The notes under the pieces were generated by a model, which did no database searches, had not been told where the DNA came from, and saw nothing but the letters and a program-made list of their open reading frames with translations. Made by a program: the position numbers and the translations under genes. From the NCBI RefSeq assembly GCF_000521505.1, contig NZ_CP003915.1, forward strand, positions 3,596,001 through 3,660,000: a stretch of DNA of 64,000 bases, read 5' to 3'. This document shows, piece by piece, positions 1 through 64,000 of this stretch (position 1 is the first letter of the stretch; each line of letters begins with the position of its first letter). The stretch comes from Advenella mimigardefordensis DPN7 (GTDB lineage: Bacteria; Pseudomonadota; Gammaproteobacteria; Burkholderiales; Burkholderiaceae_B).

Positions 1-159
1 ATCGGCGTCGACACGGAACAGGCCGATGCGATGCCCGTTCACCGTAATGCCGTGGCAATCCCCTTCTGCGAAAAGAGATTCAAGTTCGCCTGCCTTATAC
101 CATTGAATGGCATGTTCCTGCACATCGGCGGCGCTTTCGGAAAGTTGGTCACAGATCAT
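1..159 (-). CDS. Rieske-type ferredoxin, N-terminal part (cut by window start)
   Basis: Only the first 53 codons are in the window. The visible protein has the opening pattern of small Rieske ferredoxins: a Trp-Tyr-Lys start strand, an acidic loop and then a strand pattern ending in GHRIGLFRVDAD, which in that family lies just before the first Cys-His pair. The cysteine and histidine ligands lie beyond the edge, so the assignment rests on this short stretch and on context. The start ATG overlaps the stop of the SnoaL-like gene as ATGA, which indicates translational coupling. It would pass electrons from the FAD reductase to the oxygenase of the same operon. Confidence 0.55.
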   Translation of the reverse strand, partial: MICDQLSESAADVQEHAIQWYKAGELESLFAEGDCHGITVNGHRIGLFRVDAD

Positions 160-758
160 GATAGCTCACTATCGGTAATAGAGTGGTTGAATAATGGATT
201 GGCTGATGCGGTATGCGCACGTGAAGACACCAGAGCATCCAGCGCAGCAAGGTTTTGAGCCAATGGCAGCGATGCCAGCCCCAGTGAACACATATGCAAT
301 TGTTCGAATTGCATAAAGCAGCAACGCCACTGCTGATCCTGTTCTAGCCGGTAACGCTCTGTTGTGGTTGCGCCCAGAATGATGACATCACCATCATCTT
401 CACGCAGCGCCAGTTGCCACAGGCGCCAGGCGGCACTTGCCTGATTATCATTTACATCAATATGCGCACTGGTGTAATAATGCATGGCAAAGCGCCACGG
501 CGACCGCATGAACCACTGCGTCAACTGTTCGCGACCGCAAATATCACCGCCAAACCCGTCACCGCCGGCCCATACCACATCCTCGGTGAAACACATGGCC
601 TGTTCGTGGGCAACCTGCCTGAGCGCTTCGCTTTCAAGACGTTGATAATGCGGAGTATATTTGGCATCCGCCAGAGCACCATAACGCGCTTTGAGCGCAC
701 GAATAGCCTCGACAGCCTCCAGGCGAGCCAGCCGTGATTGCAGGTCCTGAACATTCAT
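156..758 (-). CDS. SnoaL/NTF2-like protein of the oxygenase operon
   Basis: This 200-residue protein has the cone-fold pattern of the SnoaL_4 group: an N-terminal helix (LEAVEAIRALKARYGALAD), a CFTEDVVWAGG strand, a central MHYYTSAHIDVNDNQASA segment and a WRLW-containing strand. Many such proteins sit next to Rieske oxygenases and act as beta-like subunits or as dehydratases/isomerases. Here it overlaps the reductase gene by 4 bp and the ferredoxin gene by 4 bp, so it is an integral operon member. Whether it is a small structural subunit of the oxygenase or a separate enzyme cannot be told from sequence alone. Confidence 0.7.
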   Translation of the reverse strand: MNVQDLQSRLARLEAVEAIRALKARYGALADAKYTPHYQRLESEALRQVAHEQAMCFTEDVVWAGGDGFGGDICGREQLTQWFMRSPWRFAMHYYTSAHIDVNDNQASAAWRLWQLALREDDGDVIILGATTTERYRLEQDQQWRCCFMQFEQLHMCSLGLASLPLAQNLAALDALVSSRAHTASANPLFNHSITDSELS

Positions 759-1990
759 GATTGCAGCGCTTTAAAAGGAATGCTGCTGTCTGCTGCGCGC
801 TCAGCCGAAATTGTCGCCGACTCCCTTACCAGTGGCTCCAGATGTTTCCTGTCCCGGGCACGATTGATCAGCACAGCGCCTATCAACCGCTCTTCACGCA
901 TCATCAGAACAGCAGACGGATTGGCATCGGCGTCGCGGCGAACAATGTCCTGTGCCCCCGCCAGAGGAAAGCCAAGCACCTGAATATTGGCATCGAACTG
1001 ATCGGTCCACATCCAGGGGGTTTCCTGATACGGTTCGCTGCGACCCATAATGAACTGGGCAACCGCAAGCGACTGATTTTCAGCATTACGCCAGGTTTCC
1101 TGACGCACATGACGCTGGTACATCGGGTGATAGGTCAATGCCACATCGCCAGCCGCATAACACCAGGGAGCGACCGGACTGGTGCAATCAACCCCAATGG
1201 GAATACCATCTGCATTGGCAATGCCCGAGCCTTCAAGAAAGTCCACGGCACAATCGATGCCAACGGCAATCAGCACCAGATCCGCGGCTATGCTGGCGTG
1301 GTCGTCACCCTGCGCGATCTCGACACTCAGCGCGTCCGATGTCGGCACAATGGCGTTGACCTGTACTCCGGTACGGATGACACAACCCTTATCTTCGTGC
1401 ACCGACCGTAGCCACTGACTTACTGAACGAGGCAGGCAGCGGGCCAGCACATGCTCACCTGCTTCCAGAACGGTAACATTTGCCCCCATCTGCCGGGCAC
1501 TGGCAGCCACCTCCATGCCAATGACACCCGCCCCCACAACAACGACATTGCTGGCGCTTTCGATCGCGGACCGAAGGGCAAGACTATCCTCTATCGTTCT
1601 TAAGGTAAACACATTGGGTAATGTCGCACCGGGTATCCGTGGCAATCGTGCCCGTCCGCCTGTTGCCACGACCAGTTTGTCGAACTCAAGCTCACGGCCA
1701 CCTTCAAGCACAAGCCGCTTTTTTTCAGAATCCAGTGAGCTGGCCTTACCACTCACGTATTGAACCTGGCTTTCGTCACTCCAGAAAGCAGCAGGCGCGA
1801 GCGCCAGCTCATCAATCTGACGCTGGCCCTTAAGGACTTCCTTGGATAAGGCTGGCCGTTCGTATGGCAAATGTGGCTCATCACCTATCAACGTCAATTG
1901 CCCGGCAAAGCCCAGTGAGCGTAAATGCTGTACGACCCGACCACCAGCATGCCCCGCGCCGACCACGACCACATGCTCCCGGGTACTCAT
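755..1990 (-). CDS. FAD-dependent NAD(P)H:ferredoxin reductase
   Basis: A 411-residue pyridine-nucleotide-disulfide-type flavoprotein of the ferredoxin-reductase kind found with Rieske oxygenases (HcaD/BphA4-like). The N-terminal FAD site reads VVVGAGHAGGRVVQHL near residue 8, the NAD site VVVGAGVIGMEVAASA near residue 150, and the second FAD motif is CYAAGDVA near residue 285. There is no redox-active Cys pair, which fits ferredoxin reductases rather than disulfide reductases. It overlaps both neighbours by 4 bp (ATGA). Inferred role: first electron carrier of the three-component oxygenase, handing electrons to the ferredoxin at the window edge. Confidence 0.85.
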   Translation of the reverse strand: MSTREHVVVVGAGHAGGRVVQHLRSLGFAGQLTLIGDEPHLPYERPALSKEVLKGQRQIDELALAPAAFWSDESQVQYVSGKASSLDSEKKRLVLEGGRELEFDKLVVATGGRARLPRIPGATLPNVFTLRTIEDSLALRSAIESASNVVVVGAGVIGMEVAASARQMGANVTVLEAGEHVLARCLPRSVSQWLRSVHEDKGCVIRTGVQVNAIVPTSDALSVEIAQGDDHASIAADLVLIAVGIDCAVDFLEGSGIANADGIPIGVDCTSPVAPWCYAAGDVALTYHPMYQRHVRQETWRNAENQSLAVAQFIMGRSEPYQETPWMWTDQFDANIQVLGFPLAGAQDIVRRDADANPSAVLMMREERLIGAVLINRARDRKHLEPLVRESATISAERAADSSIPFKALQS

Positions 1991-2367
1991 AGCGCAGCTC
2001 CGCTTTGGTTCTCCAGACTGGCTCGATTGACCACGCGGTATAGACGACCTTCGGCTGAATCACAGGTCCAGGTACGCGCGGCGCCCGGAGGAATAATGAT
2101 GCCTTCGCCTCTGGACAATTGGTAATGTTCATCGGCGGCCACTATCGTAAACTGCCCGCTCAGGACAGCACCCACCTCTTCACCTGCCACCAGTGCCTCA
2201 CAAGTGACCGTCTCCCCGACCTGCATGGTGTGAATCGATACATCGAAGGCATCACCCCGGGAGCGGGCGACAGCTGAAGATGTATTTGTATGACCGGCAA
2301 CGGAGACGGCCTGGCAATGCTTCTCCGTATTTTCTGTCAACGCTTGCTGCTCCGGGACGTGACTCAT
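1987..2367 (-). CDS. cupin-domain protein 1
   Basis: A 126-residue single-domain cupin: a motif-1-like stretch (VGETVTCEALVAGEEVGAVLSG) and a motif-2 end (LSRGEGIIIPPGAARTW). The metal-binding His residues of classical cupins are largely replaced, so a catalytic metal site is doubtful and a binding or sensor role is possible. It lies between another cupin gene and the reductase gene, with 4-bp overlaps on both sides, so all three are co-translated. Substrate unknown. The N-terminal 30 residues are low in conserved features. Confidence 0.7.
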   Translation of the reverse strand: MSHVPEQQALTENTEKHCQAVSVAGHTNTSSAVARSRGDAFDVSIHTMQVGETVTCEALVAGEEVGAVLSGQFTIVAADEHYQLSRGEGIIIPPGAARTWTCDSAEGRLYRVVNRASLENQSGAAL

Positions 2368-2780
2368 TTTGCGCCCTCCCGATCAGCCAGCGGATAGTAT
2401 GGAACGGTATCTTCTGCTCCGTACTCCTTGCGTGCCGGGGTCACGACGTTCAGCCGCATGCTTATACCCTCGGGCTCGAAACGGTTGCTGCCGTAATGCA
2501 TTAGCTCGGCCGGGATAATCAGCGCATCACCCTGCTCCATGACGTTCTCCCGGTCCCCGGACACACCCATGCCTTCGAATACGGAACAGGCGCCGGAAAA
2601 CTGGAGCGACGCTTCTTCACCATGATTGTGCGCCTTGGCCGGCAGATTTTTACCCGCGGTTTCGACAAACTTGACTACCGCCACGCTCATGCTCTCTCCG
2701 AACATGTGTTTCATATATAGACCATCAGCAACCACTTCCTTGAGATTATGGTCGATGGCAAAGACACGACACTTAGGCAT
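2364..2780 (-). CDS. cupin-domain protein 2
   Basis: A 138-residue cupin with a better preserved metal site than its neighbour: AKAHNHGEEASLQFSG contains the His-x-His...Glu pattern of motif 1, and DALIIPAELMHYGSNRF carries the motif-2 His. It could bind a metal and act on, or sense, an intermediate of the pathway. A Shine-Dalgarno-like GGAGG precedes the ATG. It follows the 127-aa gene and overlaps the next cupin gene by 4 bp. A pair of consecutive cupins in a Rieske operon is uncommon; it may be a duplicated binding domain or a two-subunit enzyme. Confidence 0.75.
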   Translation of the reverse strand: MPKCRVFAIDHNLKEVVADGLYMKHMFGESMSVAVVKFVETAGKNLPAKAHNHGEEASLQFSGACSVFEGMGVSGDRENVMEQGDALIIPAELMHYGSNRFEPEGISMRLNVVTPARKEYGAEDTVPYYPLADREGAK

Positions 2781-2810
2781 TGTTTACCTCCTGAAAATGA
2801 ATCACCTGAC

Positions 2811-3194
2811 CTACAATGCAGGCGCGAGTTTGAAAGCGGAATCGGCAATAAAGCGACGCGGATCGAAGCCATCAATCACTGCCTGCTGTCCATAGAACTC
2901 AATCGCCGGGGCGACTTCCGCGAGCGCGAGCACCATGCTCATCAAAGCCTGCGCTTGCTCCGGCAATGGCTCCTGCTCAAAGGTATCCAGATAGGCAAGT
3001 GCGTCATCCAGTTGCGCAAGCATTGCCTGAGAGAACGCCTCGATATCCTGCATGGACGAACGGTGGCGCATATCGTTACGCAGGGTCTCTGTTGCCAGAG
3101 CCCATTGTTTATAGTCGTTAAGAGATGAAAACTGTTCTGGCAACGTAACCGGACGATTGCCTTTTAGCCCATCAATATTGATCTTTTTTTCCAT
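2811..3194 (-). CDS. small helical protein of the oxygenase operon, function unknown
   Basis: A 127-residue, mostly helical, acidic protein without cysteines; I do not recognise its family. It lies 15 bp downstream of the oxygenase gene and 30 bp upstream of the second cupin, on the same strand, so it belongs to the operon. A conserved-looking C-terminal part (IEFYGQQAVIDGFDPRRFIAD) suggests a defined fold rather than a linker. Possible roles are an accessory subunit or a small pathway enzyme; nothing in the sequence decides between them. Confidence 0.6.
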   Translation of the reverse strand: MEKKINIDGLKGNRPVTLPEQFSSLNDYKQWALATETLRNDMRHRSSMQDIEAFSQAMLAQLDDALAYLDTFEQEPLPEQAQALMSMVLALAEVAPAIEFYGQQAVIDGFDPRRFIADSAFKLAPAL

Positions 3195-3209
3195 GATTAT
3201 TCCTTAGTG

Positions 3210-4487
3210 TTAGGCCGCCTGTGCCTCGGTGAGCAAACGATCCACAACGTGGGCTCCGTGCCGCACCAGTATTTCGCTGTCCTGCAGAATCATGAAGCGC
3301 TTGGCGCCTGTCTCTGCTGCGGCCTGGGTGCGCTCCAGTGTGCTCATATCTTCCAGAAGCACATCACGTAACACCACTTTCATATACTCCAGGAAGAATC
3401 GGCCACCGGCCGTTGTCATCTCGGGGTAATACACACGGCCTTCGAACAGAATTTTGTTGTGAGCGATCGGGCGGAACGTGTAGGCCTGGTAGTAATTCGG
3501 ACGCAGCGATACATAGAAATCAGGAAAGATCACATTAATATCAAATAACCAGTTTTTGCTTTTGGTCCAGTTAACACCTTCAGGCAGCGCGTCCAGCGGA
3601 AACTGGTGTCGTGCACTGCCCATGCCGGCGCGGAGTGCCGCAGCGGCAATGGGTCGCTGACCACCCGACTCCGACAGCGCTTCTGCAGCAGCAGCACCAC
3701 CGCTAGTCACGGCTTTAGGGTTGCCATAAACTGATTTCTGGTTGCCGGCAAGCGAAAGACGCCGGTGCAGGTCACCGCAAATGGCGTCCAGCGGACGCAT
3801 GCTGCCACCGTCGCCTTTATCAATTGCATCTGCAATAGATTTTCCGTGAATATAGGCAACGTGATATGCCTCCTGAAACGCGTCGAGCGCCAGTTTCCAG
3901 TTGCAGTTAACCACACTGGTCCATTGGAATCCGCAAGTGAGCTTATCGAATGGATAACCCTCGATATCTGCAAAGACCGGGCGCATGAATTCGCTGAGGG
4001 ACTGCTCGGGATTTCGCTGCATATTCACAAAGACAAAACCCTGCCACACTTCACAGGACACCTGAGACAAGCCATATTCCTTGCGGTCCAGATCGAAGAA
4101 ACACTCTTCTTCAGGGACGCCGGTCAGATTTCCGTTCAGGTCATAAGCCCAGCCGTGGAATTTGCAAAAGAATTTCCGGGTGTTTCCGCATTTTTCATAC
4201 ATGATCTGATTCATGCGGTGTGCACATACATTATGAAATGCATTGATTTCGCCCTGCTTATTACGCACCACGATAATTTCGGTGTCGCAGACTTCAAGTT
4301 CTTTGACGAAGAAATCACCTGCATTGGGAATCTCTTCCACGCGACCGATTTGAAGCCAGGTTTTCTTGAAAATCTGCTCTTTTTCACGCTCGTAATATTC
4401 CGGTGAAATATAGGGCTCGACCGGGACTGGACCTTTGCCTAATTCCGGGTACCGATCAGTAAAGAAAGTCTCTTGGGTTGTCATCAT
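3210..4487 (-). CDS. Rieske-type aromatic ring-hydroxylating oxygenase, alpha subunit
   Basis: A 425-residue oxygenase component. The Rieske [2Fe-2S] ligands are C88 and H90 (CAHRMN) and C108 and H111 (FCKFHGW). The mononuclear iron site follows in DAFQEAYHVAYIHG, with H209 and H214 in the usual H-x4-H spacing. Length is normal for large subunits. It is the first gene of a leftward operon with the 127-aa protein, two cupins, reductase, SnoaL-like protein and ferredoxin. AAGGA precedes the start. Upstream lies the AT-rich operator-like motif also found before other genes of this region. Known for the family: dioxygenation or demethylation of aromatic rings. The substrate is not predictable from sequence alone. 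Confidence 0.92.
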   Translation of the reverse strand: MMTTQETFFTDRYPELGKGPVPVEPYISPEYYEREKEQIFKKTWLQIGRVEEIPNAGDFFVKELEVCDTEIIVVRNKQGEINAFHNVCAHRMNQIMYEKCGNTRKFFCKFHGWAYDLNGNLTGVPEEECFFDLDRKEYGLSQVSCEVWQGFVFVNMQRNPEQSLSEFMRPVFADIEGYPFDKLTCGFQWTSVVNCNWKLALDAFQEAYHVAYIHGKSIADAIDKGDGGSMRPLDAICGDLHRRLSLAGNQKSVYGNPKAVTSGGAAAAEALSESGGQRPIAAAALRAGMGSARHQFPLDALPEGVNWTKSKNWLFDINVIFPDFYVSLRPNYYQAYTFRPIAHNKILFEGRVYYPEMTTAGGRFFLEYMKVVLRDVLLEDMSTLERTQAAAETGAKRFMILQDSEILVRHGAHVVDRLLTEAQAA

Positions 4488-4518
4488 TGCGTCCTTTGAA
4501 AGCCGTTAAAGCGATTTT

Positions 4519-4560
4519 ATTCATTTAATAATGAATGCAATTCTATTTTTAAAATTAACA
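4519..4560. promoter_or_regulatory. palindrome and AT-rich motif upstream of the oxygenase operon
   Basis: ATTCATT-TAAT-AATGAAT (4519-4536) is a 7-bp-arm inverted repeat. From 4527 it continues into GAATGCAATTCTATTTTT and an AAAATTAACA end, a stretch that recurs with few differences at 10894-10928 upstream of the pyrK-like gene. It lies between the divergent oxygenase and TetR genes, so it is a good candidate for the TetR operator and shared promoter. Confidence 0.55.
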
Positions 4561-4779
4561 TGCGTCAAGTGGCTTTAATGTGATTTGTCCGATTTGAGAC
4601 TAGGGTAAACACTGAATCAAGTTAATCAAGACACCATTTGTCCCGAAAAATTACGGCCTTGCAGCGCTACAGGAAAATAGGCACTTGTTCGCTGCCAGAC
4701 CCAAATACCTGTCTCATTGCTTGCTAGCGGTTAAAATCGACTCGCTTTCATCTGGGAATACTATTGAGGAGTTTTTTTT

Positions 4780-5427
4780 GTGCCACAGGTAAAAAAGGAA
4801 GAAGTACGTCAGGCCATCCTTGCTGCCGCGTTCGATTTGTTTTGTCGTAAAGGCTATACAGCCACGACGATGGCGGAGCTCGCACGTACCGCTGGCATGA
4901 CCGTGGCCAACATCTACATCTACTTTGATTCTAAGCTGTTGATTTTTTACGAAATCTATACCCCGTGGCTGCTTGCTCGCATCGATCTGCTAAGAGAGTC
5001 TGTCCGCAAATTTCCAACGGCCCGCACCCGCCTGCAACGTATTTTCCTGGGCTTATGGGAAGACATTCCTGCAGCAGATCATTCTTTTGCCAACGCGATG
5101 ATTGAAGCGCTTTCTACCGCACCCCGTCAGACGCTGAAACCCAACAACCTGTTGAGTCAATGCGAAAGCGCCATTACCGAGCTCATTCTCGAATGCCTGC
5201 CTCCTGAGCGCATTCACATCGCACAAAACGATCTGCTCGCACATGTGCTTTGGATGGCTTATGACGGATTTGCCATCAATGGACGCATGGATGACAAGCG
5301 TGACATGGATGCGATTGCCAATCTGATGACCGACCTGCTACTGGGTGCGTCCGCAAGTGATCTCCCGGAAACCTCACCCAAAACACGCAACGGCTCAACA
5401 AAAAAAAAGCTCAGACCGTCTGAATAA
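4780..5427 (+). CDS. TetR/AcrR-family transcriptional regulator
   Basis: A 215-residue TetR-type regulator that starts with GTG; TGAGGAG lies 8 nt upstream. The N-terminal helix-turn-helix is clear: AILAAAFDLFCRKGYTATTMAELARTAGMTVANIYIYF, about residues 10-50. The C-terminal ligand-binding part is divergent, as usual. It is transcribed away from the Rieske operon across a 290-bp intergenic region holding a palindrome. Inferred: it represses the oxygenase operon, and through similar sites also the permease and the pyrD/K-like genes, until a pathway compound binds. The C-terminus ends in a basic, Lys-rich tail. Confidence 0.85.
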   Translation: MPQVKKEEVRQAILAAAFDLFCRKGYTATTMAELARTAGMTVANIYIYFDSKLLIFYEIYTPWLLARIDLLRESVRKFPTARTRLQRIFLGLWEDIPAADHSFANAMIEALSTAPRQTLKPNNLLSQCESAITELILECLPPERIHIAQNDLLAHVLWMAYDGFAINGRMDDKRDMDAIANLMTDLLLGASASDLPETSPKTRNGSTKKKLRPSE

Positions 5428-5845
5428 GCCGGACCGATAGACAACCCGTATGCCTGACGTTTCGACCAGAGATGGAATCCATTCCTCTCTGCCGTTTGCC
5501 GCGAACCCATCCTGGAGAACACGTTAAGTAGTGGCCGCAAGGTGCTTTTAGCCGCTACTCGTATATCCGTCATGAAGCGCTTTGAATCGACCTCGGGCAA
5601 ACACATCCTCCCCTCCTGGCAATTGCCTTCGCACCACAATTGAACATACCCGTAGCGATTGCTGCGCGCTTGCAGTGCATGCGCCCGGCGAACGCAATCG
5701 GCCGCTTTCATCAACACAGGGTTTATACGGATATTTATTGATTTAAAAATGAATGATACTTTTTATTAAATATTCAGTTTGTACTATCACGCACCTTATG
5801 GCGCGTTCCTTTTTATTTTGATGAATACACACCCAGGAGTTTTTT
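5428..5845. other. intergenic region with operator-like site
   Basis: 418 bp between the TetR gene and the permease gene. I see no convincing gene here; an open minus-strand frame overlapping the TetR 3' end has no recognisable features. At 5741-5776 an AT-rich stretch with AAAAATGAATGATAC and ATTAAATATTCA resembles the motif upstream of the oxygenase operon and lies about 70 bp before the permease start, so it is likely the permease's regulatory site. Confidence 0.4.
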
Positions 5846-7216
5846 ATGCATATCCCGAGCACTGCGGAACCCTCCGGTGTCGTGCCCCCTAAAACCTCGA
5901 TACTCGTCCTTATTCTCTGCTGGATCACGATCCTGGCAGAAGGATACGACATAGGCATCATGGGCACGATTGTTCCAGCATTAATGAATGATCCTCAATG
6001 GCGGTTAACGCCGATGGAAATTGGCCAGTTGAGCAGTGCAGCGCTGGCCGGCACGCTCATCGGCGCTTATTTTATCAGTCCCCTGAGCGACCTGTATGGA
6101 CGCAAGAAACTGCTCATTGCCTGTGTCATCCTGTTTTCGGTTTCCATGCTATTTGCCGCATGGGCGCCAACACCTGAAATATTCGCGCTTGTGCGCGCTA
6201 TCGGCGGCCTGGGATTGGGCGGCGTGATCTCTGTCGCAGCAGCACTCACTGTGGAATACTCGCCGCCTGGGCGACGCAATCTGAACTTTGCAATCATGTA
6301 TTCGGGCTACCCTATCGGCGCTGTCGTCGCAGCACTGGCGGGCATCGCCTTCATGGAAGAATACGGCTGGCACACCATTGTTCTGATTGGCGCCGCCCCA
6401 CTGCTTATTGTGCCGATATTGTGTTACTGGCTACCCGAGTCACTTGAGTATCTCGTATGGAAAGGTCATACCGCGAAGGCTGAGCGACTTTCGGAACGGC
6501 TTGGCGTAACGCTGCCCGCGACAACAAATCGAAATGCCGAAGTCAAGCACCCGATCAGAGAGATATTGCTCGAAGTATTTTCCGGCAAAAACCTACGCGG
6601 TACGATCTGCTTGTGGTCTGCGCAGTTTGCGGCCATCCTGGTGGTGTCAGGCTTGGGTACCTGGCTGCCCCAAATTATGCGTAGCTCTGGCTATGACCTG
6701 GGGTCCAGCCTATCGTTTTTTGCTGTATTCAATCTTGCTGCAGCAATTGGCGGTGTCGTCATTGGACGCATCTCCGACAAGCTGGGGCCGCGCAAAACGA
6801 TCAGTGGCGCCTTTGTGATCGGCGCTGCTTCAATTTTTGCATTGTCCCTGAACAACCCGTTGTGGGTGAACTATATACTCGTCGCACTCTCCGGATTCGG
6901 CAGTATTGCCGCCGCGCTTGTATTGCTGGGTTATATTACCAATTACTACGCTCCCTATGCCCGCGCCTCTGCTACGGGTTGGGCCGTTGGGGTAGGCAGG
7001 TTCGGTGCCATGACCGGCCCAATTCTGGGTGGTTATGTCGCAGGACTGAATGTCAGCCACCTCTGGAATTTTGCGATCTTCGCGCTCGCAGCCATCGCCG
7101 CTGCAATTGCAGTATTAGCCACGCCTGCAGGCCAAACCGAGTCGTCACCAGAGGGGTCGACTACGCCCAAGCAAGCATTTGGTTCACGCGTACCTGCCGG
7201 CACCACGGGAACATAA
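5846..7216 (+). CDS. MFS permease, aromatic acid:H+ symporter (AAHS) type
   Basis: A 456-residue, 12-helix major facilitator protein. The first segment contains WITILAEGYDIGIMGTIVPAL, where the acidic residue and the D-x-G-x-x-G pattern are typical of the aromatic acid:H+ symporter family (PcaK/BenK-like). The loop 2-3 signature is SPLSDLYGRKKLL. A strong AGGAG site precedes the ATG. It lies downstream of TetR in the catabolic region, so it probably imports the aromatic or heterocyclic acid attacked by the Rieske oxygenase. The soluble tail after about residue 430 is unremarkable. Confidence 0.88.
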   Translation: MHIPSTAEPSGVVPPKTSILVLILCWITILAEGYDIGIMGTIVPALMNDPQWRLTPMEIGQLSSAALAGTLIGAYFISPLSDLYGRKKLLIACVILFSVSMLFAAWAPTPEIFALVRAIGGLGLGGVISVAAALTVEYSPPGRRNLNFAIMYSGYPIGAVVAALAGIAFMEEYGWHTIVLIGAAPLLIVPILCYWLPESLEYLVWKGHTAKAERLSERLGVTLPATTNRNAEVKHPIREILLEVFSGKNLRGTICLWSAQFAAILVVSGLGTWLPQIMRSSGYDLGSSLSFFAVFNLAAAIGGVVIGRISDKLGPRKTISGAFVIGAASIFALSLNNPLWVNYILVALSGFGSIAAALVLLGYITNYYAPYARASATGWAVGVGRFGAMTGPILGGYVAGLNVSHLWNFAIFALAAIAAAIAVLATPAGQTESSPEGSTTPKQAFGSRVPAGTTGT

Positions 7217-7303
7217 GAAACAGATCGGCCGCCCCTTCTGGCGACGGCCGTTAAAACGAACCAGGCCCCTATCATCCGCCAGGGGCAAAAGGAAAGATTC
7301 AGC

Positions 7304-8017
7304 ATGAGCTTAGGTTTTGGACATATCGCACGCATCGGACATCTGTACCCATCCGGCGGCTTATGCGATTTCGAAATTCAGTTAATGGCGCCCTCAGGCG
7401 TGCAATTCATTACAACCCGTTTGCCATTTAGCTCTACCTCGCTGGAGAGTGACAAAGAGTTGATTGAAAATGTGGAATATCACAGCAAACTACTCGCAAC
7501 CGCAGATGTAGCACTCATCGCAATGAACTGCACTGCAGCAAGCATGGCAGTGGGCGCGCAATCAATCAACCAGCGTATCTCCTCTGCCACCGACAGGCCC
7601 AGCGTGACAACAACGGATGCCATCCTTGCTGCTTTAGCCGCGGTACCAGCCAGACGTGTTGCGCTAATGACTCCATATCCAAAAGAAGTTGTGGATATGG
7701 AGATTAAATTCTTAAATGAAAATGGTATAGAAGTTGTATCACAACTGTCCTATCCATGCACCACTCCAGTGCAGCAAGGCAGCTATTCCGCTTCCCATTG
7801 GGCTCAACTGAGTCAACAGCTGGACACCAGTAATGCGGATGTACTACTCATCAGTTGTGCAGGCATTCAAATAAGCAGTGTTATTAAAGAAATGGAGCGC
7901 ATGGGAAAGCCTGTCATCACGAGCAACCAGGCGCTGCTCTGGCACTGCTTACGCTTACTGAATATAGAACAGCGCCCGATCGGCTTTGGCAGATTGCTTG
8001 AGGGCGCCTACGATTGA
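7304..8017 (+). CDS. Asp/Glu racemase superfamily enzyme (maleate isomerase / arylmalonate decarboxylase-like)
   Basis: A 237-residue member of the group containing maleate cis-trans isomerase and arylmalonate decarboxylase. The start RIGHLYPSGGLCDFEIQLMAPSGV has the family opening, the first active-site region is AMNCTAASM with a Cys, and the second is LLISCAGIQISSV with the second Cys. The family-typical end GRLLEGAYD is present. Two cysteines favour isomerase or racemase chemistry over decarboxylation, which uses one. It follows the permease by 87 bp and precedes a terminator. Inferred role: cis-trans isomerisation of a ring-cleavage dicarboxylate, feeding central metabolism. Confidence 0.75.
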   Translation: MSLGFGHIARIGHLYPSGGLCDFEIQLMAPSGVQFITTRLPFSSTSLESDKELIENVEYHSKLLATADVALIAMNCTAASMAVGAQSINQRISSATDRPSVTTTDAILAALAAVPARRVALMTPYPKEVVDMEIKFLNENGIEVVSQLSYPCTTPVQQGSYSASHWAQLSQQLDTSNADVLLISCAGIQISSVIKEMERMGKPVITSNQALLWHCLRLLNIEQRPIGFGRLLEGAYD

Positions 8018-8141
8018 AGAGTCAGTAATGCTCTTTCCATTACATTTACGCCCTCACACTCATTTCTACCCATCGCCCATCGGTACAACAGGCAGTTCCA
8101 CTGCAGCAATCAGTACGCACTACTAAACAGACGTTCGATTC

Positions 8142-8175
8142 AAAAAAAGGCAAGCACTGATGCGCTTGCCTTTTT
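8142..8175. terminator. bidirectional rho-independent terminator
   Basis: AAAAAGGCAAGC and GCTTGCCTTTTT form a GC-containing hairpin with A- and T-tracts on both sides. It lies between the convergent racemase-like gene and the EthD-like gene and can end transcription from either side. Confidence 0.8.
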
Positions 8176-8235
8176 CCTGGCGCCTGGGCATTCCATACCC
8201 AGACGCGCAGATCTTTGCTCTGATACTAAACCAAC

Positions 8236-8934
8236 TCATTTCGTGACCGATGTCGTCAACATGGCAAAATGCCTATTCTCTCCCGTAAAGGCCGGGAATT
8301 TCTCAAAATCGGCGCGCATATCGTGCCGAACCGGTGAGTTGAGCGCCGCAGTAAGAACGTCAGGAGAGTCAAATACCAATTTATTGCGTTGCATATAGTT
8401 GGCTCTCTGCCACGAAAGCGCATCGATCCAGTCTACTCTCGTGTAAATTTCGATAGCGCGAATGCCTGGAAAAAACTTCATAATCTGAGGGTGATGGCTC
8501 AGGTAATAATTCAGCCAACTGAAGAAATCCTCGGCTTCGCCTGGATAATGCACCAGATAACTGCATTGCTGCGAGTCCAACAGATCCTCACGGGCTTCAA
8601 GCACTGGAAACGGACGACTCATCATCACCTGGTGCTCACATTCACAGGCCTGCAGGCTTGGCCATTGACCCAGATCATTCAGACCTTGCAGATAGCCATC
8701 TTCGGCCAGGTTTGTTTCCAGTTGCTGCAACTCCTGATAATAGGCTTCTACTACAAATACCGGGGAGTGACCGTCGTCTGTATAGTAGTCTTTCGCGGCT
8801 GACGGGGTATGGAAATGCGCCCGCAGCAGACCGGGAGAGTCAAGGATGAAGGAACGAAGACTTTGTTCATCGTCTGCGCTGATTCGGCTAGCGGCATCAG
8901 CACTGCGAAAGGTAAGAATATGTACGAAATTCAT
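8236..8934 (-). CDS. EthD-like (dimeric alpha-beta barrel) protein
   Basis: A 232-residue protein that appears to hold two ferredoxin-like alpha/beta barrel halves of the EthD type: the first half starts MNFVHILTFRSADAAS with a later VFVVEAYYQELQQLE, the second starts YLVHYPGEAEDFFSWLNYY with IRAIEIYTRVDW. EthD-like proteins often accompany oxygenases and ring-cleavage enzymes without a fixed chemistry. I chose ATG 8934 over an upstream in-frame start because the fold begins there and AGGT lies before it. It is the last gene of the leftward pyrK/pyrD-like group, 78 bp after pyrD-like. Role in the pathway unknown. Confidence 0.6.
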   Translation of the reverse strand: MNFVHILTFRSADAASRISADDEQSLRSFILDSPGLLRAHFHTPSAAKDYYTDDGHSPVFVVEAYYQELQQLETNLAEDGYLQGLNDLGQWPSLQACECEHQVMMSRPFPVLEAREDLLDSQQCSYLVHYPGEAEDFFSWLNYYLSHHPQIMKFFPGIRAIEIYTRVDWIDALSWQRANYMQRNKLVFDSPDVLTAALNSPVRHDMRADFEKFPAFTGENRHFAMLTTSVTK

Positions 8935-9012
8935 GAATATTACCTGGTTGATCAAAATTGAAGAATGCATGTCTTTATTTCATGCGCAATATTACTAACC
9001 GCCCATAAGCGC

Positions 9013-9951
9013 TCAAAAGGAGTTCACACCTTCGAAACGTATCGGTTCATGATGGCGCATCGCCCCCACCAGCTCGGATACATGGGAAATATCACGGCGT
9101 TCGCAAAACGCAATAATATCGTTTATCACCTGAAGCATGGTATTGGGCGAGACGAAGTTAGCGGTACCAACCTGAACGGCGCTGGCACCCGCAAGCAGAT
9201 ATTCGATCGCATCTTCGGCGCTTTCAATACCCCCGCATCCAATCACGGGAATATCGACTGCCTGAGCACACTGATGGGCCATGCGCAAAAGGATGGGCTT
9301 CATGGCCGGGCCGGTAATACCACCCATCACATTGGCAACTTTAGGCAGGAATGTGTCGACATCAATTGCCATGGCAAGCAATGCGTTGGATACCACAATC
9401 GCGTCAGCCCCCGCCTCCTGTGCGGCAAGGGCGATTTCAACAATATTGGCGGCATTGGGCGTCATCTTGGGCCAGATGGGTACCTGCGTGGCCGCTTTCA
9501 TGGCTCGCACCACCTGATACGTTGCTTCGGCATCCATACCAAAGGCCTGACCGTTTTTTTTCAGATTAGGACACGATATGTTCGCCTCTATTGCCTGAAC
9601 GCCCGGTACGCTGATCTTGGCGGCAAGTTCACCAAACTGATCGATGGAGTCGGCAGAAATACTGGCCACCAGTGGCGGCGTGTATTGGCGATAAAATGTA
9701 ACGGTTTCTTCAATATAGTAATCGGCCCCTTTACTGGGAATACCGATAGAGAAAAGTGTCGAGTTCCTGAATTCGGCAATGCGGGGAGGAGGATTACCCT
9801 GGCGCTTATCTGAGGTAATGGTCTTTGTAACGATGGCGCCCAGGCGATTGATATCGATAATCTGCGCCATCCCTTCAGCAAATGTGCCTGATGCCGGCAT
9901 TACAGGGTTTGCCAATTCCAGAGATCCAATCTTAACGGTTGTGTTTACCAT
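9013..9951 (-). CDS. class 1B dihydroorotate dehydrogenase-like flavoenzyme, catalytic subunit
   Basis: About 312 residues of FMN-dependent TIM barrel, very close in motif layout to class 1B PyrD: SLELANPVMPASGTF at the start, ANISCPNLKKNG with the loop Cys used as base, and VIGCGGIESAEDAIEYLLAGASAVQVGTANF in pieces at the end for FMN phosphate binding. I place the start at 9951 (GGAGG upstream), overlapping the pyrK-like stop. Proteobacteria normally use the quinone-linked class 2 PyrD for pyrimidine synthesis, so a 1B enzyme inside a catabolic region suggests oxidation or reduction of a dihydro-ring compound other than, or besides, orotate. Confidence 0.8.
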   Translation of the reverse strand: MVNTTVKIGSLELANPVMPASGTFAEGMAQIIDINRLGAIVTKTITSDKRQGNPPPRIAEFRNSTLFSIGIPSKGADYYIEETVTFYRQYTPPLVASISADSIDQFGELAAKISVPGVQAIEANISCPNLKKNGQAFGMDAEATYQVVRAMKAATQVPIWPKMTPNAANIVEIALAAQEAGADAIVVSNALLAMAIDVDTFLPKVANVMGGITGPAMKPILLRMAHQCAQAVDIPVIGCGGIESAEDAIEYLLAGASAVQVGTANFVSPNTMLQVINDIIAFCERRDISHVSELVGAMRHHEPIRFEGVNSF

Positions 9952-10829
9952 GTCAGTGCCTCCTCCAAAGGAAATACCGGGCCGTCCCAGCACACTCGCC
10001 TATAGCTGAGTTCCTCACTATCGGCCGATTGTCTGAATGGCCGAACACAGGCATAACACATGCCAACAGCACATCCCATGTGTTGTTCCATCGCAATCTG
10101 CCCGGTGACACCCAGCTCTTTCGACAAAGACTGCAATAGTTTGAGCAATCGATTCGAGCCACAGGTTGTCATAAAATCAACAGGCGTTTGCGCATGTAAA
10201 CGACGGATCAGGGCCTCTAACTCCGGCACAGCGGAATTGCCTTCGGTATCGCTTACCGCGATGACGTCTGCACCCGCGCCGGTAAGCCGCTCTTTTGACA
10301 TAATCAGCTCGGGAGAACGCGCACTGAGCATCGCCGTTACTTTCGCACCCAACGCAATCGCCGCCGATGCAAGTGGCGTCAACGTCGCCAACCCAACGCC
10401 GCGGGCCACCATCAATACATGCCTGGTTGTATCAGGTATCTCAAAACCGCGCCCCAACGGGCCCAGCATATCCAGACAATCACCTTCGGCCAGGGTAGCC
10501 AGGCCGCGAGTGCCCATACCTTGAACTTTGTACAGAAATTCGACAGTGCCCGCTGAAGGATTGACACCATAAAGACTCATTGGTCGACGCAGATAAGGCT
10601 GGTCTACTTCCGTTCCCGGACATTTCAGATGAAAAAACTGGCCCGGCTGAGCCGCCAACGATGCCGCATCGCCCGCCACGACCATGTGCTTGTATTCCGC
10701 ATTGACCCAAGCATTGCTCAGGATTCTGGCTGGATTTTCGGTGATGGGAAAGTGTAGCTTGTCGGGCTGGCGACTGCATTGTGACGCCCACTCCGAATTA
10801 TCCGCGATAAATGTCGTTTCGATTTTCAT
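9945..10829 (-). CDS. PyrK-like electron-transfer subunit (FAD, [2Fe-2S])
   Basis: A roughly 294-residue partner of the PyrD-like enzyme. The N-terminal FAD domain has PYLRRPMSLYG, the NAD-binding core has RGVGLATLTPLASAA, and the C-terminal iron-sulfur motif is MGCAVGMCYACV followed later by RVCWDG, the C-x4-C-x2-C-x(n)-C pattern of PyrK. The start at 10829 fits the family; an in-frame upstream start at 10877 would add 16 unconserved residues. It overlaps the pyrD-like gene by 7 bp. Inferred: connects NAD(H) with the catalytic subunit. Upstream is the AT-rich motif shared with the oxygenase promoter, so the two operons are probably co-regulated. Confidence 0.8.
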   Translation of the reverse strand: MKIETTFIADNSEWASQCSRQPDKLHFPITENPARILSNAWVNAEYKHMVVAGDAASLAAQPGQFFHLKCPGTEVDQPYLRRPMSLYGVNPSAGTVEFLYKVQGMGTRGLATLAEGDCLDMLGPLGRGFEIPDTTRHVLMVARGVGLATLTPLASAAIALGAKVTAMLSARSPELIMSKERLTGAGADVIAVSDTEGNSAVPELEALIRRLHAQTPVDFMTTCGSNRLLKLLQSLSKELGVTGQIAMEQHMGCAVGMCYACVRPFRQSADSEELSYRRVCWDGPVFPLEEALTW

Positions 10830-10893
10830 AACGTTATTCTCAATGTCCTTGCGCCTTGTTCGGTCTACTGGAAACAAATAGCTAACTATCTTG

Positions 10894-10928
10894 AATAACG
10901 AATATAATTCTATTTTATAAAATTTACA
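10894..10928. promoter_or_regulatory. second copy of the shared regulatory motif, upstream of the pyrK-like gene
   Basis: AATAACGAATATAATTC followed by TATTTTATAAAATTTACA matches the site at 4527-4560 with about four differences and one inserted base. The 10-bp core AATAACGAAT recurs as its perfect inverted complement at 10995-11004, giving two opposed half-sites about 100 bp apart. This is the only other structure seen in the 10830-11240 intergenic region besides the terminator near 11170. Confidence 0.5.
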
Positions 10929-11139
10929 ATATTTTTATTCACTATATAAATTACCGTTAACACAACGTTAATCGTCCGTTTATAAATGATCATTATTCGT
11001 TATTTAAAGAGAATTTATCGTTTTCTAATGGCCGTGAGTGTATTAACTCAACCAGAATCAGAGAGATGGTGCAAAATGAGGCATAAAAGAGGCCATGTAT
11101 GACACTCTGGCGCTTGGCGCAGACAGCACGGGCCATCGC

Positions 11140-11185
11140 AAACGCAATAAAAAACAACCGCTATGCCAAACAACGCATAGCGGCC
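11140..11185 (-). terminator. rho-independent terminator of the cytochrome operon
   Basis: CCGCTATGC (11158-11166) and GCATAGCGG (11175-11183) form a perfect 9-bp stem with an 8-nt loop. Read leftward it is followed by GTTGTTTTTTATTG. It lies 60 bp after the stop of the tsdA-like gene. Confidence 0.8.
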
Positions 11186-11240
11186 AATTTCCTTTCTTAT
11201 ATTCCCACCGGCACGGCCGCAAGGACCATTGCAGGACGAA

Positions 11241-12173
11241 TCAGTTTTCCGATTTCTCCATCGACTGCTTCAACCACCCGCCCGGCGCGACGGAGTGTTC
11301 GCCCAGAAGAACACCATTAATCTTTTGACCGTAAAGATTGTCACCACCATCGTGATATTTCTTGCGGGTTGTTTCCACATCCGCGGTAAAGCGCGGGTCC
11401 TGAGGGCGTTCATGCGAGTTCATGAAATAGGCCACATCCCAGGCCTGCTGGTCGGTAAGTGTGCCGGGATTGCCAAGTGGCATATTGCTTTTTATGAAAC
11501 CGGCAGCGTTGGGAATCTGGTGCATGCCCGCACCCCAGTTAAATGAATCGTCGCCCCAAAGTGCAGGAAATACCGTTTTCCCAGCAGACTTGCGCCCTTC
11601 TCCGTTCTCGCCATGACAAACCGCACAATTGGCCATGAAGACCTGCTTGCCACGCTCCAGATCCATTCCCTGTTCTGGTTTCGCCAGTTTTTTGTAGCCT
11701 TGTCCTGCCAGCTTGACGCCGGTAGGTGCCTTGGTGGCCAGCCAGTACATATAGGTGGTGATTGCCAGAATGGCCTTAGAATCCGCGGCGGGAGCCTTCC
11801 CGTTCATACTGAATCGGAAACATCCCTGCAGACGTTCGGCAAGACTATTGACGTGGCTGTTTTTCGCGCGATAGGCGGGATAGACAACATAAGCCCCCCA
11901 CATTGGCGCCGAATCGGCGCGGCGTCCTGCATCCAGGTGGCAGTTCACGCAGTTCAGGGAATTACCTACATAATCAGGAAGCAGCTCTGAGGTATGCATA
12001 AAGTAATCCTGTCCCGTGCGTACCATATCGCCAAATTCGTTCTTCGGAATCGAATCCGGCGCAGGAGGAGAAAAGGATTCGGCCTCTGCCGCATGGGCCA
12101 TATTTACCGATAGCGCCAGCAAGGCCGCAGTCAGCAACCCGCTAGCCGCAAACGTTGTTGTTTTCCTTTTCAT
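11241..12173 (-). CDS. tsdA: diheme cytochrome c, TsdA-type thiosulfate dehydrogenase
   Basis: A 310-residue exported protein: signal peptide ending around MAHAAEA, then two c-type heme sites, CVNCH in the first half and CAVCHGENGEG in the second. The stretch LQGCFRFSMNGKAP matches the conserved region of thiosulfate dehydrogenases that supplies the unusual Cys heme ligand; that and the overall length support TsdA, the periplasmic enzyme joining two thiosulfates to tetrathionate. It overlaps the upstream cytochrome gene by 4 bp (ATGA), so the two are one operon. If the assignment is wrong it is still a diheme c cytochrome of this fold. Confidence 0.75.
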   Translation of the reverse strand: MKRKTTTFAASGLLTAALLALSVNMAHAAEAESFSPPAPDSIPKNEFGDMVRTGQDYFMHTSELLPDYVGNSLNCVNCHLDAGRRADSAPMWGAYVVYPAYRAKNSHVNSLAERLQGCFRFSMNGKAPAADSKAILAITTYMYWLATKAPTGVKLAGQGYKKLAKPEQGMDLERGKQVFMANCAVCHGENGEGRKSAGKTVFPALWGDDSFNWGAGMHQIPNAAGFIKSNMPLGNPGTLTDQQAWDVAYFMNSHERPQDPRFTADVETTRKKYHDGGDNLYGQKINGVLLGEHSVAPGGWLKQSMEKSEN

Positions 12174-12892
12174 TTGGCCTCTCCTTTCTGCTGGGCGTCT
12201 GCCTTGGCGACGGGCTGCAATATTGCAGTTGCAAAGTAAGCGCTTACCTGGGCAATCTGTTCATCACTCAGATTCTTCGCCAAATGCGTCATCAGCTTGT
12301 GAGTATCTTCACCTCTGTCACCAGACTTCATGGCCGCCAACTGCGTTTTCAAATACTGCTCCGGTTGCCCGGACAACGCAGGAAAGACGGGATCGACACC
12401 GATACCACCCGGGCCATGGCATTGCACACAAGCCGGAATGTATGGATTCTCACTGCCGCGATATGCCAGCCATGCTCCTTTGTTTTCCGTAGGATACGTT
12501 TCGGATCTCTCGGCAAGTGCTTTCTTGTCAATAACCGGCGGCAAAGAGGCATAATAGGCCGCCACGGCGGCGCGCTGCGCTTCTGAAAGCGCCTTGGCCA
12601 TCGGCTGCATGATCGGTTGCTTGCGCGAACCGTCGGCGAAATGCATTAGTTGCTGAGACAAATATTCTGCGGGCTGACCGGCCAGAAAGGGATAACCTGC
12701 TGCCGGCAAGCCTTCCCCCTTGGCGCCATGACAACTGACACAAGCCGGTTGGCCACTCGCGCCCTTGAGTGCAATCTCGCTACCCTGCTTGATCTGTTCA
12801 CTGTCTGCACCGTGTGCGGTCCAAGAGACTGGTAGTAAACAGGCAAATAGCAGCCGCCTGCAGATTTTATGACAATATAGTGTGTTGTTCAT
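12170..12892 (-). CDS. diheme cytochrome c4-like protein, likely electron partner (TsdB-like)
   Basis: A 240-residue protein with a signal peptide (LFACLLPVSWTAHGAD) and two similar halves, each with a heme site: CVSCHGAKGEGLP near residue 52 and CVQCHGPGGIGVDP near residue 150. This two-domain build is that of cytochrome c4. The gene is directly upstream of the TsdA-like gene with a 4-bp overlap; in several bacteria a c4-like TsdB is encoded next to TsdA and accepts its electrons for the terminal oxidase. Periplasmic, by inference. Confidence 0.75.
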   Translation of the reverse strand: MNNTLYCHKICRRLLFACLLPVSWTAHGADSEQIKQGSEIALKGASGQPACVSCHGAKGEGLPAAGYPFLAGQPAEYLSQQLMHFADGSRKQPIMQPMAKALSEAQRAAVAAYYASLPPVIDKKALAERSETYPTENKGAWLAYRGSENPYIPACVQCHGPGGIGVDPVFPALSGQPEQYLKTQLAAMKSGDRGEDTHKLMTHLAKNLSDEQIAQVSAYFATAILQPVAKADAQQKGEAK

Positions 12893-13303
12893 TGTGCGTC
12901 CCCCGCCTTTTTTATCGCTGTAGAAAGAGAAAAATCCAGCATTTTTTCCATCTCTTAATATCTGAATCTCATATACTTATTACATTAAATTATAAATAAG
13001 CAATACTGACTGATACCTGACATTTTTACCGGGCGTGAATAATTCGCCATATCGTCAAAGCGGCTTTTAATGTCTTTTGTGATTTTGCAGCCAGTAGTCA
13101 GCAAGCGGCGATCAGGCCGAGATTGGGCGATCGGCGTATTGTTTGGGGAGCACTCAGTAGCTGAGTGAGATGTGAAGCGCCAGGTTTCTAAGGATGTTCG
13201 CTGCGTATCGCGGGCCGGTTGAGCGCCAGGCCACGTATTTCGATCCAACGTCATACCGAGGAGGTCTGAGTTAATTTAGGAACCAGCCTTCGGCATCAGC
13301 ATC
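12893..13303. other. intergenic region without recognised gene
   Basis: About 410 bp. A minus-strand frame at 12985-13254 is open for 89 codons but has no recognisable features, no clear ribosome site and a composition unlike its neighbours, so I do not call it. No repeat or RNA structure stands out. Confidence 0.3.
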
Positions 13304-13672
13304 CTAGCCTTTATCGTCGATGGTGATCGTTTTTCGATCCAGAATTATTTTCGCTATTTCTTCTGGTGATTTACCGTCAAAATCATCTGCGGTGCTCAAT
13401 CTAAGGCCGGCGCCACTGATGGGGCCTCGTACAGTGGGTGACAATAACAAGATATTGTTTACCCTGATGTATACCGTCTTGCCAACGAGCTTGTCCGTGA
13501 ACCCTGCCATTAGCATCTGGCTTTTTTCATCAATCTGAACATCAACACCTCGCGTGTCCGTCTGAGCATCGTTAAAAACGTTGGCTTGTGTCACATGCAG
13601 GGCAAGGCGCTTGGCCTGCGCAGACAGCGGCAGGCAGGCGATCAGGCTGACAAGAATAATTGAAAGGCGCAT
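13304..13672 (-). CDS. exported SecD P1-head-like small protein
   Basis: A 122-residue protein with a clear signal peptide (MRLSIILVSLIACLPLSAQA). The mature part resembles the P1 head subdomain of SecD/SecDF: a strand ALHVTQANVF, then VGKTVYIRVNNILLLSPTVRGPI, equivalent to the vldg-vvsaPvi region, and an end with EEIAKIILD. Stand-alone copies of this fold are known as small periplasmic or lipoprotein-like proteins with no set function. It stands alone between the cytochrome operon and another exported protein. Confidence 0.5.
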   Translation of the reverse strand: MRLSIILVSLIACLPLSAQAKRLALHVTQANVFNDAQTDTRGVDVQIDEKSQMLMAGFTDKLVGKTVYIRVNNILLLSPTVRGPISGAGLRLSTADDFDGKSPEEIAKIILDRKTITIDDKG

Positions 13673-13975
13673 CGTGGAATATCCCGGTGGAAAGCATCAG
13701 TATACCTATCACAAATAGCACAACTGATCTTTAAGCAGACAATACCCGCTGAAAGTCCTCTATTTACACGGCAGTAAGCGCTCGCCTGGATTGGATCTGG
13801 TAGCTGTAGTCTGAAAGAAAAAAGAGGAAAAGATGCTTATCCTCACGCCACTTCGAATAGTCTCGCCACAGAATACAATTGTGTATCCCCGGCTGCTCTG
13901 CCTCGTACGCGCTTTCATCCCAGCGTTACCGTTAACCAAAGGAAACCGTTGTTTAGGAAAGCTCTCCGGATCTTG
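13673..13975. other. intergenic region, nothing recognised
   Basis: About 300 bp between two minus-strand exported-protein genes. I see no convincing coding frame, repeat or hairpin with a T-tract. Confidence 0.3.
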
Positions 13976-14623
13976 TTATTCTCCCAATTTCTCAAATGCC
14001 ATAAACCAATCGTCTTTTGCCGGAATGGAACGATTGCCACCTAATGCGCTACGGGACATACAGTAAACAGGCAGAGGCAAAAAACTACTCGATTTAAAAT
14101 ATTCAATAACACTCACATCTACGTGTTGTGCAAAATCACAGAATCGTGGGCTCTTTTCAGGATGAAATCCATCAATAGAATTTAAAACTGCCGATACACA
14201 TTTTCTATTCCGCCCACACCCAATTCGCAAATAAGTCACCATAGGATCGTCGACAGACACTCTATTGACTGCGGTGTACGCACCCAAATCACCATCAGGG
14301 TCTTTAATCCTGTCAGCAAAATCAGAAATAGTGATTTTCCCGGAGACCATTTTCAACGCGGCAACATAAGGATTTTCTACAACCCTTTTTTTATCATTCA
14401 ATTCAATTTCAAACGTCTCCATACACTCATTTGGCAGTTTTAATGTCATTTTTCCAAGTTGGATATCATCGCTTAAGCGGTATAGAGAATGAAGTACGCT
14501 ATCGTCAATCAGGCCGCCTTTGCATACCACATTAAGCACATTTTGAGCGCTCGATATTGAAGGAAGAAAACCCAATAAAATAGCGGCCAACAGTAACGAA
14601 CACGTCTTACTCAGCTTAAACAT
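13976..14623 (-). CDS. exported protein of unknown function
   Basis: A 215-residue protein with a strong signal peptide (LLLAAILLGFLPSISSAQ). The mature part has six cysteines, among them CKGG near the start and IGCGRNRKCVSAV, suggesting periplasmic disulfides. I do not recognise the family. The base composition is clearly more AT-rich than that of the neighbouring oxidoreductase genes, which may mean acquisition from elsewhere. It is monocistronic. Confidence 0.55.
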   Translation of the reverse strand: MFKLSKTCSLLLAAILLGFLPSISSAQNVLNVVCKGGLIDDSVLHSLYRLSDDIQLGKMTLKLPNECMETFEIELNDKKRVVENPYVAALKMVSGKITISDFADRIKDPDGDLGAYTAVNRVSVDDPMVTYLRIGCGRNRKCVSAVLNSIDGFHPEKSPRFCDFAQHVDVSVIEYFKSSSFLPLPVYCMSRSALGGNRSIPAKDDWFMAFEKLGE

Positions 14624-14677
14624 ATTTTGACTCCGTTAGTTTTTGTTTTTGCGCCAGGCAATTCTATATCACCCTTC

Positions 14678-15553
14678 CTATCGCCCAAGTCGTTCCCGCA
14701 AAAACTCAATAAAGCGCTGCGTCTTTGCCGGCAGCAAACGCGTTTCGGTTAACACGTAGACCGGCTGCGGCGTTCCATGCCATTGGGGCATGATGCGCTG
14801 CAGCTTTCCACTAGCCAATTCATCAGCGACGATTTCTTCCGGCAGCAGGATGATGCCTAAATCAAGTGTTGCCAGACGGCGGAGCATACCAACGCTGTTG
14901 AGCGAGAAACGGCCGCCGACCGCCGCCGTCGCGGTTTGCCTGCCGTCGTGTAGCGTCCACGTACCCGCCGGCTGTATGTTGAAGCACTCACGCTGCTCCA
15001 GCTCAGCCGGTACACTCGGCTCGCCAGACAGCTTAAGATAACCGGGTGAGGCATACAAATACGGCGTAAGCGTAGCCAATGGCCGTGCGATCAGTTGCGA
15101 GTTTTCGGGTTGGCCCATGCGGATTGCGACGTCGAAGGGTTCACTAACTAGATCGACCCGGCGCGGCGTGAGGTCGAAGTCGAAGGTAATGCCGGGATAA
15201 AGGCGGGAGAACTCGGCAATTAATGGTGCAAGGTAGGTTACTGCAAAGTCTACCGGCAGCGAGGCGCGCAGTACGCCGCTGGGTTGAGCAAGCATCTCGC
15301 CAAGCTGTTCGTGCGCCAGACGCGCCTCATCAACGATGCGCTTACATCGTTCGAAGTAGATCTGACCGGCTTCAGTCAACTCGATCTTGCGCGTCGTGCG
15401 ATGCAGCAGTCGCAATCCTATCGATTTTTCCAGCTCGGTAATCCGACGTGACAGAGTCGAATTCGGTATCCCTATGGCGTCCGCCGCGCTGCGAAAGCCC
15501 CTGGCTTTGACAACTTCGACGAACAACGCCATGTCTCTCAAGTAATTGTCCAT
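14678..15553 (-). CDS. LysR-family transcriptional regulator
   Basis: A 291-residue LysR regulator: N-terminal winged HTH with FVEVVKARGFRSAADAIGIPNSTLSRRITELEKS in pieces, the LLHRTTRKIELTEAG stretch after it, and a periplasmic-binding-like effector domain. It is of the subgroup that often governs oxidoreductases. It is divergent from the Old Yellow Enzyme gene across about 115 bp, the standard layout for a LysR regulator and its target, so it probably controls that gene and the isochorismatase-family gene behind it. Confidence 0.88.
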   Translation of the reverse strand: MDNYLRDMALFVEVVKARGFRSAADAIGIPNSTLSRRITELEKSIGLRLLHRTTRKIELTEAGQIYFERCKRIVDEARLAHEQLGEMLAQPSGVLRASLPVDFAVTYLAPLIAEFSRLYPGITFDFDLTPRRVDLVSEPFDVAIRMGQPENSQLIARPLATLTPYLYASPGYLKLSGEPSVPAELEQRECFNIQPAGTWTLHDGRQTATAAVGGRFSLNSVGMLRRLATLDLGIILLPEEIVADELASGKLQRIMPQWHGTPQPVYVLTETRLLPAKTQRFIEFLRERLGR

Positions 15554-15669
15554 TCCAATTGCTCCACAAACGGATCAATGTTCTTCAAAATACCATATTT
15601 ATTCCGATAAAGAAATAAATAATAATGTCCTTAATCTGCTCATTCACTACCGCATTCAAGGACTTGAAA

Positions 15670-16743
15670 ATGACAACTGTATTTGATTCCGTTCACCTTG
15701 GCCGATACACCCTGCAAAACCGTCTGGTGATGGCCCCAATGACCCGCAGCCGTGCTCAGCCGGACGGCACGCCGGGCGAACTGGCTGCCACCTACTATGC
15801 GCAACGTGCCAGTGTCGGCCTGATTATTACCGAAGGCACACAGCCCTCTGATGACGGCCAGGGCTATCTGACCACGCCGGGCATTTACACCGATGCGCAT
15901 GTCGTCGGCTGGAAGCAGACAACTGAAGCCGTGCATGCCAGGGGCAGTCACATATTCATCCAGCTCATGCACGCTGGCCGCATGTCTCATCCGGACAATA
16001 CGCCACATCACCGTCAGGGCGTTGCTCCCTCCGCTATCGCCCCGGGTACGGGCATGTTTACCGCTACGGGGATGCAGGATATTCCGGTGCCACGCACACT
16101 CACCACAGAAGAAGTGCGCCAGACGGTTGCCGATTTCGCTTTCGCTGCCCGCCGTGCCATTGAAGCCGGCGCCGATGGAGTCGAAATTCACGGCGCGAAT
16201 GCCTATCTGATTCAGCAATTTTTCGCGCCCAGCGCAAACACACGCACCGACGAATACGGTGGGTCTATCGAGAACCGCGCCCGCTTCGCCATTGAAATTG
16301 CAACTGCCATCGTGAAGGAAATTGGCGCTGACCGCACGGCCATCCGCCTGTCGCCCGGCACAACAATGTGGGGCATCGATGAAGGTGAGGAAGGCTCCGA
16401 CCTGTACCGCTATCTGGTCGCTGAACTCAACAAACTGGGTCTGGCCTATGTGCATGTAATGCACCAGGGCAACGAAGCGTTGCTGGCCGACATCCGCAAG
16501 CTCTGGACCGGAACACTGATCCTGAACCGCCCGGGCCGCCCACGCGAACAGATTGGTGCCGATGTGGCCTCGGGCCTGGCCGATCTGGAAGCCTATGGCG
16601 CAATGGTGCTGGCAAATCCGGACTTCGTGGAACGACTGAAGGCTAACGCAGCGATGAACGAACCGCAGCGCGAGGGATTCTTTGGCGGCACAGAGAAATT
16701 CTATACAGATTACCCGACCCTGAGCGAAGCCCAGGCTGCCTGA
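15670..16743 (+). CDS. Old Yellow Enzyme family NADPH:flavin oxidoreductase (NemA-like)
   Basis: A 357-residue FMN-dependent ene-reductase. The family signature is complete: RLVMAPMTRSRA near the start, VEIHGANAYLIQQFF with the His/Asn pair that binds the substrate carbonyl or nitro group, then RTDEYGGSIENRARF. I chose ATG 15670 because the conserved MTTVFDSVHLG start lies there; the upstream in-frame ATG at 15625 adds 15 unconserved residues. Known for the family: reduction of enones, N-ethylmaleimide and nitrate esters. Likely under the divergent LysR regulator and co-transcribed with the next gene. Confidence 0.9.
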   Translation: MTTVFDSVHLGRYTLQNRLVMAPMTRSRAQPDGTPGELAATYYAQRASVGLIITEGTQPSDDGQGYLTTPGIYTDAHVVGWKQTTEAVHARGSHIFIQLMHAGRMSHPDNTPHHRQGVAPSAIAPGTGMFTATGMQDIPVPRTLTTEEVRQTVADFAFAARRAIEAGADGVEIHGANAYLIQQFFAPSANTRTDEYGGSIENRARFAIEIATAIVKEIGADRTAIRLSPGTTMWGIDEGEEGSDLYRYLVAELNKLGLAYVHVMHQGNEALLADIRKLWTGTLILNRPGRPREQIGADVASGLADLEAYGAMVLANPDFVERLKANAAMNEPQREGFFGGTEKFYTDYPTLSEAQAA

Positions 16744-16777
16744 GTAACGTCATTATTTAGCTAAAAGGAGTATCACC

Positions 16778-17365
16778 ATGCCTTACCAACGCTTTACTGC
16801 CGACAACGCCGCCCTGCTTCTTATCGACCATCAGGTGGGTACGATGGGCTGGGCTAAATCCATGCCTTTCGAAGAGTTGAAACGCAACGCACTCATGCTT
16901 GCCAAAACAGCAAAAATCCTAAAGATGCCAGTCGTTCTAACTTCCAGTATGGAGGAATACGCACAAGGGCCCTTGCTTTCCGAGCTGGAAACCATTCTGC
17001 CAGCGGAATTCGCCGCCCGCGTCAAGCGACTGGGCATCGTCAATGCAATGGAAGATGAGAACTTCGCTGCAGCAGTCAAGGCTACTGGACGCAAGAGGTT
17101 CATTATCGCCGGCGTAACCAACGACGTTTGCACGGTCTATCCCACCCTCAGCCTATTGAGCGACGGTTACGAGGTGCAAGTGGTCGCCGATGCCGGTGCA
17201 TCACCCAGCAAGTTCGGCGACGACATGGCTCTGCGTCGAATGGAGAAGAACGGTGCCACGATGACCAGCACCAACCAGGTAATCGCAGAACTGACAGGCA
17301 GCTGGGCGACACCGGAGGGCACACAGATCGTGTCGGAACTGGTCATGCCTGCTTTGCAGGGCTGA
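16778..17365 (+). CDS. isochorismatase-family cysteine hydrolase
   Basis: A 195-residue hydrolase with the triad of the family: Asp in ALLLIDHQVGTMGW, Lys replaced or shifted in the SSMEEYAQGP loop, and the nucleophile Cys in AGVTNDVCTVYPTL. A good AAAGGAG site precedes it, 35 bp after the oxidoreductase gene, so both are one transcript. Members hydrolyse small amides or vinyl ethers; the substrate is not evident. Because the Lys position is not where I expect it, catalytic competence is likely but not certain. Confidence 0.82.
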   Translation: MPYQRFTADNAALLLIDHQVGTMGWAKSMPFEELKRNALMLAKTAKILKMPVVLTSSMEEYAQGPLLSELETILPAEFAARVKRLGIVNAMEDENFAAAVKATGRKRFIIAGVTNDVCTVYPTLSLLSDGYEVQVVADAGASPSKFGDDMALRRMEKNGATMTSTNQVIAELTGSWATPEGTQIVSELVMPALQG

Positions 17366-17728
17366 AAGACACGAGATTCAGCCACATGGCACCGTCTGGC
17401 CAAGCAGTATTGCAATTGAATACTCGATATAGTATTCGAACGATTGCTTGAAGGCGATTCTGTCCGCCAGTGAATTTGGCTGCGTAATTACATATGCAAT
17501 TTTCAAATGTCATTACTTATGTCACATTTAATTACCACAAAATACTAAATCTACAGGTCAGAATTCGCTCAGACCCGTTTGCTACAGCGGCTCACAACAA
17601 ATATAACCACCAGCAATCGCTCATCAGCATAGCGATTTTTTTATGATCCGTCACACGCGTTTCATCAAAAAATGTTTAGATGCCTAACTTCCCATACTCT
17701 TAACCTTCTCCTATCAGGTACTCCTGCC
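17366..17728. other. intergenic region upstream of the nolX/hrpF-like gene
   Basis: About 360 bp, AT-rich, with no convincing gene. It must hold the promoter of the large NolX/HrpF-like gene, but I cannot point to a specific -35/-10 pair with confidence and see no obvious activator box. Confidence 0.3.
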
Positions 17729-20700
17729 ATGAGCGTTAAAGCCCTTGATAAGTCAGACACGTCAACTAAAAACACAGATTCCGGTGACTCCTGGAATAGC
17801 GCAGTCCAGGAAGCCAAAGACCTTGGGATCCAATGGGAACGGCCAAAATCGGATAAACGTTCAGCCGACGATATTATTGAGGATAGCGAACTACTCAAGA
17901 ATCTGGGCAATCAAAGCGGTGTGAAGGACATGCTGAAAGATCGCGTGGGCGATTTCGAAAAAGATGCTGACGCCGCCTATCGAGCCGATCAGGTTTTGCA
18001 CCATGTTGAAATGTTCGACGAAGACGGCAAACGCATCGCCAGCAAGGATGTCAACAATGGTCGCATCGATGGTTTCACAAGTAGTAAAGAAGCCAGGCAC
18101 GGCACTGAAGCCGGGCGCTTGCAGGACTTCGGCAAAGATGGATTTGGCAGTCTGAAAGGCAAGATGGTCAATACCAGCAGCGCGGCTGATAACAAGGAAG
18201 CCCGCGAGAAGGCGGAAAAACTGGGCATCAAATGGGAACGAGAGGACGGTGACGATCGATCAGCCAAAGAAATCATAGACGCCACCCCACTACTCAAGAA
18301 CCTGGGCAATCAAAGCGGCGTGAAAGACATGCTCAAAGAGCAGGTTGGCGATTTTGAAAAAGATGCGGATGCCGCCTATCGTGCAGCTCTGGTCCTGTCA
18401 CACGTTGAGCGCTATGACAGCAAAGGTGACCGTATTGCGAGCAAGGATCTGAATAATGGAAAAATAGACGGCTTCACCAGTAGCGGCGAAGCCCGGAATA
18501 ACACCGAAGCCGGACGCCTGCAAAACTTCGGCAAAAACGGCTTTGACAGTCTGAAAGGAAAAGCGGCCGACTCCGACAAGGTGGCCGACAACTCGGAAGC
18601 GCGCAAGCAGGCCGAGAAACTGGGGCTGAAATGGGAGCGCGAGGAAGGCGACGACAGAACCGCCAAAGAGATCATAGACGACACGCCGCTGCTCAAGAAT
18701 CTGGGCAACCAAAGCGGTGTTAAAGACATGCTCAAAGAGCAGGTTGGCGATTACGAGAAAGATGCAGATGCGGCCTATCGCGCGGCTCAGGTTCTCACCC
18801 ATGTTGAGCGCTATGACAGCAAGGGCGACCGCATCGCGGGTAAAGATCTGAACAATGAAAAAATAGACGGGTTTACCAATAGCGGCGAAGCCCGCGAGAA
18901 CACAGAGGCGGCCAGATTACAGGACTTCGGCAAAAAAGGCTTCTCCAGCCTGAAGGGCGAAATGCGTTACGCGGAGGATGCGGCGGGCAACAAAGACGCC
19001 CGCAAGGCAGCCGAGAGCAAAGGCATCATGTGGGAGCTGCCCAAAGACGATAACCGTTCTGCAAAAGACATCATCAAAGAATCGACATTGCTCAAAGAGC
19101 TGGGTAATCAAAGCGACCTGAGCGAGATGCTGAAAGAACAAGTGGGTGATTTTGAAAAGGATGCAGATGCGGCCTTCCGTGCCAACCAGATACTGGAGCG
19201 CGTCGTCATGTACGACGCCGACGGAAAAAGCATGACCGGCGGTACCTCATCGAACTCTCGTATCGATGGCGTGACCAGCAGTGGCGAAGCCAAAAACAAT
19301 ACCGAAGCCGGACGCCTGCAGAATGTTGGGAAATACGGTTTCGAATCGCTACCCGATGCCAAGAAACCGGAGGACATGAAGCTTTATAAGGACTTTCTGA
19401 AAGCCAATCCTGATGCAGACGACGCGTCCAAAAAGCTCGCCAAATATGGCGCGACGCTCAGAGAGTACTTCGATATCATGAAAAGCAAGAACGAGGCCAA
19501 TAAGCTGTTGAGCAAAGACCAGATTCAAAGCTACCGGGACTCCAGCCCGCAGCTAAGCGACGAGGTGAAGGAAGCACTGGATTTCTGGCTGCAGCCCGGC
19601 GCCTTTGATGACATTGAAACCACAGCCGATCGCCTTACCAAAGATCACGATGGACTGGTCAGCCTGAAAGACCTGGAAGTCTGGCTGGATAAGTATGCGC
19701 CAACAACCCCCAGAGAATCCAGCGACTACGTGGGTGACGTGGCCGTTGCCAACATCACTGCCGGTGTAGACACCAGTGACCTTGACGCCGATATCTTTAA
19801 GAACCCGGAGAAGTACACGGTTGAACAAAGAGCCGGCGCCATTCAGGACCTGACCTATCTGCAGGCCCTGGTAGCCCAGGGCAATGGCGCGGGGATGTGG
19901 AAAGGCGCAGATGCGGACACCCTTTCCAAAAAACTGGATAGCAGCAAAGATCCCCAGGAAATCATTGATGAAATCTCAGACAAAATAGATAAACTCAAGG
20001 ACGAGGACGTCACCAAATATCTGGAAGACAATACTGATAAGCAGTTGGGAACTTTGTTTGACAACAACCCAGGACTCAAGGATGCGCTTGAGAATACCTA
20101 CAAAGATGTCATTAACACGGGCAATGTGATCGATGATTTGTGGGAAACGAATACCAAGAAGGGAAAAACCAATATTCCTGCGGTGCTGACCGACTTTCAT
20201 CAAACCGCTCAGTCTATGCAGAATGTGCTGGGCATCGAAGGTGAAGAGGCCACCAAGGCCATTCAAAATGCCATTGGCAAATCCGGCCATATTGATGAAT
20301 TCAAGGACTATTTCAAAGACGAGCTGGTAACCGGCAAACGCTATAAAGATCTGTTGGCTGACGATGGCGCGACCTTTGAAGAGGCAACCAGTACCTTCAC
20401 CATGGAAGTGGCCACCTTCAACGCAACCATGCCCGCAGAATACACCGAGGCCAAAGAAGAGGAGATGCAAAAGAATTTCAATGAAATCGCACAGGATAAC
20501 GTCTTTAAAGATGCGACCTTTGACGACCTGAAAGCCGCATTTGGCAAAGACGGTACCGACAAGCTTGATGAGGAAAAACTCAAAAGCATCATCGAGCAGG
20601 TAAGCGAACAGAATCCGGACTTCTTTATGAACGGGGACGGCAAGCTTACCACCCCGGATCTGATTGTGGCTGGCGTACGCGGCGTATGGGACACTGTCAG

Positions 20701-21511
20701 ACAAGGCGGAAAATCGCTTGATAAGCTGAATCTCTTCAAAGATTCCGCTGCGTTCAAAGCCGTCGCGGGCACAACCGACAGAGGCGTCATGCACGGTGTC
20801 AGCGGCTTGTTGATGGGCGGTATTTCCATTGCCAAAGGTATCGGCGGGTCAGGCAAACTGAGTGAAAAAGACATGGTGGATATCGCCACGGGCTCGATAC
20901 AGGCTGCCACAACAATGATAGAAGGCGGTGCCAAAGGATACCTGACATACATTAAAGGCGTGCAAGCCAAGGTGGGGGACCTGGATGTCAAACTCAATAA
21001 GGCCATAACGGATTTGCTTCAGGGCGTGGGTGATGAAGCGGATGTCATTAAGGTATCCGACGCTCAGAATTACAACAAACGACAAATGAGCATCGCCAAG
21101 AATTACGAACGGGCATCAAAAGGCTTTGCTGCAGTCGGCAATCTGGCTGGTATCGCGGCTGGCGCATACAGTATTTTTGACGGTGTGCAGGCCCTGCGTA
21201 AAGGCGATAAAGTCACTGGCGGAATAAATATCACATCTGGTGCCCTGGGCATTATGTCCGGCATTGCATCTGGCATAGAAGGCGCGCTTGGCGTATTCGC
21301 TATTAGTGTGCCCGCCGCGGTGAGCGCGGCAGCCGGCGTATTGGGTGCTGTGGGCGCCGTTTTTGCGGCGGTCAGCTTTGTGGTTATGGCCATTATCAAC
21401 GGCATTAAGCACGATCAGAAATTGAATAAATACGGCGATTTGCTGGAAAATTATATGTCGCAGTATGGCATCACGGGCTTGCCAGAGACGGAGAAAGCGA
21501 AGGCGGCGTAA
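17729..21511 (+). CDS. NolX/HrpF-like putative type III translocon protein with four repeats
   Basis: A 1260-residue protein. The N-terminal half holds four tandem repeats of 133 residues, starting near residues 32, 165, 298 and 431; each has a GI-x-WE motif, a LLKNLGNQSGVKDML-like motif, VGDFEKDADAAYRA and RIDGFTSSGEA. This repeat is typical of HrpF of plant-pathogenic Xanthomonas and NolX of rhizobia, secreted by type III systems and thought to form the pore in host membranes. The C-terminal part carries strongly hydrophobic stretches (ISVPAAVSAAAGVLGAVGAV, then AAVSFVVMAIIN), as in those translocators. The longer reading from 17672 lacks support. No secretion apparatus gene is in the window. 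Confidence 0.75.
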   Translation: MSVKALDKSDTSTKNTDSGDSWNSAVQEAKDLGIQWERPKSDKRSADDIIEDSELLKNLGNQSGVKDMLKDRVGDFEKDADAAYRADQVLHHVEMFDEDGKRIASKDVNNGRIDGFTSSKEARHGTEAGRLQDFGKDGFGSLKGKMVNTSSAADNKEAREKAEKLGIKWEREDGDDRSAKEIIDATPLLKNLGNQSGVKDMLKEQVGDFEKDADAAYRAALVLSHVERYDSKGDRIASKDLNNGKIDGFTSSGEARNNTEAGRLQNFGKNGFDSLKGKAADSDKVADNSEARKQAEKLGLKWEREEGDDRTAKEIIDDTPLLKNLGNQSGVKDMLKEQVGDYEKDADAAYRAAQVLTHVERYDSKGDRIAGKDLNNEKIDGFTNSGEARENTEAARLQDFGKKGFSSLKGEMRYAEDAAGNKDARKAAESKGIMWELPKDDNRSAKDIIKESTLLKELGNQSDLSEMLKEQVGDFEKDADAAFRANQILERVVMYDADGKSMTGGTSSNSRIDGVTSSGEAKNNTEAGRLQNVGKYGFESLPDAKKPEDMKLYKDFLKANPDADDASKKLAKYGATLREYFDIMKSKNEANKLLSKDQIQSYRDSSPQLSDEVKEALDFWLQPGAFDDIETTADRLTKDHDGLVSLKDLEVWLDKYAPTTPRESSDYVGDVAVANITAGVDTSDLDADIFKNPEKYTVEQRAGAIQDLTYLQALVAQGNGAGMWKGADADTLSKKLDSSKDPQEIIDEISDKIDKLKDEDVTKYLEDNTDKQLGTLFDNNPGLKDALENTYKDVINTGNVIDDLWETNTKKGKTNIPAVLTDFHQTAQSMQNVLGIEGEEATKAIQNAIGKSGHIDEFKDYFKDELVTGKRYKDLLADDGATFEEATSTFTMEVATFNATMPAEYTEAKEEEMQKNFNEIAQDNVFKDATFDDLKAAFGKDGTDKLDEEKLKSIIEQVSEQNPDFFMNGDGKLTTPDLIVAGVRGVWDTVRQGGKSLDKLNLFKDSAAFKAVAGTTDRGVMHGVSGLLMGGISIAKGIGGSGKLSEKDMVDIATGSIQAATTMIEGGAKGYLTYIKGVQAKVGDLDVKLNKAITDLLQGVGDEADVIKVSDAQNYNKRQMSIAKNYERASKGFAAVGNLAGIAAGAYSIFDGVQALRKGDKVTGGINITSGALGIMSGIASGIEGALGVFAISVPAAVSAAAGVLGAVGAVFAAVSFVVMAIINGIKHDQKLNKYGDLLENYMSQYGITGLPETEKAKAA
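17822..19417 (+). repeat. four in-frame repeats of exactly 399 bp inside the nolX/hrpF-like gene
   Basis: The GI-x-WE motif starts at 17822, 18221, 18620 and 19019, so the period is 399 nt (133 codons) three times in a row, without a single indel. Copies 2 and 3 are the most alike; copy 4 is the most diverged. Confidence 0.9.
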
Positions 21512-21540
21512 TAGCCTTCAACTTTGCTCATGGCAGCAAC

Positions 21541-21573
21541 GGGAATCGAATTCAATGCCGTATTTTGATTCCC
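21541..21573 (+). terminator. hairpin after the nolX/hrpF-like gene
   Basis: GGGAATC (21541-21547) and GATTCCC (21567-21573) can pair after the stop codon. There is no T-tract, so termination is possible but not strongly supported. Confidence 0.35.
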
Positions 21574-21609
21574 GCGGTGCTTATATGTGAACTGGAGCTG
21601 ATCTGACAA

Positions 21610-22371
21610 TTACAACGAAGGTTTTAGAGCAGAAATTTTAAGAGCAAATTGCTCAACAGCTCGCTGGATTCTCTGAACTTCCTGATTACTTTTCGACGGA
21701 GCGATGTATACAGCCACTAATGCTGCAATAGCATTTCCGTCTGCATTATTCACCAATGCCGCGGCCGCTCCTATTCCCATTTGCCCTTCCCCCTCGCCAC
21801 TGGCGGAATTTTGCTCGCGCAGCACTTCCAGGCTCGCTTGCAAACGCGCAGGATCCGTAATCGTTTTTGAGGTCTTTTTCACAAGCAGGCCTTCGAGTAC
21901 CTGCTGTACAACAGCTTGTGGTGCCCTCGATAGCAACAATCGTTGAGAGACACCGAGATGCAAGGGTAAGCGTGTACCTACCATGCTCGATACCCTTGCT
22001 TCCAATTTTGAGCGTGAAACCGCAACGGTCACGGCCTCGAGCCCATCACGCATCACTAACTTGACTGTCTCGCCAATTTTCTCACTGAGTGCTTCAATCA
22101 AAGGTGTAGAAATCGAAATAAGATCGCGCGGTACCTGTACCTGAGTGCCCAAACGAGCAATGGTCGGCCCTAGCTGATATAGCCCGTCGGTATTGTCATA
22201 TTGTTGAATAAATCCCCTGTCACTTAATACCCTGAGTATACGGAACAGCGTTGCTCTGGGTATTTTGCTCTGGGTATGCAGTTCCTGTGCGCTTAGACCT
22301 TTCGGATACTTTTCCAATAAGAATAATAAATCGATAGCGCGCTCTAGCGAAGGTACAGAGATTTCAGCCAT
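21610..22371 (-). CDS. IclR-family transcriptional regulator
   Basis: A 253-residue IclR regulator: N-terminal winged helix (SVPSLERAIDLLFLLEKYPKG, then LHTQSKIPRATLFRILRVL) and a C-terminal GAF-like effector domain with the RLLLSRAP region. I chose ATG 22371; the upstream in-frame start at 22419 would run through the operator palindrome and add residues outside the family. It is divergent from the RraA-like gene, and two identical palindromes lie between them, so it very probably regulates the rraA-like/Bug/dehydratase operon and itself. Confidence 0.88.
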   Translation of the reverse strand: MAEISVPSLERAIDLLFLLEKYPKGLSAQELHTQSKIPRATLFRILRVLSDRGFIQQYDNTDGLYQLGPTIARLGTQVQVPRDLISISTPLIEALSEKIGETVKLVMRDGLEAVTVAVSRSKLEARVSSMVGTRLPLHLGVSQRLLLSRAPQAVVQQVLEGLLVKKTSKTITDPARLQASLEVLREQNSASGEGEGQMGIGAAAALVNNADGNAIAALVAVYIAPSKSNQEVQRIQRAVEQFALKISALKPSL

Positions 22372-22413
22372 ATTTATCCAACTTGACAATACAGTCAAGG
22401 TTTCTTTAGAATG

Positions 22414-22446
22414 TATCATAAATGATAGTTAATATCATATATGATA
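22414..22446. promoter_or_regulatory. twin palindromic operator for the IclR regulator
   Basis: TATCATAAATGATA (22414-22427) and TATCATATATGATA (22433-22446) are two copies of the 14-bp palindrome TATCAT-N2-ATGATA, with centres 19 bp apart, roughly two helix turns. They lie in the IclR / RraA-like divergent promoter, 23 bp upstream of the RraA-like start. Confidence 0.75.
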
Positions 22447-22468
22447 CTTCATTTTTAAAGGAGACGCA

Positions 22469-23230
22469 ATGAGCACAATAGAAACTTCAAATTCAAATCA
22501 ACTACAGCGTGAAGCTGGCATGATGGATTTGCAAAAACTAATAGATACCCGTGAAAGCATTTCAGAAACGCAGTTTCCTATTGAGGAAAATGAACTATTA
22601 GAGCGATTTGAGTCCACTCAGACTGCAGTTGTATGCGACGTACTGCGTGAGCATTGTTTGCTTGATCAGGCATTCCCTCATCATTTACAAGCGCTGTGCC
22701 CGAAGAAAACTGTTGCCGGTATTGCATTTACTGTTAAAAGTTCACCTAACACGCAAATCACCGGTGAGATGACTTTCCGTGGACAAATGCTCGATACATT
22801 GCATCGCAACGCCTTCGTTGTGTGGGACACGTCTCGTGATGAACACGCCACGCTATGGGGAGGCGTCATGACCGCGACAGTCATCCATAAAGGTGTAAAA
22901 GCCGCAATGGTCGATGGCGGAATTCGCGACACGCGACAGATTCTCGAAAAGGAGTTTCCAATCTTTTATCGATATAAGAGTCCAAATGGTAGTTTGTCTC
23001 GTTGTCTTATCACCCATTACCAGATCCCTGTGAAAATTGGCGACGTATTTGTCAGACCTGGAGATGTCATTCTGGGTGATGCGGATGGCGTAATCTGCAT
23101 TCCACGCGACATCGCTCACGACGTTCTATTACGCGCTGAACAGATCATCAACAATGAAAAAAAGATATTTGACTGGGTGAATGAAGGTCAAAGCATCAAA
23201 GAGATTACTGAAAAAGGTGGCTACTTCTAA
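22469..23230 (+). CDS. RraA-like / HMG-CHA aldolase family protein
   Basis: A 253-residue member of the family that includes 4-hydroxy-4-methyl-2-oxoglutarate aldolase and RraA. The signature is present: MVDGGIRDTRQI with the catalytic Arg and Asp that bind metal, and ILGDADGVICIP after it. RraA inhibitors of RNase E lack such a full site and are about 160 residues, so this longer protein is more likely an aldolase or decarboxylase of a keto-acid. AAAGGAG lies 6 nt before the ATG. First gene of a rightward operon with two solute receptors and an enolase-superfamily dehydratase. Confidence 0.8.
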   Translation: MSTIETSNSNQLQREAGMMDLQKLIDTRESISETQFPIEENELLERFESTQTAVVCDVLREHCLLDQAFPHHLQALCPKKTVAGIAFTVKSSPNTQITGEMTFRGQMLDTLHRNAFVVWDTSRDEHATLWGGVMTATVIHKGVKAAMVDGGIRDTRQILEKEFPIFYRYKSPNGSLSRCLITHYQIPVKIGDVFVRPGDVILGDADGVICIPRDIAHDVLLRAEQIINNEKKIFDWVNEGQSIKEITEKGGYF

Positions 23231-23260
23231 TAACGTATTACCTGTAAGGAGACTTGCATC

Positions 23261-24265
23261 ATGTCCTCAATTTATCGACCCTGGCTAAAGAGAGTATTAA
23301 TTGCTGCATCGATATTTGCACTAACACTCACCGGGCCTGCAAATAGTGTCAGTGCGCAAACTATGGATTGGCCAAATCAGCCGATTAAAATTCTTGTAGG
23401 ATTTCCCGCGGGAGGTGCTTCAGACGTCATGGCTCGTATCATCGCGGACGAACTGCGCAAAGAGCTGAAGCAGCCTGTTGTCGTAGAAAATAAACCTGGT
23501 GCAGCTGGGACATTAGCCGCTTCAATGACGGCCCGTTCTAAAAGTGATGGGTATACATTATTATTAGCTTCGCCGACGGCAATCACTTTAGCGCCATCAA
23601 CCATGTCCGACAAAATTAACTATAACCCAGTAACGGACCTGCTACCCATCAGTATGGTTGCGAAGTATCCATTATTCCTGATCGCCAATCCAAAATTGGG
23701 CGTTAAAAATGTTTCTGAGCTAATTGAAATGGCTAAGAAGGAACCAGGAAAGATCAATTTTGCTTCTTTTGGTATTTTCACCAGCGGGGGATTAGCCGTG
23801 GAGCAACTGAAACTAAAAGCGAAGATCAATGTTCTACACGTACCATTTAATGGTAGCAGCGCAGCCATGCAAGGCTTGTTGGGTGGTGAAGTAGACTTGA
23901 TGTTCGATACAGCAGTTACGGCATTACCCAATATTGAAGCAGGGAAACTTGTTCCACTGGCAATAGCATCTAAAAAAAAATCGTCATTAGCGCCAAAAAT
24001 GCCAACCGTATCAGAAACGTTACCGGATTTTCAGGCTGATAGCTGGGTAGGCTTAATGGCTCCAGCAGGAACCCCTGCCGAAGTGGTTTCTCGGATTCAG
24101 TCAGCAGTAGCGAAGATAGTGGCAACTGACGTTATTAAGCAAAGATTTTCTAAGCTAGGTGCTGAGACGGAAAGCGCAGAGACCAGTGATTTTGTACAGC
24201 ATATTAAGGACGAAACGGCGAGGTACGAGAAACTGGTACACGAAGCGAATATCAAATTGCAATAG
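23261..24265 (+). CDS. Bug-type solute receptor (tripartite tricarboxylate transporter family) 1
   Basis: A 334-residue periplasmic receptor: signal peptide (IAASIFALTLTGPANSVSAQ), then IKILVGFPAGGASDVMARIIADEL, in pieces the family opening in which the G-G-x-x-D loop holds the carboxylate ligand. ADSWVGLMAPAGTP is a typical hinge region. Bug receptors are greatly expanded in Alcaligenaceae. No TctA/TctB membrane genes are adjacent, which is common for Bug genes. Inferred: binds the acid degraded by the same operon. It follows the RraA-like gene by 30 bp. Confidence 0.9.
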   Translation: MSSIYRPWLKRVLIAASIFALTLTGPANSVSAQTMDWPNQPIKILVGFPAGGASDVMARIIADELRKELKQPVVVENKPGAAGTLAASMTARSKSDGYTLLLASPTAITLAPSTMSDKINYNPVTDLLPISMVAKYPLFLIANPKLGVKNVSELIEMAKKEPGKINFASFGIFTSGGLAVEQLKLKAKINVLHVPFNGSSAAMQGLLGGEVDLMFDTAVTALPNIEAGKLVPLAIASKKKSSLAPKMPTVSETLPDFQADSWVGLMAPAGTPAEVVSRIQSAVAKIVATDVIKQRFSKLGAETESAETSDFVQHIKDETARYEKLVHEANIKLQ

Positions 24266-24292
24266 AGGCTTGATCAGTGAAAGGGTACTAAG

Positions 24293-25267
24293 ATGAAAAA
24301 TATCAAATGCTTTATCACGATAACGGCAATGAGCGCAATTTTGGCGGTCACTCCGGCAGTAGCTCAGAATGAGTCATTTCCAAACAAGCCCATTAAACTT
24401 GTTGTGCCATATGCGCCCGGAGGCGCGTCAGACACCTTGTCCAGGGCAGTAGGGAAAAAGTGGGGAGAAATATTAGGTCAGCCTGTTGTGATCATGAACA
24501 AACCCGGTGGCGTAGGCACAATCGGCATTGCTGAAGGAGTCCGCTCTGCAGCTGACGGCTATACCGTTGTATTAGCTGCCGTTCCTTTTGTGATAACACA
24601 ATACACAATAAAAGCTTTGCCTTACGACGGCAAGCGTGATCTGCAGCCTCTGGGTCTCTTACAGGCCCCACCCATGGTACTGGTTGTCAATCCGAATCTC
24701 AAGATTAATACATTACAAGAATATATCGACCAATCAAAGTCCAGACCCGAGGGTTTAACCTATGCTACGACCGGAGTCGGCAGCGTTACGCACTTAGCTG
24801 GAGTGCTGTTAAAGCAGCAAACAGGGGCAAAGATCACGGATGTCCCGTATAAAGGCGGCGGACAATCAGTTCTCGATGTGATTGGAGGTCAGGTTGATAG
24901 TGCTTTTTTATCTCCTGTTGAGGTTAACCAACACATCAATGAAGGAAAATTGACAGGCATAGCCGTTTCAACTTTAAAGCCATCCCGCGTCAATCCCAAC
25001 CTTAATACATTTTCTGAGTCGGGAGCACCTGGTTACGACGTAACAGGATGGTTTGGGCTGTTGATCAGAACAGGAACTGAACCGGCGAAAATCAACAAGC
25101 TCTCTGAAACCCTGCAACAGGCATTGCATTCGCAAGAAGTTGTTTCGCAACTGGAAAAAATGGGAGAGGTACCTGAAGGTACGGTTGAGGAATTTTCCGC
25201 ATTATTAGACAAAGAGCACAAGCGTTGGAAGCAAGTAGTAAGTGACGCAAAGATAGCCCCTCAATAA
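24293..25267 (+). CDS. Bug-type solute receptor 2
   Basis: A 324-residue periplasmic receptor with signal peptide (FITITAMSAILAVTPAVAQ) and the same opening, KLVVPYAPGGASDTLSRA. It is clearly divergent from the neighbouring receptor, so this is not a recent duplication; two receptors in one operon may bind different forms of the substrate or a substrate and an intermediate. It lies 27 bp after receptor 1 and 13 bp before the dehydratase gene. Confidence 0.9.
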   Translation: MKNIKCFITITAMSAILAVTPAVAQNESFPNKPIKLVVPYAPGGASDTLSRAVGKKWGEILGQPVVIMNKPGGVGTIGIAEGVRSAADGYTVVLAAVPFVITQYTIKALPYDGKRDLQPLGLLQAPPMVLVVNPNLKINTLQEYIDQSKSRPEGLTYATTGVGSVTHLAGVLLKQQTGAKITDVPYKGGGQSVLDVIGGQVDSAFLSPVEVNQHINEGKLTGIAVSTLKPSRVNPNLNTFSESGAPGYDVTGWFGLLIRTGTEPAKINKLSETLQQALHSQEVVSQLEKMGEVPEGTVEEFSALLDKEHKRWKQVVSDAKIAPQ

Positions 25268-25280
25268 AGGAATACTTGTT

Positions 25281-26471
25281 ATGAAAATCGTAGATATCAA
25301 AGCGCGTACAGTCGCTATTCCGCTCAATTGTCAATTGCGCCACAATACCGGAGTTCATCCTGGCTACTTTTTGCGAACAATTATCGAGGTCATAACTGAT
25401 GAAGGCATCATAGGTCTCGGCGAAGTTGGCGGAGGTGATCAACGCGCGGCCATATTAAAACTCAAACCACGAGTACTGGGGTTAGATCCGTTCCATTTAG
25501 AAACGATAAAGCTCAAGGTTCTGCGAAGTATTTATTATTTATCTAATGCCCGCTTATATGCAGCGTTGGAAATGGCATGCCTTGATATTCAGGGCAAAGC
25601 CTTAAATCGGCCAATGTGCGACTTGTTAGGTGGTAGCGTACGCGGAAAAATTCCTATGATTGCTTATCTTTTCTGGCGTTATGATCGAGCAGATGGAAAA
25701 GATGATACCTGCGCAGAAGATCTAGCCGAATATTGTGTAGAACTATCAGAAACACTTGGTGTAAATGCCATGAAACTTAAGGCTGGCGTGATGGATCCGG
25801 AAGAGGAAGCCAGGGTACTTGAGTTGTGTCGCGATCGCCTCGGATCAAACTTTGGTCTACGCATTGATCCCAATGGCGTCTGGTCTGTACCCACTGCAGT
25901 CAGAATTGGGCGTCGACTGGAAGCAGTCGCACCGGAATACTTTGAAGACCCGTCCTGGGGGTTGAACGGTAACGCGCAAGTTAGGAAACAAATCAGAATC
26001 CCCATTGCAACTAACATGTATCCTGCCCGCTTCGATGACTTAGCACCTGCAATTCAGATAGGCTCAATCGATATCGTTTTAACGGATATTCACTACTGGG
26101 AGGGGCCTCGTGGCGTGAAAGAACTGGCTTCTGTTTGCCGCACGTTCAATCTGGGCGTCGCCATGCATAGTGGAGCCGAGTTCGGTATCGAAATGGCAGC
26201 TATGCTGCATACGGCATCAACAATTCCTGAAATGACTTTTTCGGGTGATGCTCACTACCACTATTTGACTGACGACATTACCACAGTGGGTTTGATGAAG
26301 TATGAAAATGGGTGTCTTAAAGTTCCAGAAGGACCAGGCTTAGGCGTCGAGCTGGATCCTGAAAAGATGGATAAGTACGAACGTTACTATGAAGAAAAAG
26401 GTGACTATTATGCCCGTTTTCACGCGGATCCCAGAAGACCGGATTGGTATCCGATGGTTGGAGGGATCTAG
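25281..26471 (+). CDS. enolase-superfamily dehydratase, glucarate dehydratase-like
   Basis: A 396-residue enolase-superfamily enzyme. The barrel motifs fit the glucarate-dehydratase branch: AMKLKAGVMD with the K-x-K pair, LRIDPNGVW (first metal Asp), YFEDPSW (Glu), VLTDIHYWEG (Asp) and VAMHSGAEFGIEMAA with the catalytic His. Members abstract a proton next to a carboxylate and lose water, producing a keto-deoxy sugar acid. Together with the RraA-like aldolase and two receptors this suggests uptake and breakdown of an aldarate or related acid. The exact substrate is not determined. Confidence 0.85.
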   Translation: MKIVDIKARTVAIPLNCQLRHNTGVHPGYFLRTIIEVITDEGIIGLGEVGGGDQRAAILKLKPRVLGLDPFHLETIKLKVLRSIYYLSNARLYAALEMACLDIQGKALNRPMCDLLGGSVRGKIPMIAYLFWRYDRADGKDDTCAEDLAEYCVELSETLGVNAMKLKAGVMDPEEEARVLELCRDRLGSNFGLRIDPNGVWSVPTAVRIGRRLEAVAPEYFEDPSWGLNGNAQVRKQIRIPIATNMYPARFDDLAPAIQIGSIDIVLTDIHYWEGPRGVKELASVCRTFNLGVAMHSGAEFGIEMAAMLHTASTIPEMTFSGDAHYHYLTDDITTVGLMKYENGCLKVPEGPGLGVELDPEKMDKYERYYEEKGDYYARFHADPRRPDWYPMVGGI

Positions 26472-26626
26472 GTATACTGCCCAAAACATAATCTAACAGG
26501 TACTGCATTACAAACCGGTAACTGTCTGATCATGTTTGAGCTAGTACAGCTGAGCCGATTTGCAATAGCCATGGAACGCTGTTACAGCGAGTAATGATTT
26601 TGCTCGATTTCCAGTGCTACTTAATA

Positions 26627-26648
26627 GCCTCAATTCCTGAATTGAGGC
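26627..26648. terminator. perfect 9-bp hairpin between convergent genes
   Basis: GCCTCAATT and AATTGAGGC pair perfectly around a 4-nt loop. It lies between the convergent dehydratase and paiB-like genes. T-tracts are weak on both sides, so intrinsic termination is plausible only. Confidence 0.5.
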
Positions 26649-26655
26649 CAAACCA

Positions 26656-27294
26656 CTACTCTCCCTTGGCATCAGCCGCCGCAAGCATGGCATCGCCAAG
26701 CAGGCGATCTCCCTTTGCATTCAACGCCTCTCCTGCTCCTCGAATGTCGCGTACCTCTTTATTCTGACCCAGTTTGTACTTACCCACGATACGCGTAATT
26801 TCAATTTCCAGCCCGACGATCGCCTTAAGCATTGAATCGATATAGTCCGCGGGCGCATCGGTCATTTTCCAGGGTACGGGCTGACTGGCTTCGTGGATGC
26901 GGGTCAGGCGCGCCACCACGCCCCGCACATAGCGCTCGTCATCACGAATGGTGATCCGGCCATAAGCGTGTGCAACGATGTAGTTCCAGGTGGGTACTTG
27001 CTTGTGGAACTCATGTTTACTGGGATACCACTGTGGCGAAATATAGGCATCAGCAGCGCGGAAAACAACCATCACTTCGTCGACATTGGCAACGTCTTGC
27101 CATACCGGGTTATTGCGAGCCACATGGGCATGCAGCACGCCCTGACTGCCCTCGGCGCGATGTAGATCGAAAGGCAGGTGATTCGCATCCAGACCGCTTT
27201 TGCCGTGAGTAAATAAAATACCCATCGGGTGTTTTTCTATAAGATCGTGAAGCACCGCTATGCGCGATTCTTCAAAATGGGAAGGTAGGTACAT
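26656..27294 (-). CDS. PaiB-family FMN-binding protein
   Basis: A 212-residue member of the PaiB family (FMN-binding split barrel). It has the family opening MYLPSHFEESRIAVLHDLI and motifs such as LPFDLH, AHVARNNPVW, YISPQWYPSKHEFHKQVPTWNY and KYKLGQNK. Historical work in Bacillus described PaiB as a negative regulator, but the fold suggests a flavin enzyme. It is divergent from a PdxR/MocR-type regulator, a frequent pairing, so its promoter is probably under that regulator. Confidence 0.85.
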   Translation of the reverse strand: MYLPSHFEESRIAVLHDLIEKHPMGILFTHGKSGLDANHLPFDLHRAEGSQGVLHAHVARNNPVWQDVANVDEVMVVFRAADAYISPQWYPSKHEFHKQVPTWNYIVAHAYGRITIRDDERYVRGVVARLTRIHEASQPVPWKMTDAPADYIDSMLKAIVGLEIEITRIVGKYKLGQNKEVRDIRGAGEALNAKGDRLLGDAMLAAADAKGE

Positions 27295-27381
27295 TGAGCA
27301 TTCCTTAGGTGATAGACAGGTGCCCGATCATGCATTGATCGACTCCCAACGCAATTTCATTTGATATATTGTATGATGCAT

Positions 27382-27403
27382 CTGGTTTATTATTAAGTAC
27401 CAG
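27382..27403. promoter_or_regulatory. candidate MocR-type operator
   Basis: CTGGT-N12-ACCAG is an inverted repeat in the paiB / pdxR-like divergent promoter, with a further GGACCAG at 27421. Site and spacing fit a regulator-binding site, but this is inference. Confidence 0.35.
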
Positions 27404-27431
27404 TATCAATCTATTTTTATGGACCAGAATC

Positions 27432-28937
27432 ATGCCAAGAATCCCTCAGCAAATTGACATTCCGGCACTCGGCGAACTGGATAAAACCCAAGGGCAACTG
27501 GGGCGCCAGCTGGCACAGGCCTTACGCGATGCGGTGCAAAAAGGCAATCTTCGCGCCGGCGATCCGCTACCGTCATCGCGTGCGCTGGCCCAATCGCTTG
27601 GCGTTTCCAGAGGAACGGTTGTCGAAGCTTTTGAGCAACTGCTGGCAGAAGGTATCCTGGAGTCTCATCCCGGCGCCAGCACCCGGGTTTCATGGTCACT
27701 TAAAACATCTTTAAATTCGAAGGTAAGTACAGAAAAGCACGGCCAGGCAACGACACCTGTGGTGCTTTCTGCCGCTGCCACTGCTTTTGCCAACGTAGCA
27801 AAGGAATTTACTCCCTTACCCCAAGTACCATTTGCCGTTTCCGTTCCATTAAGGGGAGCGCAACCCGACGATGCCTGGCGCAAAATCGGTAACCGTATCC
27901 GAGCAAGCCGCGGAAGACCTTCGGGTTATGATGATCCACAGGGCGTACTGGAACTCAGAAAAGCGGTAACAGACTATATTCGACGGTCTCGCTCAGTTCA
28001 TTGTCGACCCGAACAGGTGATTATCACAGGCGGCATTCAACAGGCGCTGTATATTTGCTGCCAGATTCTTTTTGATGCCGGCGATAAAGCATGGGTAGAA
28101 GATCCGGCGTATCGCGGCATTACAGCCATTCTGGAGCATGCCGCAAAACAGCTTAGTATGATCCGTGTCCCGGTTGATGCAGGAGGTATTCAAGTGAACA
28201 CAGGCATCGAGAGAGCGGCCAATGCACGCGCTGCCTTTGTCACGCCGTCACACCAGTATCCTCTGGGTATGCCAATGAGTATGGCGCGCCGCAATGCGCT
28301 GCTTGCCTGGGCACGCACACACAACGCCTGGGTTATCGAAGACGATTACGATAGCGAGCTCCGGTATGCAGGGCACCCGTTCCCTTCCCTGCAAGGACTG
28401 GATCCGAGCCGCGTGATCTATCTCGGTACCTTCAGTAAAATCCTTTTCCCATCGTTACGGCTGGGATACGCGGTCGTACCGGAAGCGCTTGTCAAACCGT
28501 TTTGTGGCGCCCGCATATTGATGGACCGTCATCCGCCCAGTGCCGACCAACATGTACTGGCCGCCTTCATGCAGGAAGGTCATCTGGATCGACACATTCG
28601 CCGGATTCGTAATCTATACGCCCGAAAGCGCAGCCAGCTGATCGAGATGCTGGATCGGATTATTCCACTTGAATTAGGCCAGCGACAACCCAGCGATCAG
28701 GGAATGCATATCGTATTCTGGCTGGCCAACGACATGGACGACGTGGCGGTCGCCGCCCAGGCAGTTGCCATCGGCGTGGCCGTAAGGCCCGTATCACCTA
28801 CTTTCTCGAACAAATTGAAACGCCCTGGATTGATTTTGGGCTTAGGCGATTTTGAAACTGCAAAAATGGAACCCGCTGTGCAGAAGCTGTTGAACATTAT
28901 TCGTTCAACGCCAAGAAAACCGGTCACCCGCAGATAG
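27432..28937 (+). CDS. MocR/PdxR-type GntR regulator with aminotransferase domain
   Basis: A 501-residue fusion. The N-terminal GntR winged helix spans about residues 10-80 (LRAGDPLPSSRALAQSLGVSRGTVVEAFEQL in pieces), and the rest is a fold-type I aminotransferase domain with EDDYDSELRYAG and the PLP lysine in LGTFSKILFPSLRLGY. MocR proteins sense PLP or amino compounds. I chose ATG 27432 because the conserved MPRIPQQID start lies there; the longer reading begins in the promoter. Divergent from paiB-like. The last codons run into a 7-bp tandem repeat. Confidence 0.9.
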   Translation: MPRIPQQIDIPALGELDKTQGQLGRQLAQALRDAVQKGNLRAGDPLPSSRALAQSLGVSRGTVVEAFEQLLAEGILESHPGASTRVSWSLKTSLNSKVSTEKHGQATTPVVLSAAATAFANVAKEFTPLPQVPFAVSVPLRGAQPDDAWRKIGNRIRASRGRPSGYDDPQGVLELRKAVTDYIRRSRSVHCRPEQVIITGGIQQALYICCQILFDAGDKAWVEDPAYRGITAILEHAAKQLSMIRVPVDAGGIQVNTGIERAANARAAFVTPSHQYPLGMPMSMARRNALLAWARTHNAWVIEDDYDSELRYAGHPFPSLQGLDPSRVIYLGTFSKILFPSLRLGYAVVPEALVKPFCGARILMDRHPPSADQHVLAAFMQEGHLDRHIRRIRNLYARKRSQLIEMLDRIIPLELGQRQPSDQGMHIVFWLANDMDDVAVAAQAVAIGVAVRPVSPTFSNKLKRPGLILGLGDFETAKMEPAVQKLLNIIRSTPRKPVTRR

Positions 28938-28957
28938 CAGATAGCAGATAGCAGATA
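28931..28957. repeat. 7-bp tandem repeat at the 3' end of the MocR-type gene
   Basis: CAGATAG occurs about four times in a row (the last copy ends in CAGATAA). It includes the stop codon of the upstream gene, so copy-number changes could alter neither the protein body nor the downstream gene much. Confidence 0.8.
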
Positions 28958-28994
28958 ATATTGCCTCACAACAAATAGGCCATCTGCAATCCGG

Positions 28995-30611
28995 CTATAT
29001 TCCCTTCAGAATCCATTCTGCGGCCTTCTCTGCAATCATTAAAGTCGGGCTATTCGTATTGCCGCTGGTAATCGTGGGCATGACACTCGCATCCACCACA
29101 CGCAGTCCAGCCACCCCACGGACACGAAGATGACTATCCACAACGGCCATCGGATCATCTGGCCGCCCCATTTTAGCGGTTCCGACCGGATGGAAAATCG
29201 TGCTCGCGATATCTCCAGCCAGGCGGATCAAATCTTCATCGCTCTCATACTGTACCCCCGGCTTGTATTCCTCTGGCTGAAAACGAGCCAGCGCAGGCTG
29301 TGCAACGATACGGCGTGTGACGCGTATCGAATCAACGGCCACCTGCCGATCCTCATCGGTACTGAGATAGTTTGGTGCGATCGCAGGCGCATGATCGAAT
29401 GTCGAACTTTTTATGCGAACCGAACCACGACTGGTGGGGTTCAGATTACACACACTGGCGGTAAACGCCGGGAAACGGTGTAGCGGTTCACCGAAAGCAT
29501 CCAGCGACAAAGGCTGCACATGGTATTCGAGATTTGGCCAGTGATAGCTCGACGAGCTACGTGTGAAAGCGCCCAGCTGTGACGGCGCCATGCTCATTGG
29601 CCCACTGCGTCTGAGCAAATATTCCAACCCAATCCGCATTTTTCCATGCAGCGATGAGGCCAGCACGTTAAGCGTAGGTGCGCCTGTGATCTTGAACACC
29701 GTGCGGATCTGTAGATGATCCTGCAGGTTCTCCCCTACTCCGGGCAAATCTGCAACCACCGGAATATCATGCTGTTGCAGCAACTGAGCCGGGCCAATGC
29801 CCGATAGCTGGAGCAACTGTGGCGAACCAATGCTGCCGGCGCATAGAATCACCTCCCGTGTCGCAGAAATGGATCTCACTTCCTGTCCGGTCCACAATTG
29901 CGCTCCCGTGCACCTGAACCGGCCATCGTCCTGCTTTTGGGTAATCAACTTCATGACCTGAACATTTGTCATGATTTGAAGATTCTGCCTGGCTGAGCGA
30001 ATGGAACGCAGAAACGCCTTGGCGGTATTCCAGCGCCAGCCATTTTTCTGGTTCACCTCAAAGTAACCCACGCCCTCATTACTGCCCCGATTGAAATCCG
30101 GCGAATGCGGCAGCCCGGCTTCCTGAGCCGCCTGAGCGAACGCATCCAATATATCCCAGCGCAAGCGCTGTTTCTCCACGCGCCACTCACCATTTGCGCC
30201 ATGCAAGTCGCTTGCGCCTGCGTGGTGATCTTCATGCCGTTTGAAGGTGGGCACCACATTCTCCCAACACCAGGCATCGTCTCCCGTCAGGCTCGCCCAC
30301 TGGTCATAATCGCGCGACTGCCCTCGCATATAAATCATGCCGTTGATGCTGGAGCTTCCCCCCAGCGTCCTGCCACGCGGGTAACGCAAGCTGCGACCAT
30401 TCAGCCCGGCATCGGGTTCGGTGTTATAAAGCCAGTCGGTACGCGGGTTGCCGATGCAATACAGGTAGCCTACTGGAATATGAATCCAGGGGTAATTGTC
30501 TTTACCGCCCGCCTCAATGAGCAATACTTTTTGGGAGGGATCCTGACTAAGGCGATTGGCCAGCAGGCTTCCTGCTGTTCCCGCACCAATAACGATGTAA
30601 TCGAAGGTCAT
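28995..30611 (-). CDS. GMC-family FAD oxidoreductase (choline/alcohol dehydrogenase-like)
   Basis: A 538-residue GMC flavoprotein: FDYIVIGAGTAGSLLANRLS at the start for the FAD pyrophosphate, RGRTLGGSSSINGMIYMRG as GMC signature 1, GSIGSPQLLQLSGIGPA as signature 2, and the C-terminal active-site region with FHPVGTAKMG containing the catalytic His. It is most like bacterial alcohol/choline dehydrogenase homologues. The start at 30611 is where the conserved fold begins. It is convergent with the MocR-type gene and divergent from the LysR regulator at 30899, which may control it. Confidence 0.9.
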   Translation of the reverse strand: MTFDYIVIGAGTAGSLLANRLSQDPSQKVLLIEAGGKDNYPWIHIPVGYLYCIGNPRTDWLYNTEPDAGLNGRSLRYPRGRTLGGSSSINGMIYMRGQSRDYDQWASLTGDDAWCWENVVPTFKRHEDHHAGASDLHGANGEWRVEKQRLRWDILDAFAQAAQEAGLPHSPDFNRGSNEGVGYFEVNQKNGWRWNTAKAFLRSIRSARQNLQIMTNVQVMKLITQKQDDGRFRCTGAQLWTGQEVRSISATREVILCAGSIGSPQLLQLSGIGPAQLLQQHDIPVVADLPGVGENLQDHLQIRTVFKITGAPTLNVLASSLHGKMRIGLEYLLRRSGPMSMAPSQLGAFTRSSSSYHWPNLEYHVQPLSLDAFGEPLHRFPAFTASVCNLNPTSRGSVRIKSSTFDHAPAIAPNYLSTDEDRQVAVDSIRVTRRIVAQPALARFQPEEYKPGVQYESDEDLIRLAGDIASTIFHPVGTAKMGRPDDPMAVVDSHLRVRGVAGLRVVDASVMPTITSGNTNSPTLMIAEKAAEWILKGI

Positions 30612-30898
30612 GTTGTCTACCATCATTTGTGTTTTTAATTTAGATACGTGCGTGACGTCATGTCTGCGCTTCCGTGTATTGCGCCTATATCACCGAATTC
30701 GTGAGTAGTTTTCGCAATCCGGCGACATAACACCCCTGTAAACAGGACTCGTATATAGCGATATCCGGCGTATCCAGGAGGTTCTAACTATTTTCCCTAC
30801 TCATCCTATTTTTTTGTAAATGCGATTTTGCCCTAAATATTTTGCAGAATCCAATGAGTATTTCTTGTAAGAACTATAAAAATATCAAATAATGCTGT

Positions 30899-31816
30899 AT
30901 GAATGAATCCCAGGCAAAATCCATCGATATTCAGGCTTTACGTGCTTTCTTCACCGTGGCGCGTGAGGGCAATGTCTCGCGCGCAGCAGAAAAACTCCAC
31001 CGCAGTCAACCGGCTGTGAGCCTGCAACTCAAATCACTGGCAGACGCCACCGGGCTTCAATTGCTGGATCGTACTGCGCAGGGCATGATACTTACGTCCG
31101 ATGGAGCGACACTGCTCCCATTCGCAGAAAAAGTGCTTTTTGCAATGAGTGAATTCGCGCATACCGCCGCGACGTTACACAGCCCGGTACATGGTCACTT
31201 GCGTCTTGGAACCATTCTTGATCCCGAGTTTACGCGCCTGGGCGCCTTCCTGAATCAATTGGTCAATACCCGGCCCTTGCTCAAGACACAACTGCACCAC
31301 GGCATGAGCGGCGACATATTGGCACTCATTAACAAAGGCGAACTGGATGCGGGTTTCTTTTTAGATGTGCCTGAAGAGCCCATCGGCCCGCCAATTATTC
31401 GCAAAACACTGACCCGCTTTACCTATCGGGTATTGGCTCCGGCAGGCTGGCGACCTCAGGTAGAAAACAAAGACTGGAAAGCACTGGCCGCCCTGCCCTG
31501 GTTGGCAACGCTCCCCATAAGCGTACATAATCGCCTGCAAAAGAAAGTCTTTGGCCCCAACTCACTCACGGGCCTGGAACCCAGGCGCGTGGCGTTGGTG
31601 GACCAGGAAGCCTCTATGCTTGATCTGGTGCGTAGCGGAATAGGATTATCATTGATTAGGGATTCGATTGCGATGCGGGAAATGCAAACCCGGGGTTTGG
31701 TTATTGCCAATGCTGTATCGCTGGAGTGTGAGCTGAGTTTTTTGTGCCTGGCGGAGCGCCAGGCCGACCCGGTTATTGCAGCGGCGTGGGCGGCGCTGGA
31801 TGAGATTTGGGGTTAG
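30899..31816 (+). CDS. LysR-family transcriptional regulator
   Basis: A 305-residue LysR protein: QALRAFFTVAREGNVSRAAEKLHRSQPAVSLQLKSL in pieces is the winged HTH, followed by LQLLDRTAQGMILTSDGATLL. The effector domain is complete. It is divergent from the GMC oxidoreductase gene, with about 270 bp between them, so that gene is the probable target. The start has no strong ribosome site. Confidence 0.87.
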   Translation: MNESQAKSIDIQALRAFFTVAREGNVSRAAEKLHRSQPAVSLQLKSLADATGLQLLDRTAQGMILTSDGATLLPFAEKVLFAMSEFAHTAATLHSPVHGHLRLGTILDPEFTRLGAFLNQLVNTRPLLKTQLHHGMSGDILALINKGELDAGFFLDVPEEPIGPPIIRKTLTRFTYRVLAPAGWRPQVENKDWKALAALPWLATLPISVHNRLQKKVFGPNSLTGLEPRRVALVDQEASMLDLVRSGIGLSLIRDSIAMREMQTRGLVIANAVSLECELSFLCLAERQADPVIAAAWAALDEIWG

Positions 31817-31860
31817 GGTGATATCATAAATAACACCAGTCCATTCTTAGAGAGAAGGCC

Positions 31861-32016
31861 ATGCATTTAGTCCTATTTCTATCGGCTTTTGGTGCCATTA
31901 TTGCGGTTGCAATGATCGGTGCAAACTGGCTTGATAAAAGACAACGGGTGGTCTCGGAACCGGTCAAGCCTTTGGTGTTACCAAGTCAGTCCAAATTTGC
32001 GAAATATTTTAAGTGA
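31861..32016 (+). CDS. small single-pass membrane protein
   Basis: A 51-residue ORF with AGAAGG right before its ATG. The first half is one hydrophobic helix (LVLFLSAFGAIIAVAMIGAN), followed by a charged tail with KRQR and ending in FAKYFK. It starts 44 bp after the LysR stop and may share its transcript. Family not recognised; the good ribosome site and helix support it as real. Confidence 0.5.
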   Translation: MHLVLFLSAFGAIIAVAMIGANWLDKRQRVVSEPVKPLVLPSQSKFAKYFK

Positions 32017-32032
32017 TGAACGGAGTAGTTTC

Positions 32033-33091
32033 TTACTGATCAAATACCTTCCGCAATTCTTCTGTTGATGTTTTGCCGTCCTGGATGGCAAGCATCAATA
32101 GAATTCGAGCTTTTTGAGGGCTGCGGCCGCCCGCCATGACGGCCCCCGCATCAAATGTCGTTTTTCCGCCTCCATCGAACCCGTAGACTGGTAAAGTTCG
32201 ACCGTTGGGAACGCGGGTAGAGATGACAACGGGAACTTGCTTTGCCAGAGCATACTTGACACCTTCGAACATAGAAACATTCATATTTCCCATGCCTACA
32301 GCTTGAATCACGATTCCTTTTGCGCCAGTATCTACGGCATATTTAATGTATTTTCCATCTGCTTCGGCGTACATTTGAAAAATATCAACTTTGGGGAAGT
32401 CTTCTGCTTTGGCGCTGATGTCGATGTGCTGTCGACGTAATGGCGCGTTCGAGAAAATTACCCGATCGTCCCAAACTTCTCCAAGAAAGCCGAAATCACC
32501 CGATTTAAAGGTTTCTACATTTGCAGTATGCGTTTTTGTGACATTGCGAGCCGCGTTGATTTGATTGTTCATGGCAACCATGACTCCTTTGTCTTTGGCT
32601 TGATCATTAACCGCAATGCGAACCGCATTCAGCAAATTGCGCGGTCCGTCAAAATCAGACGAAGATGCGTTACGTTGAGCGCCAATCATCACTACCGGTT
32701 TATTCGATTTAACAGTTAAATCAAGCCAGTAGGCGGTTTCGTCCATGGTATCAGTGCCTTGTGCCACCACAACCCCGGATACATCAGAACGTGCTAACGC
32801 ATCCTCGACCGCCTTGGTTAACCGAATCCACCAATCTACCGTAATGTAGTTGGCTGACATTTTTGAAAAATTATTAACTTCAATACGAGCATATTTAGAC
32901 ACATCCGGAACGGTCTGCAACAAATCATCGCCCGTAATCGCAGGCACAACGCCTTTGGTAACCGGATCTACCTTCATTGCGATGGTACCGCCAGTAGCGA
33001 TAAACTGCACAATAGGCTTGTCTTGCGCATTCGTCACGCCCATTATTGCGGCACAACACATACCCAATATGAATGATGGAATTAATTTCAT
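32033..33091 (-). CDS. ansB: periplasmic type II L-asparaginase/glutaminase
   Basis: A 352-residue enzyme with a signal peptide (LGMCCAAIMGVTNAQD). Both active-site signatures are present: IATGGTIAMK with the first catalytic Thr and VVAQGTDTMDETAYWL with the second Thr-Asp pair. Length and signal fit the secreted type II enzymes that hydrolyse asparagine and often glutamine to the acids and ammonia. It is monocistronic. Confidence 0.93.
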   Translation of the reverse strand: MKLIPSFILGMCCAAIMGVTNAQDKPIVQFIATGGTIAMKVDPVTKGVVPAITGDDLLQTVPDVSKYARIEVNNFSKMSANYITVDWWIRLTKAVEDALARSDVSGVVVAQGTDTMDETAYWLDLTVKSNKPVVMIGAQRNASSSDFDGPRNLLNAVRIAVNDQAKDKGVMVAMNNQINAARNVTKTHTANVETFKSGDFGFLGEVWDDRVIFSNAPLRRQHIDISAKAEDFPKVDIFQMYAEADGKYIKYAVDTGAKGIVIQAVGMGNMNVSMFEGVKYALAKQVPVVISTRVPNGRTLPVYGFDGGGKTTFDAGAVMAGGRSPQKARILLMLAIQDGKTSTEELRKVFDQ

Positions 33092-33267
33092 GTCTACCCC
33101 TCGCTGATTTTAGTTGTGTTTGTTTTGAATCATTCTGAACGCCTCCAGGCTTCCGATAATGCCAACAACATGCATCATCTGTTCCGAATCTTGTCCTTAA
33201 AGCTAAGTGCTTCGCAGCCCGATACCCTACCCTTATCTCGCCTGAAAAGCGCTAACCAGAATATCTG

Positions 33268-33534
33268 TCAGGTGCCGTCGGTTTTCTTTTTCAGCATCGC
33301 GCGAATCTGTTCTACAGTCATCATACTGGAAGGATCATCTTTTGATTTATCGTATGCAGACACTACTGAGGTCCTTAACCAGTTTTCAATTGCACGATCC
33401 TTCGCAATCAGAGCTCGTATGCCATCTGTAATTACCTCATCCTCAGAGGCGTATTCACCCGATATCACTTTATTTTTTATATAGGTAACCATTTCGAGTG
33501 GCAAGGTGATACTTAATTTTTGAGTCTTGCTCAT
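33268..33534 (-). CDS. ParD-like ribbon-helix-helix protein, orphan antitoxin
   Basis: An 88-residue protein with an N-terminal ribbon-helix-helix: KLSITLPLEMVTYIKNKVISGEYASEDEVITDGIR in pieces, the pattern of ParD antitoxins, followed by a charged tail ending EQIRAMLKKK. ATG 33534 is chosen because AGGGGAAG lies just before it. ParD is normally followed by ParE, but the 175 bp downstream hold only a broken frame with no clear ParE features, so this is an orphan or its toxin has been lost. Confidence 0.7.
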   Translation of the reverse strand: MSKTQKLSITLPLEMVTYIKNKVISGEYASEDEVITDGIRALIAKDRAIENWLRTSVVSAYDKSKDDPSSMMTVEQIRAMLKKKTDGT

Positions 33535-33670
33535 GTCTTCCCCTGCGCTCAATAGAATTGAGTTTTATTATACCGCTATCAATGCGGCTCGAAAGAAGCC
33601 CGTTATTACTCTAATGTATCGCATCCAGCGCCCATAGCCGATTGTCGGACTTCGGCTACGCACGTCCCCT

Positions 33671-34534
33671 TCACTCAGGTTCCGACATCACAGCACGTTC
33701 ACGGAACCAGTGTGCCGTAGCTTCGTCAACCGGAAAAAACGATTCGATCCGCAACTCGTGCACCGTCACGTCCTGCGGGGTGCCCATGGTGGCAATTGAG
33801 GTGAACAAATTTAGCGCAATACCCTCCTTGCGAATCTGCATCGGCAGGAAAGGCAGCGCGCGCGCATCGAGGTTAGCCAGGCGGCTCGTCTCGCTGATCC
33901 CTGGCAATGCGGTCAATTCAGCGAGCAGGTTCGCCGCCTCGCTCCCGAGGCCATCACTCATCGCTTCATGCTGAATCCAATGCAGCATGTCGGCGCAGAC
34001 ATCTTCCCAGTTCTGCAGGTGCTTGCGAACGCCATTCGGATCGAGCATCAGTTTCAGTACATTGACACCCTCGCGTGGCAGTGGCGCGTCATCAGGCATA
34101 TCAAGCAGCCAGCGCATCATCATGGCCGCCGGCGCATTAACCATCACGAGATTCCACAGTCGATCGACTACCAGCGCCGGATACGGGGCTTGCTGAGCCA
34201 GCATGAAGTCCAGAGCCTGCTTCACTGCGGCCAGTTCCGGATCGGACAGGCGGCGCTCCAGGTAGGCCGGCGCATAACCGGCCGCCAGCAACATCACGTT
34301 GCGCTCGCGCAGCGGGATGTCCAGGACGATGCCAAGTTTCAGAACCATCTCGCGGCTCGCCTGCGAACGGCCGTTTTCAAGAAAGCTGATGTGCCGCTGC
34401 GAGATACCGCTCTCGCTCGACAGCCGAAGCTGGGTATAGCCACGCTTGTCACGCCAGTAGCGCAATGCCGTGGCGAAATCGGCAAAGTAGCGGCTATCGC
34501 GCTCACTCTGCCGGACATGCTCCTGTTGTTCCAT
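33671..34534 (-). CDS. XRE-type regulator with MmyB-like ligand-binding domain
   Basis: A 287-residue protein: N-terminal Cro/CI helix-turn-helix (LRYWRDKRGYTQLRLSSESGISQRHISFLENGRSQ in pieces) and a C-terminal MmyB-like PAS-type domain with PALVVDRLWNLVMVNAPA and RIESFFPVDEATAHW-like motifs. Such regulators bind small ligands and control neighbouring enzymes. A GGAG lies 5 nt before the chosen ATG. It is divergent from the DUF1330 gene, its likely target. Confidence 0.88.
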   Translation of the reverse strand: MEQQEHVRQSERDSRYFADFATALRYWRDKRGYTQLRLSSESGISQRHISFLENGRSQASREMVLKLGIVLDIPLRERNVMLLAAGYAPAYLERRLSDPELAAVKQALDFMLAQQAPYPALVVDRLWNLVMVNAPAAMMMRWLLDMPDDAPLPREGVNVLKLMLDPNGVRKHLQNWEDVCADMLHWIQHEAMSDGLGSEAANLLAELTALPGISETSRLANLDARALPFLPMQIRKEGIALNLFTSIATMGTPQDVTVHELRIESFFPVDEATAHWFRERAVMSEPE

Positions 34535-34807
34535 GCAATCTCCATGCTCAATTGCTGCCACACGACACGTCGGACTTTCGTTCCAAATGCTAGCACATTG
34601 AGCGACAATCCGGGCTGGGGTGCCTGCAATGGCTATCTCGATCGTTTAAGCGATTAGAAGTACACCAAATACACCAGCGCATGACACACGACGTTATTAC
34701 CTCTGAGGTCATCGACGTACAGGATCGGCTGGTTGACAATGGTCATCACATCGTCGCAACACGTTACGTCGTTGCGCATTTATCAACGCCATCCTCAGGA
34801 GTCATTC

Positions 34808-35128
34808 ATGCCAGCTTATGCCGTCGCCATCCTTTCCGAAACGCACCTGAACGACGAGATCCGCGCCTATCTTGAGCAAATCGACTCGACACTCCAGCCG
34901 TTCGCAGGCCAGTTCATCATCCACGGCGGGCCGTATTTTCCGTTGGAGGGCGAGCCGACGGCGGACCTGATCGTCGTTCAGTTTCCCGATATGGACCATG
35001 CGTCGCGCTGGTATGCTTCAGCGGCCTATCAGGCGATAAAACCATTAAGGGCAGCAAACAGCGTTGGGGCCGTGTTTCTTGTCCAGGGTGTGCCGACAGA
35101 CCACCGGGCTATGGATATTCTTGCCTGA
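34808..35128 (+). CDS. DUF1330 family protein
   Basis: A 106-residue alpha/beta-barrel protein (DUF1330): MPAYAVAILSETHLNDE at the start, FIIHGGPYFPLEGE in the middle and FPDMDHASRWYASAAYQAIKPLR towards the end are the family motifs. AGGAG lies 6 nt before ATG 34808; the upstream in-frame ATG has no such site. The family function is unsettled. It is divergent from the MmyB-type regulator. Confidence 0.8.
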   Translation: MPAYAVAILSETHLNDEIRAYLEQIDSTLQPFAGQFIIHGGPYFPLEGEPTADLIVVQFPDMDHASRWYASAAYQAIKPLRAANSVGAVFLVQGVPTDHRAMDILA

Positions 35129-35304
35129 GCGGTGGGTCAGCGGCCTGATACAGGCGAGAAAGTGCTGTTCTGAATAGATCATACGTGTTCAATGGTTTTG
35201 AGCACGTATGGTCTTGCTTATTCTACTTACTGAAAAAGTACGTCGGCCTGATGCTTACGATAAAAGTGAGGAGCACCTCAATATATGTAAGCCATTTTCG
35301 GATG

Positions 35305-36282
35305 CTATTTACTTAACTCAAGTTTTTTCAATAAATCCGAATACAACGCCACTTCCCGATCAACCACTTTTTGGAACTCACTATTGGAAATGGGATTTAT
35401 ACCTAAACCCATGCCCTGATATCTCGCTTTTGCGTCTGGCGTTTGTAAATATTCCTGAGCAGCTTTTTCAATTACAGCAAGGGTCTCGGGAGAGGCGCCT
35501 TTTGGAGCCATTAGTCCGATCCAGGATGCTATATCAAAATCTTTAAGTTCTGTTACCTCAGCAATTGTCGGGACATCAGGAATTGATGCACTGCGTTCCT
35601 TGGAGGATATACCATACGCCCTGATCTTGCCGGATTTTAATAACCCTGCTATTGAGGCAACAGTATCAAACATATACGTAACGCGTCCGGACTGAACATC
35701 AGTCAGCGCCGTCGAACTACCTTTATAAGGTACATGGACAGCCTGAATCCCATTGCCCAGATTGAACGATTCCGCCATCAAATGAGTGGCCGAGCCGTTT
35801 CCTGAGGATGCAAAGGTGTACTTGCCTGGATTTTCCTTAAGCAACTGAATCAATTCATTAATATTTTTCGCGGGGAAATCTGCGGCCGTGACTAAGACAG
35901 ACGGGCTCTTGGCAATCATGGCTGCCGGCACAAAATCGGATGCCCCATACGATGTGTCATTCAAAAATGGACTAATGATGACCGAGCCGGTGGATGCAGC
36001 AAGAAGGGTGTACCCGTCGCTCTTGGCGCGCGCCACGTAAGCACTGCCAACAACCCCGCCAGCCCCTGCCTTGTTGGAGATAAAAAATGTTTTGCCCAGC
36101 TTTTCTGAAAGCTCATTGGCAAGTGCTCGAGCCGCAATATCAGTAGCTTGCCCGGCGGTCCACGGCACCACAATTTCGACCGTCTTATTAGGGTAACGCT
36201 CTTGCGCCCAACTAGCACCAGCTCCCATCATCACAACCGTGAGTGCTACTCTGGCAATATTGTATTTTACAGTACCAAACAT
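35305..36282 (-). CDS. Bug-type solute receptor 3
   Basis: A 325-residue periplasmic receptor: signal peptide (VALTVVMMGAGASWAQ), then VEIVVPWTAGQATDIAARALANEL in pieces. The carboxylate-binding loop reads TAGQATD instead of the usual xGGxxD, a noticeable deviation. The hinge region ASWIGLMAPKGAS is regular. It lies 47 bp after an esterase gene on the same strand, so the two probably form an operon for uptake and hydrolysis of an ester or acid. Confidence 0.88.
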   Translation of the reverse strand: MFGTVKYNIARVALTVVMMGAGASWAQERYPNKTVEIVVPWTAGQATDIAARALANELSEKLGKTFFISNKAGAGGVVGSAYVARAKSDGYTLLAASTGSVIISPFLNDTSYGASDFVPAAMIAKSPSVLVTAADFPAKNINELIQLLKENPGKYTFASSGNGSATHLMAESFNLGNGIQAVHVPYKGSSTALTDVQSGRVTYMFDTVASIAGLLKSGKIRAYGISSKERSASIPDVPTIAEVTELKDFDIASWIGLMAPKGASPETLAVIEKAAQEYLQTPDAKARYQGMGLGINPISNSEFQKVVDREVALYSDLLKKLELSK

Positions 36283-36328
36283 TTTTGTCTCCCAGATTAA
36301 AATCTTATTGTCCTTAGAATTTTCTTAC

Positions 36329-37276
36329 CTATCGTTCTGCTTGATAAAATCGCGCTTTTAGCAGCGACGCTGCTTCTCTAATTGCCTCAAACGCTTCGGG
36401 AACAATCAACCCTCGTGTCACGAACCCATGAATCTGTCCTGTGAATCGGCGCAATGTCACCTTTACGCCCGCTTGCGCTAAACGCAATGCATAAGCCTCG
36501 CCTTCGTCCACCAAGGGATCAAAGCCGGCTGTGATAACTAACGCTTCGGGCAATCCTGACAGATCGTCGAAATTGATTGGGGAAGCTCTCCAGTCTTTCT
36601 TTTCAGAATCGCTCGTGAAATATTGTGCCGCATAGAACTCAATATTCTTTTTCGTCAGCAAGTAGCCGGATTGGAAACGACGTTTACTTTCGTAATCGTT
36701 AAATTGATCAGTAACGGGATATAGCAGTATCTGAAGAGCAACGCTCGGCAACCCAGAACGCTTCATATCAATTGCAGCCACTGTCGCCAGGTTTGCCCCT
36801 GCACTGTCACCCATCAGCGCCATTCTGTTTTCATCAATGTCGAGTTCGACTGCATGGGCACGTACCCAGTGAACGGCATAGATAGCGTCCTCTACTGCAG
36901 CGGGAAATTTGCTTTCTGGAGCACGACGATAATCAACAGCAATCACGACACAACCAGACTCCTTGCATATTTGTCGGCAAACTACATCGTGACTTTCCAG
37001 ATCACCTAATACAAAGCCACCACCGTGAAAGAAGATGATCACCGGAGCTTTAGCCATGGCAGCGTGAGCTCTGTAAGTTCTGACTCGGATACCACCCGCA
37101 GGTCCATCAATAACAGAATCTAAGACGCTTGGCAATTGTGGAGGGCTGGGTTGCAAGTGTGCCCGCTGTGCATTTGATAGATCGCGCAATTGCGCGACAG
37201 GAATCTGATCAGGTGATGGATTATTCTGCTTCTGAGAAAAGTCAATTAAGGCTTGGGCACTCTGATCCAGCTTCAT
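36329..37276 (-). CDS. alpha/beta hydrolase, hormone-sensitive-lipase-type esterase
   Basis: A 315-residue hydrolase of the HSL family: oxyanion motif IIFFHGGGFVLGD, nucleophile motif LMGDSAGANLA with the Ser, Asp in TAGFDPLVDEG and His in GQIHGF. It has no signal peptide, so it is cytoplasmic. First gene of an operon with a Bug receptor. Substrate is likely a short-chain ester. Confidence 0.9.
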   Translation of the reverse strand: MKLDQSAQALIDFSQKQNNPSPDQIPVAQLRDLSNAQRAHLQPSPPQLPSVLDSVIDGPAGGIRVRTYRAHAAMAKAPVIIFFHGGGFVLGDLESHDVVCRQICKESGCVVIAVDYRRAPESKFPAAVEDAIYAVHWVRAHAVELDIDENRMALMGDSAGANLATVAAIDMKRSGLPSVALQILLYPVTDQFNDYESKRRFQSGYLLTKKNIEFYAAQYFTSDSEKKDWRASPINFDDLSGLPEALVITAGFDPLVDEGEAYALRLAQAGVKVTLRRFTGQIHGFVTRGLIVPEAFEAIREAASLLKARFYQAER

Positions 37277-37613
37277 TTCTGGCTCCGTATTAACGAATAA
37301 TTAGGAGAAAAGCGTATGCTTTTCAGTGAACAGAACCGCTTTACCCTTAAAGCCATTGCATACGCGATACAAAGTGCCATTGAGCGAACCTGTAATATGG
37401 CATTAAGGATAGATGAACGAATCGACAATGTCTCTGCACGAATTTAGACAACCCCCATGTTGACCAAAACGCTTCAGGGTAGAAACAAGAGATATTATGG
37501 TAATTCGCTTTTAATCAAAGGGAATTAAATTAAAATTAATTCATTATTAACTTTTTATTAACTTTTTATTAACTATTCAATAGATAGAATGTATTGAATA
37601 AAACCTTATTCTG
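37277..37613. other. AT-rich intergenic region with short tandem repeat
   Basis: No gene seen. At 37545-37574 an 11-bp unit, TATTAACTTTT, occurs about 2.7 times. This AT-rich stretch lies directly before the truncated IS3 remnant and may mark the insertion junction. Confidence 0.5.
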
Positions 37614-37958
37614 GCGCATGCGTTGATTGCTCGATTCGGTACGCTGGGACGTGTCCCGGAACCATTCCTGCTTCGATCCGATAATGGCCTGGTCTTCACC
37701 AGCCGCAGCTACACCGCATTGATTCGCAGCTATGGCCTTCGACAGGAGTTCATCACGCCACATTGCCCACAGCAAAATGGCATGGTAGAGCGGGTCATCA
37801 GAACGCTTAAAGAGCAATGTGCGCATCGTCACCGCTTCGAAACGCTGCAACATGCCAGTCGTGTTATAGGCGACTGGATACGCTTTTACAACTATCGGCG
37901 CCCACATCAGGCGTTGAATATGAAAACCCCGGACGAAGCATTTGCATTAGCCGCGTAA
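37614..37958 (+). pseudogene. IS3-family transposase (OrfB), 3' remnant
   Basis: About 115 codons of the C-terminal half of an IS3-family DDE transposase: LLRSDNGLVFTSRSY holds the second catalytic Asp, EFITPHCPQQNGMVERVIRT the catalytic Glu, and WIRFYNYRRPHQALNMKTP the usual end. The first part including the first Asp is absent, and the frame starts abruptly at 37614 next to AT-rich DNA, so the element is dead. It stands just before a fatty-acid desaturase remnant. Confidence 0.85.
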
Positions 37959-38021
37959 GTTGAGCAGAAAATGCTGGGTCATTACATTTTCCGTTAGGTT
38001 CTCAATGCTGAATGAGTCAGC

Positions 38022-38261
38022 ACACGCGACCGTAACGCCACACGCTTCCAGGTTATGAGCAAAAACATGCTGATTGCGGCCAATAATCCAGTGGCATACA
38101 AAATATTGGATCTTAGAACTGCATTGTGTCAACTTTGGGAAGATGCGACAGCGACGAATGAAGATTTAATCAAAAGACTAAAGAATTGGTGCCATTCTGC
38201 CCAGCAATCCGGCATACCCGAATTGAGCGAGTTTTCACTTCGCTTACGGCGACTCGTCTAA
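38022..38261 (+). pseudogene. fatty-acid (acyl-CoA) desaturase, 3' remnant
   Basis: The last 70-80 codons of a desaturase C-terminus: ALCQLWEDATATNEDLIKRL, then NWCHSAQQSGIPELSEFSLRLRR, a stretch typical of the tail of bacterial delta-9-type desaturases, which reads like W-C-x-x-A-x-x-S-G-I-x-x-L-x-x-F-x-x-R-L-R. The membrane segments and His boxes are missing. An upstream TGA closes the frame near the IS3 remnant, so the IS insertion or deletion probably removed the front. The Tn7-like element starts 83 bp after its stop. Confidence 0.7.
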
Positions 38262-38338
38262 AAATATGAGTTTGAACAACTTTTGTGAGATTTTTCATGT
38301 TTTCCCAAGTTTGCTGCTCGGCATCTTCGGATTGCTGT

Positions 38339-38343
38339 GTAAA
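38339..38343. repeat. target-site duplication, left copy (GTAAA)
   Basis: GTAAA directly precedes the TGT of the left end and is identical to the five bases after the right end at 54751-54755. Confidence 0.9.
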
Positions 38344-38480
38344 TGTCGACGTTTTCGAATATCGATATTGAGCTTTCTTAAAAATCAGTCACTTACAAGA
38401 TAACGGTTTTCTTATATTGATATTCTATTTTTCTCTAAAATGATATTTTACAAGTTTTGGTCTTCATAAAATGAGATCGA
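38344..38480 (+). repeat. left transposon end with probable TnsB-binding sites
   Basis: The terminal GTTTTC with ATATCGATATT is followed by related repeats in the same direction: GTTTTC...ATATTGATATT (38406-38424), TTTTTC...AAAATGATATT (38428-38447) and a weaker one ending in TAAAATGAGAT (38467-38477). Arrays of such direct repeats at the ends bind TnsB in Tn7. A 16-nt stretch at 38409-38424 recurs with 15 matches at 54520-54535 inside the right end. Confidence 0.7.
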
Positions 38481-39103
38481 GCAAAGGACCAATATCCTAG
38501 ACCTTATCGACATATACAAACAACCACTCCACTTGTATACTTGAGCTCATATATAGAGGTGAATGCAGATAATCATAGGTGTTTTAATGACGAATTTTAA
38601 ACTTCAAACCTTACGCTTACCGTCACGAATAACACATCGCGTCCCGTCTAGTATCCTGCGGAAAGAAAGAGTTTATATCACTATTAGTAAAAGCACAGCG
38701 ATCGCATATGATCAGTATAGTCACCGCCCTCGTCCAGTCAATTTTATAAGATCTTCCCAAACAATCGCAATAGACAGTCGATTTTCAGAGGCTCTTATAT
38801 TCCTGTACATAAACTCTCCATTTTCTCTAGCGAAGCACTCACACGCAAGTGGAAGAAAACGGCTTCTAGAGTAAAGAAAGAAAAAGCGATAGCAATTACA
38901 GAAAGTAGAAAAATTAAATATATTTTAATGACTGTGGATTATTACCAAAAATTAACGCTTCTCATAACCTAAGCTAACAGAGGTAGTCGGCTTTTTAGCG
39001 ACACGTGATACCTCCCTTGTTAACTTTCGTGCTTATTTAGCGTTGCAAAAATTTATTTTTGGCTGTTATTTGGTCTTCAAAATGTTGATTTAATAACAGC
39101 AAC
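38481..39103. other. transposon-left intergenic region with inverted repeats
   Basis: About 620 bp between the left end and the cold-shock gene. A plus-strand frame at 38563-38874 (103 codons, AGAGGTGA before it) has no recognisable features; I leave it uncalled. Two inverted repeats stand out: GAGGTA/TACCTC (38980-38985 and 39009-39014) with an inner GTCG/CGAC pair, and a perfect 9-bp GCTGTTATT/AATAACAGC (39062-39070, 39092-39100) right after the cold-shock stop, possibly its terminator. Confidence 0.4.
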
Positions 39104-39316
39104 CTAGGAAATTCGGTAAATATCTACCGCTTGCAAACCTTTCTCTGAACGCTGAACGCGAAATCCCACTTTGACTCCCTCTAATGCCCATTCTTCACCC
39201 CGCACGTCGCGAAAATGAAAAAATAAATCTTTTCCAGCTTGTCTTGTAATGAAACCATATCCTTTCAAGGGAAAATAGCATTTAATAGTCCCAACGGTTT
39301 CCTCAGATAATTTCAT
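39104..39316 (-). CDS. cold-shock-domain protein of the retron module
   Basis: A 70-residue, single cold-shock domain. RNP1 is KGYGFITR and RNP2 is DLFFHF, with GTIKCYFPLKG before them and a GFRVQRSEKGLQAVDI end; it should bind single-stranded nucleic acid. The gene overlaps the reverse-transcriptase gene by 14 bp, so the two are co-translated. Retron types with small cold-shock-domain partners are known (for example the Se72-like group); the role of the protein there, toxin-like effector or RNA/DNA chaperone, was not something I can decide from sequence. Confidence 0.85.
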   Translation of the reverse strand: MKLSEETVGTIKCYFPLKGYGFITRQAGKDLFFHFRDVRGEEWALEGVKVGFRVQRSEKGLQAVDIYRIS

Positions 39317-40472
39317 GATAGAACAACTCCTCTTTATTCAACGGTGGCTTACAAGTCCTTAATATTTCCGCTAACTTGTTGGCCAGACCACTTTGTGTCC
39401 GTCGTAGAATGTTTAATCGATAACCAACTTGGTGAAATTTCGCATAGTATGCGTATTTTTTTCTATCATTGACCGAGGACTTTTCCAAGAAGCTCACTAG
39501 CTTAATTGTGCGGTGAATTTCATTATCGTCATAGACAGGCAAAATCTCCCGCAAACGTGACCTATAGCACGCTGCTTCTTTATGTCCAAGATAGGTAAGC
39601 TTTGCAACTCGACCAGATAAGCTGTTATGCAATTCATGATAATCGATCGACGTTCTACTTAGCTTTGACAACTTTTCGCAATTATGTAATTCTGCGCGAA
39701 TTAACCGTCGCTCCTGTCGATGCAAGCGGGCCTGACCTCTATTCAGCCAAAGTCCTGTTACTTCCATCAACTTCTCTGGGTTTTTGCGAGAGGTTATCCG
39801 CGTTTTCTTGTTTTGCAGTTTAAAACCCTGCTCATTTAACATCTTACGGACCTTCCCAATAAGAGTTTGAATCTGGATTTCGTTTATCTGCTTTTTTGAA
39901 GAAATCGATATATCATCAAGAAGCCTGGTATACGTAAATTCTTTATTACGTATATGTTGGACTAAATGATATTCCGCTTCATGTAACGATAGATTTGCAA
40001 TATGAGAGCTTGTACAAGCGCCTTGTGGTACTCGTCCTCGTAAACAAACCAAATCGGTAAGTAAGGCCGCTACGTCCTCTGGAAATTTAAAAAAAAACTT
40101 GAAAATTTTCAAGGTTTTTTCATACGTAATCGATGGATAAAAACCGCGGATGTCTAATGCAATTAATGTTTCTGCAGAGGCATGGGCGTTCGCATTCTTT
40201 ACGTAGTCTCGCTCCTTAATTCCACCAAATAGGTAGTCAGGATATTTGATCTTGTCAAAAATATTCCTATTAATTCGCTTTTGAATTTTCTTTAAATGAA
40301 TGCTAGGAATATAAATACTTCGTGACGAACCGTCCTTTTTCGGAACCGAATGTGGATGGTAATGCCTGTCTATGTTTGCCGCAGTACTTTTAAGTACATG
40401 TACATCTATCCGTAGAGCGGACGATAGTGCTTGAAGTGATGCAATAGGTTTGGCTAGGTACAAAGGGCGCAT
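39303..40472 (-). CDS. retron-type reverse transcriptase
   Basis: A 389-residue RT. Motif A has D107 (LIALDIRGFYPSI), motif B is RVPQGACTSSHIANL (148-160), motif C is YTRLLDDISIS with D186 and D187. Two retron hallmarks are present: the NAxxH motif (N93-A-N-A-H97) and VTG at 238-240 (EVTGLWLNRGQARLHRQE in pieces). The catalytic box reads LLDD instead of the usual YADD/YVDD, an unusual first residue. There is no maturase or HNH domain, so it is not a group II intron RT. It is preceded by a 64-aa ORF (34-bp gap) and followed by the overlapping cold-shock gene. Inferred: makes msDNA from a nearby RNA. Confidence 0.88.
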   Translation of the reverse strand: MRPLYLAKPIASLQALSSALRIDVHVLKSTAANIDRHYHPHSVPKKDGSSRSIYIPSIHLKKIQKRINRNIFDKIKYPDYLFGGIKERDYVKNANAHASAETLIALDIRGFYPSITYEKTLKIFKFFFKFPEDVAALLTDLVCLRGRVPQGACTSSHIANLSLHEAEYHLVQHIRNKEFTYTRLLDDISISSKKQINEIQIQTLIGKVRKMLNEQGFKLQNKKTRITSRKNPEKLMEVTGLWLNRGQARLHRQERRLIRAELHNCEKLSKLSRTSIDYHELHNSLSGRVAKLTYLGHKEAACYRSRLREILPVYDDNEIHRTIKLVSFLEKSSVNDRKKYAYYAKFHQVGYRLNILRRTQSGLANKLAEILRTCKPPLNKEELFYHEII

Positions 40473-40506
40473 AGAAAAATAACAGATATAAAGTTGAATA
40501 CCTACT

Positions 40507-40701
40507 CTATGGAAAAAATTGGTCTTTTAGACCGTCCCATAAAGATTTTGAAATGTTGAGTACCCTCATCAGGGCAATAAACACTTCGAGCCTGCGAAAA
40601 ACGCTGTTAATCATGTTATTTGGCTCACGCTCGATAACATTAGATTTTCTAGTGACATTCCTGCCACGTTTCTTTGACTTGTTTTTTGGCTTTTTGGCCA
40701 T
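40507..40701 (-). CDS. 64-residue basic protein, retron module
   Basis: A perfect AGGAGG lies 5-6 nt before ATG 40701, so I take this start and not the longer frame from 40752. The first 20 residues are very basic (MAKKPKNKSKKRGRNV), and the rest is a short helix-rich stretch with VFRRLEVFIALMRVLNISKSL. The basic part suggests nucleic-acid binding. It stands between a candidate structured RNA and the reverse transcriptase gene, the same strand. I do not know this protein; as a third component of the module it is interesting. Confidence 0.6.
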   Translation of the reverse strand: MAKKPKNKSKKRGRNVTRKSNVIEREPNNMINSVFRRLEVFIALMRVLNISKSLWDGLKDQFFP

Positions 40702-40713
40702 ACGCCCTCCTGA

Positions 40714-40990
40714 GTTTCGTACTGGACAATCCCAGCACTTGCTCAACATCAAGAGGACTAGTAGAAAACAAACAATCTTTCGCAGACTCAGGTATTAACT
40801 TCCAAGCTCAACAACCGACTCTAATATCAGAGATCGCCCCGCCATGCTGTACTCCCTTGTTGCTGCGGGGAGTTAGGCACGACACGCCGGTTAAGTCCTA
40901 AAAAGGACGTTTTCCTTAAAAATAAAAGAAAAACCCTGAGTTTTCCACACTCGTCAAAGTCTTCGAAAACCAACAGCTCAGACGAAACGC
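40714..40990 (-). ncRNA. candidate retron msr-msd RNA
   Basis: Read leftward, this stretch lies upstream of the small ORF and the RT, where retron RNAs are found. GTTTCGT (40988-40982) and ACGAAAC (40720-40714) can pair and would bring the ends together like the a1/a2 repeats. Between them are several hairpins: GTCCT-TTTT-AGGAC, ACTCCC...GGGAGT (or alternatively CCCCGC...GCGGGG), CTCT-gatatt-AGAG and CTGG-gattgt-CCAG. CTGAGCTG soon after the start offers an AGC like the branching-G site. A TTGAAT/TTACTA promoter-like pair lies near 41030-41000. The end repeat is short, so this is a hypothesis. Confidence 0.4.
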
Positions 40991-41287
40991 CTGATAAATA
41001 CATAGTAACATAAAGATATTATTTGATTCAATATATCCTCAAAATGTATCATCCGCTTATATAGAAACCACAAGGGGGCAGCCTTGAATTTATAAAGAAA
41101 TCAAACAATTACAGAAAAATATTTTTCAAATAAAAATAATGCTTTTTTCTTTAAAACAACAATCCGCAAGTAACGCGAGCATCATTCAATATGTATAAAT
41201 GTCAAACAACTCAAAAGTTCGTCATTTCTGATCCGCCTCAGCCTTGCACAGTACAACTTCTTAACTATTGACTAGACAGAGAGCCAA
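40991..41287. other. AT-rich spacer between retron and helicase modules
   Basis: About 300 bp with no gene seen. It contains the putative retron promoter near 41000-41030 and the region after the helicase stop. No clear terminator. Confidence 0.3.
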
Positions 41288-44200
41288 TCACAGCCAGATC
41301 CGCCATCGTCGTTTTTTTATATACAACGCGGTACTACCAAGTAATTTAAGACCTTCCTCATTAACCTGACTTAGGCAAAGCCCGGGCTGAACAATAACAA
41401 CGTTGAACCTGATAGGTGTTGTTCTAGAGCGCTCTTTTATAGCAGCCAGATCCTTTATATCGCCTTTAAGAAAGCGTGAGTGGCCACATGATCGCCACAA
41501 TTCCTCTCGTCGTTTTATATGGTGATACAAATAGGTGAGATTAAGGTGTTTCCACCGGATGCAACGCTGCGCTTGCCCGCAAACTTCGTACAAGTCCTTT
41601 AGTCTGGCCCCAGGCTGATCTAAACCGGAGTACTTGCAATGGATTAAGGTCAGTAAAATACAATCATCAAGAATTTTCAATCCGACCAAATCAGCTGATT
41701 CACCCTTTCCATCATCGTTAATAACAACGTCGTAATCTTCTTGTATTTCATTGAACCAGCGCCATTGGATAGACGTTCGATCACGCTCATATCCCATGGA
41801 TTCCTTGCGAATATCCGTCCCTTGCCAATCGAAAGCAACAATCTCGCCTTTATCGTAAAGACCAATATCCTGGCTAACATGAACAATATGAGCGTTGTAA
41901 GAAAATGCCCCATCAGAGTAATGAATCATTATCGGGTCAATTTCCATGTGCTCTGAGAGCAGTATGGGTTCAGATTCACCACGTTGTATGAAGACTTCAG
42001 GGCCAGATATCAGTTGATAGCCATAACCTTTAGGTGTGGTGTCTCCTAAAATACACAATTTGTACTCGGACGTAACTTCGTCGGTAGAAAATACGAGTCT
42101 TACACTACCATCGTCAAACTTACCATCCGTCCTAACCTCCACGATATATAAATGAGCTGATACAGGACCAAAGTGAAAGGTTACTTTATCCTCGAAAGCG
42201 GTAAGCAAGTATTCGCCCCATTGCGCTGATATTGGATATTCCTTGTAAGGCTCAAGTAATGGTATAGGGCGCAAAAAGTTACGGGTCAAATTATTCGGAT
42301 CTGGTTCAGAGCTGAAAATCTTATCCCAAGCTCTCTTTACCCAGTTGCACCAATCAGCGATGCTGCCGCCTTTTTGTGGCGACCAGACTTTACCTTTACG
42401 CTGTGAGCACCCCCAGATAACACGATTCCCCAACTCATACCCTAGTGCAGCGATATTACTTAAGCTAGATTGGGACGCTTCAATCAAGGAAAGTCCGTCA
42501 GTCACATTTGAACCAAAGTATTGAGTAAAGCTGATAGCCCCGATCTGGGCTGCTCCTAAATTTCTTACTAGAGGATATTCAATGCCATTAAAAACGTTGA
42601 ACACCTTTTCGCCACTGACAAGTTCACAATTATCGTTGCACAAAGCAGCGACCAAGCTCTCAACTCGAAAGACTTTATAGTCATTTGAAAACACAAACAA
42701 AGCAGACCTATCAGGGTCCCAGTGTGCAATTAATATTTTATAGTTCGTATCTTTGAGATCTTTATAGCTACCCCAACGGACAGATGTTGCCTGAACAGCC
42801 AGCACTACCAGCAAATTTTCATCATCCGCAATTGCATGCCAGGATTCTTCGAATTTGGGTAGCTCCTCTTTGTACTTTTCCGGCTCCCAGTGGTTGCATG
42901 AGGTTTTGAATAACATTGCTGAACAGCTAGGTTCAAGGTTCCAAAGTGAGATTTGATCATGTAAATCGCCTTTTCCCTTTAAGGCGTCAACCACCTCCTG
43001 CAACCTGACCTCTCTGGCAATTCTTCCTTCCGAAAGTCGCCTGAGAACGCTGTCCCAATCTGCTCCGATTGAATAGAGATGTTGCAGCTCTCCCTCTACA
43101 TCAGGATCTGCAATATTCATTACCACACTGGCCTGTCCGAGATTTTGAGCTCGATTAACGCGTGTAAATCGCCCAATGAATTGTAGCGTTACCGCCAGGC
43201 TCTTGTGATGATCATGCAAGGCTGCTATTTTCAAGTTAGGTAGATCATAGCCTTCACCCAACATATCTACACAAATTACGATTCTAGATTGTCTTGTCAA
43301 TAGTTTATCAAGACGACTTTTCACCTCCGATTTAGAATATCCAGAATGCACCACGACTGGATTAAAGTCTGGCACAAGGCTCTGATAAATAACCGTAATT
43401 TCTTCTGCCCGATGCTTGTTACTAGTTCTAGCCATAAGCAAGTGATCCAGCCCATTGTTCAGATCTGCTCGCAATTGGTTTATCGCTTTATCGGCTATTG
43501 CGTAGTCCATACGATCGGAGTAATACTCCTCTATAGGTAATAGGTTCACGTTCGTAAAATAGCCCGCTCGCTGCGCTTCCCCCATTGTGTAGTTATAGAT
43601 AATCCTCCCGCCAAGGGACTTTTTATCATTTCTAAATGGTGTAGCCGTAAACTGCACGATACGTTTTTCTATGAAACGCTCTCGGATAGCGTTCCAGGAT
43701 GATGCCGATATATGGTGAGCCTCATCAACAAACAGGTGCGTGCACGCTCCACACAGCGCAATCAAAGCTTCTTCAGAACAGGAAGACAATACACTGGCCG
43801 TTGCAACCAAAACATTGGACACGCTGGCTAACTGCTCAGCCTGTTCAACAAACTGTATTCCCTTTTTAATAATGGCAACATTCGGCAGTGCAGTATTGGA
43901 CGGGATAACAGTTAGCTCCGGCAAATACCCCAGCTCAATAAATTTTTTTGATATTTGCAACCGAAGTGAGTCAGATGGGACTACGACCAATATTTTCGCG
44001 CATCTCTGATATACCATGGTGGCGAGCATGGTTTCCGTTTTACCAGTTCCAGTTGGCAGCACAACGGTTGCTGGTTCCACTTTCAAATCAGTAGCGAAAT
44101 GGCCAGCGATAGCGTGGAGAGCACCAAGTTGAGGCTTACGAAGTCCTGGAAAATTGCGAATTGAATCTTCCTCTTTAAATTGAAATTGATGACGCCAAAG

Positions 44201-44554
44201 TTCATGAATTTCATCAGGCTCCGTGCTAAAAACGTGTTCCGGAAACTGCTCCCAACTTAACTGAATATTTTCATGCCAGTTATCTATAGTGAAAGATACT
44301 TTGGCTTTAAGAGAAGCCACGCCATTCGGGCATTTTCCTCTGGCATGAGGATTTTTCAAATAGATACTAGCGAAAGGCGGCGGTAGTCCCGTCGCAAGCT
44401 CGAAATATCCTTGGGTTGCCGAGTTTCTGACTTGCGCTTCTAATGTAATGGTTCTGAAAAACAGCTTATGTACAAAATTTCCACCGATTTTTCGAGTTGC
44501 AGCGCTCTTTGCCGGTAAAGTAAGTTGAATTGTTAGTGGGTCAAACAAGTCCAT
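41288..44554 (-). CDS. SF2 DEAD/DEAH helicase with possible C-terminal nuclease domain
   Basis: A 1088-residue protein. The helicase core has Walker A LPTGTGKTE (K172), the Walker B box DEAH at 277-280, TAT at about 303, MLGEGYDLPNL and a motif VI FIGRFTRVNR near residue 455, the pattern of type III restriction subunits and defence helicases. Residues 1-110 are a beta-rich region I do not recognise. Near the C-terminus, DYDVVINDDGKGESADLVGLK and LTLIHCKYSG fit a PD-(D/E)xK fold in which the usual Glu before Cys-Lys is His. It is a likely nucleic-acid translocase/nuclease of a defence system. GGAGA precedes the ATG. No methyltransferase is adjacent, so it is not a complete restriction system. 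Confidence 0.78.
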   Translation of the reverse strand: MDLFDPLTIQLTLPAKSAATRKIGGNFVHKLFFRTITLEAQVRNSATQGYFELATGLPPPFASIYLKNPHARGKCPNGVASLKAKVSFTIDNWHENIQLSWEQFPEHVFSTEPDEIHELWRHQFQFKEEDSIRNFPGLRKPQLGALHAIAGHFATDLKVEPATVVLPTGTGKTETMLATMVYQRCAKILVVVPSDSLRLQISKKFIELGYLPELTVIPSNTALPNVAIIKKGIQFVEQAEQLASVSNVLVATASVLSSCSEEALIALCGACTHLFVDEAHHISASSWNAIRERFIEKRIVQFTATPFRNDKKSLGGRIIYNYTMGEAQRAGYFTNVNLLPIEEYYSDRMDYAIADKAINQLRADLNNGLDHLLMARTSNKHRAEEITVIYQSLVPDFNPVVVHSGYSKSEVKSRLDKLLTRQSRIVICVDMLGEGYDLPNLKIAALHDHHKSLAVTLQFIGRFTRVNRAQNLGQASVVMNIADPDVEGELQHLYSIGADWDSVLRRLSEGRIAREVRLQEVVDALKGKGDLHDQISLWNLEPSCSAMLFKTSCNHWEPEKYKEELPKFEESWHAIADDENLLVVLAVQATSVRWGSYKDLKDTNYKILIAHWDPDRSALFVFSNDYKVFRVESLVAALCNDNCELVSGEKVFNVFNGIEYPLVRNLGAAQIGAISFTQYFGSNVTDGLSLIEASQSSLSNIAALGYELGNRVIWGCSQRKGKVWSPQKGGSIADWCNWVKRAWDKIFSSEPDPNNLTRNFLRPIPLLEPYKEYPISAQWGEYLLTAFEDKVTFHFGPVSAHLYIVEVRTDGKFDDGSVRLVFSTDEVTSEYKLCILGDTTPKGYGYQLISGPEVFIQRGESEPILLSEHMEIDPIMIHYSDGAFSYNAHIVHVSQDIGLYDKGEIVAFDWQGTDIRKESMGYERDRTSIQWRWFNEIQEDYDVVINDDGKGESADLVGLKILDDCILLTLIHCKYSGLDQPGARLKDLYEVCGQAQRCIRWKHLNLTYLYHHIKRREELWRSCGHSRFLKGDIKDLAAIKERSRTTPIRFNVVIVQPGLCLSQVNEEGLKLLGSTALYIKKRRWRIWL

Positions 44555-44816
44555 TTGTAGTTCTCCTACCGGTCCTCGAAAACCCTTTTTGACTTAACGC
44601 TGAGAACATATTTTCACGCCAACTCTCGCTTATATCTGAGAATGTAGTTTCTACATGTTTTTCGAATTGCAATTTACCGAAATCATTGTGAATGAATTTC
44701 ATTCAGTATTCCCGATATTTCCGAAGTTGCCGCCTACATATGGTGGCCGGCTTTAACGAAGAGTGATTACATTCACTCATGCATGACTGTTTGTTAAAAC
44801 AAATAACACCTATTTT

Positions 44817-44912
44817 CTAGTCTAAGTAAAGCCTCAAAACCATCACCCCTAGATTGTCTTTCCCCAGCTTGATAGTAGACCCCTCAACCTTGAGCATCGG
44901 CTTCGATGACAT
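44817..44912 (-). CDS. 31-residue small ORF upstream of the helicase
   Basis: AAGGAGA lies 8 nt before the ATG. The peptide, starting MSSKPMLKVEGSTIKLG, has a short strand pattern and no recognisable motif. It lies between the 46-aa ORF and the helicase gene on the same strand, so it could be a small component of the same operon. Support is the ribosome site, position and strand only. Confidence 0.35.
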   Translation of the reverse strand: MSSKPMLKVEGSTIKLGKDNLGVMVLRLYLD

Positions 44913-44932
44913 AATGTCACTCTCCTTCTTAC

Positions 44933-45073
44933 CTATTTCCCCTTCTTCGCAGGGATAGACTTTCCTGGGATCTTGATCGTTTCAACAATTGACCCCTTCT
45001 TATCTTTTTCCGCTTCTTTGACTGGTTTAAATCGGCCATTTTCCGCATCTCTTCCAATTTTTCTAGTTGCCAT
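44933..45073 (-). CDS. 46-residue small basic protein
   Basis: AGGAG lies before ATG 45073. The peptide starts MATRKIGRDAENGRFKPVKE and ends IPGKSIPAKKGK; this pattern (a GRDA-x-x-G-x-F-x-PVKEA opening, ETIK and a basic end) recalls short hypothetical proteins that I have seen near antitoxin and defence genes. No function is known to me. It is the first gene of a possible 46-aa / 31-aa / helicase operon. Confidence 0.5.
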   Translation of the reverse strand: MATRKIGRDAENGRFKPVKEAEKDKKGSIVETIKIPGKSIPAKKGK

Positions 45074-45458
45074 CTGTGTCTCCTAAGACTGAACAATAAG
45101 CTATTACACTACCTGTAATGCACTTCACCAAAAGACGCCTGAAAGACAACAATAGGCACCATTGGTTTCCAAAAGTTACATTGTATTCTTATTTATTTAC
45201 CGAGTCGACAAACAACGGCCTAGGGGAACTACCTATTACTCTGTCCAATCAAACACATAACGAAAGCCAACCCATTTCTTTGGCCGTTCACCCGTATGTC
45301 AATTTTTACAGAAAAATCATAAAAAGCGCTCGGACGACAGTCGGGGGAGCCGTGGCATTTATATGCAGCACCAAACCAAACCAATTTAGTATCTTGGTAG
45401 ATATATTTACATATTCTTTTTCTTGACCCAGGGCTTTTTGAAAGCTATCAATAAACGA

Positions 45459-45749
45459 CTAATGACCGATGATGAATTGCTTATGACGAACAAATGCTTT
45501 CTTCAGAGCTGGTGAAGGCGCTGATGGATTCATTAACGCATGAGCAAAACATTCTTGTTGAGCCTTCGATAGACGCACAATTTCAGTATCCTCAATCTCC
45601 CGTCGCGCAGCGGCTTTCACGGCCCTAACAACAAATTCGGAAATCGTACTTCCTTGGAGCGCTGCTGCATACTCAACCGTATCGTACAGATCAGGGTCTA
45701 TCTTGAGCTTAAGACTAGCAGACTTAGATCTTGACATAATTGCACCCAT
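45459..45749 (-). CDS. DUF1778/TacA-like antitoxin, no toxin seen
   Basis: A 96-residue ribbon-helix-helix protein: SASLKLKIDPDLYDTVEYAAALQGSTISEFVVRAV in pieces is the DNA-binding part, followed by LSKAQQECFAHALMNPSAPSPALKKAF, the toxin-wrapping tail of TacA antitoxins. Normally a GNAT acetyltransferase toxin follows; none is present within several hundred bases. The start may be 45749 or 45737. It is the last of three leftward cargo genes behind tniQ. Confidence 0.75.
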   Translation of the reverse strand: MGAIMSRSKSASLKLKIDPDLYDTVEYAAALQGSTISEFVVRAVKAAARREIEDTEIVRLSKAQQECFAHALMNPSAPSPALKKAFVRHKQFIIGH

Positions 45750-45775
45750 ACGAAATTAACCAGGTCTCCCTAGAA

Positions 45776-46522
45776 CTACCTATCAAAGCTTAAATTCGGG
45801 TTACCTGGCGGCGAATATTGAAATTCAACGCTATTCTGTAAAATCGACTCTTTGTTAGTTTTATCTGCCAAATCAATAGCTAACTGCAGTATCCGAGCTA
45901 CTTGCTTCGGCCGTTCAGCGGTGAGTGTCGCATATACTCTAAAAATATAAAACCCGGCGACCAAGATCGACGCAGCAATAAGTAAAATCAAAGCTTTTGG
46001 CTCGGCTATTCCGACCAAGGTCACTGCGACCCCGAACAATACCGGAAGCAACCCCTTACTTTGGATAGCGCCAGAAAATACTTGAACTCTGTTTTCAAGC
46101 ACTAATATGTTACTTTCATACTGTACCAGTGAGAGCTTCAAGTATGCCGTCGGAAATTTAATTAGCTTATTAATATAGACGGCATCCTGAACCGTAGAAG
46201 TCGAATATATCTCCAAAAGGTTACTGTAAATTGGTTTGTTATATTTTTTAAAAGTTACAAAAAATAGTGCGGTTAGTGCCCAAGCCACAATACCAAGACC
46301 CATTAAGAACCATCGAAAATATTTTTCACCAATTAGTGCTGCCAAGAAGTCATGTTGCATATAGAGACTTACCGCAAGCACCAACCCCAACGCCAAACAC
46401 ATCCACCCTCGGTCAGATTTTTTCTGCTGGTCTTTATCTACCTGTACCAGGTATGACTCATTCGTCATTTCGGTCAAAATATCGGTGATTTCTTTCAATA
46501 TAGATCCGTCGAATTTTTGCAT
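45776..46522 (-). CDS. integral membrane protein of unknown function (cargo)
   Basis: A 248-residue protein with about four membrane helices in two pairs: MCLALGLVLAVSLYMQ and FLMGLGIVAWALTALFFVTF near residues 40-90, then VLFGVAVTLVGIAEP and LILLIAASILVAGFYIF near 155-200. The N-terminus (DGSILKEITDILTEMTNES) and the tail are soluble. I do not recognise the family. It lies 27 bp upstream of the antitoxin gene and could be an effector of a defence pair, but this is speculation. Confidence 0.55.
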   Translation of the reverse strand: MQKFDGSILKEITDILTEMTNESYLVQVDKDQQKKSDRGWMCLALGLVLAVSLYMQHDFLAALIGEKYFRWFLMGLGIVAWALTALFFVTFKKYNKPIYSNLLEIYSTSTVQDAVYINKLIKFPTAYLKLSLVQYESNILVLENRVQVFSGAIQSKGLLPVLFGVAVTLVGIAEPKALILLIAASILVAGFYIFRVYATLTAERPKQVARILQLAIDLADKTNKESILQNSVEFQYSPPGNPNLSFDR

Positions 46523-46712
46523 TATCTTCTAAACATGAGTTATTAAAAAGACAATATAGCCCGATATCGACTGCATCACAGTATTCGTTGCTTTGATATT
46601 CATCACTTTATGATCTCTATTGCTCCCTATTCTCTTCTTGTACATAAAAAATTGAACTCAGGTATCAGGGCTTGCCCACGAGCCCAACCTCTCCAATGCC
46701 TCAATCTCCGTT

Positions 46713-47384
46713 TCAAACGGCAATCGATTCCTTGGAACAGGATGGGTTGAAACCCCATTCTCTTTCTCCCAGCTCCAAAAATCGCTCGATTGCTGCATCT
46801 ATAGCTGGCTGATTTATTACTTCTTTATCTACAACAATATACAATCCAATACCATAGACATAGCTCCGGTCATGACTGTAGGATTCGTAAATAGGTGGTG
46901 GCTCATTATGAATAATGTCGGTTTCTAGTTTCCGACACATCTCATGATATGTAAGTCCGCCAAATTTCTCAAAGCGCCTCTCCTCTTTCTCAGCACGAGA
47001 ATAGCCAAGCACTTCTCCCGTAGGAGACCATTGAACTGGCACAAACTCAACGTTAAATACCTCTTCAAGCTCTTCGTCTGTCAGCATGTCAGTCGCACGA
47101 TTACGAGCTAAGTCATTGACTTCATCCCAAAAAGCCTTACGAGCAGTTATTATTATGGCGTTCCATATAGTGAGCTTGTCCTTACCTAAAAAGTAGAAAG
47201 AAAACGACTGATCGTAAATCTCCGGACGACCAGGCTCATTTAGCATAGCCCTACTAGTAAAGCCCCCGCCGTATTCATAAATATATTGATCAATCTGCTG
47301 TTGAAGGCGGGTTGCTTCAGCTTGCCTGTCTTCTAAAGGCAATTCGACAAACGGCCTAAATTTTGCATTTTTTATGCGATTCAT
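46713..47384 (-). CDS. hypothetical protein (transposon cargo)
   Basis: A 223-residue soluble protein without recognised motifs; it contains ITARKAFWDEVNDLARNRA, an acidic TDEELEEVFNVEF and a Tyr-rich EPPPIYESYSHDRSYVYG. It is the first gene behind tniQ2 on the same strand with a gap of about 75 bp, a place where Tn7-like elements carry variable cargo. Coding potential is good over the whole length. Function unknown. Confidence 0.55.
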   Translation of the reverse strand: MNRIKNAKFRPFVELPLEDRQAEATRLQQQIDQYIYEYGGGFTSRAMLNEPGRPEIYDQSFSFYFLGKDKLTIWNAIIITARKAFWDEVNDLARNRATDMLTDEELEEVFNVEFVPVQWSPTGEVLGYSRAEKEERRFEKFGGLTYHEMCRKLETDIIHNEPPPIYESYSHDRSYVYGIGLYIVVDKEVINQPAIDAAIERFLELGEREWGFNPSCSKESIAV

Positions 47385-47460
47385 AGTGACTTCCTAATTA
47401 CTCTGAGTCTAAAAAAGAATGCTGAATCCTTAAACACCTCAAGTGACAAACCATAACGCA

Positions 47461-48351
47461 CTAAGCCTTACCTACGATCCTGTGCCAGTGCCCATTCAAT
47501 CCAAAAGAATACAGTTCAAAAAGCATATTAGATTTAGGGGGTAATTTTCTATTCATGGGACGCTCATCCAAGTATCTCGTGTTAGGAAACCTACCTCGCC
47601 TCATTTCTTTTAAAGCTGATTCGTAATTCCTTCGCATTTCAGAAACAGTGAAATCTCCCAATTCGCACAACGATAGAATTAAGAATATTGGAAGGCATTT
47701 AAGCTGAAAATTTTCGTCAAATCCCCGTACTTTAAACCGGCCATTTAAACAAGCGCTAGTAATTACATCCTGTAGCTCTAAATAATTGGCTAAATTTTTG
47801 CTTTGGATAGGTTTACTCCCTGCGTCACTGAGTGCCGTACCACAACGGTAGCAGAAACCCATAATTGACCCATTTTCTCCACTAACATACCGCTTGTTCA
47901 AACGCTTGTTAATATTTATTCTTTGACCGCAACTGTGACAACAATCGAGCAGTTTAATTCTATGTCTAGGGCAGACCTCATAATGTCTGAATCGCCATGT
48001 CCACCGCCAATACGGTACGAAATCGGTTTCCAGGCAGCGCGGGCAGTATTTATAATACCCTTTGTCACGATCTGAGCTTAGAAACAGCCAAAGCAAATTT
48101 TGCTCCCGCAAATGAGAAAATCTTGTCGTAAAAAAGAAGATGTCATTATCTGTAAGCTGCGTACCTTGTATCAACTGTACCAGATCGGAGTATTCAACAT
48201 CTAGATCGTAGTCTTTTTTTTGTTGTATAGAGAGGCCTCTCATCAATATCCCCGGGTCAACGGAATGCATCTGACACAGTCGAGCTATATATGAGGCTAA
48301 CGACTCATCCAAAATAAGTTCTGGTACAAACAACAAATTTCGACTAATCAT
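47461..48351 (-). CDS. tniQ: TniQ-family target-selection protein 2
   Basis: A 296-residue TniQ/TnsD-type protein. SLASYIARLCQMHSVDP is the family's N-terminal motif, YCPRCLETDFVPYWRWTWRF the first zinc-ribbon part, EVCPRHRIKLLDCCHSCGQ the second and FCYRCG another. I chose ATG 48351, which overlaps the tniQ1 stop (ATGATTAG), so the genes are coupled; the longer frame from 48393 adds an unrelated start. Elements with two TniQ proteins usually use one for a fixed site and the other for mobile or other targets. The partner roles here are unknown. Confidence 0.85.
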   Translation of the reverse strand: MISRNLLFVPELILDESLASYIARLCQMHSVDPGILMRGLSIQQKKDYDLDVEYSDLVQLIQGTQLTDNDIFFFTTRFSHLREQNLLWLFLSSDRDKGYYKYCPRCLETDFVPYWRWTWRFRHYEVCPRHRIKLLDCCHSCGQRININKRLNKRYVSGENGSIMGFCYRCGTALSDAGSKPIQSKNLANYLELQDVITSACLNGRFKVRGFDENFQLKCLPIFLILSLCELGDFTVSEMRRNYESALKEMRRGRFPNTRYLDERPMNRKLPPKSNMLFELYSFGLNGHWHRIVGKA

Positions 48352-49360
48352 AAAACATATCCATCTGAAAGCTATTGGTAATGGATTTGTCAATTTTCTC
48401 CAGCCTAGCTACCCTCTGGAATAGCAGAGATATCTTTTCTTGCTCTGCTTGACTACTATGAATGCAAATATCCGCTACCTCTTTCAAATGTAAAGAAGCA
48501 CTAGTGAATCGGTTAGCGCGGTCCTCATACAAATCACTGATTCGTAAAAATGCGCGCTGAACCACTTGCACTGCCTCTTTACTACTTAAAACTCTTGTCA
48601 ACTTACCGGGTCTGAAATTACTGACGTGCTCTGGCCCACTACTGATACCAAGTGCGCGTATCAACCTAACCAAGACATCGAGCGATAAATTGGCAAGAAA
48701 TGCGTACGGAATCCCCCTTTCCGGCGACATGCGAATGTCTGACAGTAGGCAGAATAAAGTTGAACTAAGCCACAGTTCTGCTTCACTGGGCGCTTCCAAC
48801 TCTGCCCCCTCCAAACGCATTCCGCAGTTGCACTCAAGCAAACTTGGTCGACGCCAAGTTAACTTTCTGAAACATTTTGGACATTGATCCAGTAATCTCG
48901 TGTAATGCACAGGGCATGCCGTTACCAATGAAAGCTCCCAGAGTGCTTGCGCAAATCCAGTATTAAGTAAACATAGCGGACATACTTGAGTCCAGCTTCT
49001 CCGTACGTGATACGGTCGCGTTAGTATGCAGTCTTTAAATACCGTGATAATATGCCCCTTCTCTCGGTAGGACTTCGGTATCGCTTTCCCAACGTCGATG
49101 GGATTACCGCCGAATAGATAGGCGATTTTGCCAGCCACTTCATTAGGCAGATATCGATGCCCAAGTGAAGCCATGCTCCGAGCAAGTTGGCTAAACTGTA
49201 TTCCATTGGCCTCAGTCATTCGCAATGCATAACCATTTCCAGACTCATCGGGTTTCAGGTCATCTTGAATTGGCAGCGGTCGCCCTAGGATTGGATCAAG
49301 AAAAAGTTGCAAAGGGGCTCTCCTGAGCTGATTCGGGTCCAAATACCAGCTCATAAGCAC
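48344..49360 (-). CDS. tniQ: TniQ-family target-selection protein 1
   Basis: A 338-residue TniQ protein: YALRMTEANGIQFSQLARSM at the start, then the zinc-binding set QVCPLCLLNTGFAQALWEL, TACPVHYTRLLDQCPKC and LLECNCG. The N-terminal DDL/GNGYALR region is the typical TniQ opening. It overlaps the tnsC stop by 65 bp at the 5' side. TniQ proteins bring the target DNA to TnsC; with TnsA/B this gives targeted insertion. Confidence 0.87.
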   Translation of the reverse strand: MLMSWYLDPNQLRRAPLQLFLDPILGRPLPIQDDLKPDESGNGYALRMTEANGIQFSQLARSMASLGHRYLPNEVAGKIAYLFGGNPIDVGKAIPKSYREKGHIITVFKDCILTRPYHVRRSWTQVCPLCLLNTGFAQALWELSLVTACPVHYTRLLDQCPKCFRKLTWRRPSLLECNCGMRLEGAELEAPSEAELWLSSTLFCLLSDIRMSPERGIPYAFLANLSLDVLVRLIRALGISSGPEHVSNFRPGKLTRVLSSKEAVQVVQRAFLRISDLYEDRANRFTSASLHLKEVADICIHSSQAEQEKISLLFQRVARLEKIDKSITNSFQMDMFYD

Positions 49361-50168
49361 GTCGAATTAACGAAATATCTACTTTTTCCCTTTTTTCCGT
49401 TACCCCAAGAATCACAATCTGAATGAGCAGAGATTTGAGCAAACGCGGCGTACCATTAGTCGCAGTAAAAAACTCTCTAGAGTACCGTTCATATATATCA
49501 GAAAGATCTATTTTCTCGCAGCTATCCGCTAATCCTTTCAGAAATACGAGCCAGTGCTTGTCATAACGGAATAGTCCTAGCCTTATTGAAGTTGGAACTC
49601 GAGTGGTAAGTTGAGGATCTATCCCTGTAAGTTGATCAAGCATTTCAGTCCCGATAAGGACAACGGGCACCGCAGTCTCATTCATGAGTCGTTTTACCCA
49701 GTCAACCACGATCGTCGAGACTTTTCCTTGCTGCAGAAAAATGTGTTGAAATTCATCGAGAACAATTAGTTTGACACCAAGGTCCTTAATTGAGCGGAGC
49801 AAAATTATATTAATTTCATTGTTTGTAGACGAGCGTGTAGTTACGAGTCCAGCATCGTACTGAAAATTAGATAGCAATTCATTCTGAATCTGCGCGACCG
49901 TTGGGCTTTCTTTTAGGGATGCATGTATTACGGCGAGCTTGTCCTTTAGGATCGGTAGCCCAATAATATTTTTACGCAGACATTGAAATAGGAAGGTCTT
50001 TCCGGATCCAGCGGGCGCAATAATTCGTACACCCGCAGGTGCACCAGTTGAATTACCGATTTGCACGACGTTCGAAATTAACGTTAATGCGTCATTAAAC
50101 TTAGGATGGCGTACAACCACTTCCCGCATAGCCTTACCAGCCACTAACGCGTCGTAACTATATTCCAT
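49296..50168 (-). CDS. tnsC: TnsC/TniB-type AAA+ ATPase
   Basis: A 290-residue ATPase: Walker A APAGSGKTF (G54-T58), Walker B LIVLDEFQHIF (D138-E139), then VVLIGTEMLDQL, a sensor-like region. At 290 residues it is much shorter than the 555-residue TnsC of Tn7 and resembles TniB of Tn5053-type elements. It is the ATP-dependent link between the target protein and the transposase. It starts 2 bp after the stop of the tnsB C-terminal frame. Confidence 0.88.
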   Translation of the reverse strand: MEYSYDALVAGKAMREVVVRHPKFNDALTLISNVVQIGNSTGAPAGVRIIAPAGSGKTFLFQCLRKNIIGLPILKDKLAVIHASLKESPTVAQIQNELLSNFQYDAGLVTTRSSTNNEINIILLRSIKDLGVKLIVLDEFQHIFLQQGKVSTIVVDWVKRLMNETAVPVVLIGTEMLDQLTGIDPQLTTRVPTSIRLGLFRYDKHWLVFLKGLADSCEKIDLSDIYERYSREFFTATNGTPRLLKSLLIQIVILGVTEKREKVDISLIRRAYELVFGPESAQESPFATFS

Positions 50169-50170
50169 AA

Positions 50171-50632
50171 TCAGCCCTCCATCTCGTCTAGACGTATGAT
50201 TGTTATGTCAGGAAGATCATCGAGAGTTAGCGTCGGCATACCTTCTGGGATTTCGTTCACAAGTGAGTCGATTTGCTCCGAGCTTAGTTTTTTAGCTGGT
50301 GATTTGAAGTTGCTTTGTTCGTTAATGATTGCCATTTTTTTCGCCTCCCGGAGGCTGAGTTTTCCGGCCTTGATCTTCTTTTGCCATCCCTTCTTCAGTG
50401 CGTAAATCGCATCTTGATAGTGCTCTAACTTCCTGGATCTTCTAAGATCTAATGCCTTACTCATTCGAATTATGCGATGTGCAGTCAAAGATAGGCCGTC
50501 CGCGTAAGATTTCTGCAATACCGGAACCCACAGCCATGTTTTTTCTTTGGGCTCCTGAACCCAAATTCCACCTAAATTCTCAGGGTCTAATCGCGCATCC
50601 ACGTCGAATTTTGGACCATATTTTTTTGCCAT
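50171..50632 (-). pseudogene. tnsB: tnsB C-terminal part in shifted frame
   Basis: A 153-codon frame with the Mu-type C-terminal domain: FDVDARLDPENLGGIWVQEP and WVPVLQKSYADGLSLTAHR in pieces, then a helical tail with LKKGWQKKIKAG. Its natural reading begins in the A7 run, one frame back relative to the main tnsB frame, right where that frame loses similarity. A separate ATG (50632) with no ribosome site exists, so it could also be translated alone. Together the two parts give about 658 residues, close to full-length TnsB. The C-terminal tail normally contacts TnsC, so its loss would matter. Confidence 0.8.
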
Positions 50633-52146
50633 TTGGCCAATCCACGACTGCGATAATCTAAATAGAATTTCTCAATCCCTGCTTGGCTAACTTTTACTCT
50701 AGTAGGAATCGCCGCAAAAATATCCAACGCTCTCAAATCATCATTGAAAACAGGTGCTGGAACTTTCTTAAGACCCTCCTTCATCCTATCAAATGCGCAG
50801 TCTTGAGTGCGATCTGATATTTTGAATGGATAAATGTCTACAGCCCATTTGATTAACGCAGCATGCAAATCGTCAAAAGCAATAGAAGCCGTCTTCTTGG
50901 GATCAATGGGCTTATGAACTCCCTGAATCAATTCGGACCTTCCATAACGCGGAAGTGCATTGACGACAGACAACATAGACCGTTCCACTCCGGGTTTAAA
51001 CCACGGTTTTCTAACTGGAGATCGTTCAACGTCAAATCCCATTTGTAATGCAATAGCATTTGCGTCTGCTGCATGAAATTCACTAGCATTATCAGTCAGC
51101 ATTGTTTGCCATAAACCTGGAGTAATCCACTCGTTCTTCAGCCCTAGCTCAGCCACAATTTTATTTTTTGGTGTTAACGCAAATTTAATCGCTCTAACTA
51201 CCCTAGCAACAGTCGTGCCTTCAAAAGAAATAACAAGACTAAGAATATATCCAGTGCACGAATCGATGATGATGGTAATGATTGGTCTTCCGAGCACAAT
51301 TCCAATCCTGGAATCAATTACATAGATGGACAGTTCAGTATGATCAATTTCCACCACTTGCAACGGATATTCTGCGTTTATTCCACCAATGGCGTGGCGC
51401 CATCTTGCGGCGGCAAAGGCGGCTCCCTCGCGAATCTTTTCTCTCTCGTACGGTGAGATTTGCCTAATTATCTTTTTTACCGTCGATATGCTCACATATG
51501 CGTCTTCTCCTAACCGAGTTCGCATCTCCGAAGAGAGGAAATTGTATGTGTCTTCTATACTCTTCCCGCTTCGTTGTAAATAGTACCGTGTTATAAACTC
51601 ATGGATTAAGTCTAACTTTTCCTGTCCTATTCTTTCCCCTATTTTCCGACTCATTCTTGGCTTAGGCAAGAGGCTACGATTGTCGCATCCGCTCTGATTA
51701 TATATACGTAGCCAATCCGCGACCGTCGTCGGAGCGGGAGGGTTTTTATCATTGGTATTGGCAGCTATAGTGGCAATCACTCTCGTAATCTGTCTTATGC
51801 AACCTTGCGTTACGCCCTCTTTTTTACAACGAAGAACATAATTAATTTTGCGTTCATACTTTGCTTTTGCTTTTGCAGAGAATCGAGCGGTGTCAATGAT
51901 TACATGTATGCTGGATTGCACGTTAGGCAATTTCACCGATATGGCATTACAAACGTGACTTCCTCCTTGGACAATAAGTTCTTTACGCTCAATCTTATCC
52001 AGTAACTCGTCTAGTGACATTTTCTCAATCAATCCAGTTTCCACATTTTCAAGCTGTATCAAATTCTCAGGGAGCATTCGCTGGAACTTCAACAGCTGCT
52101 TACCTCGTTGCAACACCAATCCATCTTTCAATTGAAACTTCGCCAT
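50587..52146 (-). CDS. tnsB: TnsB transposase, DDE part, truncated by a frameshift at A7
   Basis: A 519-residue frame of the retroviral-integrase-type transposase: N-terminal DNA-binding part, then the catalytic DDE residues D268 (VVEIDHTEL), D352 (MLTDNASEF) and E388 (FKPGVERSM). After about residue 505 the frame reads into unrelated sequence and stops at 50587, whereas the C-terminal domain continues in the -1 frame from GGCAAAAAAATATGG. ATG 52146 with GGACAG before it is chosen over a TTG at 52167. It overlaps tnsA by 46 bp. Either a programmed -1 frameshift, transcriptional slippage at the A7 run, a mutation, or a sequencing error explains the split. Confidence 0.88.
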   Translation of the reverse strand: MAKFQLKDGLVLQRGKQLLKFQRMLPENLIQLENVETGLIEKMSLDELLDKIERKELIVQGGSHVCNAISVKLPNVQSSIHVIIDTARFSAKAKAKYERKINYVLRCKKEGVTQGCIRQITRVIATIAANTNDKNPPAPTTVADWLRIYNQSGCDNRSLLPKPRMSRKIGERIGQEKLDLIHEFITRYYLQRSGKSIEDTYNFLSSEMRTRLGEDAYVSISTVKKIIRQISPYEREKIREGAAFAAARWRHAIGGINAEYPLQVVEIDHTELSIYVIDSRIGIVLGRPIITIIIDSCTGYILSLVISFEGTTVARVVRAIKFALTPKNKIVAELGLKNEWITPGLWQTMLTDNASEFHAADANAIALQMGFDVERSPVRKPWFKPGVERSMLSVVNALPRYGRSELIQGVHKPIDPKKTASIAFDDLHAALIKWAVDIYPFKISDRTQDCAFDRMKEGLKKVPAPVFNDDLRALDIFAAIPTRVKVSQAGIEKFYLDYRSRGLAKWQKNMVQNSTWMRD

Positions 52147-52747
52147 TTTCCTGTCCTTTATCGTCAATAATTAGTCCGTTTTCATTACATGCATCAATTT
52201 GTAGGTAACGATGACCAATTAGGTAATAGATGAATTCAATTGGAATACTCAATCGCCCGACAATTTCATTGACAGAAGCCGGAAGACGTAAGGAATTGAT
52301 TTTTTCCATTACCTCTGTTCTTGCAGATGACGAGTAGTAAGATTGAGAATATCGATGGACTAAACTGGCAAATTGTTTGCGCTTCTCGATGTGTTGATCT
52401 GTAATGAGAAAAAATTTCATGCCGTTTTGATCGAATTGGTGTTTAGCAGCTGAAATTTTGTCTTCGTATTTATCAACAAACACTGATGATTTGACTTCGA
52501 CTATATACCTTTGTGCATTCTTGTCTAAAAGCAAATAATCAGGCGTATACCTTCCGAATCCAGGTATATCAATTTGTATTGGCTGGGCGACAATTCGCCG
52601 GATGGAGGGATGTAGTAAAGCGATACGAACAAAATCGCGCTCAAGGCGGCTTTCGTATTCAATTGGCTCAGATTGAACGTGGGTACAAACCACGTATCCC
52701 ACTCGCCGATGCGGCGAGCGGTGGACTAGTTTTCTAACTTGTTTCAT
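52100..52747 (-). CDS. tnsA: TnsA endonuclease
   Basis: A 215-residue TnsA: the restriction-like active site has E36 (ESRLERDF), D70 (GRYTPDYLL) and E84-V-K86 (YIVEVKSS). The C-terminal winged helix follows (SVNEIVGRLSIPIEFIYYLI). TnsA cuts the 5' strands, so together with TnsB it allows cut-and-paste transposition with no cointegrate. It overlaps tnsB by 46 bp and begins the tnsA-tnsB-tnsC-tniQ-tniQ operon. Confidence 0.9.
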   Translation of the reverse strand: MKQVRKLVHRSPHRRVGYVVCTHVQSEPIEYESRLERDFVRIALLHPSIRRIVAQPIQIDIPGFGRYTPDYLLLDKNAQRYIVEVKSSVFVDKYEDKISAAKHQFDQNGMKFFLITDQHIEKRKQFASLVHRYSQSYYSSSARTEVMEKINSLRLPASVNEIVGRLSIPIEFIYYLIGHRYLQIDACNENGLIIDDKGQENGEVSIERWIGVATR

Positions 52748-52893
52748 AATCTTCTCTTTATATAGACGTGACTAACCAGCTTGACACCATCAATAAAAAG
52801 AGAGATACTTTACCTGTGAGAGCAGTACCTCCTCACTATGAGGATGACAAGACCGGCGCTTCTTAGAAGTTGTCCGGTTTTTTCATTTACATT

Positions 52894-53151
52894 TCATTTC
52901 TCCTTTATCCCAAGGTCGCCTTTCGCAATTTGGCTCTCTAGCCATGCAGATACTGAAGCGGTCCGAACATACCTTCCCTTCCGCCCATCAAGCTCGATTT
53001 CCCGAAAAGGCAATAAGCCCTTACTTCGTGCCTTTCTATATGCGGATGCGGATGTATAGCTGGCTACTTTCCATACCTTTGTTGAATGAATAAAGTAGCC
53101 ATATTGTTCCAATAAATTTTCATAGATACTTTCGCGTTTGCCATCCATCAT
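52894..53151 (-). CDS. small HTH protein upstream of tnsA
   Basis: An 85-residue DNA-binding protein, chosen start ATG 53151 (AGGGG upstream; a longer GTG start is unsupported). WKVASYTSASAYRKARSKGLLPFRE is a MerR/AlpA-like winged helix, the RKARSKGLLPF stretch resembling the wing. It lies 150 bp upstream of tnsA on the same strand, so it is probably the regulator of the tns genes or an excisionase-like factor. Known for such elements: small HTH regulators near the ends of Tn7-like and CAST elements. Confidence 0.6.
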   Translation of the reverse strand: MMDGKRESIYENLLEQYGYFIHSTKVWKVASYTSASAYRKARSKGLLPFREIELDGRKGRYVRTASVSAWLESQIAKGDLGIKEK

Positions 53152-53384
53152 CTGGCCCCTACATTCGTCTCTCGCCACATTTCACACTTTAAACAGTAGC
53201 GTATCCAATTATTAGAACTTGTGACACCGTCCTTTTTTTTGCAAAATTTAAGTTTCAAATGAAAATTTATTCAATATAATCATAATCTTAAAATTTTCTA
53301 AACTAGAAAAATCTTTGGTTATGAAAAAAAAACGATACAAATCATATTCTCAACCAAACAGCTCGGGTTTGGTGCCATGAATTA

Positions 53385-54350
53385 ATGATCAGGACCAATT
53401 GCGCGAATTCCTCTCAATTGGAAAAAGTATTAGATAATATTTTTGATTCACCATCAGAACGTTCATCGAATAAATACTATAAATACTGGATGGCATTGCG
53501 ATCCCCTCGCCCAAGCGTAATCGCCCGATGTGAAAAGAAAGTTCGCGATAGCGCCTGGTTAATGAATAATCTTTTATGGACAGCCATCAATCTAGAATCG
53601 CTAGACGACAATCTAGCTCGTCTGCTGCTGTCGAAGCTAGATACCCGTTATTTAAACAATGTAGGCAAGGATTGGTATCGGTCGGTTAACTTGTATCGTG
53701 ATTCCTTCACGGACAAAATCCTGAGATTAACCACTTTAGATTCACTCGCTATTTTAGTCATACTGATCAAATTGGCACACCAACAAGGCGACCAACTACA
53801 CGAAGTACGGATCGCGAAACAGTTATATCGTGGATTATTAATGATCGGTGCTCAATTGACAGAGCAAAACTTCATTTTGGAATCTTTCTTTTCCCTATTT
53901 GATAAATTCGTATTTAATCGAATAAATTGGGGAGATAGAAAACCGATAATGGATTTTCAGTTTTACCGTTTTGGTGTTCGATATTTAGATAGCCTATACC
54001 CAATAAAAGAGAATCTAGGACTTACCTTAGTTGATAAGACAGATAAGCAATACATTCTGGATCGATGTGAGTGTTTACTACCAGGCTTACTGGGTCAACG
54101 CAACCAGTCAAATATAGAGTCTCTTAATTTTATGTTAATGCCTAAGGATATCGAATATCGAAATTTATCTGACTATGATAATCTCGACGACTATATCGGT
54201 GTTTGGGTAACGGATCTAACAGCAATGAATTATTCTTTTGAGGATAACTCAATGTCATATTATAGAAATCGATACCTACATACAAAATTAATTGATTTTA
54301 TCTTTAGTGAGCCGGGAATATTTGTAAACAATTCGGCAAATAAAAACTGA
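53385..54350 (+). CDS. hypothetical protein at the tnsA-side end of the transposon
   Basis: A 321-residue, helical protein of unknown family, transcribed towards the right end and divergent from the HTH gene. It has no transmembrane helix or signal peptide. Stretches such as YKYWMALRSPRPSVIARCEKKV and SLAILVILIKLAHQQGDQ recall nothing I know. An ATGAATTAATG just before the start forms a start-stop pair that may tune translation. AT-rich, and coding over its full length. It lies within the transposon, so it may be cargo or an element-specific factor. Confidence 0.55.
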   Translation: MIRTNCANSSQLEKVLDNIFDSPSERSSNKYYKYWMALRSPRPSVIARCEKKVRDSAWLMNNLLWTAINLESLDDNLARLLLSKLDTRYLNNVGKDWYRSVNLYRDSFTDKILRLTTLDSLAILVILIKLAHQQGDQLHEVRIAKQLYRGLLMIGAQLTEQNFILESFFSLFDKFVFNRINWGDRKPIMDFQFYRFGVRYLDSLYPIKENLGLTLVDKTDKQYILDRCECLLPGLLGQRNQSNIESLNFMLMPKDIEYRNLSDYDNLDDYIGVWVTDLTAMNYSFEDNSMSYYRNRYLHTKLIDFIFSEPGIFVNNSANKN

Positions 54351-54750
54351 AAACGCTCAACAATAGATACTATTTTTTCGAAACATGTTGCTTCCCGACC
54401 ATGATGTAGAATAGCGTCCATTACCCACAAAAGAGCTTCGAATAATCTATGTTGTATCAGCTCAAACGTGGTCTGGTTCTTCTATACTCAGATTTTTCAG
54501 CAAAAAAACAGAGTTAGGCTTCTTATCTTGATATTTTCCGAATTACGAGCTCCATAGCGTCAGATTTTCCGGAACGAGTCATTATGTGCACCCGTGTTTT
54601 TCTCCTCTATTAAGAGACAAAAAATCGAATTTTTCGATGAAATTTGCCATTTAATCTTAAGCTATTGATTTAAATAAAAAAATAAATCATCACAAAATAA
54701 TCGCTCTGAATATAAAGTAGCCAGACTCTGATTCTAAGAAAACTTCGACA
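54351..54750 (-). repeat. right transposon end and AT-rich region
   Basis: No gene seen in 400 bp. The terminal repeat is read inward from 54750 as TGTCGAAGTTTTC. Inside, TTCTTATCTTGATATT (54520-54535) matches the left-end repeat at 38409-38424 in 15 of 16 positions, and ATCGAA-TTT-TTCGAT (54624-54638) is a small inverted repeat. Presumed TnsB-binding region. Confidence 0.7.
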
Positions 54751-54755
54751 GTAAA
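54751..54755. repeat. target-site duplication, right copy (GTAAA)
   Basis: GTAAA directly follows the ACA end of the right inverted repeat and is identical to 38339-38343. Confidence 0.9.
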
Positions 54756-54829
54756 TAGTAATAGCTCCAAACTGAATGACAATCGTCCCCTCCCTCCGTG
54801 TCAAAAATGTAACAACCCATCTTTCCCTC

Positions 54830-54857
54830 TTGAAACTACGCTATTCATCCCTATAAT
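54830..54857 (+). promoter_or_regulatory. sigma-70 promoter of groESL
   Basis: TTGAAA (54830-54835), a 16-bp spacer and TATAAT (54852-54857). The transposon end lies about 80 bp upstream, so the promoter is intact. Confidence 0.85.
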
Positions 54858-54883
54858 TAGCACTCAGTAGGGTCGAGTGCTAA
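54857..54883 (+). promoter_or_regulatory. CIRCE operator (HrcA site)
   Basis: TTAGCACTC-N9-GAGTGCTAA is a perfect match to the CIRCE consensus. It follows the -10 box, so the repressor HrcA would block groESL transcription until heat stress. Confidence 0.95.
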
Positions 54884-54941
54884 CAGCCGCCCTGACTAAC
54901 TCAATTTACCAACCTATTTTTATATATTCAGGAGTTTCTCC

Positions 54942-55229
54942 ATGGCATTGCGTCCTTTGCAAGACCGCGTGATCATCAAGCGCCTCGATAACGAACGTAA
55001 AACAGCGTCCGGTATCGTTATCCCTGACAGTGCAGCAGAAAAACCAGATCAGGGTGAAGTTATTGCTGTTGGTCCAGGCAAAAAAACAGAAGATGGCAAA
55101 GTTATCGCCGTTGACCTGAAAGTAGGCGACAAAGTCCTTTTTGGTAAGTATGCCGGTCAATCCGTCAAAGTTGACGGTGAAGAGCTGCTGGTTATCCGCG
55201 AAGAAGAAATCCTCGCAGTAGTCGGCTGA
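54942..55229 (+). CDS. groES: co-chaperonin GroES (Hsp10)
   Basis: A 95-residue GroES with the complete family pattern: [19 protein letters not shown] at the start, mobile loop [19 protein letters not shown] in pieces, [11 protein letters not shown] and a [24 protein letters not shown] end. It caps the GroEL ring and is needed for folding in the cytoplasm. First gene of groESL, behind a CIRCE operator; GGAG lies before the ATG. The Tn7-like element sits 191 bp upstream of this start. Confidence 0.98.
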
Positions 55230-55281
55230 TCCGCCCGCAAAAACCAACCTGCCCGCCCTGCTTAAGAAGCAAGGCATATAA

Positions 55282-56961
<1,680 letters not shown>

Positions 56962-57012
56962 TCCAGCCATATGCAACCCGGGCCTGCCTGGTGCAGGCCT
57001 GCAGCAAACTAA

Positions 57013-57042
57013 CCCCGAACGGTTCGCCGTTGCGGGGTTTTT
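57013..57042 (+). terminator. rho-independent terminator after groEL
   Basis: CCCCG (57013-57017) and CGGGG (57033-57037) pair around a central palindromic AACGGTTCGCCGTT region, followed by TTTTT. It lies 50 bp after the groEL stop. Confidence 0.85.
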
Positions 57043-57123
57043 CTTTGGACGGCGATCCGAATGCCCGGCGCGCTCACTTCACCGCACGGCACACCCGATG
57101 TGATCTATCGCGCCTGACCTGCT

Positions 57124-58158
57124 TTACACTCCATGATCGTTTGGGTAGTGATAGCGATAGGCGCGGGGGGACATTCCATAAGTCAGATGGAATACTCGGC
57201 TGAAATGGGACATATTGCTGAAACCACTTTGCATCGCTACCTCAGTAATGCTCAAATGACTGTATAACGAGCTGGCTAGATAATGACGGCTGCGCGCCAG
57301 TCGCTGCTGCGTGAGATAACGCATCAATGAGGTGTCTTCTTCATTAAATAAATTATTGATGTAACGAACCGATAAACCCATGGCAGAGGCAATGACCTCA
57401 GCTTTCAGATCCGTATCCGTCAGATTACGGGCAATAAACTGTTTAACCCGTATTAATGCCTGGCTCCGATGGTGGGACATTTGCTTTGTTTTTCCCACAA
57501 CTTGCTGTAACGATAAGGTAAACAGCTCCAACACCGGTTCTGATAGTGCCTGAAAAGAGGCTTGATCCAGTTGTTCTAATTGATTGACGGTAGATGAAAT
57601 CATCGAGGCAGTAATAGCTCCCGCTCCATGCACAGTGGATAGCCTGGTTGCCGTCAGCCTGCTGATATTGGCAATGCGTTCGTCAAGCAAAGAACGGGGA
57701 ATAGAAATTAAAATCTTGGAGAATGGCCCGGGAGTAGTAACACGATGTGGCTCAGTAGCATCGTATATCGTCATTTCACCTGGTTTGAGAAACACTTCCC
57801 GACCGCCCTGCTCAAGCTTGTACTGCCCCCTGGTCAACAATACGCCGAAATAACAATCCTGGGAAATATGCTCTGGTTCTTTTGGCAGCCTTTCGATCGT
57901 AATGGCATTGGACCGTATGGGAGACAAGCGCATTCCCTGTGACCAGAAGTAAATCAACATATCGTTATACAGATACATCTGATCGGGTGTTCCTACATCA
58001 ACATTGGCGTACTCCCGACCAATCACTTCCTTGAGCCATTCCAACCGCTGACTGGTCGGTAGCGCTTCAGTACAAAACCGCTGCCCACCCAGCCGTTCAA
58101 AATTCGCCAGCAGATTCGAAGAAAATATCGTCGCTGAATGCCTATCAGGATATTCCAT
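57124..58158 (-). CDS. AraC-family transcriptional regulator
   Basis: A 344-residue regulator: an N-terminal cupin-type AraC_binding_2-like domain (GQYKLEQGGREVFLKPGEMTIYD) and a C-terminal pair of HTH motifs (ASAMGLSVRYINNLFNEEDTSLMRYLTQQRL in pieces, then AMQSGFSNMSHFSRVFHLTYGMSPRAYRYH). Similar to FeaR-type activators. It is divergent from the flavoprotein gene at 58474, its probable target, with about 315 bp between. Confidence 0.88.
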   Translation of the reverse strand: MEYPDRHSATIFSSNLLANFERLGGQRFCTEALPTSQRLEWLKEVIGREYANVDVGTPDQMYLYNDMLIYFWSQGMRLSPIRSNAITIERLPKEPEHISQDCYFGVLLTRGQYKLEQGGREVFLKPGEMTIYDATEPHRVTTPGPFSKILISIPRSLLDERIANISRLTATRLSTVHGAGAITASMISSTVNQLEQLDQASFQALSEPVLELFTLSLQQVVGKTKQMSHHRSQALIRVKQFIARNLTDTDLKAEVIASAMGLSVRYINNLFNEEDTSLMRYLTQQRLARSRHYLASSLYSHLSITEVAMQSGFSNMSHFSRVFHLTYGMSPRAYRYHYPNDHGV

Positions 58159-58473
58159 GGCATATCACCTTTTCAGTCAAAAAATACAGCCAACCGGAAA
58201 AAGTTTCCATAAGGTGGCTGCGGTATATTTTTCTCTGCTAACCATCCAGACAGGACAGCGTGGAACCAATAATACACAACATACCGGTAATGTGCTACTG
58301 ATTCGAAGCGCCTGTATAGGGATTCTGAAGGTGCGGTTGCAGGCCTGACGTCTGGTTGGAATTCACAATCAAGTCGGTTTCCTTCAAACACTGTTTCCGG
58401 AAGAGCCCACACGGGTTATACAAGCTATTAAATAAAAATTCCATTAAACAGACATATGAGAAAAGGAGGTTTC

Positions 58474-59130
58474 ATGCAACAGCTCTATGGCAAACAGCAC
58501 CGGGCGTTACAACAGGATTTTGATACGGTGAAGCTCGCGGATGCCGTGAACGACAATATCGTTTGCACTGAAATTGGCGAAGAACATCGTGGTTTTATCG
58601 AGAGCCGCGAGATGTTTTTCCTGACAACCATCGACCATCGTGGTTATCCCACTTGTTCATACAAAGGGGGAAATCCTGGGTTCCTCAAAATCATCGACAG
58701 TAAAACCCTGGCGTTCCCGAGTTTTGACGGAAACGGGATGTTCCTCTCCATGGGGAATATCTCCATCAACAATCAGGTCGGCATGTTGCTGATCAACTTC
58801 GACATTCCACATCGCATTCGCATACATGGCAACGCCTCAATTCATCGTGATGAAGAGTCGCTCAAGATGTTCCAAGGCGCAGAGATAGTGGTATTTGTGG
58901 ATATTGTGGAAATGTTCGTTAACTGTGCACGATACATCCACCGGTACAAGCGCGTCGCCAGCGCAAAGCACGTGCCACAGGAAAACGTGCCTGTTGCACT
59001 GCCGCACTGGAAACGGATAGAGGGCCTGCAGGAAGCCCTGCCAGCCCGGGACAAGCAGATCGCCGATATTTTGGGTGGCACGATCACCCCGGAACAATAT
59101 GCCGAGATGCTTAGTAAAGGCGAGACCTGA
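58474..59130 (+). CDS. pyridoxamine-phosphate-oxidase-like (FMN split-barrel) protein
   Basis: A 218-residue flavoprotein: FFLTTIDHRGYPTCSYKGG, LAFPSFDGNGMFLSMGNIS and LLINFDIPHRIRIHGNASI are the motifs of the family of PPOX-like enzymes. I chose ATG 58474 because a full AAGGAGG lies 5 nt before it, and the upstream ATG at 58456 would contain that site. Likely a small-molecule reductase or oxidase. Regulated by the divergent AraC protein, by inference, and followed by a DUF1097 membrane gene. Confidence 0.82.
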   Translation: MQQLYGKQHRALQQDFDTVKLADAVNDNIVCTEIGEEHRGFIESREMFFLTTIDHRGYPTCSYKGGNPGFLKIIDSKTLAFPSFDGNGMFLSMGNISINNQVGMLLINFDIPHRIRIHGNASIHRDEESLKMFQGAEIVVFVDIVEMFVNCARYIHRYKRVASAKHVPQENVPVALPHWKRIEGLQEALPARDKQIADILGGTITPEQYAEMLSKGET

Positions 59131-59212
59131 TACCGCCCGGCAGCGACTCAACAGTTAGCTGGTGAAGAGCGGCTAAAACCGGATTTTATGTATCACTGAT
59201 GAAAGGATAGTC

Positions 59213-59776
59213 ATGACTCAACTCAATGCAGCAACATTCAGCGCATTTGCACTGACAACCATCGTTCTTTATGTGCTTGGATTCTTCACTTTTATTCCAC
59301 CGTGGGCCGTGTTCATCACATGGGCCTGTTTCTTTCATATGAATGGCGGGGCCAACCGCAATCTTGCGTTTATCACGACCATCAGGCATATGGCGCTCGG
59401 CGCAACAGCGGCATGGATATCAGCAATTGTCCTTTTGAACAATCCCTTCGACAGCGAATGGGGTCAGCGACTCTGGGGACCGGTGTGTATCGGTATCATC
59501 ATAGCGATTCTTACAAGAATGGGAACAATTGCCCTATTCAGCGTGACTCCGGCAATCATCTACGGATACGCCAGCATCTTTGCCTTTGCCACCACGACGG
59601 GATTGTTTGCGGCGGAACACCTGCTATCGGTGTCGTTCAATAATGCATTGCTTGCAATAATGTTCAGCACCGTGGTCGGAGCCTCAGCTGGTTATATAAA
59701 CGCCGCACTGGTTGCCGCTCTGGTCGGACAGGAAGCGACGAAGGCGTCCAAAATGGAGTCGGTTGTCAGTGAGTGA
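59213..59776 (+). CDS. DUF1097 membrane protein
   Basis: A 187-residue integral membrane protein with about five hydrophobic helices, beginning FALTTIVLYVLGFFTFIPPWAV. The DUF1097 pattern, with WACFFHMNGGANRN and an acidic-free middle, is clear. Function unknown; a transport or accessory role is likely. It follows the flavoprotein gene by 82 bp and may share its transcript. GAAAGG lies before the ATG. Confidence 0.8.
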   Translation: MTQLNAATFSAFALTTIVLYVLGFFTFIPPWAVFITWACFFHMNGGANRNLAFITTIRHMALGATAAWISAIVLLNNPFDSEWGQRLWGPVCIGIIIAILTRMGTIALFSVTPAIIYGYASIFAFATTTGLFAAEHLLSVSFNNALLAIMFSTVVGASAGYINAALVAALVGQEATKASKMESVVSE

Positions 59777-60083
59777 TGTGAAAAGAGTGGATTGAGGATT
59801 GAGGGATTGGTAAATTGCAGGAGTAGCTCGCCCTGAGTCCTTTTTATCTGTAGAAAAAGATTGTGTCGTTCTATCATCCACCGAATGGACTACCCAGGGA
59901 TTTAAGACGCTTACCCGCCTGACGCGCCTTTTGCCGCCCAGATGGTGTAGCGGCGGTTGCTGTTGTAGAAGACGTCAATATAATCGAATACACCAGCGCG
60001 GGTCATATCTCGGTTCTTGCAGACGCGTCTGAATGAGCCCGCACAGCGCCGTTTAATCAAGCCGTAGCGTTTTGTGAACTACA
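59777..60083. other. intergenic region with IS3 remnant
   Basis: About 300 bp between the DUF1097 gene and dgkA. The only recognisable item is a transposase scrap at 59911-60024 (listed separately). Confidence 0.4.
59911..60024 (-). pseudogene. IS3-family OrfB C-terminal fragment
   Basis: Read leftward, about 38 codons carry the RDMTRAGVFDYIDVFYNSNR pattern that in IS3-family transposases comes just before the C-terminal R-R-H-x-x-x-G motif; a stop follows soon after. Both the catalytic core and the ends are gone. It is a different copy from the remnant at 37614-37958. Confidence 0.5.
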
Positions 60084-60488
60084 ATGTCGTTCATGAACCG
60101 ACCTAGCCATCCGCACATCCGCAAAAATCGAGGCGTACTGCGATTTATTCAGTCGACTGTGTATTCGGCACAGGGCTTTCGTGCAGCCTTTTCCAGCGAA
60201 GAAGCCTTCCGTCAGGAACTGATAGTCTGCATCACGCTCACGCCCTTTGCCTTTCTGCTGGGACGCAATTTTGCAGAGATCATCGTATTGCTTGGTGTAT
60301 TGGTCAGCGTCCTGACGGTAGAGCTGATCAATTCGGCCATCGAGGTGCTGGCCGATACGGTCAGCGCAGAAACGCACCCGCTGATTGGCCAGACCAAGGA
60401 TATTGCCAGTGCGGCGGTCATGATGGTGATCACTTTTGCGGGCCTGGTCTGGTTTGGTTTGCTGTTTGTCCGTCTGTTTTCACATTAA
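60084..60488 (+). CDS. dgkA: diacylglycerol kinase
   Basis: A 134-residue, three-helix kinase: EEAFRQELIVCITLTPFAFLL, then ELINSAIEVLADTVSAETHPLIGQTKDIASAAVMM in pieces, which holds the active-site Glu and Asn and the D-x-x-S-A-A motif. It phosphorylates diacylglycerol to recycle it into phospholipid at the inner membrane. The start may be 60084 or the ATG at 60093. pyrF follows after 6 bp. Confidence 0.93.
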   Translation: MSFMNRPSHPHIRKNRGVLRFIQSTVYSAQGFRAAFSSEEAFRQELIVCITLTPFAFLLGRNFAEIIVLLGVLVSVLTVELINSAIEVLADTVSAETHPLIGQTKDIASAAVMMVITFAGLVWFGLLFVRLFSH

Positions 60489-60494
60489 TTATTC

Positions 60495-61319
60495 ATGACA
60501 TTTATAAAAAAACTGGAATCCGCCTGGCAAAGCCAGAACTCCCTGCTCATGGTCGGCTTAGACCCGGACCCCGAAAGACTACCGGTGAGCATGAAACAGA
60601 ACCGCGAATCCACATTCGAGTTCTGCAAAGGCATTGTGGACGCATCGGCGCCCTACGCCTGCGGGTTCAAGCCGCAAATTGCCTATTTTGCCTCTCAGGG
60701 TGCCGAAGAACAGTTGTCTCAGCTGTGCGCCTATATCCATAAGACCTATCCGCATCTGCCCATTGTGCTGGATGCCAAGCGCGGTGATATTGGTACAACG
60801 GCTGAACATTATGCCCGCGAGGCATACGAACGCTATAAGGCTGATGCGGTAACGGTCAGCCCCTATATGGGATTCGACTCCATCGAACCGTACCTGGCCT
60901 GGAAAGACCGAGGCATTATTATTCTGTGCCGCACTTCCAACCCCGGCGGCTCTGATCTGCAGTTTGTTGAGTCCTCCTGCGGCGAACCCCTTTATCTGCA
61001 TGTGGCCAGCCTGGTCGCGGAAAAATGGAATACGCATGGGCAGTGCGGCCTGGTGGTGGGCGCAACCTTTCCTGAAGAGTTAAGCAAGGTTCGCGAACGC
61101 GTAGGCGATGCCATGCCGCTGCTGGTGCCGGGCATTGGTGCTCAGGGTGGGGATATTGAAGCAACGGTGGCTGCCGGCCGCAATGGTGCCGGTACGGGCA
61201 TGATGATTAATTCGTCGCGGGCCATTCTGTATGCCAGTTCTGACGAGAATTGGCAGGAAGAAGCGGCTCGGGTTGCCCGGGAAACCCGGGATCAGATTAA
61301 TCAAGCGCGCGGAATCTGA
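60495..61319 (+). CDS. pyrF: orotidine 5'-phosphate decarboxylase
   Basis: A 274-residue enzyme of the longer type 2 class: [13 protein letters not shown] at the start, [21 protein letters not shown] with the catalytic Lys/Asp network, and [11 protein letters not shown] with the phosphate loop. It makes UMP in the last step of pyrimidine synthesis. Separate from the PyrD/PyrK-like pair at 9-11 kb. Co-transcribed with dgkA and followed by a hairpin terminator. Confidence 0.97.
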
Positions 61320-61333
61320 AATCACATCTGAAT

Positions 61334-61369
61334 AAGGCTGCCACAAAACGATAAGGGGCAGCCTTTCTT
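61334..61369 (+). terminator. terminator after pyrF
   Basis: AAGGCTGCC (61334-61342) and GGCAGCCTT (61357-61365) form a perfect 9-bp stem, followed by TTCTTAC. The T-tract is weak. Confidence 0.7.
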
Positions 61370-61428
61370 ACATCACAAATAATGTATCTTGGATGGCGAC
61401 ACTATAGCCATCATCATTGTCTGCAGAA

Positions 61429-61668
61429 TCACGCGGCAGGCTTATCCCGAAGCTGATCAACACACGCCACCTCGGCATCAGTCAATCCGCCCGCATCCTG
61501 AGCAATAGCCGTCATTAATGTACCGAGTTGAAGGCGCCCCTGCGGCCTGATTGCCTGTTCAAGAATACAAAGAATCTCAGCCTGTATGCCATGCCCATGT
61601 TGAGCGGCACGAAGGCGTAATTCACGATGAACGTCATCTGGAATATGTCGAATGGTGATAGATGCCAT
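61429..61668 (-). CDS. FitA-like antitoxin, orphan
   Basis: A 79-residue ribbon-helix-helix protein: MASITIRHIPDDVHRELRLRAAQHGHGIQAEILCILEQAI in pieces is the FitA/VapB DNA-binding part. The tail binds the toxin in that family. FitA is usually followed by a PIN-domain FitB; none is present here. The start at 61668 is where the conserved part begins; a longer reading to 61701 is less likely. The partner seems to have been lost. Confidence 0.8.
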   Translation of the reverse strand: MASITIRHIPDDVHRELRLRAAQHGHGIQAEILCILEQAIRPQGRLQLGTLMTAIAQDAGGLTDAEVACVDQLRDKPAA

Positions 61669-61860
61669 ATTGATACACGCTTTTGGCTGCATTAATAGCA
61701 ATTATCACGATGGTATCCAGGAAAATCAACTGGCACCAGCTTCTCCTGCTGGAAATACTCGTGAGGCCGTGCCCGAGTAACTTAGCATTGGACTGTATGA
61801 TGAACGACACGACACAGCAAAAACCGAATCAGGCAAAGCCTGCCCTTCACCCAAACCCGT

Positions 61861-62373
61861 TCAATTTTCCTCAACAATACGCCGCGTAATTTCCATGGCA
61901 TAGATTACCGCCTGGGTACGCACCTGGTGCCGGTCCCCGACAAAATGCTGTGAAAATGGCAGGGTGACGATGCCGTTGGCCTTGCGGTAGGAGACGGCGA
62001 AGCACACCAGCCCTACCGGTTTGTGCGCGGTGCCGCCATCGGGGCCAGCGATGCCGGTGGTGCTGACCGCGCAGGTAGACAGCGGTGCATTATTCAGCAC
62101 GCCTTCGGCCATTTCAATGGCCACTTCTTCGCTGACGGCGCCAAATTTATCCAGGGCGCTTTGGTTGACGCTCAGCATATCCATCTTGGCTTCATTGGTA
62201 TAGGTCACGAAGCCCCGGTCAAACCATTGGCTGGATCCGGGGACGCCGGTGATGGCGCCAGCCAGCAAGCCGCCGGTGCAGGATTCAGCCGTGCCCAGCA
62301 GCCAGCTTTTCTTTTTGAGCACTTCTCCCAGCTGGGCAGCCACCTGCCACTGATCACTCAACAACTCTGACAT
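61861..62373 (-). CDS. pncC: nicotinamide-nucleotide amidohydrolase (CinA C-terminal type)
   Basis: A 170-residue, stand-alone CinA C-terminal domain: AESCTGGLLAGAITGVPGSSQWFD, then VSTTGIAGPDGGTAHKPVGLV, the deamidase motifs, both complete. It converts NMN to nicotinate mononucleotide. ATG 62373 is chosen; it lies 2 bp after the pgpA stop, so the two genes are coupled. The longer frame from 62445 would lie inside pgpA. Confidence 0.9.
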   Translation of the reverse strand: MSELLSDQWQVAAQLGEVLKKKSWLLGTAESCTGGLLAGAITGVPGSSQWFDRGFVTYTNEAKMDMLSVNQSALDKFGAVSEEVAIEMAEGVLNNAPLSTCAVSTTGIAGPDGGTAHKPVGLVCFAVSYRKANGIVTLPFSQHFVGDRHQVRTQAVIYAMEITRRIVEEN

Positions 62374-62375
62374 AC

Positions 62376-62927
62376 TTACCCCAACATTCTGGTGGCGATC
62401 GCCATGATGAACAGCGTATAGGCCGCTGCCACCACGTCGTCCCACATGACACCGAACCCATTTTTGAGCGTACGGTCAAAGTAGCCGATGGGTGGTGGTT
62501 TGACGATATCGAAAAAACGGAACAGGATAAAGGCCACCAGTTGCCAGCCCAGATTCATGGGCGCAACCAGCAGCAGGACGGCCCAGAAGGCGACCATTTC
62601 GTCCCAGACAATGCCGCCATGATCATCCACCTGCATTTCCTGAGCCACGCGATGGCAGCAATAGACGCCATAGGCAAAGCTGGCCAGAATGAACAGAGCC
62701 ATGTAAAAATCGGTGCCCAGCACAAAACTGAGCGGCCACCACAATACCCAGGCCAGCACGGTGCCCCAGGTTCCGGGACCCGGCCTGATCAGTCCGGAGC
62801 CAAGCCCGAAGGCGAAGAATCGATGGACATTAGCCCGGATCCAGCCGAAAGTAGGCCATTGCGTTTTCACGTTAGTTTGGGCGCCTGTGGCACCAGGTAT
62901 CTTTTGCGTTTGAATGTCTTCTATCAT
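62376..62927 (-). CDS. pgpA: phosphatidylglycerophosphatase A
   Basis: A 183-residue membrane phosphatase: GLGSGLIRPGPGTWGTVLAW is the N-terminal signature, HHGGIVWDEMVAFW-like (DDHGGIVWDEM) the active-site part, and FDIVKPPPIGYFDRTLKNGFGVMWDDVVAA the last motif, in pieces. It removes the phosphate from phosphatidylglycerophosphate in the inner membrane. It follows thiL by 15 bp and precedes pncC; the trio thiL-pgpA-pncC is a conserved order in betaproteobacteria. Confidence 0.94.
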   Translation of the reverse strand: MIEDIQTQKIPGATGAQTNVKTQWPTFGWIRANVHRFFAFGLGSGLIRPGPGTWGTVLAWVLWWPLSFVLGTDFYMALFILASFAYGVYCCHRVAQEMQVDDHGGIVWDEMVAFWAVLLLVAPMNLGWQLVAFILFRFFDIVKPPPIGYFDRTLKNGFGVMWDDVVAAAYTLFIMAIATRMLG

Positions 62928-62942
62928 GCAATTACGTGTGTG

Positions 62943-63938
62943 TTACGGCTTACGCCGACGAGCCGGCCGGAAATGGTCGAAACCTACTGGAAGCGCGGAA
63001 ATATCCTGTTGCGCGGCATCAAGTACCCGCAAGCCCTGCCCAGCGTGAACACGACCAATCCGCGTCAGTGTTACCGACAGGCTGGCAGAAATGGCTTGCA
63101 GTGCCGCCCTGGCGGTTTGCGGCGCGGTAAAACACAACTCGTAGACGTCGCCCCCACCCAACACGGACTGACGCAATTGCTGCGGGTCGTCGTCTGGCAG
63201 GCTAAGATTAACAGGCATTAAAGATTCATACAATATAGCAGCGACGCCGCTGGCATGCAAAATATGTTTCAAGTCTTGTACCAGACCGTCGGAAAGGTCG
63301 ATGACGGCATGCGCCAGCGGCCTGAGTGCAAGCCCCAGGCGCACCTGCGGCTCAGGCCATTCCAGGGCGCGCCGGGTGGCCTGCAGCGTCTGTATTTCCT
63401 GCTCATTCAGGACTTCGCCCGCCTTCTGGCGCAGCAGCAGATTCAGCGCCCAGTCGGCAGCGCCCAGGGTGCCCGAGACCCAGATGTCGTCACCGGGCTG
63501 GGCCCGGCCGCGGGTCAGAAAGGGTTGGGTGACTTCACCCAGCACGGTAACGCTGATGCCGATATCATGCTCGCTGCGGGTGGTATCACCACCGATCAGC
63601 GGGCATTGGTATTTATCAGCAAGCCGGTTAAAGCCCCGGGAAAAGGCCTCCAGCCAATCGGCATCGTAACCTGGTAGCGCAATGCCCAGCAGGCAGCCGC
63701 GCGGCGTCGCCCCCATGGCGGCCAGATCGGACAGGTTCACGGCCAGCGATTTGTGCCCCAGCGATTCGGGATCAACGTCAGAAAAAAAATGCCGCTCTTC
63801 CAGCAGCAGATCTTTGCTGACGGCCAGGGAAGTGCCCGCCGTTGGCGTGAAAATGGCGCAATCGTCCCCCACCGCAATGTCAACAGACGCTGCGGGACGG
63901 GTAAAATATTGACGGATCAGATCAAATTCGCCGGACAT
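62943..63938 (-). CDS. thiL: thiamine-monophosphate kinase
   Basis: A 331-residue ThiL: VAVGDDCAIF-like GDDCAIF at the start, SLGHKSLAVNLSDLAAMGATP as the ATP/metal site, and AVIDLSDGLVQDLKHIL near the C-terminus. It phosphorylates thiamine monophosphate to the cofactor thiamine pyrophosphate. First gene of thiL-pgpA-pncC. The 60 bp remaining to the window edge hold no visible start of another gene. Confidence 0.96.
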   Translation of the reverse strand: MSGEFDLIRQYFTRPAASVDIAVGDDCAIFTPTAGTSLAVSKDLLLEERHFFSDVDPESLGHKSLAVNLSDLAAMGATPRGCLLGIALPGYDADWLEAFSRGFNRLADKYQCPLIGGDTTRSEHDIGISVTVLGEVTQPFLTRGRAQPGDDIWVSGTLGAADWALNLLLRQKAGEVLNEQEIQTLQATRRALEWPEPQVRLGLALRPLAHAVIDLSDGLVQDLKHILHASGVAAILYESLMPVNLSLPDDDPQQLRQSVLGGGDVYELCFTAPQTARAALQAISASLSVTLTRIGRVHAGQGLRVLDAAQQDISALPVGFDHFRPARRRKP

Positions 63939-64000
63939 CGTGCTGCTCTTCTCTTGTGCGAGTAATGCTTCGCTAATGCAGTGGACTAATGCAGCGGGCT

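Follow-up and report, generated by a model that had tools for sequence, protein, structure and literature searches.

A Tn7-like transposon of Advenella mimigardefordensis with a probable attachment site upstream of the groESL operon

The window analyzed here, a stretch of 64,000 nucleotides from Advenella mimigardefordensis DPN7, contains a Tn7-like element that spans positions 38344-54750 (16,407 bp, 16.4 kb) with borders exact to a single base. It is very probably a cut-and-paste transposon that uses DNA directly upstream of the groESL heat-shock operon as its attachment site and depends on short TniQ proteins for targeting. In our best reading it is a CRISPR-free cousin of the I-F3 elements, with short TniQ proteins guiding it to the groESL promoter region. 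No transposition was observed, and this reading is drawn from comparative evidence: the region upstream of groES is an attachment site common to related elements, and insertion beside this conserved gene in one orientation holds, with a distance that varies between 148 and 222 bp.

Borders, transposition genes and cargo

The ends of the element are defined by the following features:

38339..38343, no strand: left copy of the GTAAA target duplication (sequence match)
38344..38356, plus: left terminal inverted repeat TGTCGACGTTTTC (A. incenata homology begins at 38344)
38383..38395, plus: IHF-like site AATCAGTCACTTA, 39 nt inside the left end (motif match only)
54738..54750, minus: right terminal inverted repeat TGTCGAAGTTTTC (A. 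incenata homology ends at 54750)
54751..54755, no strand: right copy of the GTAAA target duplication (sequence match)

The terminal repeats TGTCGACGTTTTC and TGTCGAAGTTTTC (the right end read as the reverse complement) are identical at 12 of 13 positions, and inverted TGT/ACA ends with a 5-bp duplication are a Tn7-like hallmark. The original prediction had placed the borders by these inverted ends and the GTAAA flanks, and A. incenata confirms both independently: homology in strain DSM 23814 begins exactly at 38344 (L011:6858), and that of a second right-end copy, at the A. incenata groES locus, ends exactly at 54750 (L128). No relative with different boundaries was encountered, A. incenata being the one close relative. 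The 13-mer end pattern occurs five times genome-wide, against once for a reversed-pattern control; the three further copies were rejected as ends by eye, their surroundings showing no end-like structure. Tn7-like transposons carry arrays of TnsB binding sites at both ends. Pairs of TnsB-like sites spaced by 21 bp are seen in type B right ends; the ends of the window element contain none by the type B consensus and, by eye, only weak copies spaced by about 22 bp. The left flank (38040-38343) was matched in none of the nine other genus genomes searched, and the predicted empty site in sister strains would read ATTGCTGT-GTAAA-TAGTAATAG.

The transposition genes lie in the right half of the element:

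52100..52747, minus: TnsA endonuclease (PF08722, E 2.4e-8)
50587..52167, minus: 5' piece of the broken tnsB with the catalytic core; the frame is lost in an A-run near the end of the piece
50171..50632, minus: 3' piece of the broken tnsB, C-terminal part in another frame (ORF comparison)
49296..50168, minus: TnsC, TniB-type ATPase (PF05621; nearest solved relative VchTnsC 7rzy, E 3.5e-12)
48344..49360, minus: TniQ1, probably 322 aa (as P0015; PF06527)
47461..48393, minus: TniQ2, probably 296 aa (as P0040; PF06527)

TnsA, which is usual though not universal in Tn7-like transposons, a short TniB-type TnsC and two TniQ proteins had been predicted from the sequence, and the three Pfam families bear this out. 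The TnsB assignment stands on strong full-length homologues (P0002-P0010), with only a sub-threshold rve match in Pfam. In this assembly tnsB consists of two overlapping frames (526 + 153 aa); its relatives P0002 and P0004-P0009 are single frames of 653-666 aa. The element is thus complete, as originally described, in its borders and gene set, but not in function as sequenced. A Pfam scan of 15 element proteins, small and antisense ORFs excepted, gave no match to TnsE, in agreement with the earlier description, and none to a resolvase family. A divergent selector may still be found among the family-less ORF223 and ORF321.

The remaining ORFs, among them the cargo, are:

39104..39316, minus: cold-shock-domain protein of a type V retron, CSD_V (PF00313, E 3.7e-13; PADLOC CSD_V, E 7.1e-26)
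39303..40472, minus: type V retron reverse transcriptase (PADLOC RT_V, E 6.9e-109; RVT_1)
40507..40752, minus: small basic ORF upstream of the reverse transcriptase, no family (90% identical in A. incenata)
41288..44554, minus: superfamily 2 helicase, restriction-type ATPase (ResIII; PF04851, E 3.6e-19; partial PbeA, E 2.6e-11)
45459..45749, minus: TacA-like antitoxin (PF08681, E 3.6e-22)
45776..46522, minus: membrane-like protein by eye, no family above cut-off (86% in A. incenata)
46713..47384, minus: ORF223, 223-aa protein, no Pfam or PADLOC family and no NCBIfam above cut-off
52894..53178, minus: ORF94, small, HTH-like (sub-threshold HTH_17; 94% in A. incenata; a 57% match beside a gyrB-linked Tn7-like element)
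53385..54350, plus: ORF321, right-end proximal, no family (87% in A. incenata; 44% in the gyrB-linked element L129)

The suggestion of a defence-like cargo is supported. The cargo includes a type V retron, whose RT_V and CSD_V genes are both present and overlap by a few bases; its msr-msd RNA was not located, and an Rfam scan of 37000-56000 was empty up to E 1. The helicase is a possible defence gene. The tnsB frame break, the retron and the groES target had not been part of the original prediction.

The groES locus in related genomes

On its right side the element is followed by the groESL locus:

54765..54785, minus: probable remnant of an earlier right end of type B, lying between element and groES (by-eye similarity to type B right ends)
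54830..54883, plus: groESL promoter region with a CIRCE-type inverted repeat, the attachment locus (pattern match)
54942..55229, plus: groES, its start 191 bp from the right end of the element
55315..56961, plus: groEL (ORF call, homology)

From their sequence we take the two genes to be groES and groEL, and the promoter elements upstream of groES are presumably those named sigma-32 and CIRCE.

Seven elements with related tns genes, from five genera, have their right end 148-222 bp upstream of groES. The tnsA-proximal end, which corresponds to the R end (PMC6360697), faces groES in all seven. Five of the six testable elements have exact 5-bp duplications, two of them joining ends from separate contigs. 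Read with groES to the right, the flanks and distances are:

Window element: GTAAA, 191 bp
A. incenata: CCTAT (left end and groES-side right end on different contigs), 150 bp
G046: ACAAT, 157 bp, element of 40.4 kb
Cupriavidus pinatubonensis: CCCGG, 217 bp, element of 33.8 kb
Trinickia: CCGGG (two contigs), 160 bp
G031: mismatched flanks, CCCCT vs CCCGC, 148 bp, with further end-like copies present
Paucibacter: 222 bp

G031 and G046 are called Achromobacter-like here, after TniQ1 homologues that bear the name Achromobacter. Next to the most recent insertion, stacked ends occur in G046, G031 and A. incenata; in the window it is the older scar that lies nearer to groES, the opposite of the stacking order elsewhere. 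The groES linkage of a Caballeronia element is undecided, and this element is not among the seven. A Hydrogenophaga element showed no groES link on one contig, and neither did one from Burkholderia stagnalis, in which TniQ1 is truncated. The latter was considered as a natural loss of TniQ1 away from groES and dropped, as its right end was not found. Plasmid carriage of the whole element was likewise not supported, with no match by megablast; TniQ1 matched 15 plasmid records by tblastn, all below 60% identity.

For a wider view, 268 genomes of the family (Alcaligenaceae in the NCBI taxonomy) were scanned. A close TnsB (at least 35% identity, E no higher than 1e-97) is present in four of them (G000, G003, G031, G046), and all four have a right end at groES. 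The promoter pattern was found in 231 genomes, in a few cases by a match at another locus. In 51 of the 268 the terminus TCGACA precedes the -35 box by 15-45 nt, against about 2.9 expected by background. At 31 groES loci (30 from the family scan) the terminus was read, and none was left-type. Inward of it, at least one TnsB-like site occurs in 22 of the 31 loci and two in 15 (2.3 and 0.085 in shuffled copies). The other nine termini, which include those of the Advenella loci G003 and G008, have no recognisable site; the consensus does not extend to the type A ends found at these two loci. The strict IHF-like motif is found at +39 in five of nine left ends (five of six within the family, where a relaxed motif picks up the sixth, and none of three outside it), in none of eight right ends and in none of the 31 groES-proximal termini; therefore, no reversed insertion was seen. 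Scars seem to account for most groES termini: TnsB has no match at all in 40 of 51 terminus-bearing genomes, and among 12 stretches from 11 TnsB-less genomes only one gave a tns match, a piece of TnsA. In an order-wide sample the pattern occurred in only 3 of 399 genomes, two of these within the family, and breadth beyond the family rests on single cases.

Targeting, known systems and alternative explanations

Tn7 encodes TnsABCD+E and inserts site-specifically, in one orientation, 3' of glmS. The window element resembles it in TnsA, TnsB, TnsC, a TniQ-family selector and site-specific insertion in a single orientation, but has no TnsE match and no TnsD-sized selector, and its target lies 5' of an operon promoter. 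Tn5053/Tn402 elements have a TniB-type ATPase, TniQ, the resolvase TniR, a 5-bp duplication and res-site targeting; the ATPase, TniQ and the duplication are shared, whereas the window element has TnsA, no resolvase gene was found in it and its target is chromosomal groES. By sequence, the closest solved relatives of TnsB (PseTnsAB and Tn6677 TnsB, PDB), TnsC (VchTnsC) and TniQ1 (I-F3 TniQ) belong to type I-F3 CAST (Tn6677/VchCAST, Tn7016/PseCAST). Separate TnsA and TnsB, TGT...ACA ends, the 5-bp duplication and an IHF-type site in the left end (by motif; AATCAGCAAACTTA in VchCAST, PMC10201428) are common to both. In contrast to type I-F3 CAST, the window element has no Cascade, repeats or target guide, and it has a second short TniQ. 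The target loci described for type I-F3 in PMC6360697 are SRP-RNA, IMPDH and yciA, instead of the region upstream of groESL. Two TniQ proteins also occur in an I-F3 branch whose parE-directed TniQ directs insertion beside a chromosomal gene (PMC11406308); that branch has CRISPR, and none was found here.

We propose that TnsB would bind pairs of sites, spaced by about 21-22 bp, at the element ends, with an IHF-type bend shaping the left end, and that TnsA and TnsB would excise the element while TnsC relays the target signal. One or both short TniQ proteins may read DNA in the promoter or 5' region of groESL; the right end would then come to lie some 150-220 bp before the start codon, with the operon left intact. 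Newer elements would, in several genomes, have inserted between an earlier right end and groES, giving arrays and scars. The cargo (type V retron, large helicase and others) would benefit the host through phage defence.

By identity and likeness, either TniQ could be the one that reads groES. TniQ1 resembles I-F3 TniQ, and TniQ2 resembles TnsD in its core only, with a C-terminus of low confidence. Wherever more than 150 TniQ2 residues align (14 of the 28 element pairs), TniQ2 has the lowest identity, counting one tie after rounding; between the window and A. incenata it is 59%, against 79-89% for the other proteins compared. A large TniQ extension is described as usual for direct target binding (PMC10293859), and neither TniQ has one here. 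The fuller claim, that a CRISPR-free sister lineage of I-F3 homes to the promoter side of groESL by two short TniQ proteins (one Cascade-adaptor-like, one nearest to TnsD), without a TnsD-sized, TnsE or TnsF selector, and stacks defence islands across Burkholderiales, is tentative, close to an even call. In a bolder version the signal would be a host protein or promoter structure at groESL and not a DNA word, which would explain the loose spacing to groES; the distance stated for Tn7-like elements in PMC8649781 is fixed, against 148-222 bp here.

Could the region upstream of groESL simply be a permissive hotspot, in which loosely targeted insertions, for example into AT-rich or promoter DNA, are seen as harmless survivors? 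The variable distance, the left flanks, which differ between the genomes read, and the presence of both type A and type B ends at groES would fit this. On the other hand, the single orientation in 7/7 tns-bearing elements, the 0/31 left-type termini and the stacking at one point in several genomes make such a hotspot unlikely. Targeting by RNA, in the manner of type I-F3 but with the guide or Cascade coming from elsewhere in trans and TniQ1 acting as the Cascade adaptor, appears less likely still. The original prediction saw no CRISPR components, and this held: the element proteins scanned gave no cas family above cut-off (Pfam, PADLOC), and the element contains no CRISPR-like repeats (direct repeats of at least 20 nt within 120 bp, seed 12). 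Between element and groES region the best 28-mer has 20 matches (controls 19-20) and the longest exact match is 13 (controls 10-13). Csy3 was absent from 8/8 host genomes, in a search whose control matched in 1/14 known genomes.

A decayed, immobile fossil that persists for its defence cargo is a serious possibility, if somewhat short of an even chance. The split tnsB and the many groES loci that retain end scars only point to decay, but the ends are clean, the duplication is identical, the remaining tns frames are open and the tnsB break sits in a homopolymer run, a kind of sequence prone to slippage and to sequencing errors. The window copy would be mobile only if the break were a sequencing error, were bypassed by slippage or were compensated by TnsB in trans. 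The fossil explanation concerns present activity and is compatible with homing to groESL.

To our knowledge, described Tn7-like attachment sites are mostly found next to a tRNA or the 3' end of a gene. A groESL homing site was not found in the literature searched: groES or groEL is not named as a Tn7-like attachment site in its titles and abstract starts, and "groE" is absent from the main text of each of PMC10293859, PMC8649781 and PMC6360697. Attachment sites reveal how Tn7-like elements reach safe harbours, and a site 5' of an essential operon, on its promoter side, that CRISPR-free elements with two short TniQ proteins use would be a natural protein-guided counterpart to the I-F3 transposons. 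The groESL element would offer a direct test case for TniQ reading DNA without Cascade, and the DNA upstream of groES may be a place to seek defence islands in Burkholderiales.

Borders and gene content of the element

The original prediction set the limits of the Tn7-like transposon to the base, and these limits are borne out. The element measures 16,407 bp (38344-54750), its two termini (TGTCGACGTTTTC and, inverted, TGTCGAAGTTTTC) are identical at 12 of 13 positions, and GTAAA stands on either side as a flanking direct repeat. Within the same genus, Advenella (family Alcaligenaceae), A. incenata DSM 23814 carries an element 79-94% identical to that of the window. Homology to it starts precisely at base 38344, and a second right-end copy at its groES locus ends precisely at base 54750. 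An independent insertion thus confirms both borders, as homology breaks at the same two bases. Immediately to the left of the element is an IS3-type transposase remnant (37623-38260), which adjoins the 3′ end of a gene resembling a fatty-acid desaturase, both recognized by eye; the left-flank stretch 38040-38343 had no match in nine other Advenella genomes.

Genes of the element; those on the minus strand run inward from the right end as ORF94 to TniQ2, then cargo
Minus, ORF94: HTH-like, nearest the right end among the minus-strand genes
Minus, TnsA
Minus, TnsB
Minus, TnsC: TniB-type
Minus, TniQ1
Minus, TniQ2
Minus, cargo protein of 223 aa: no assigned function, first after TniQ2
Minus, cargo membrane-like protein: after the 223-aa protein
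45459-45749, minus, cargo: TacA-like antitoxin
Minus, cargo: ResIII-type helicase, 1088 aa
Minus, cargo: 81-aa ORF between helicase and reverse transcriptase
Minus, cargo: reverse transcriptase (PADLOC RT_V, E 6.9e-109)
Minus, cargo: cold-shock protein (PADLOC CSD_V, E 7.1e-26)
Plus, ORF321: close to the right end

The predicted tns set stands for TnsA, the TniB-type TnsC and two TniQ proteins, but tnsB is broken into a 526-aa frame overlapping a 153-aa frame, at an A-run near the end of the former. Aligned separately, the two pieces span whole homologues (e.g. P0002, 658 aa; P0004, 659 aa), and tnsB of A. incenata is one open frame of 666 codons. The break could be real, an assembly error or bypassed. 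By their profile matches, the reverse transcriptase and the cold-shock protein form a predicted type V retron. The TacA-like antitoxin has no obvious adjoining GNAT toxin ORF of at least 80 aa. A small left-end ORF has 103 aa in the window (38563-38874) and 136 aa in A. incenata (L011 7078-7488).

Three Advenella genomes (A. incenata, L129, G003 C2:1-20000; G007, L130; G008, L131) carry a second, distant Tn7-like family (TnsB 24-27% identical), placed directly at the 3′ side of a gyrB-like gene. The two TniQ proteins of the L131 element are larger (479 and 600 aa); the L129 element has the ORF94 and ORF321 pair in common with that of the window.

The region upstream of groES as the probable target

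The right end lies 191 bp from the groES start (54942). Upstream of groES are a promoter and an inverted repeat, which we take to be of the heat-shock type and the CIRCE kind, respectively. Relatives bearing tns genes were picked by TnsB homology, and the position of groES was then looked up in each. Seven elements have their right end, the one on the tnsA side, upstream of groES at a distance of 148-222 bp.

Distance from right end to groES, and flanks (G031 and G046, other genomes of the family)
Window: 191 bp; GTAAA
A. incenata: 150 bp; CCTAT, ends on different contigs
G031: 148 bp; CCCCT vs CCCGC
G046: 157 bp; ACAAT
Cupriavidus pinatubonensis: 217 bp; CCCGG
Trinickia dabaoshanensis: 160 bp; CCGGG, ends on different contigs
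Paucibacter sp. TC2R-5: 222 bp

The 5-bp flank repeats are exact in five of the six elements with both flanks comparable; in A. incenata and Trinickia the flank match is itself the link between the ends, as these lie on different contigs. The mismatch in G031 perhaps reflects array recombination. TnsB of at least 35% identity occurs in 4 of the 268 genomes of the family, and all four belong to the seven groES-linked elements. No link to groES on one contig was found for the Burkholderia stagnalis and Hydrogenophaga elements, and a Caballeronia element is at most a possible further case. The Advenella genome G008 has two type A right ends at groES, the nearer one 171 bp away, and tns genes were absent from the 20-kb stretch read there. 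In G046, a cargo gene lying between tnsA and the right terminus encodes a protein of 1336 aa whose STAND-NTPase match is sub-threshold (L134 10056-14066); in Trinickia, adjacent UvrD helicase-like and OLD-type ATPase-like genes (Gabija-like, by eye) lie beside the tns genes (L051 254-3915).

In the literature listings searched, groES/groEL was not named as a Tn7-like attachment site, although some listed papers contain both kinds of term and supplementary tables may give the site; "groE" is absent from the main text of three of the most pertinent papers, PMC10293859, PMC8649781 and PMC6360697.

Orientation and stacking of insertions

By the strict motif, five of nine left ends have an IHF-like motif exactly 39 nt from the terminus: one each in the window, A. 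incenata and G046, and two in G031. Under a relaxed motif it is also present at a sixth left end in the family, that of G016; those of Cupriavidus, Trinickia and Burkholderia lack it. It occurs in none of eight right ends and none of 31 groES-proximal termini; thus, as far as this marker tells, no reversed insertion is seen.

The newest left end of G046, and likewise that of A. incenata, is directly adjoined on its outer side by an older right end. The array of G031 is queue-like, right and left ends taking turns (R, L, R, L, R), and includes some additional end-like copies. By eye, the stretch that separates the window's element from groES holds a remnant of a type B right end; here, then, the newer element is farther from groES than the older scar. 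The A. incenata groES locus (L128 3658-5007) contains a 698-bp tandem duplication in which the right end and an 85-aa ORF are each present twice. That the tns genes of A. incenata are on another contig points to a rearrangement or assembly break at these repeats.

End-like termini at other groES loci

The groES promoter pattern is present in 231 of the 268 family genomes, some listed matches being other loci. The terminus TCGACA precedes the groES -35 box by 15-45 nt in 51 of the 268, vs about 2.9 expected by chance, which is a guide only, as the rate comes from 18 fetched loci and the genomes are related. Part of these termini may be chance matches. The ends of the window and G046 are further out, beyond the range of the pattern, and therefore some real ends are uncounted. 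Among 399 genomes sampled across the order, three match the terminus pattern, and a single one of these three does not belong to the family.

Thirty loci of the family scan and one of the order scan were read. Of these 31, 22 show one or more inward copies of a TnsB-site-like consensus and 15 show two copies spaced by 21 bp, vs 2.3 and 0.085 in shuffled copies; this comparison is not blind, since the consensus was derived from these same ends. Most of the terminus-bearing groES loci seem to be scars: at E 0.001, TnsB is without a match in 40 of the 51 genomes concerned, and in 12 stretches (one of just 2.2 kb) from 11 of those 40, tblastn found a single tns fragment.
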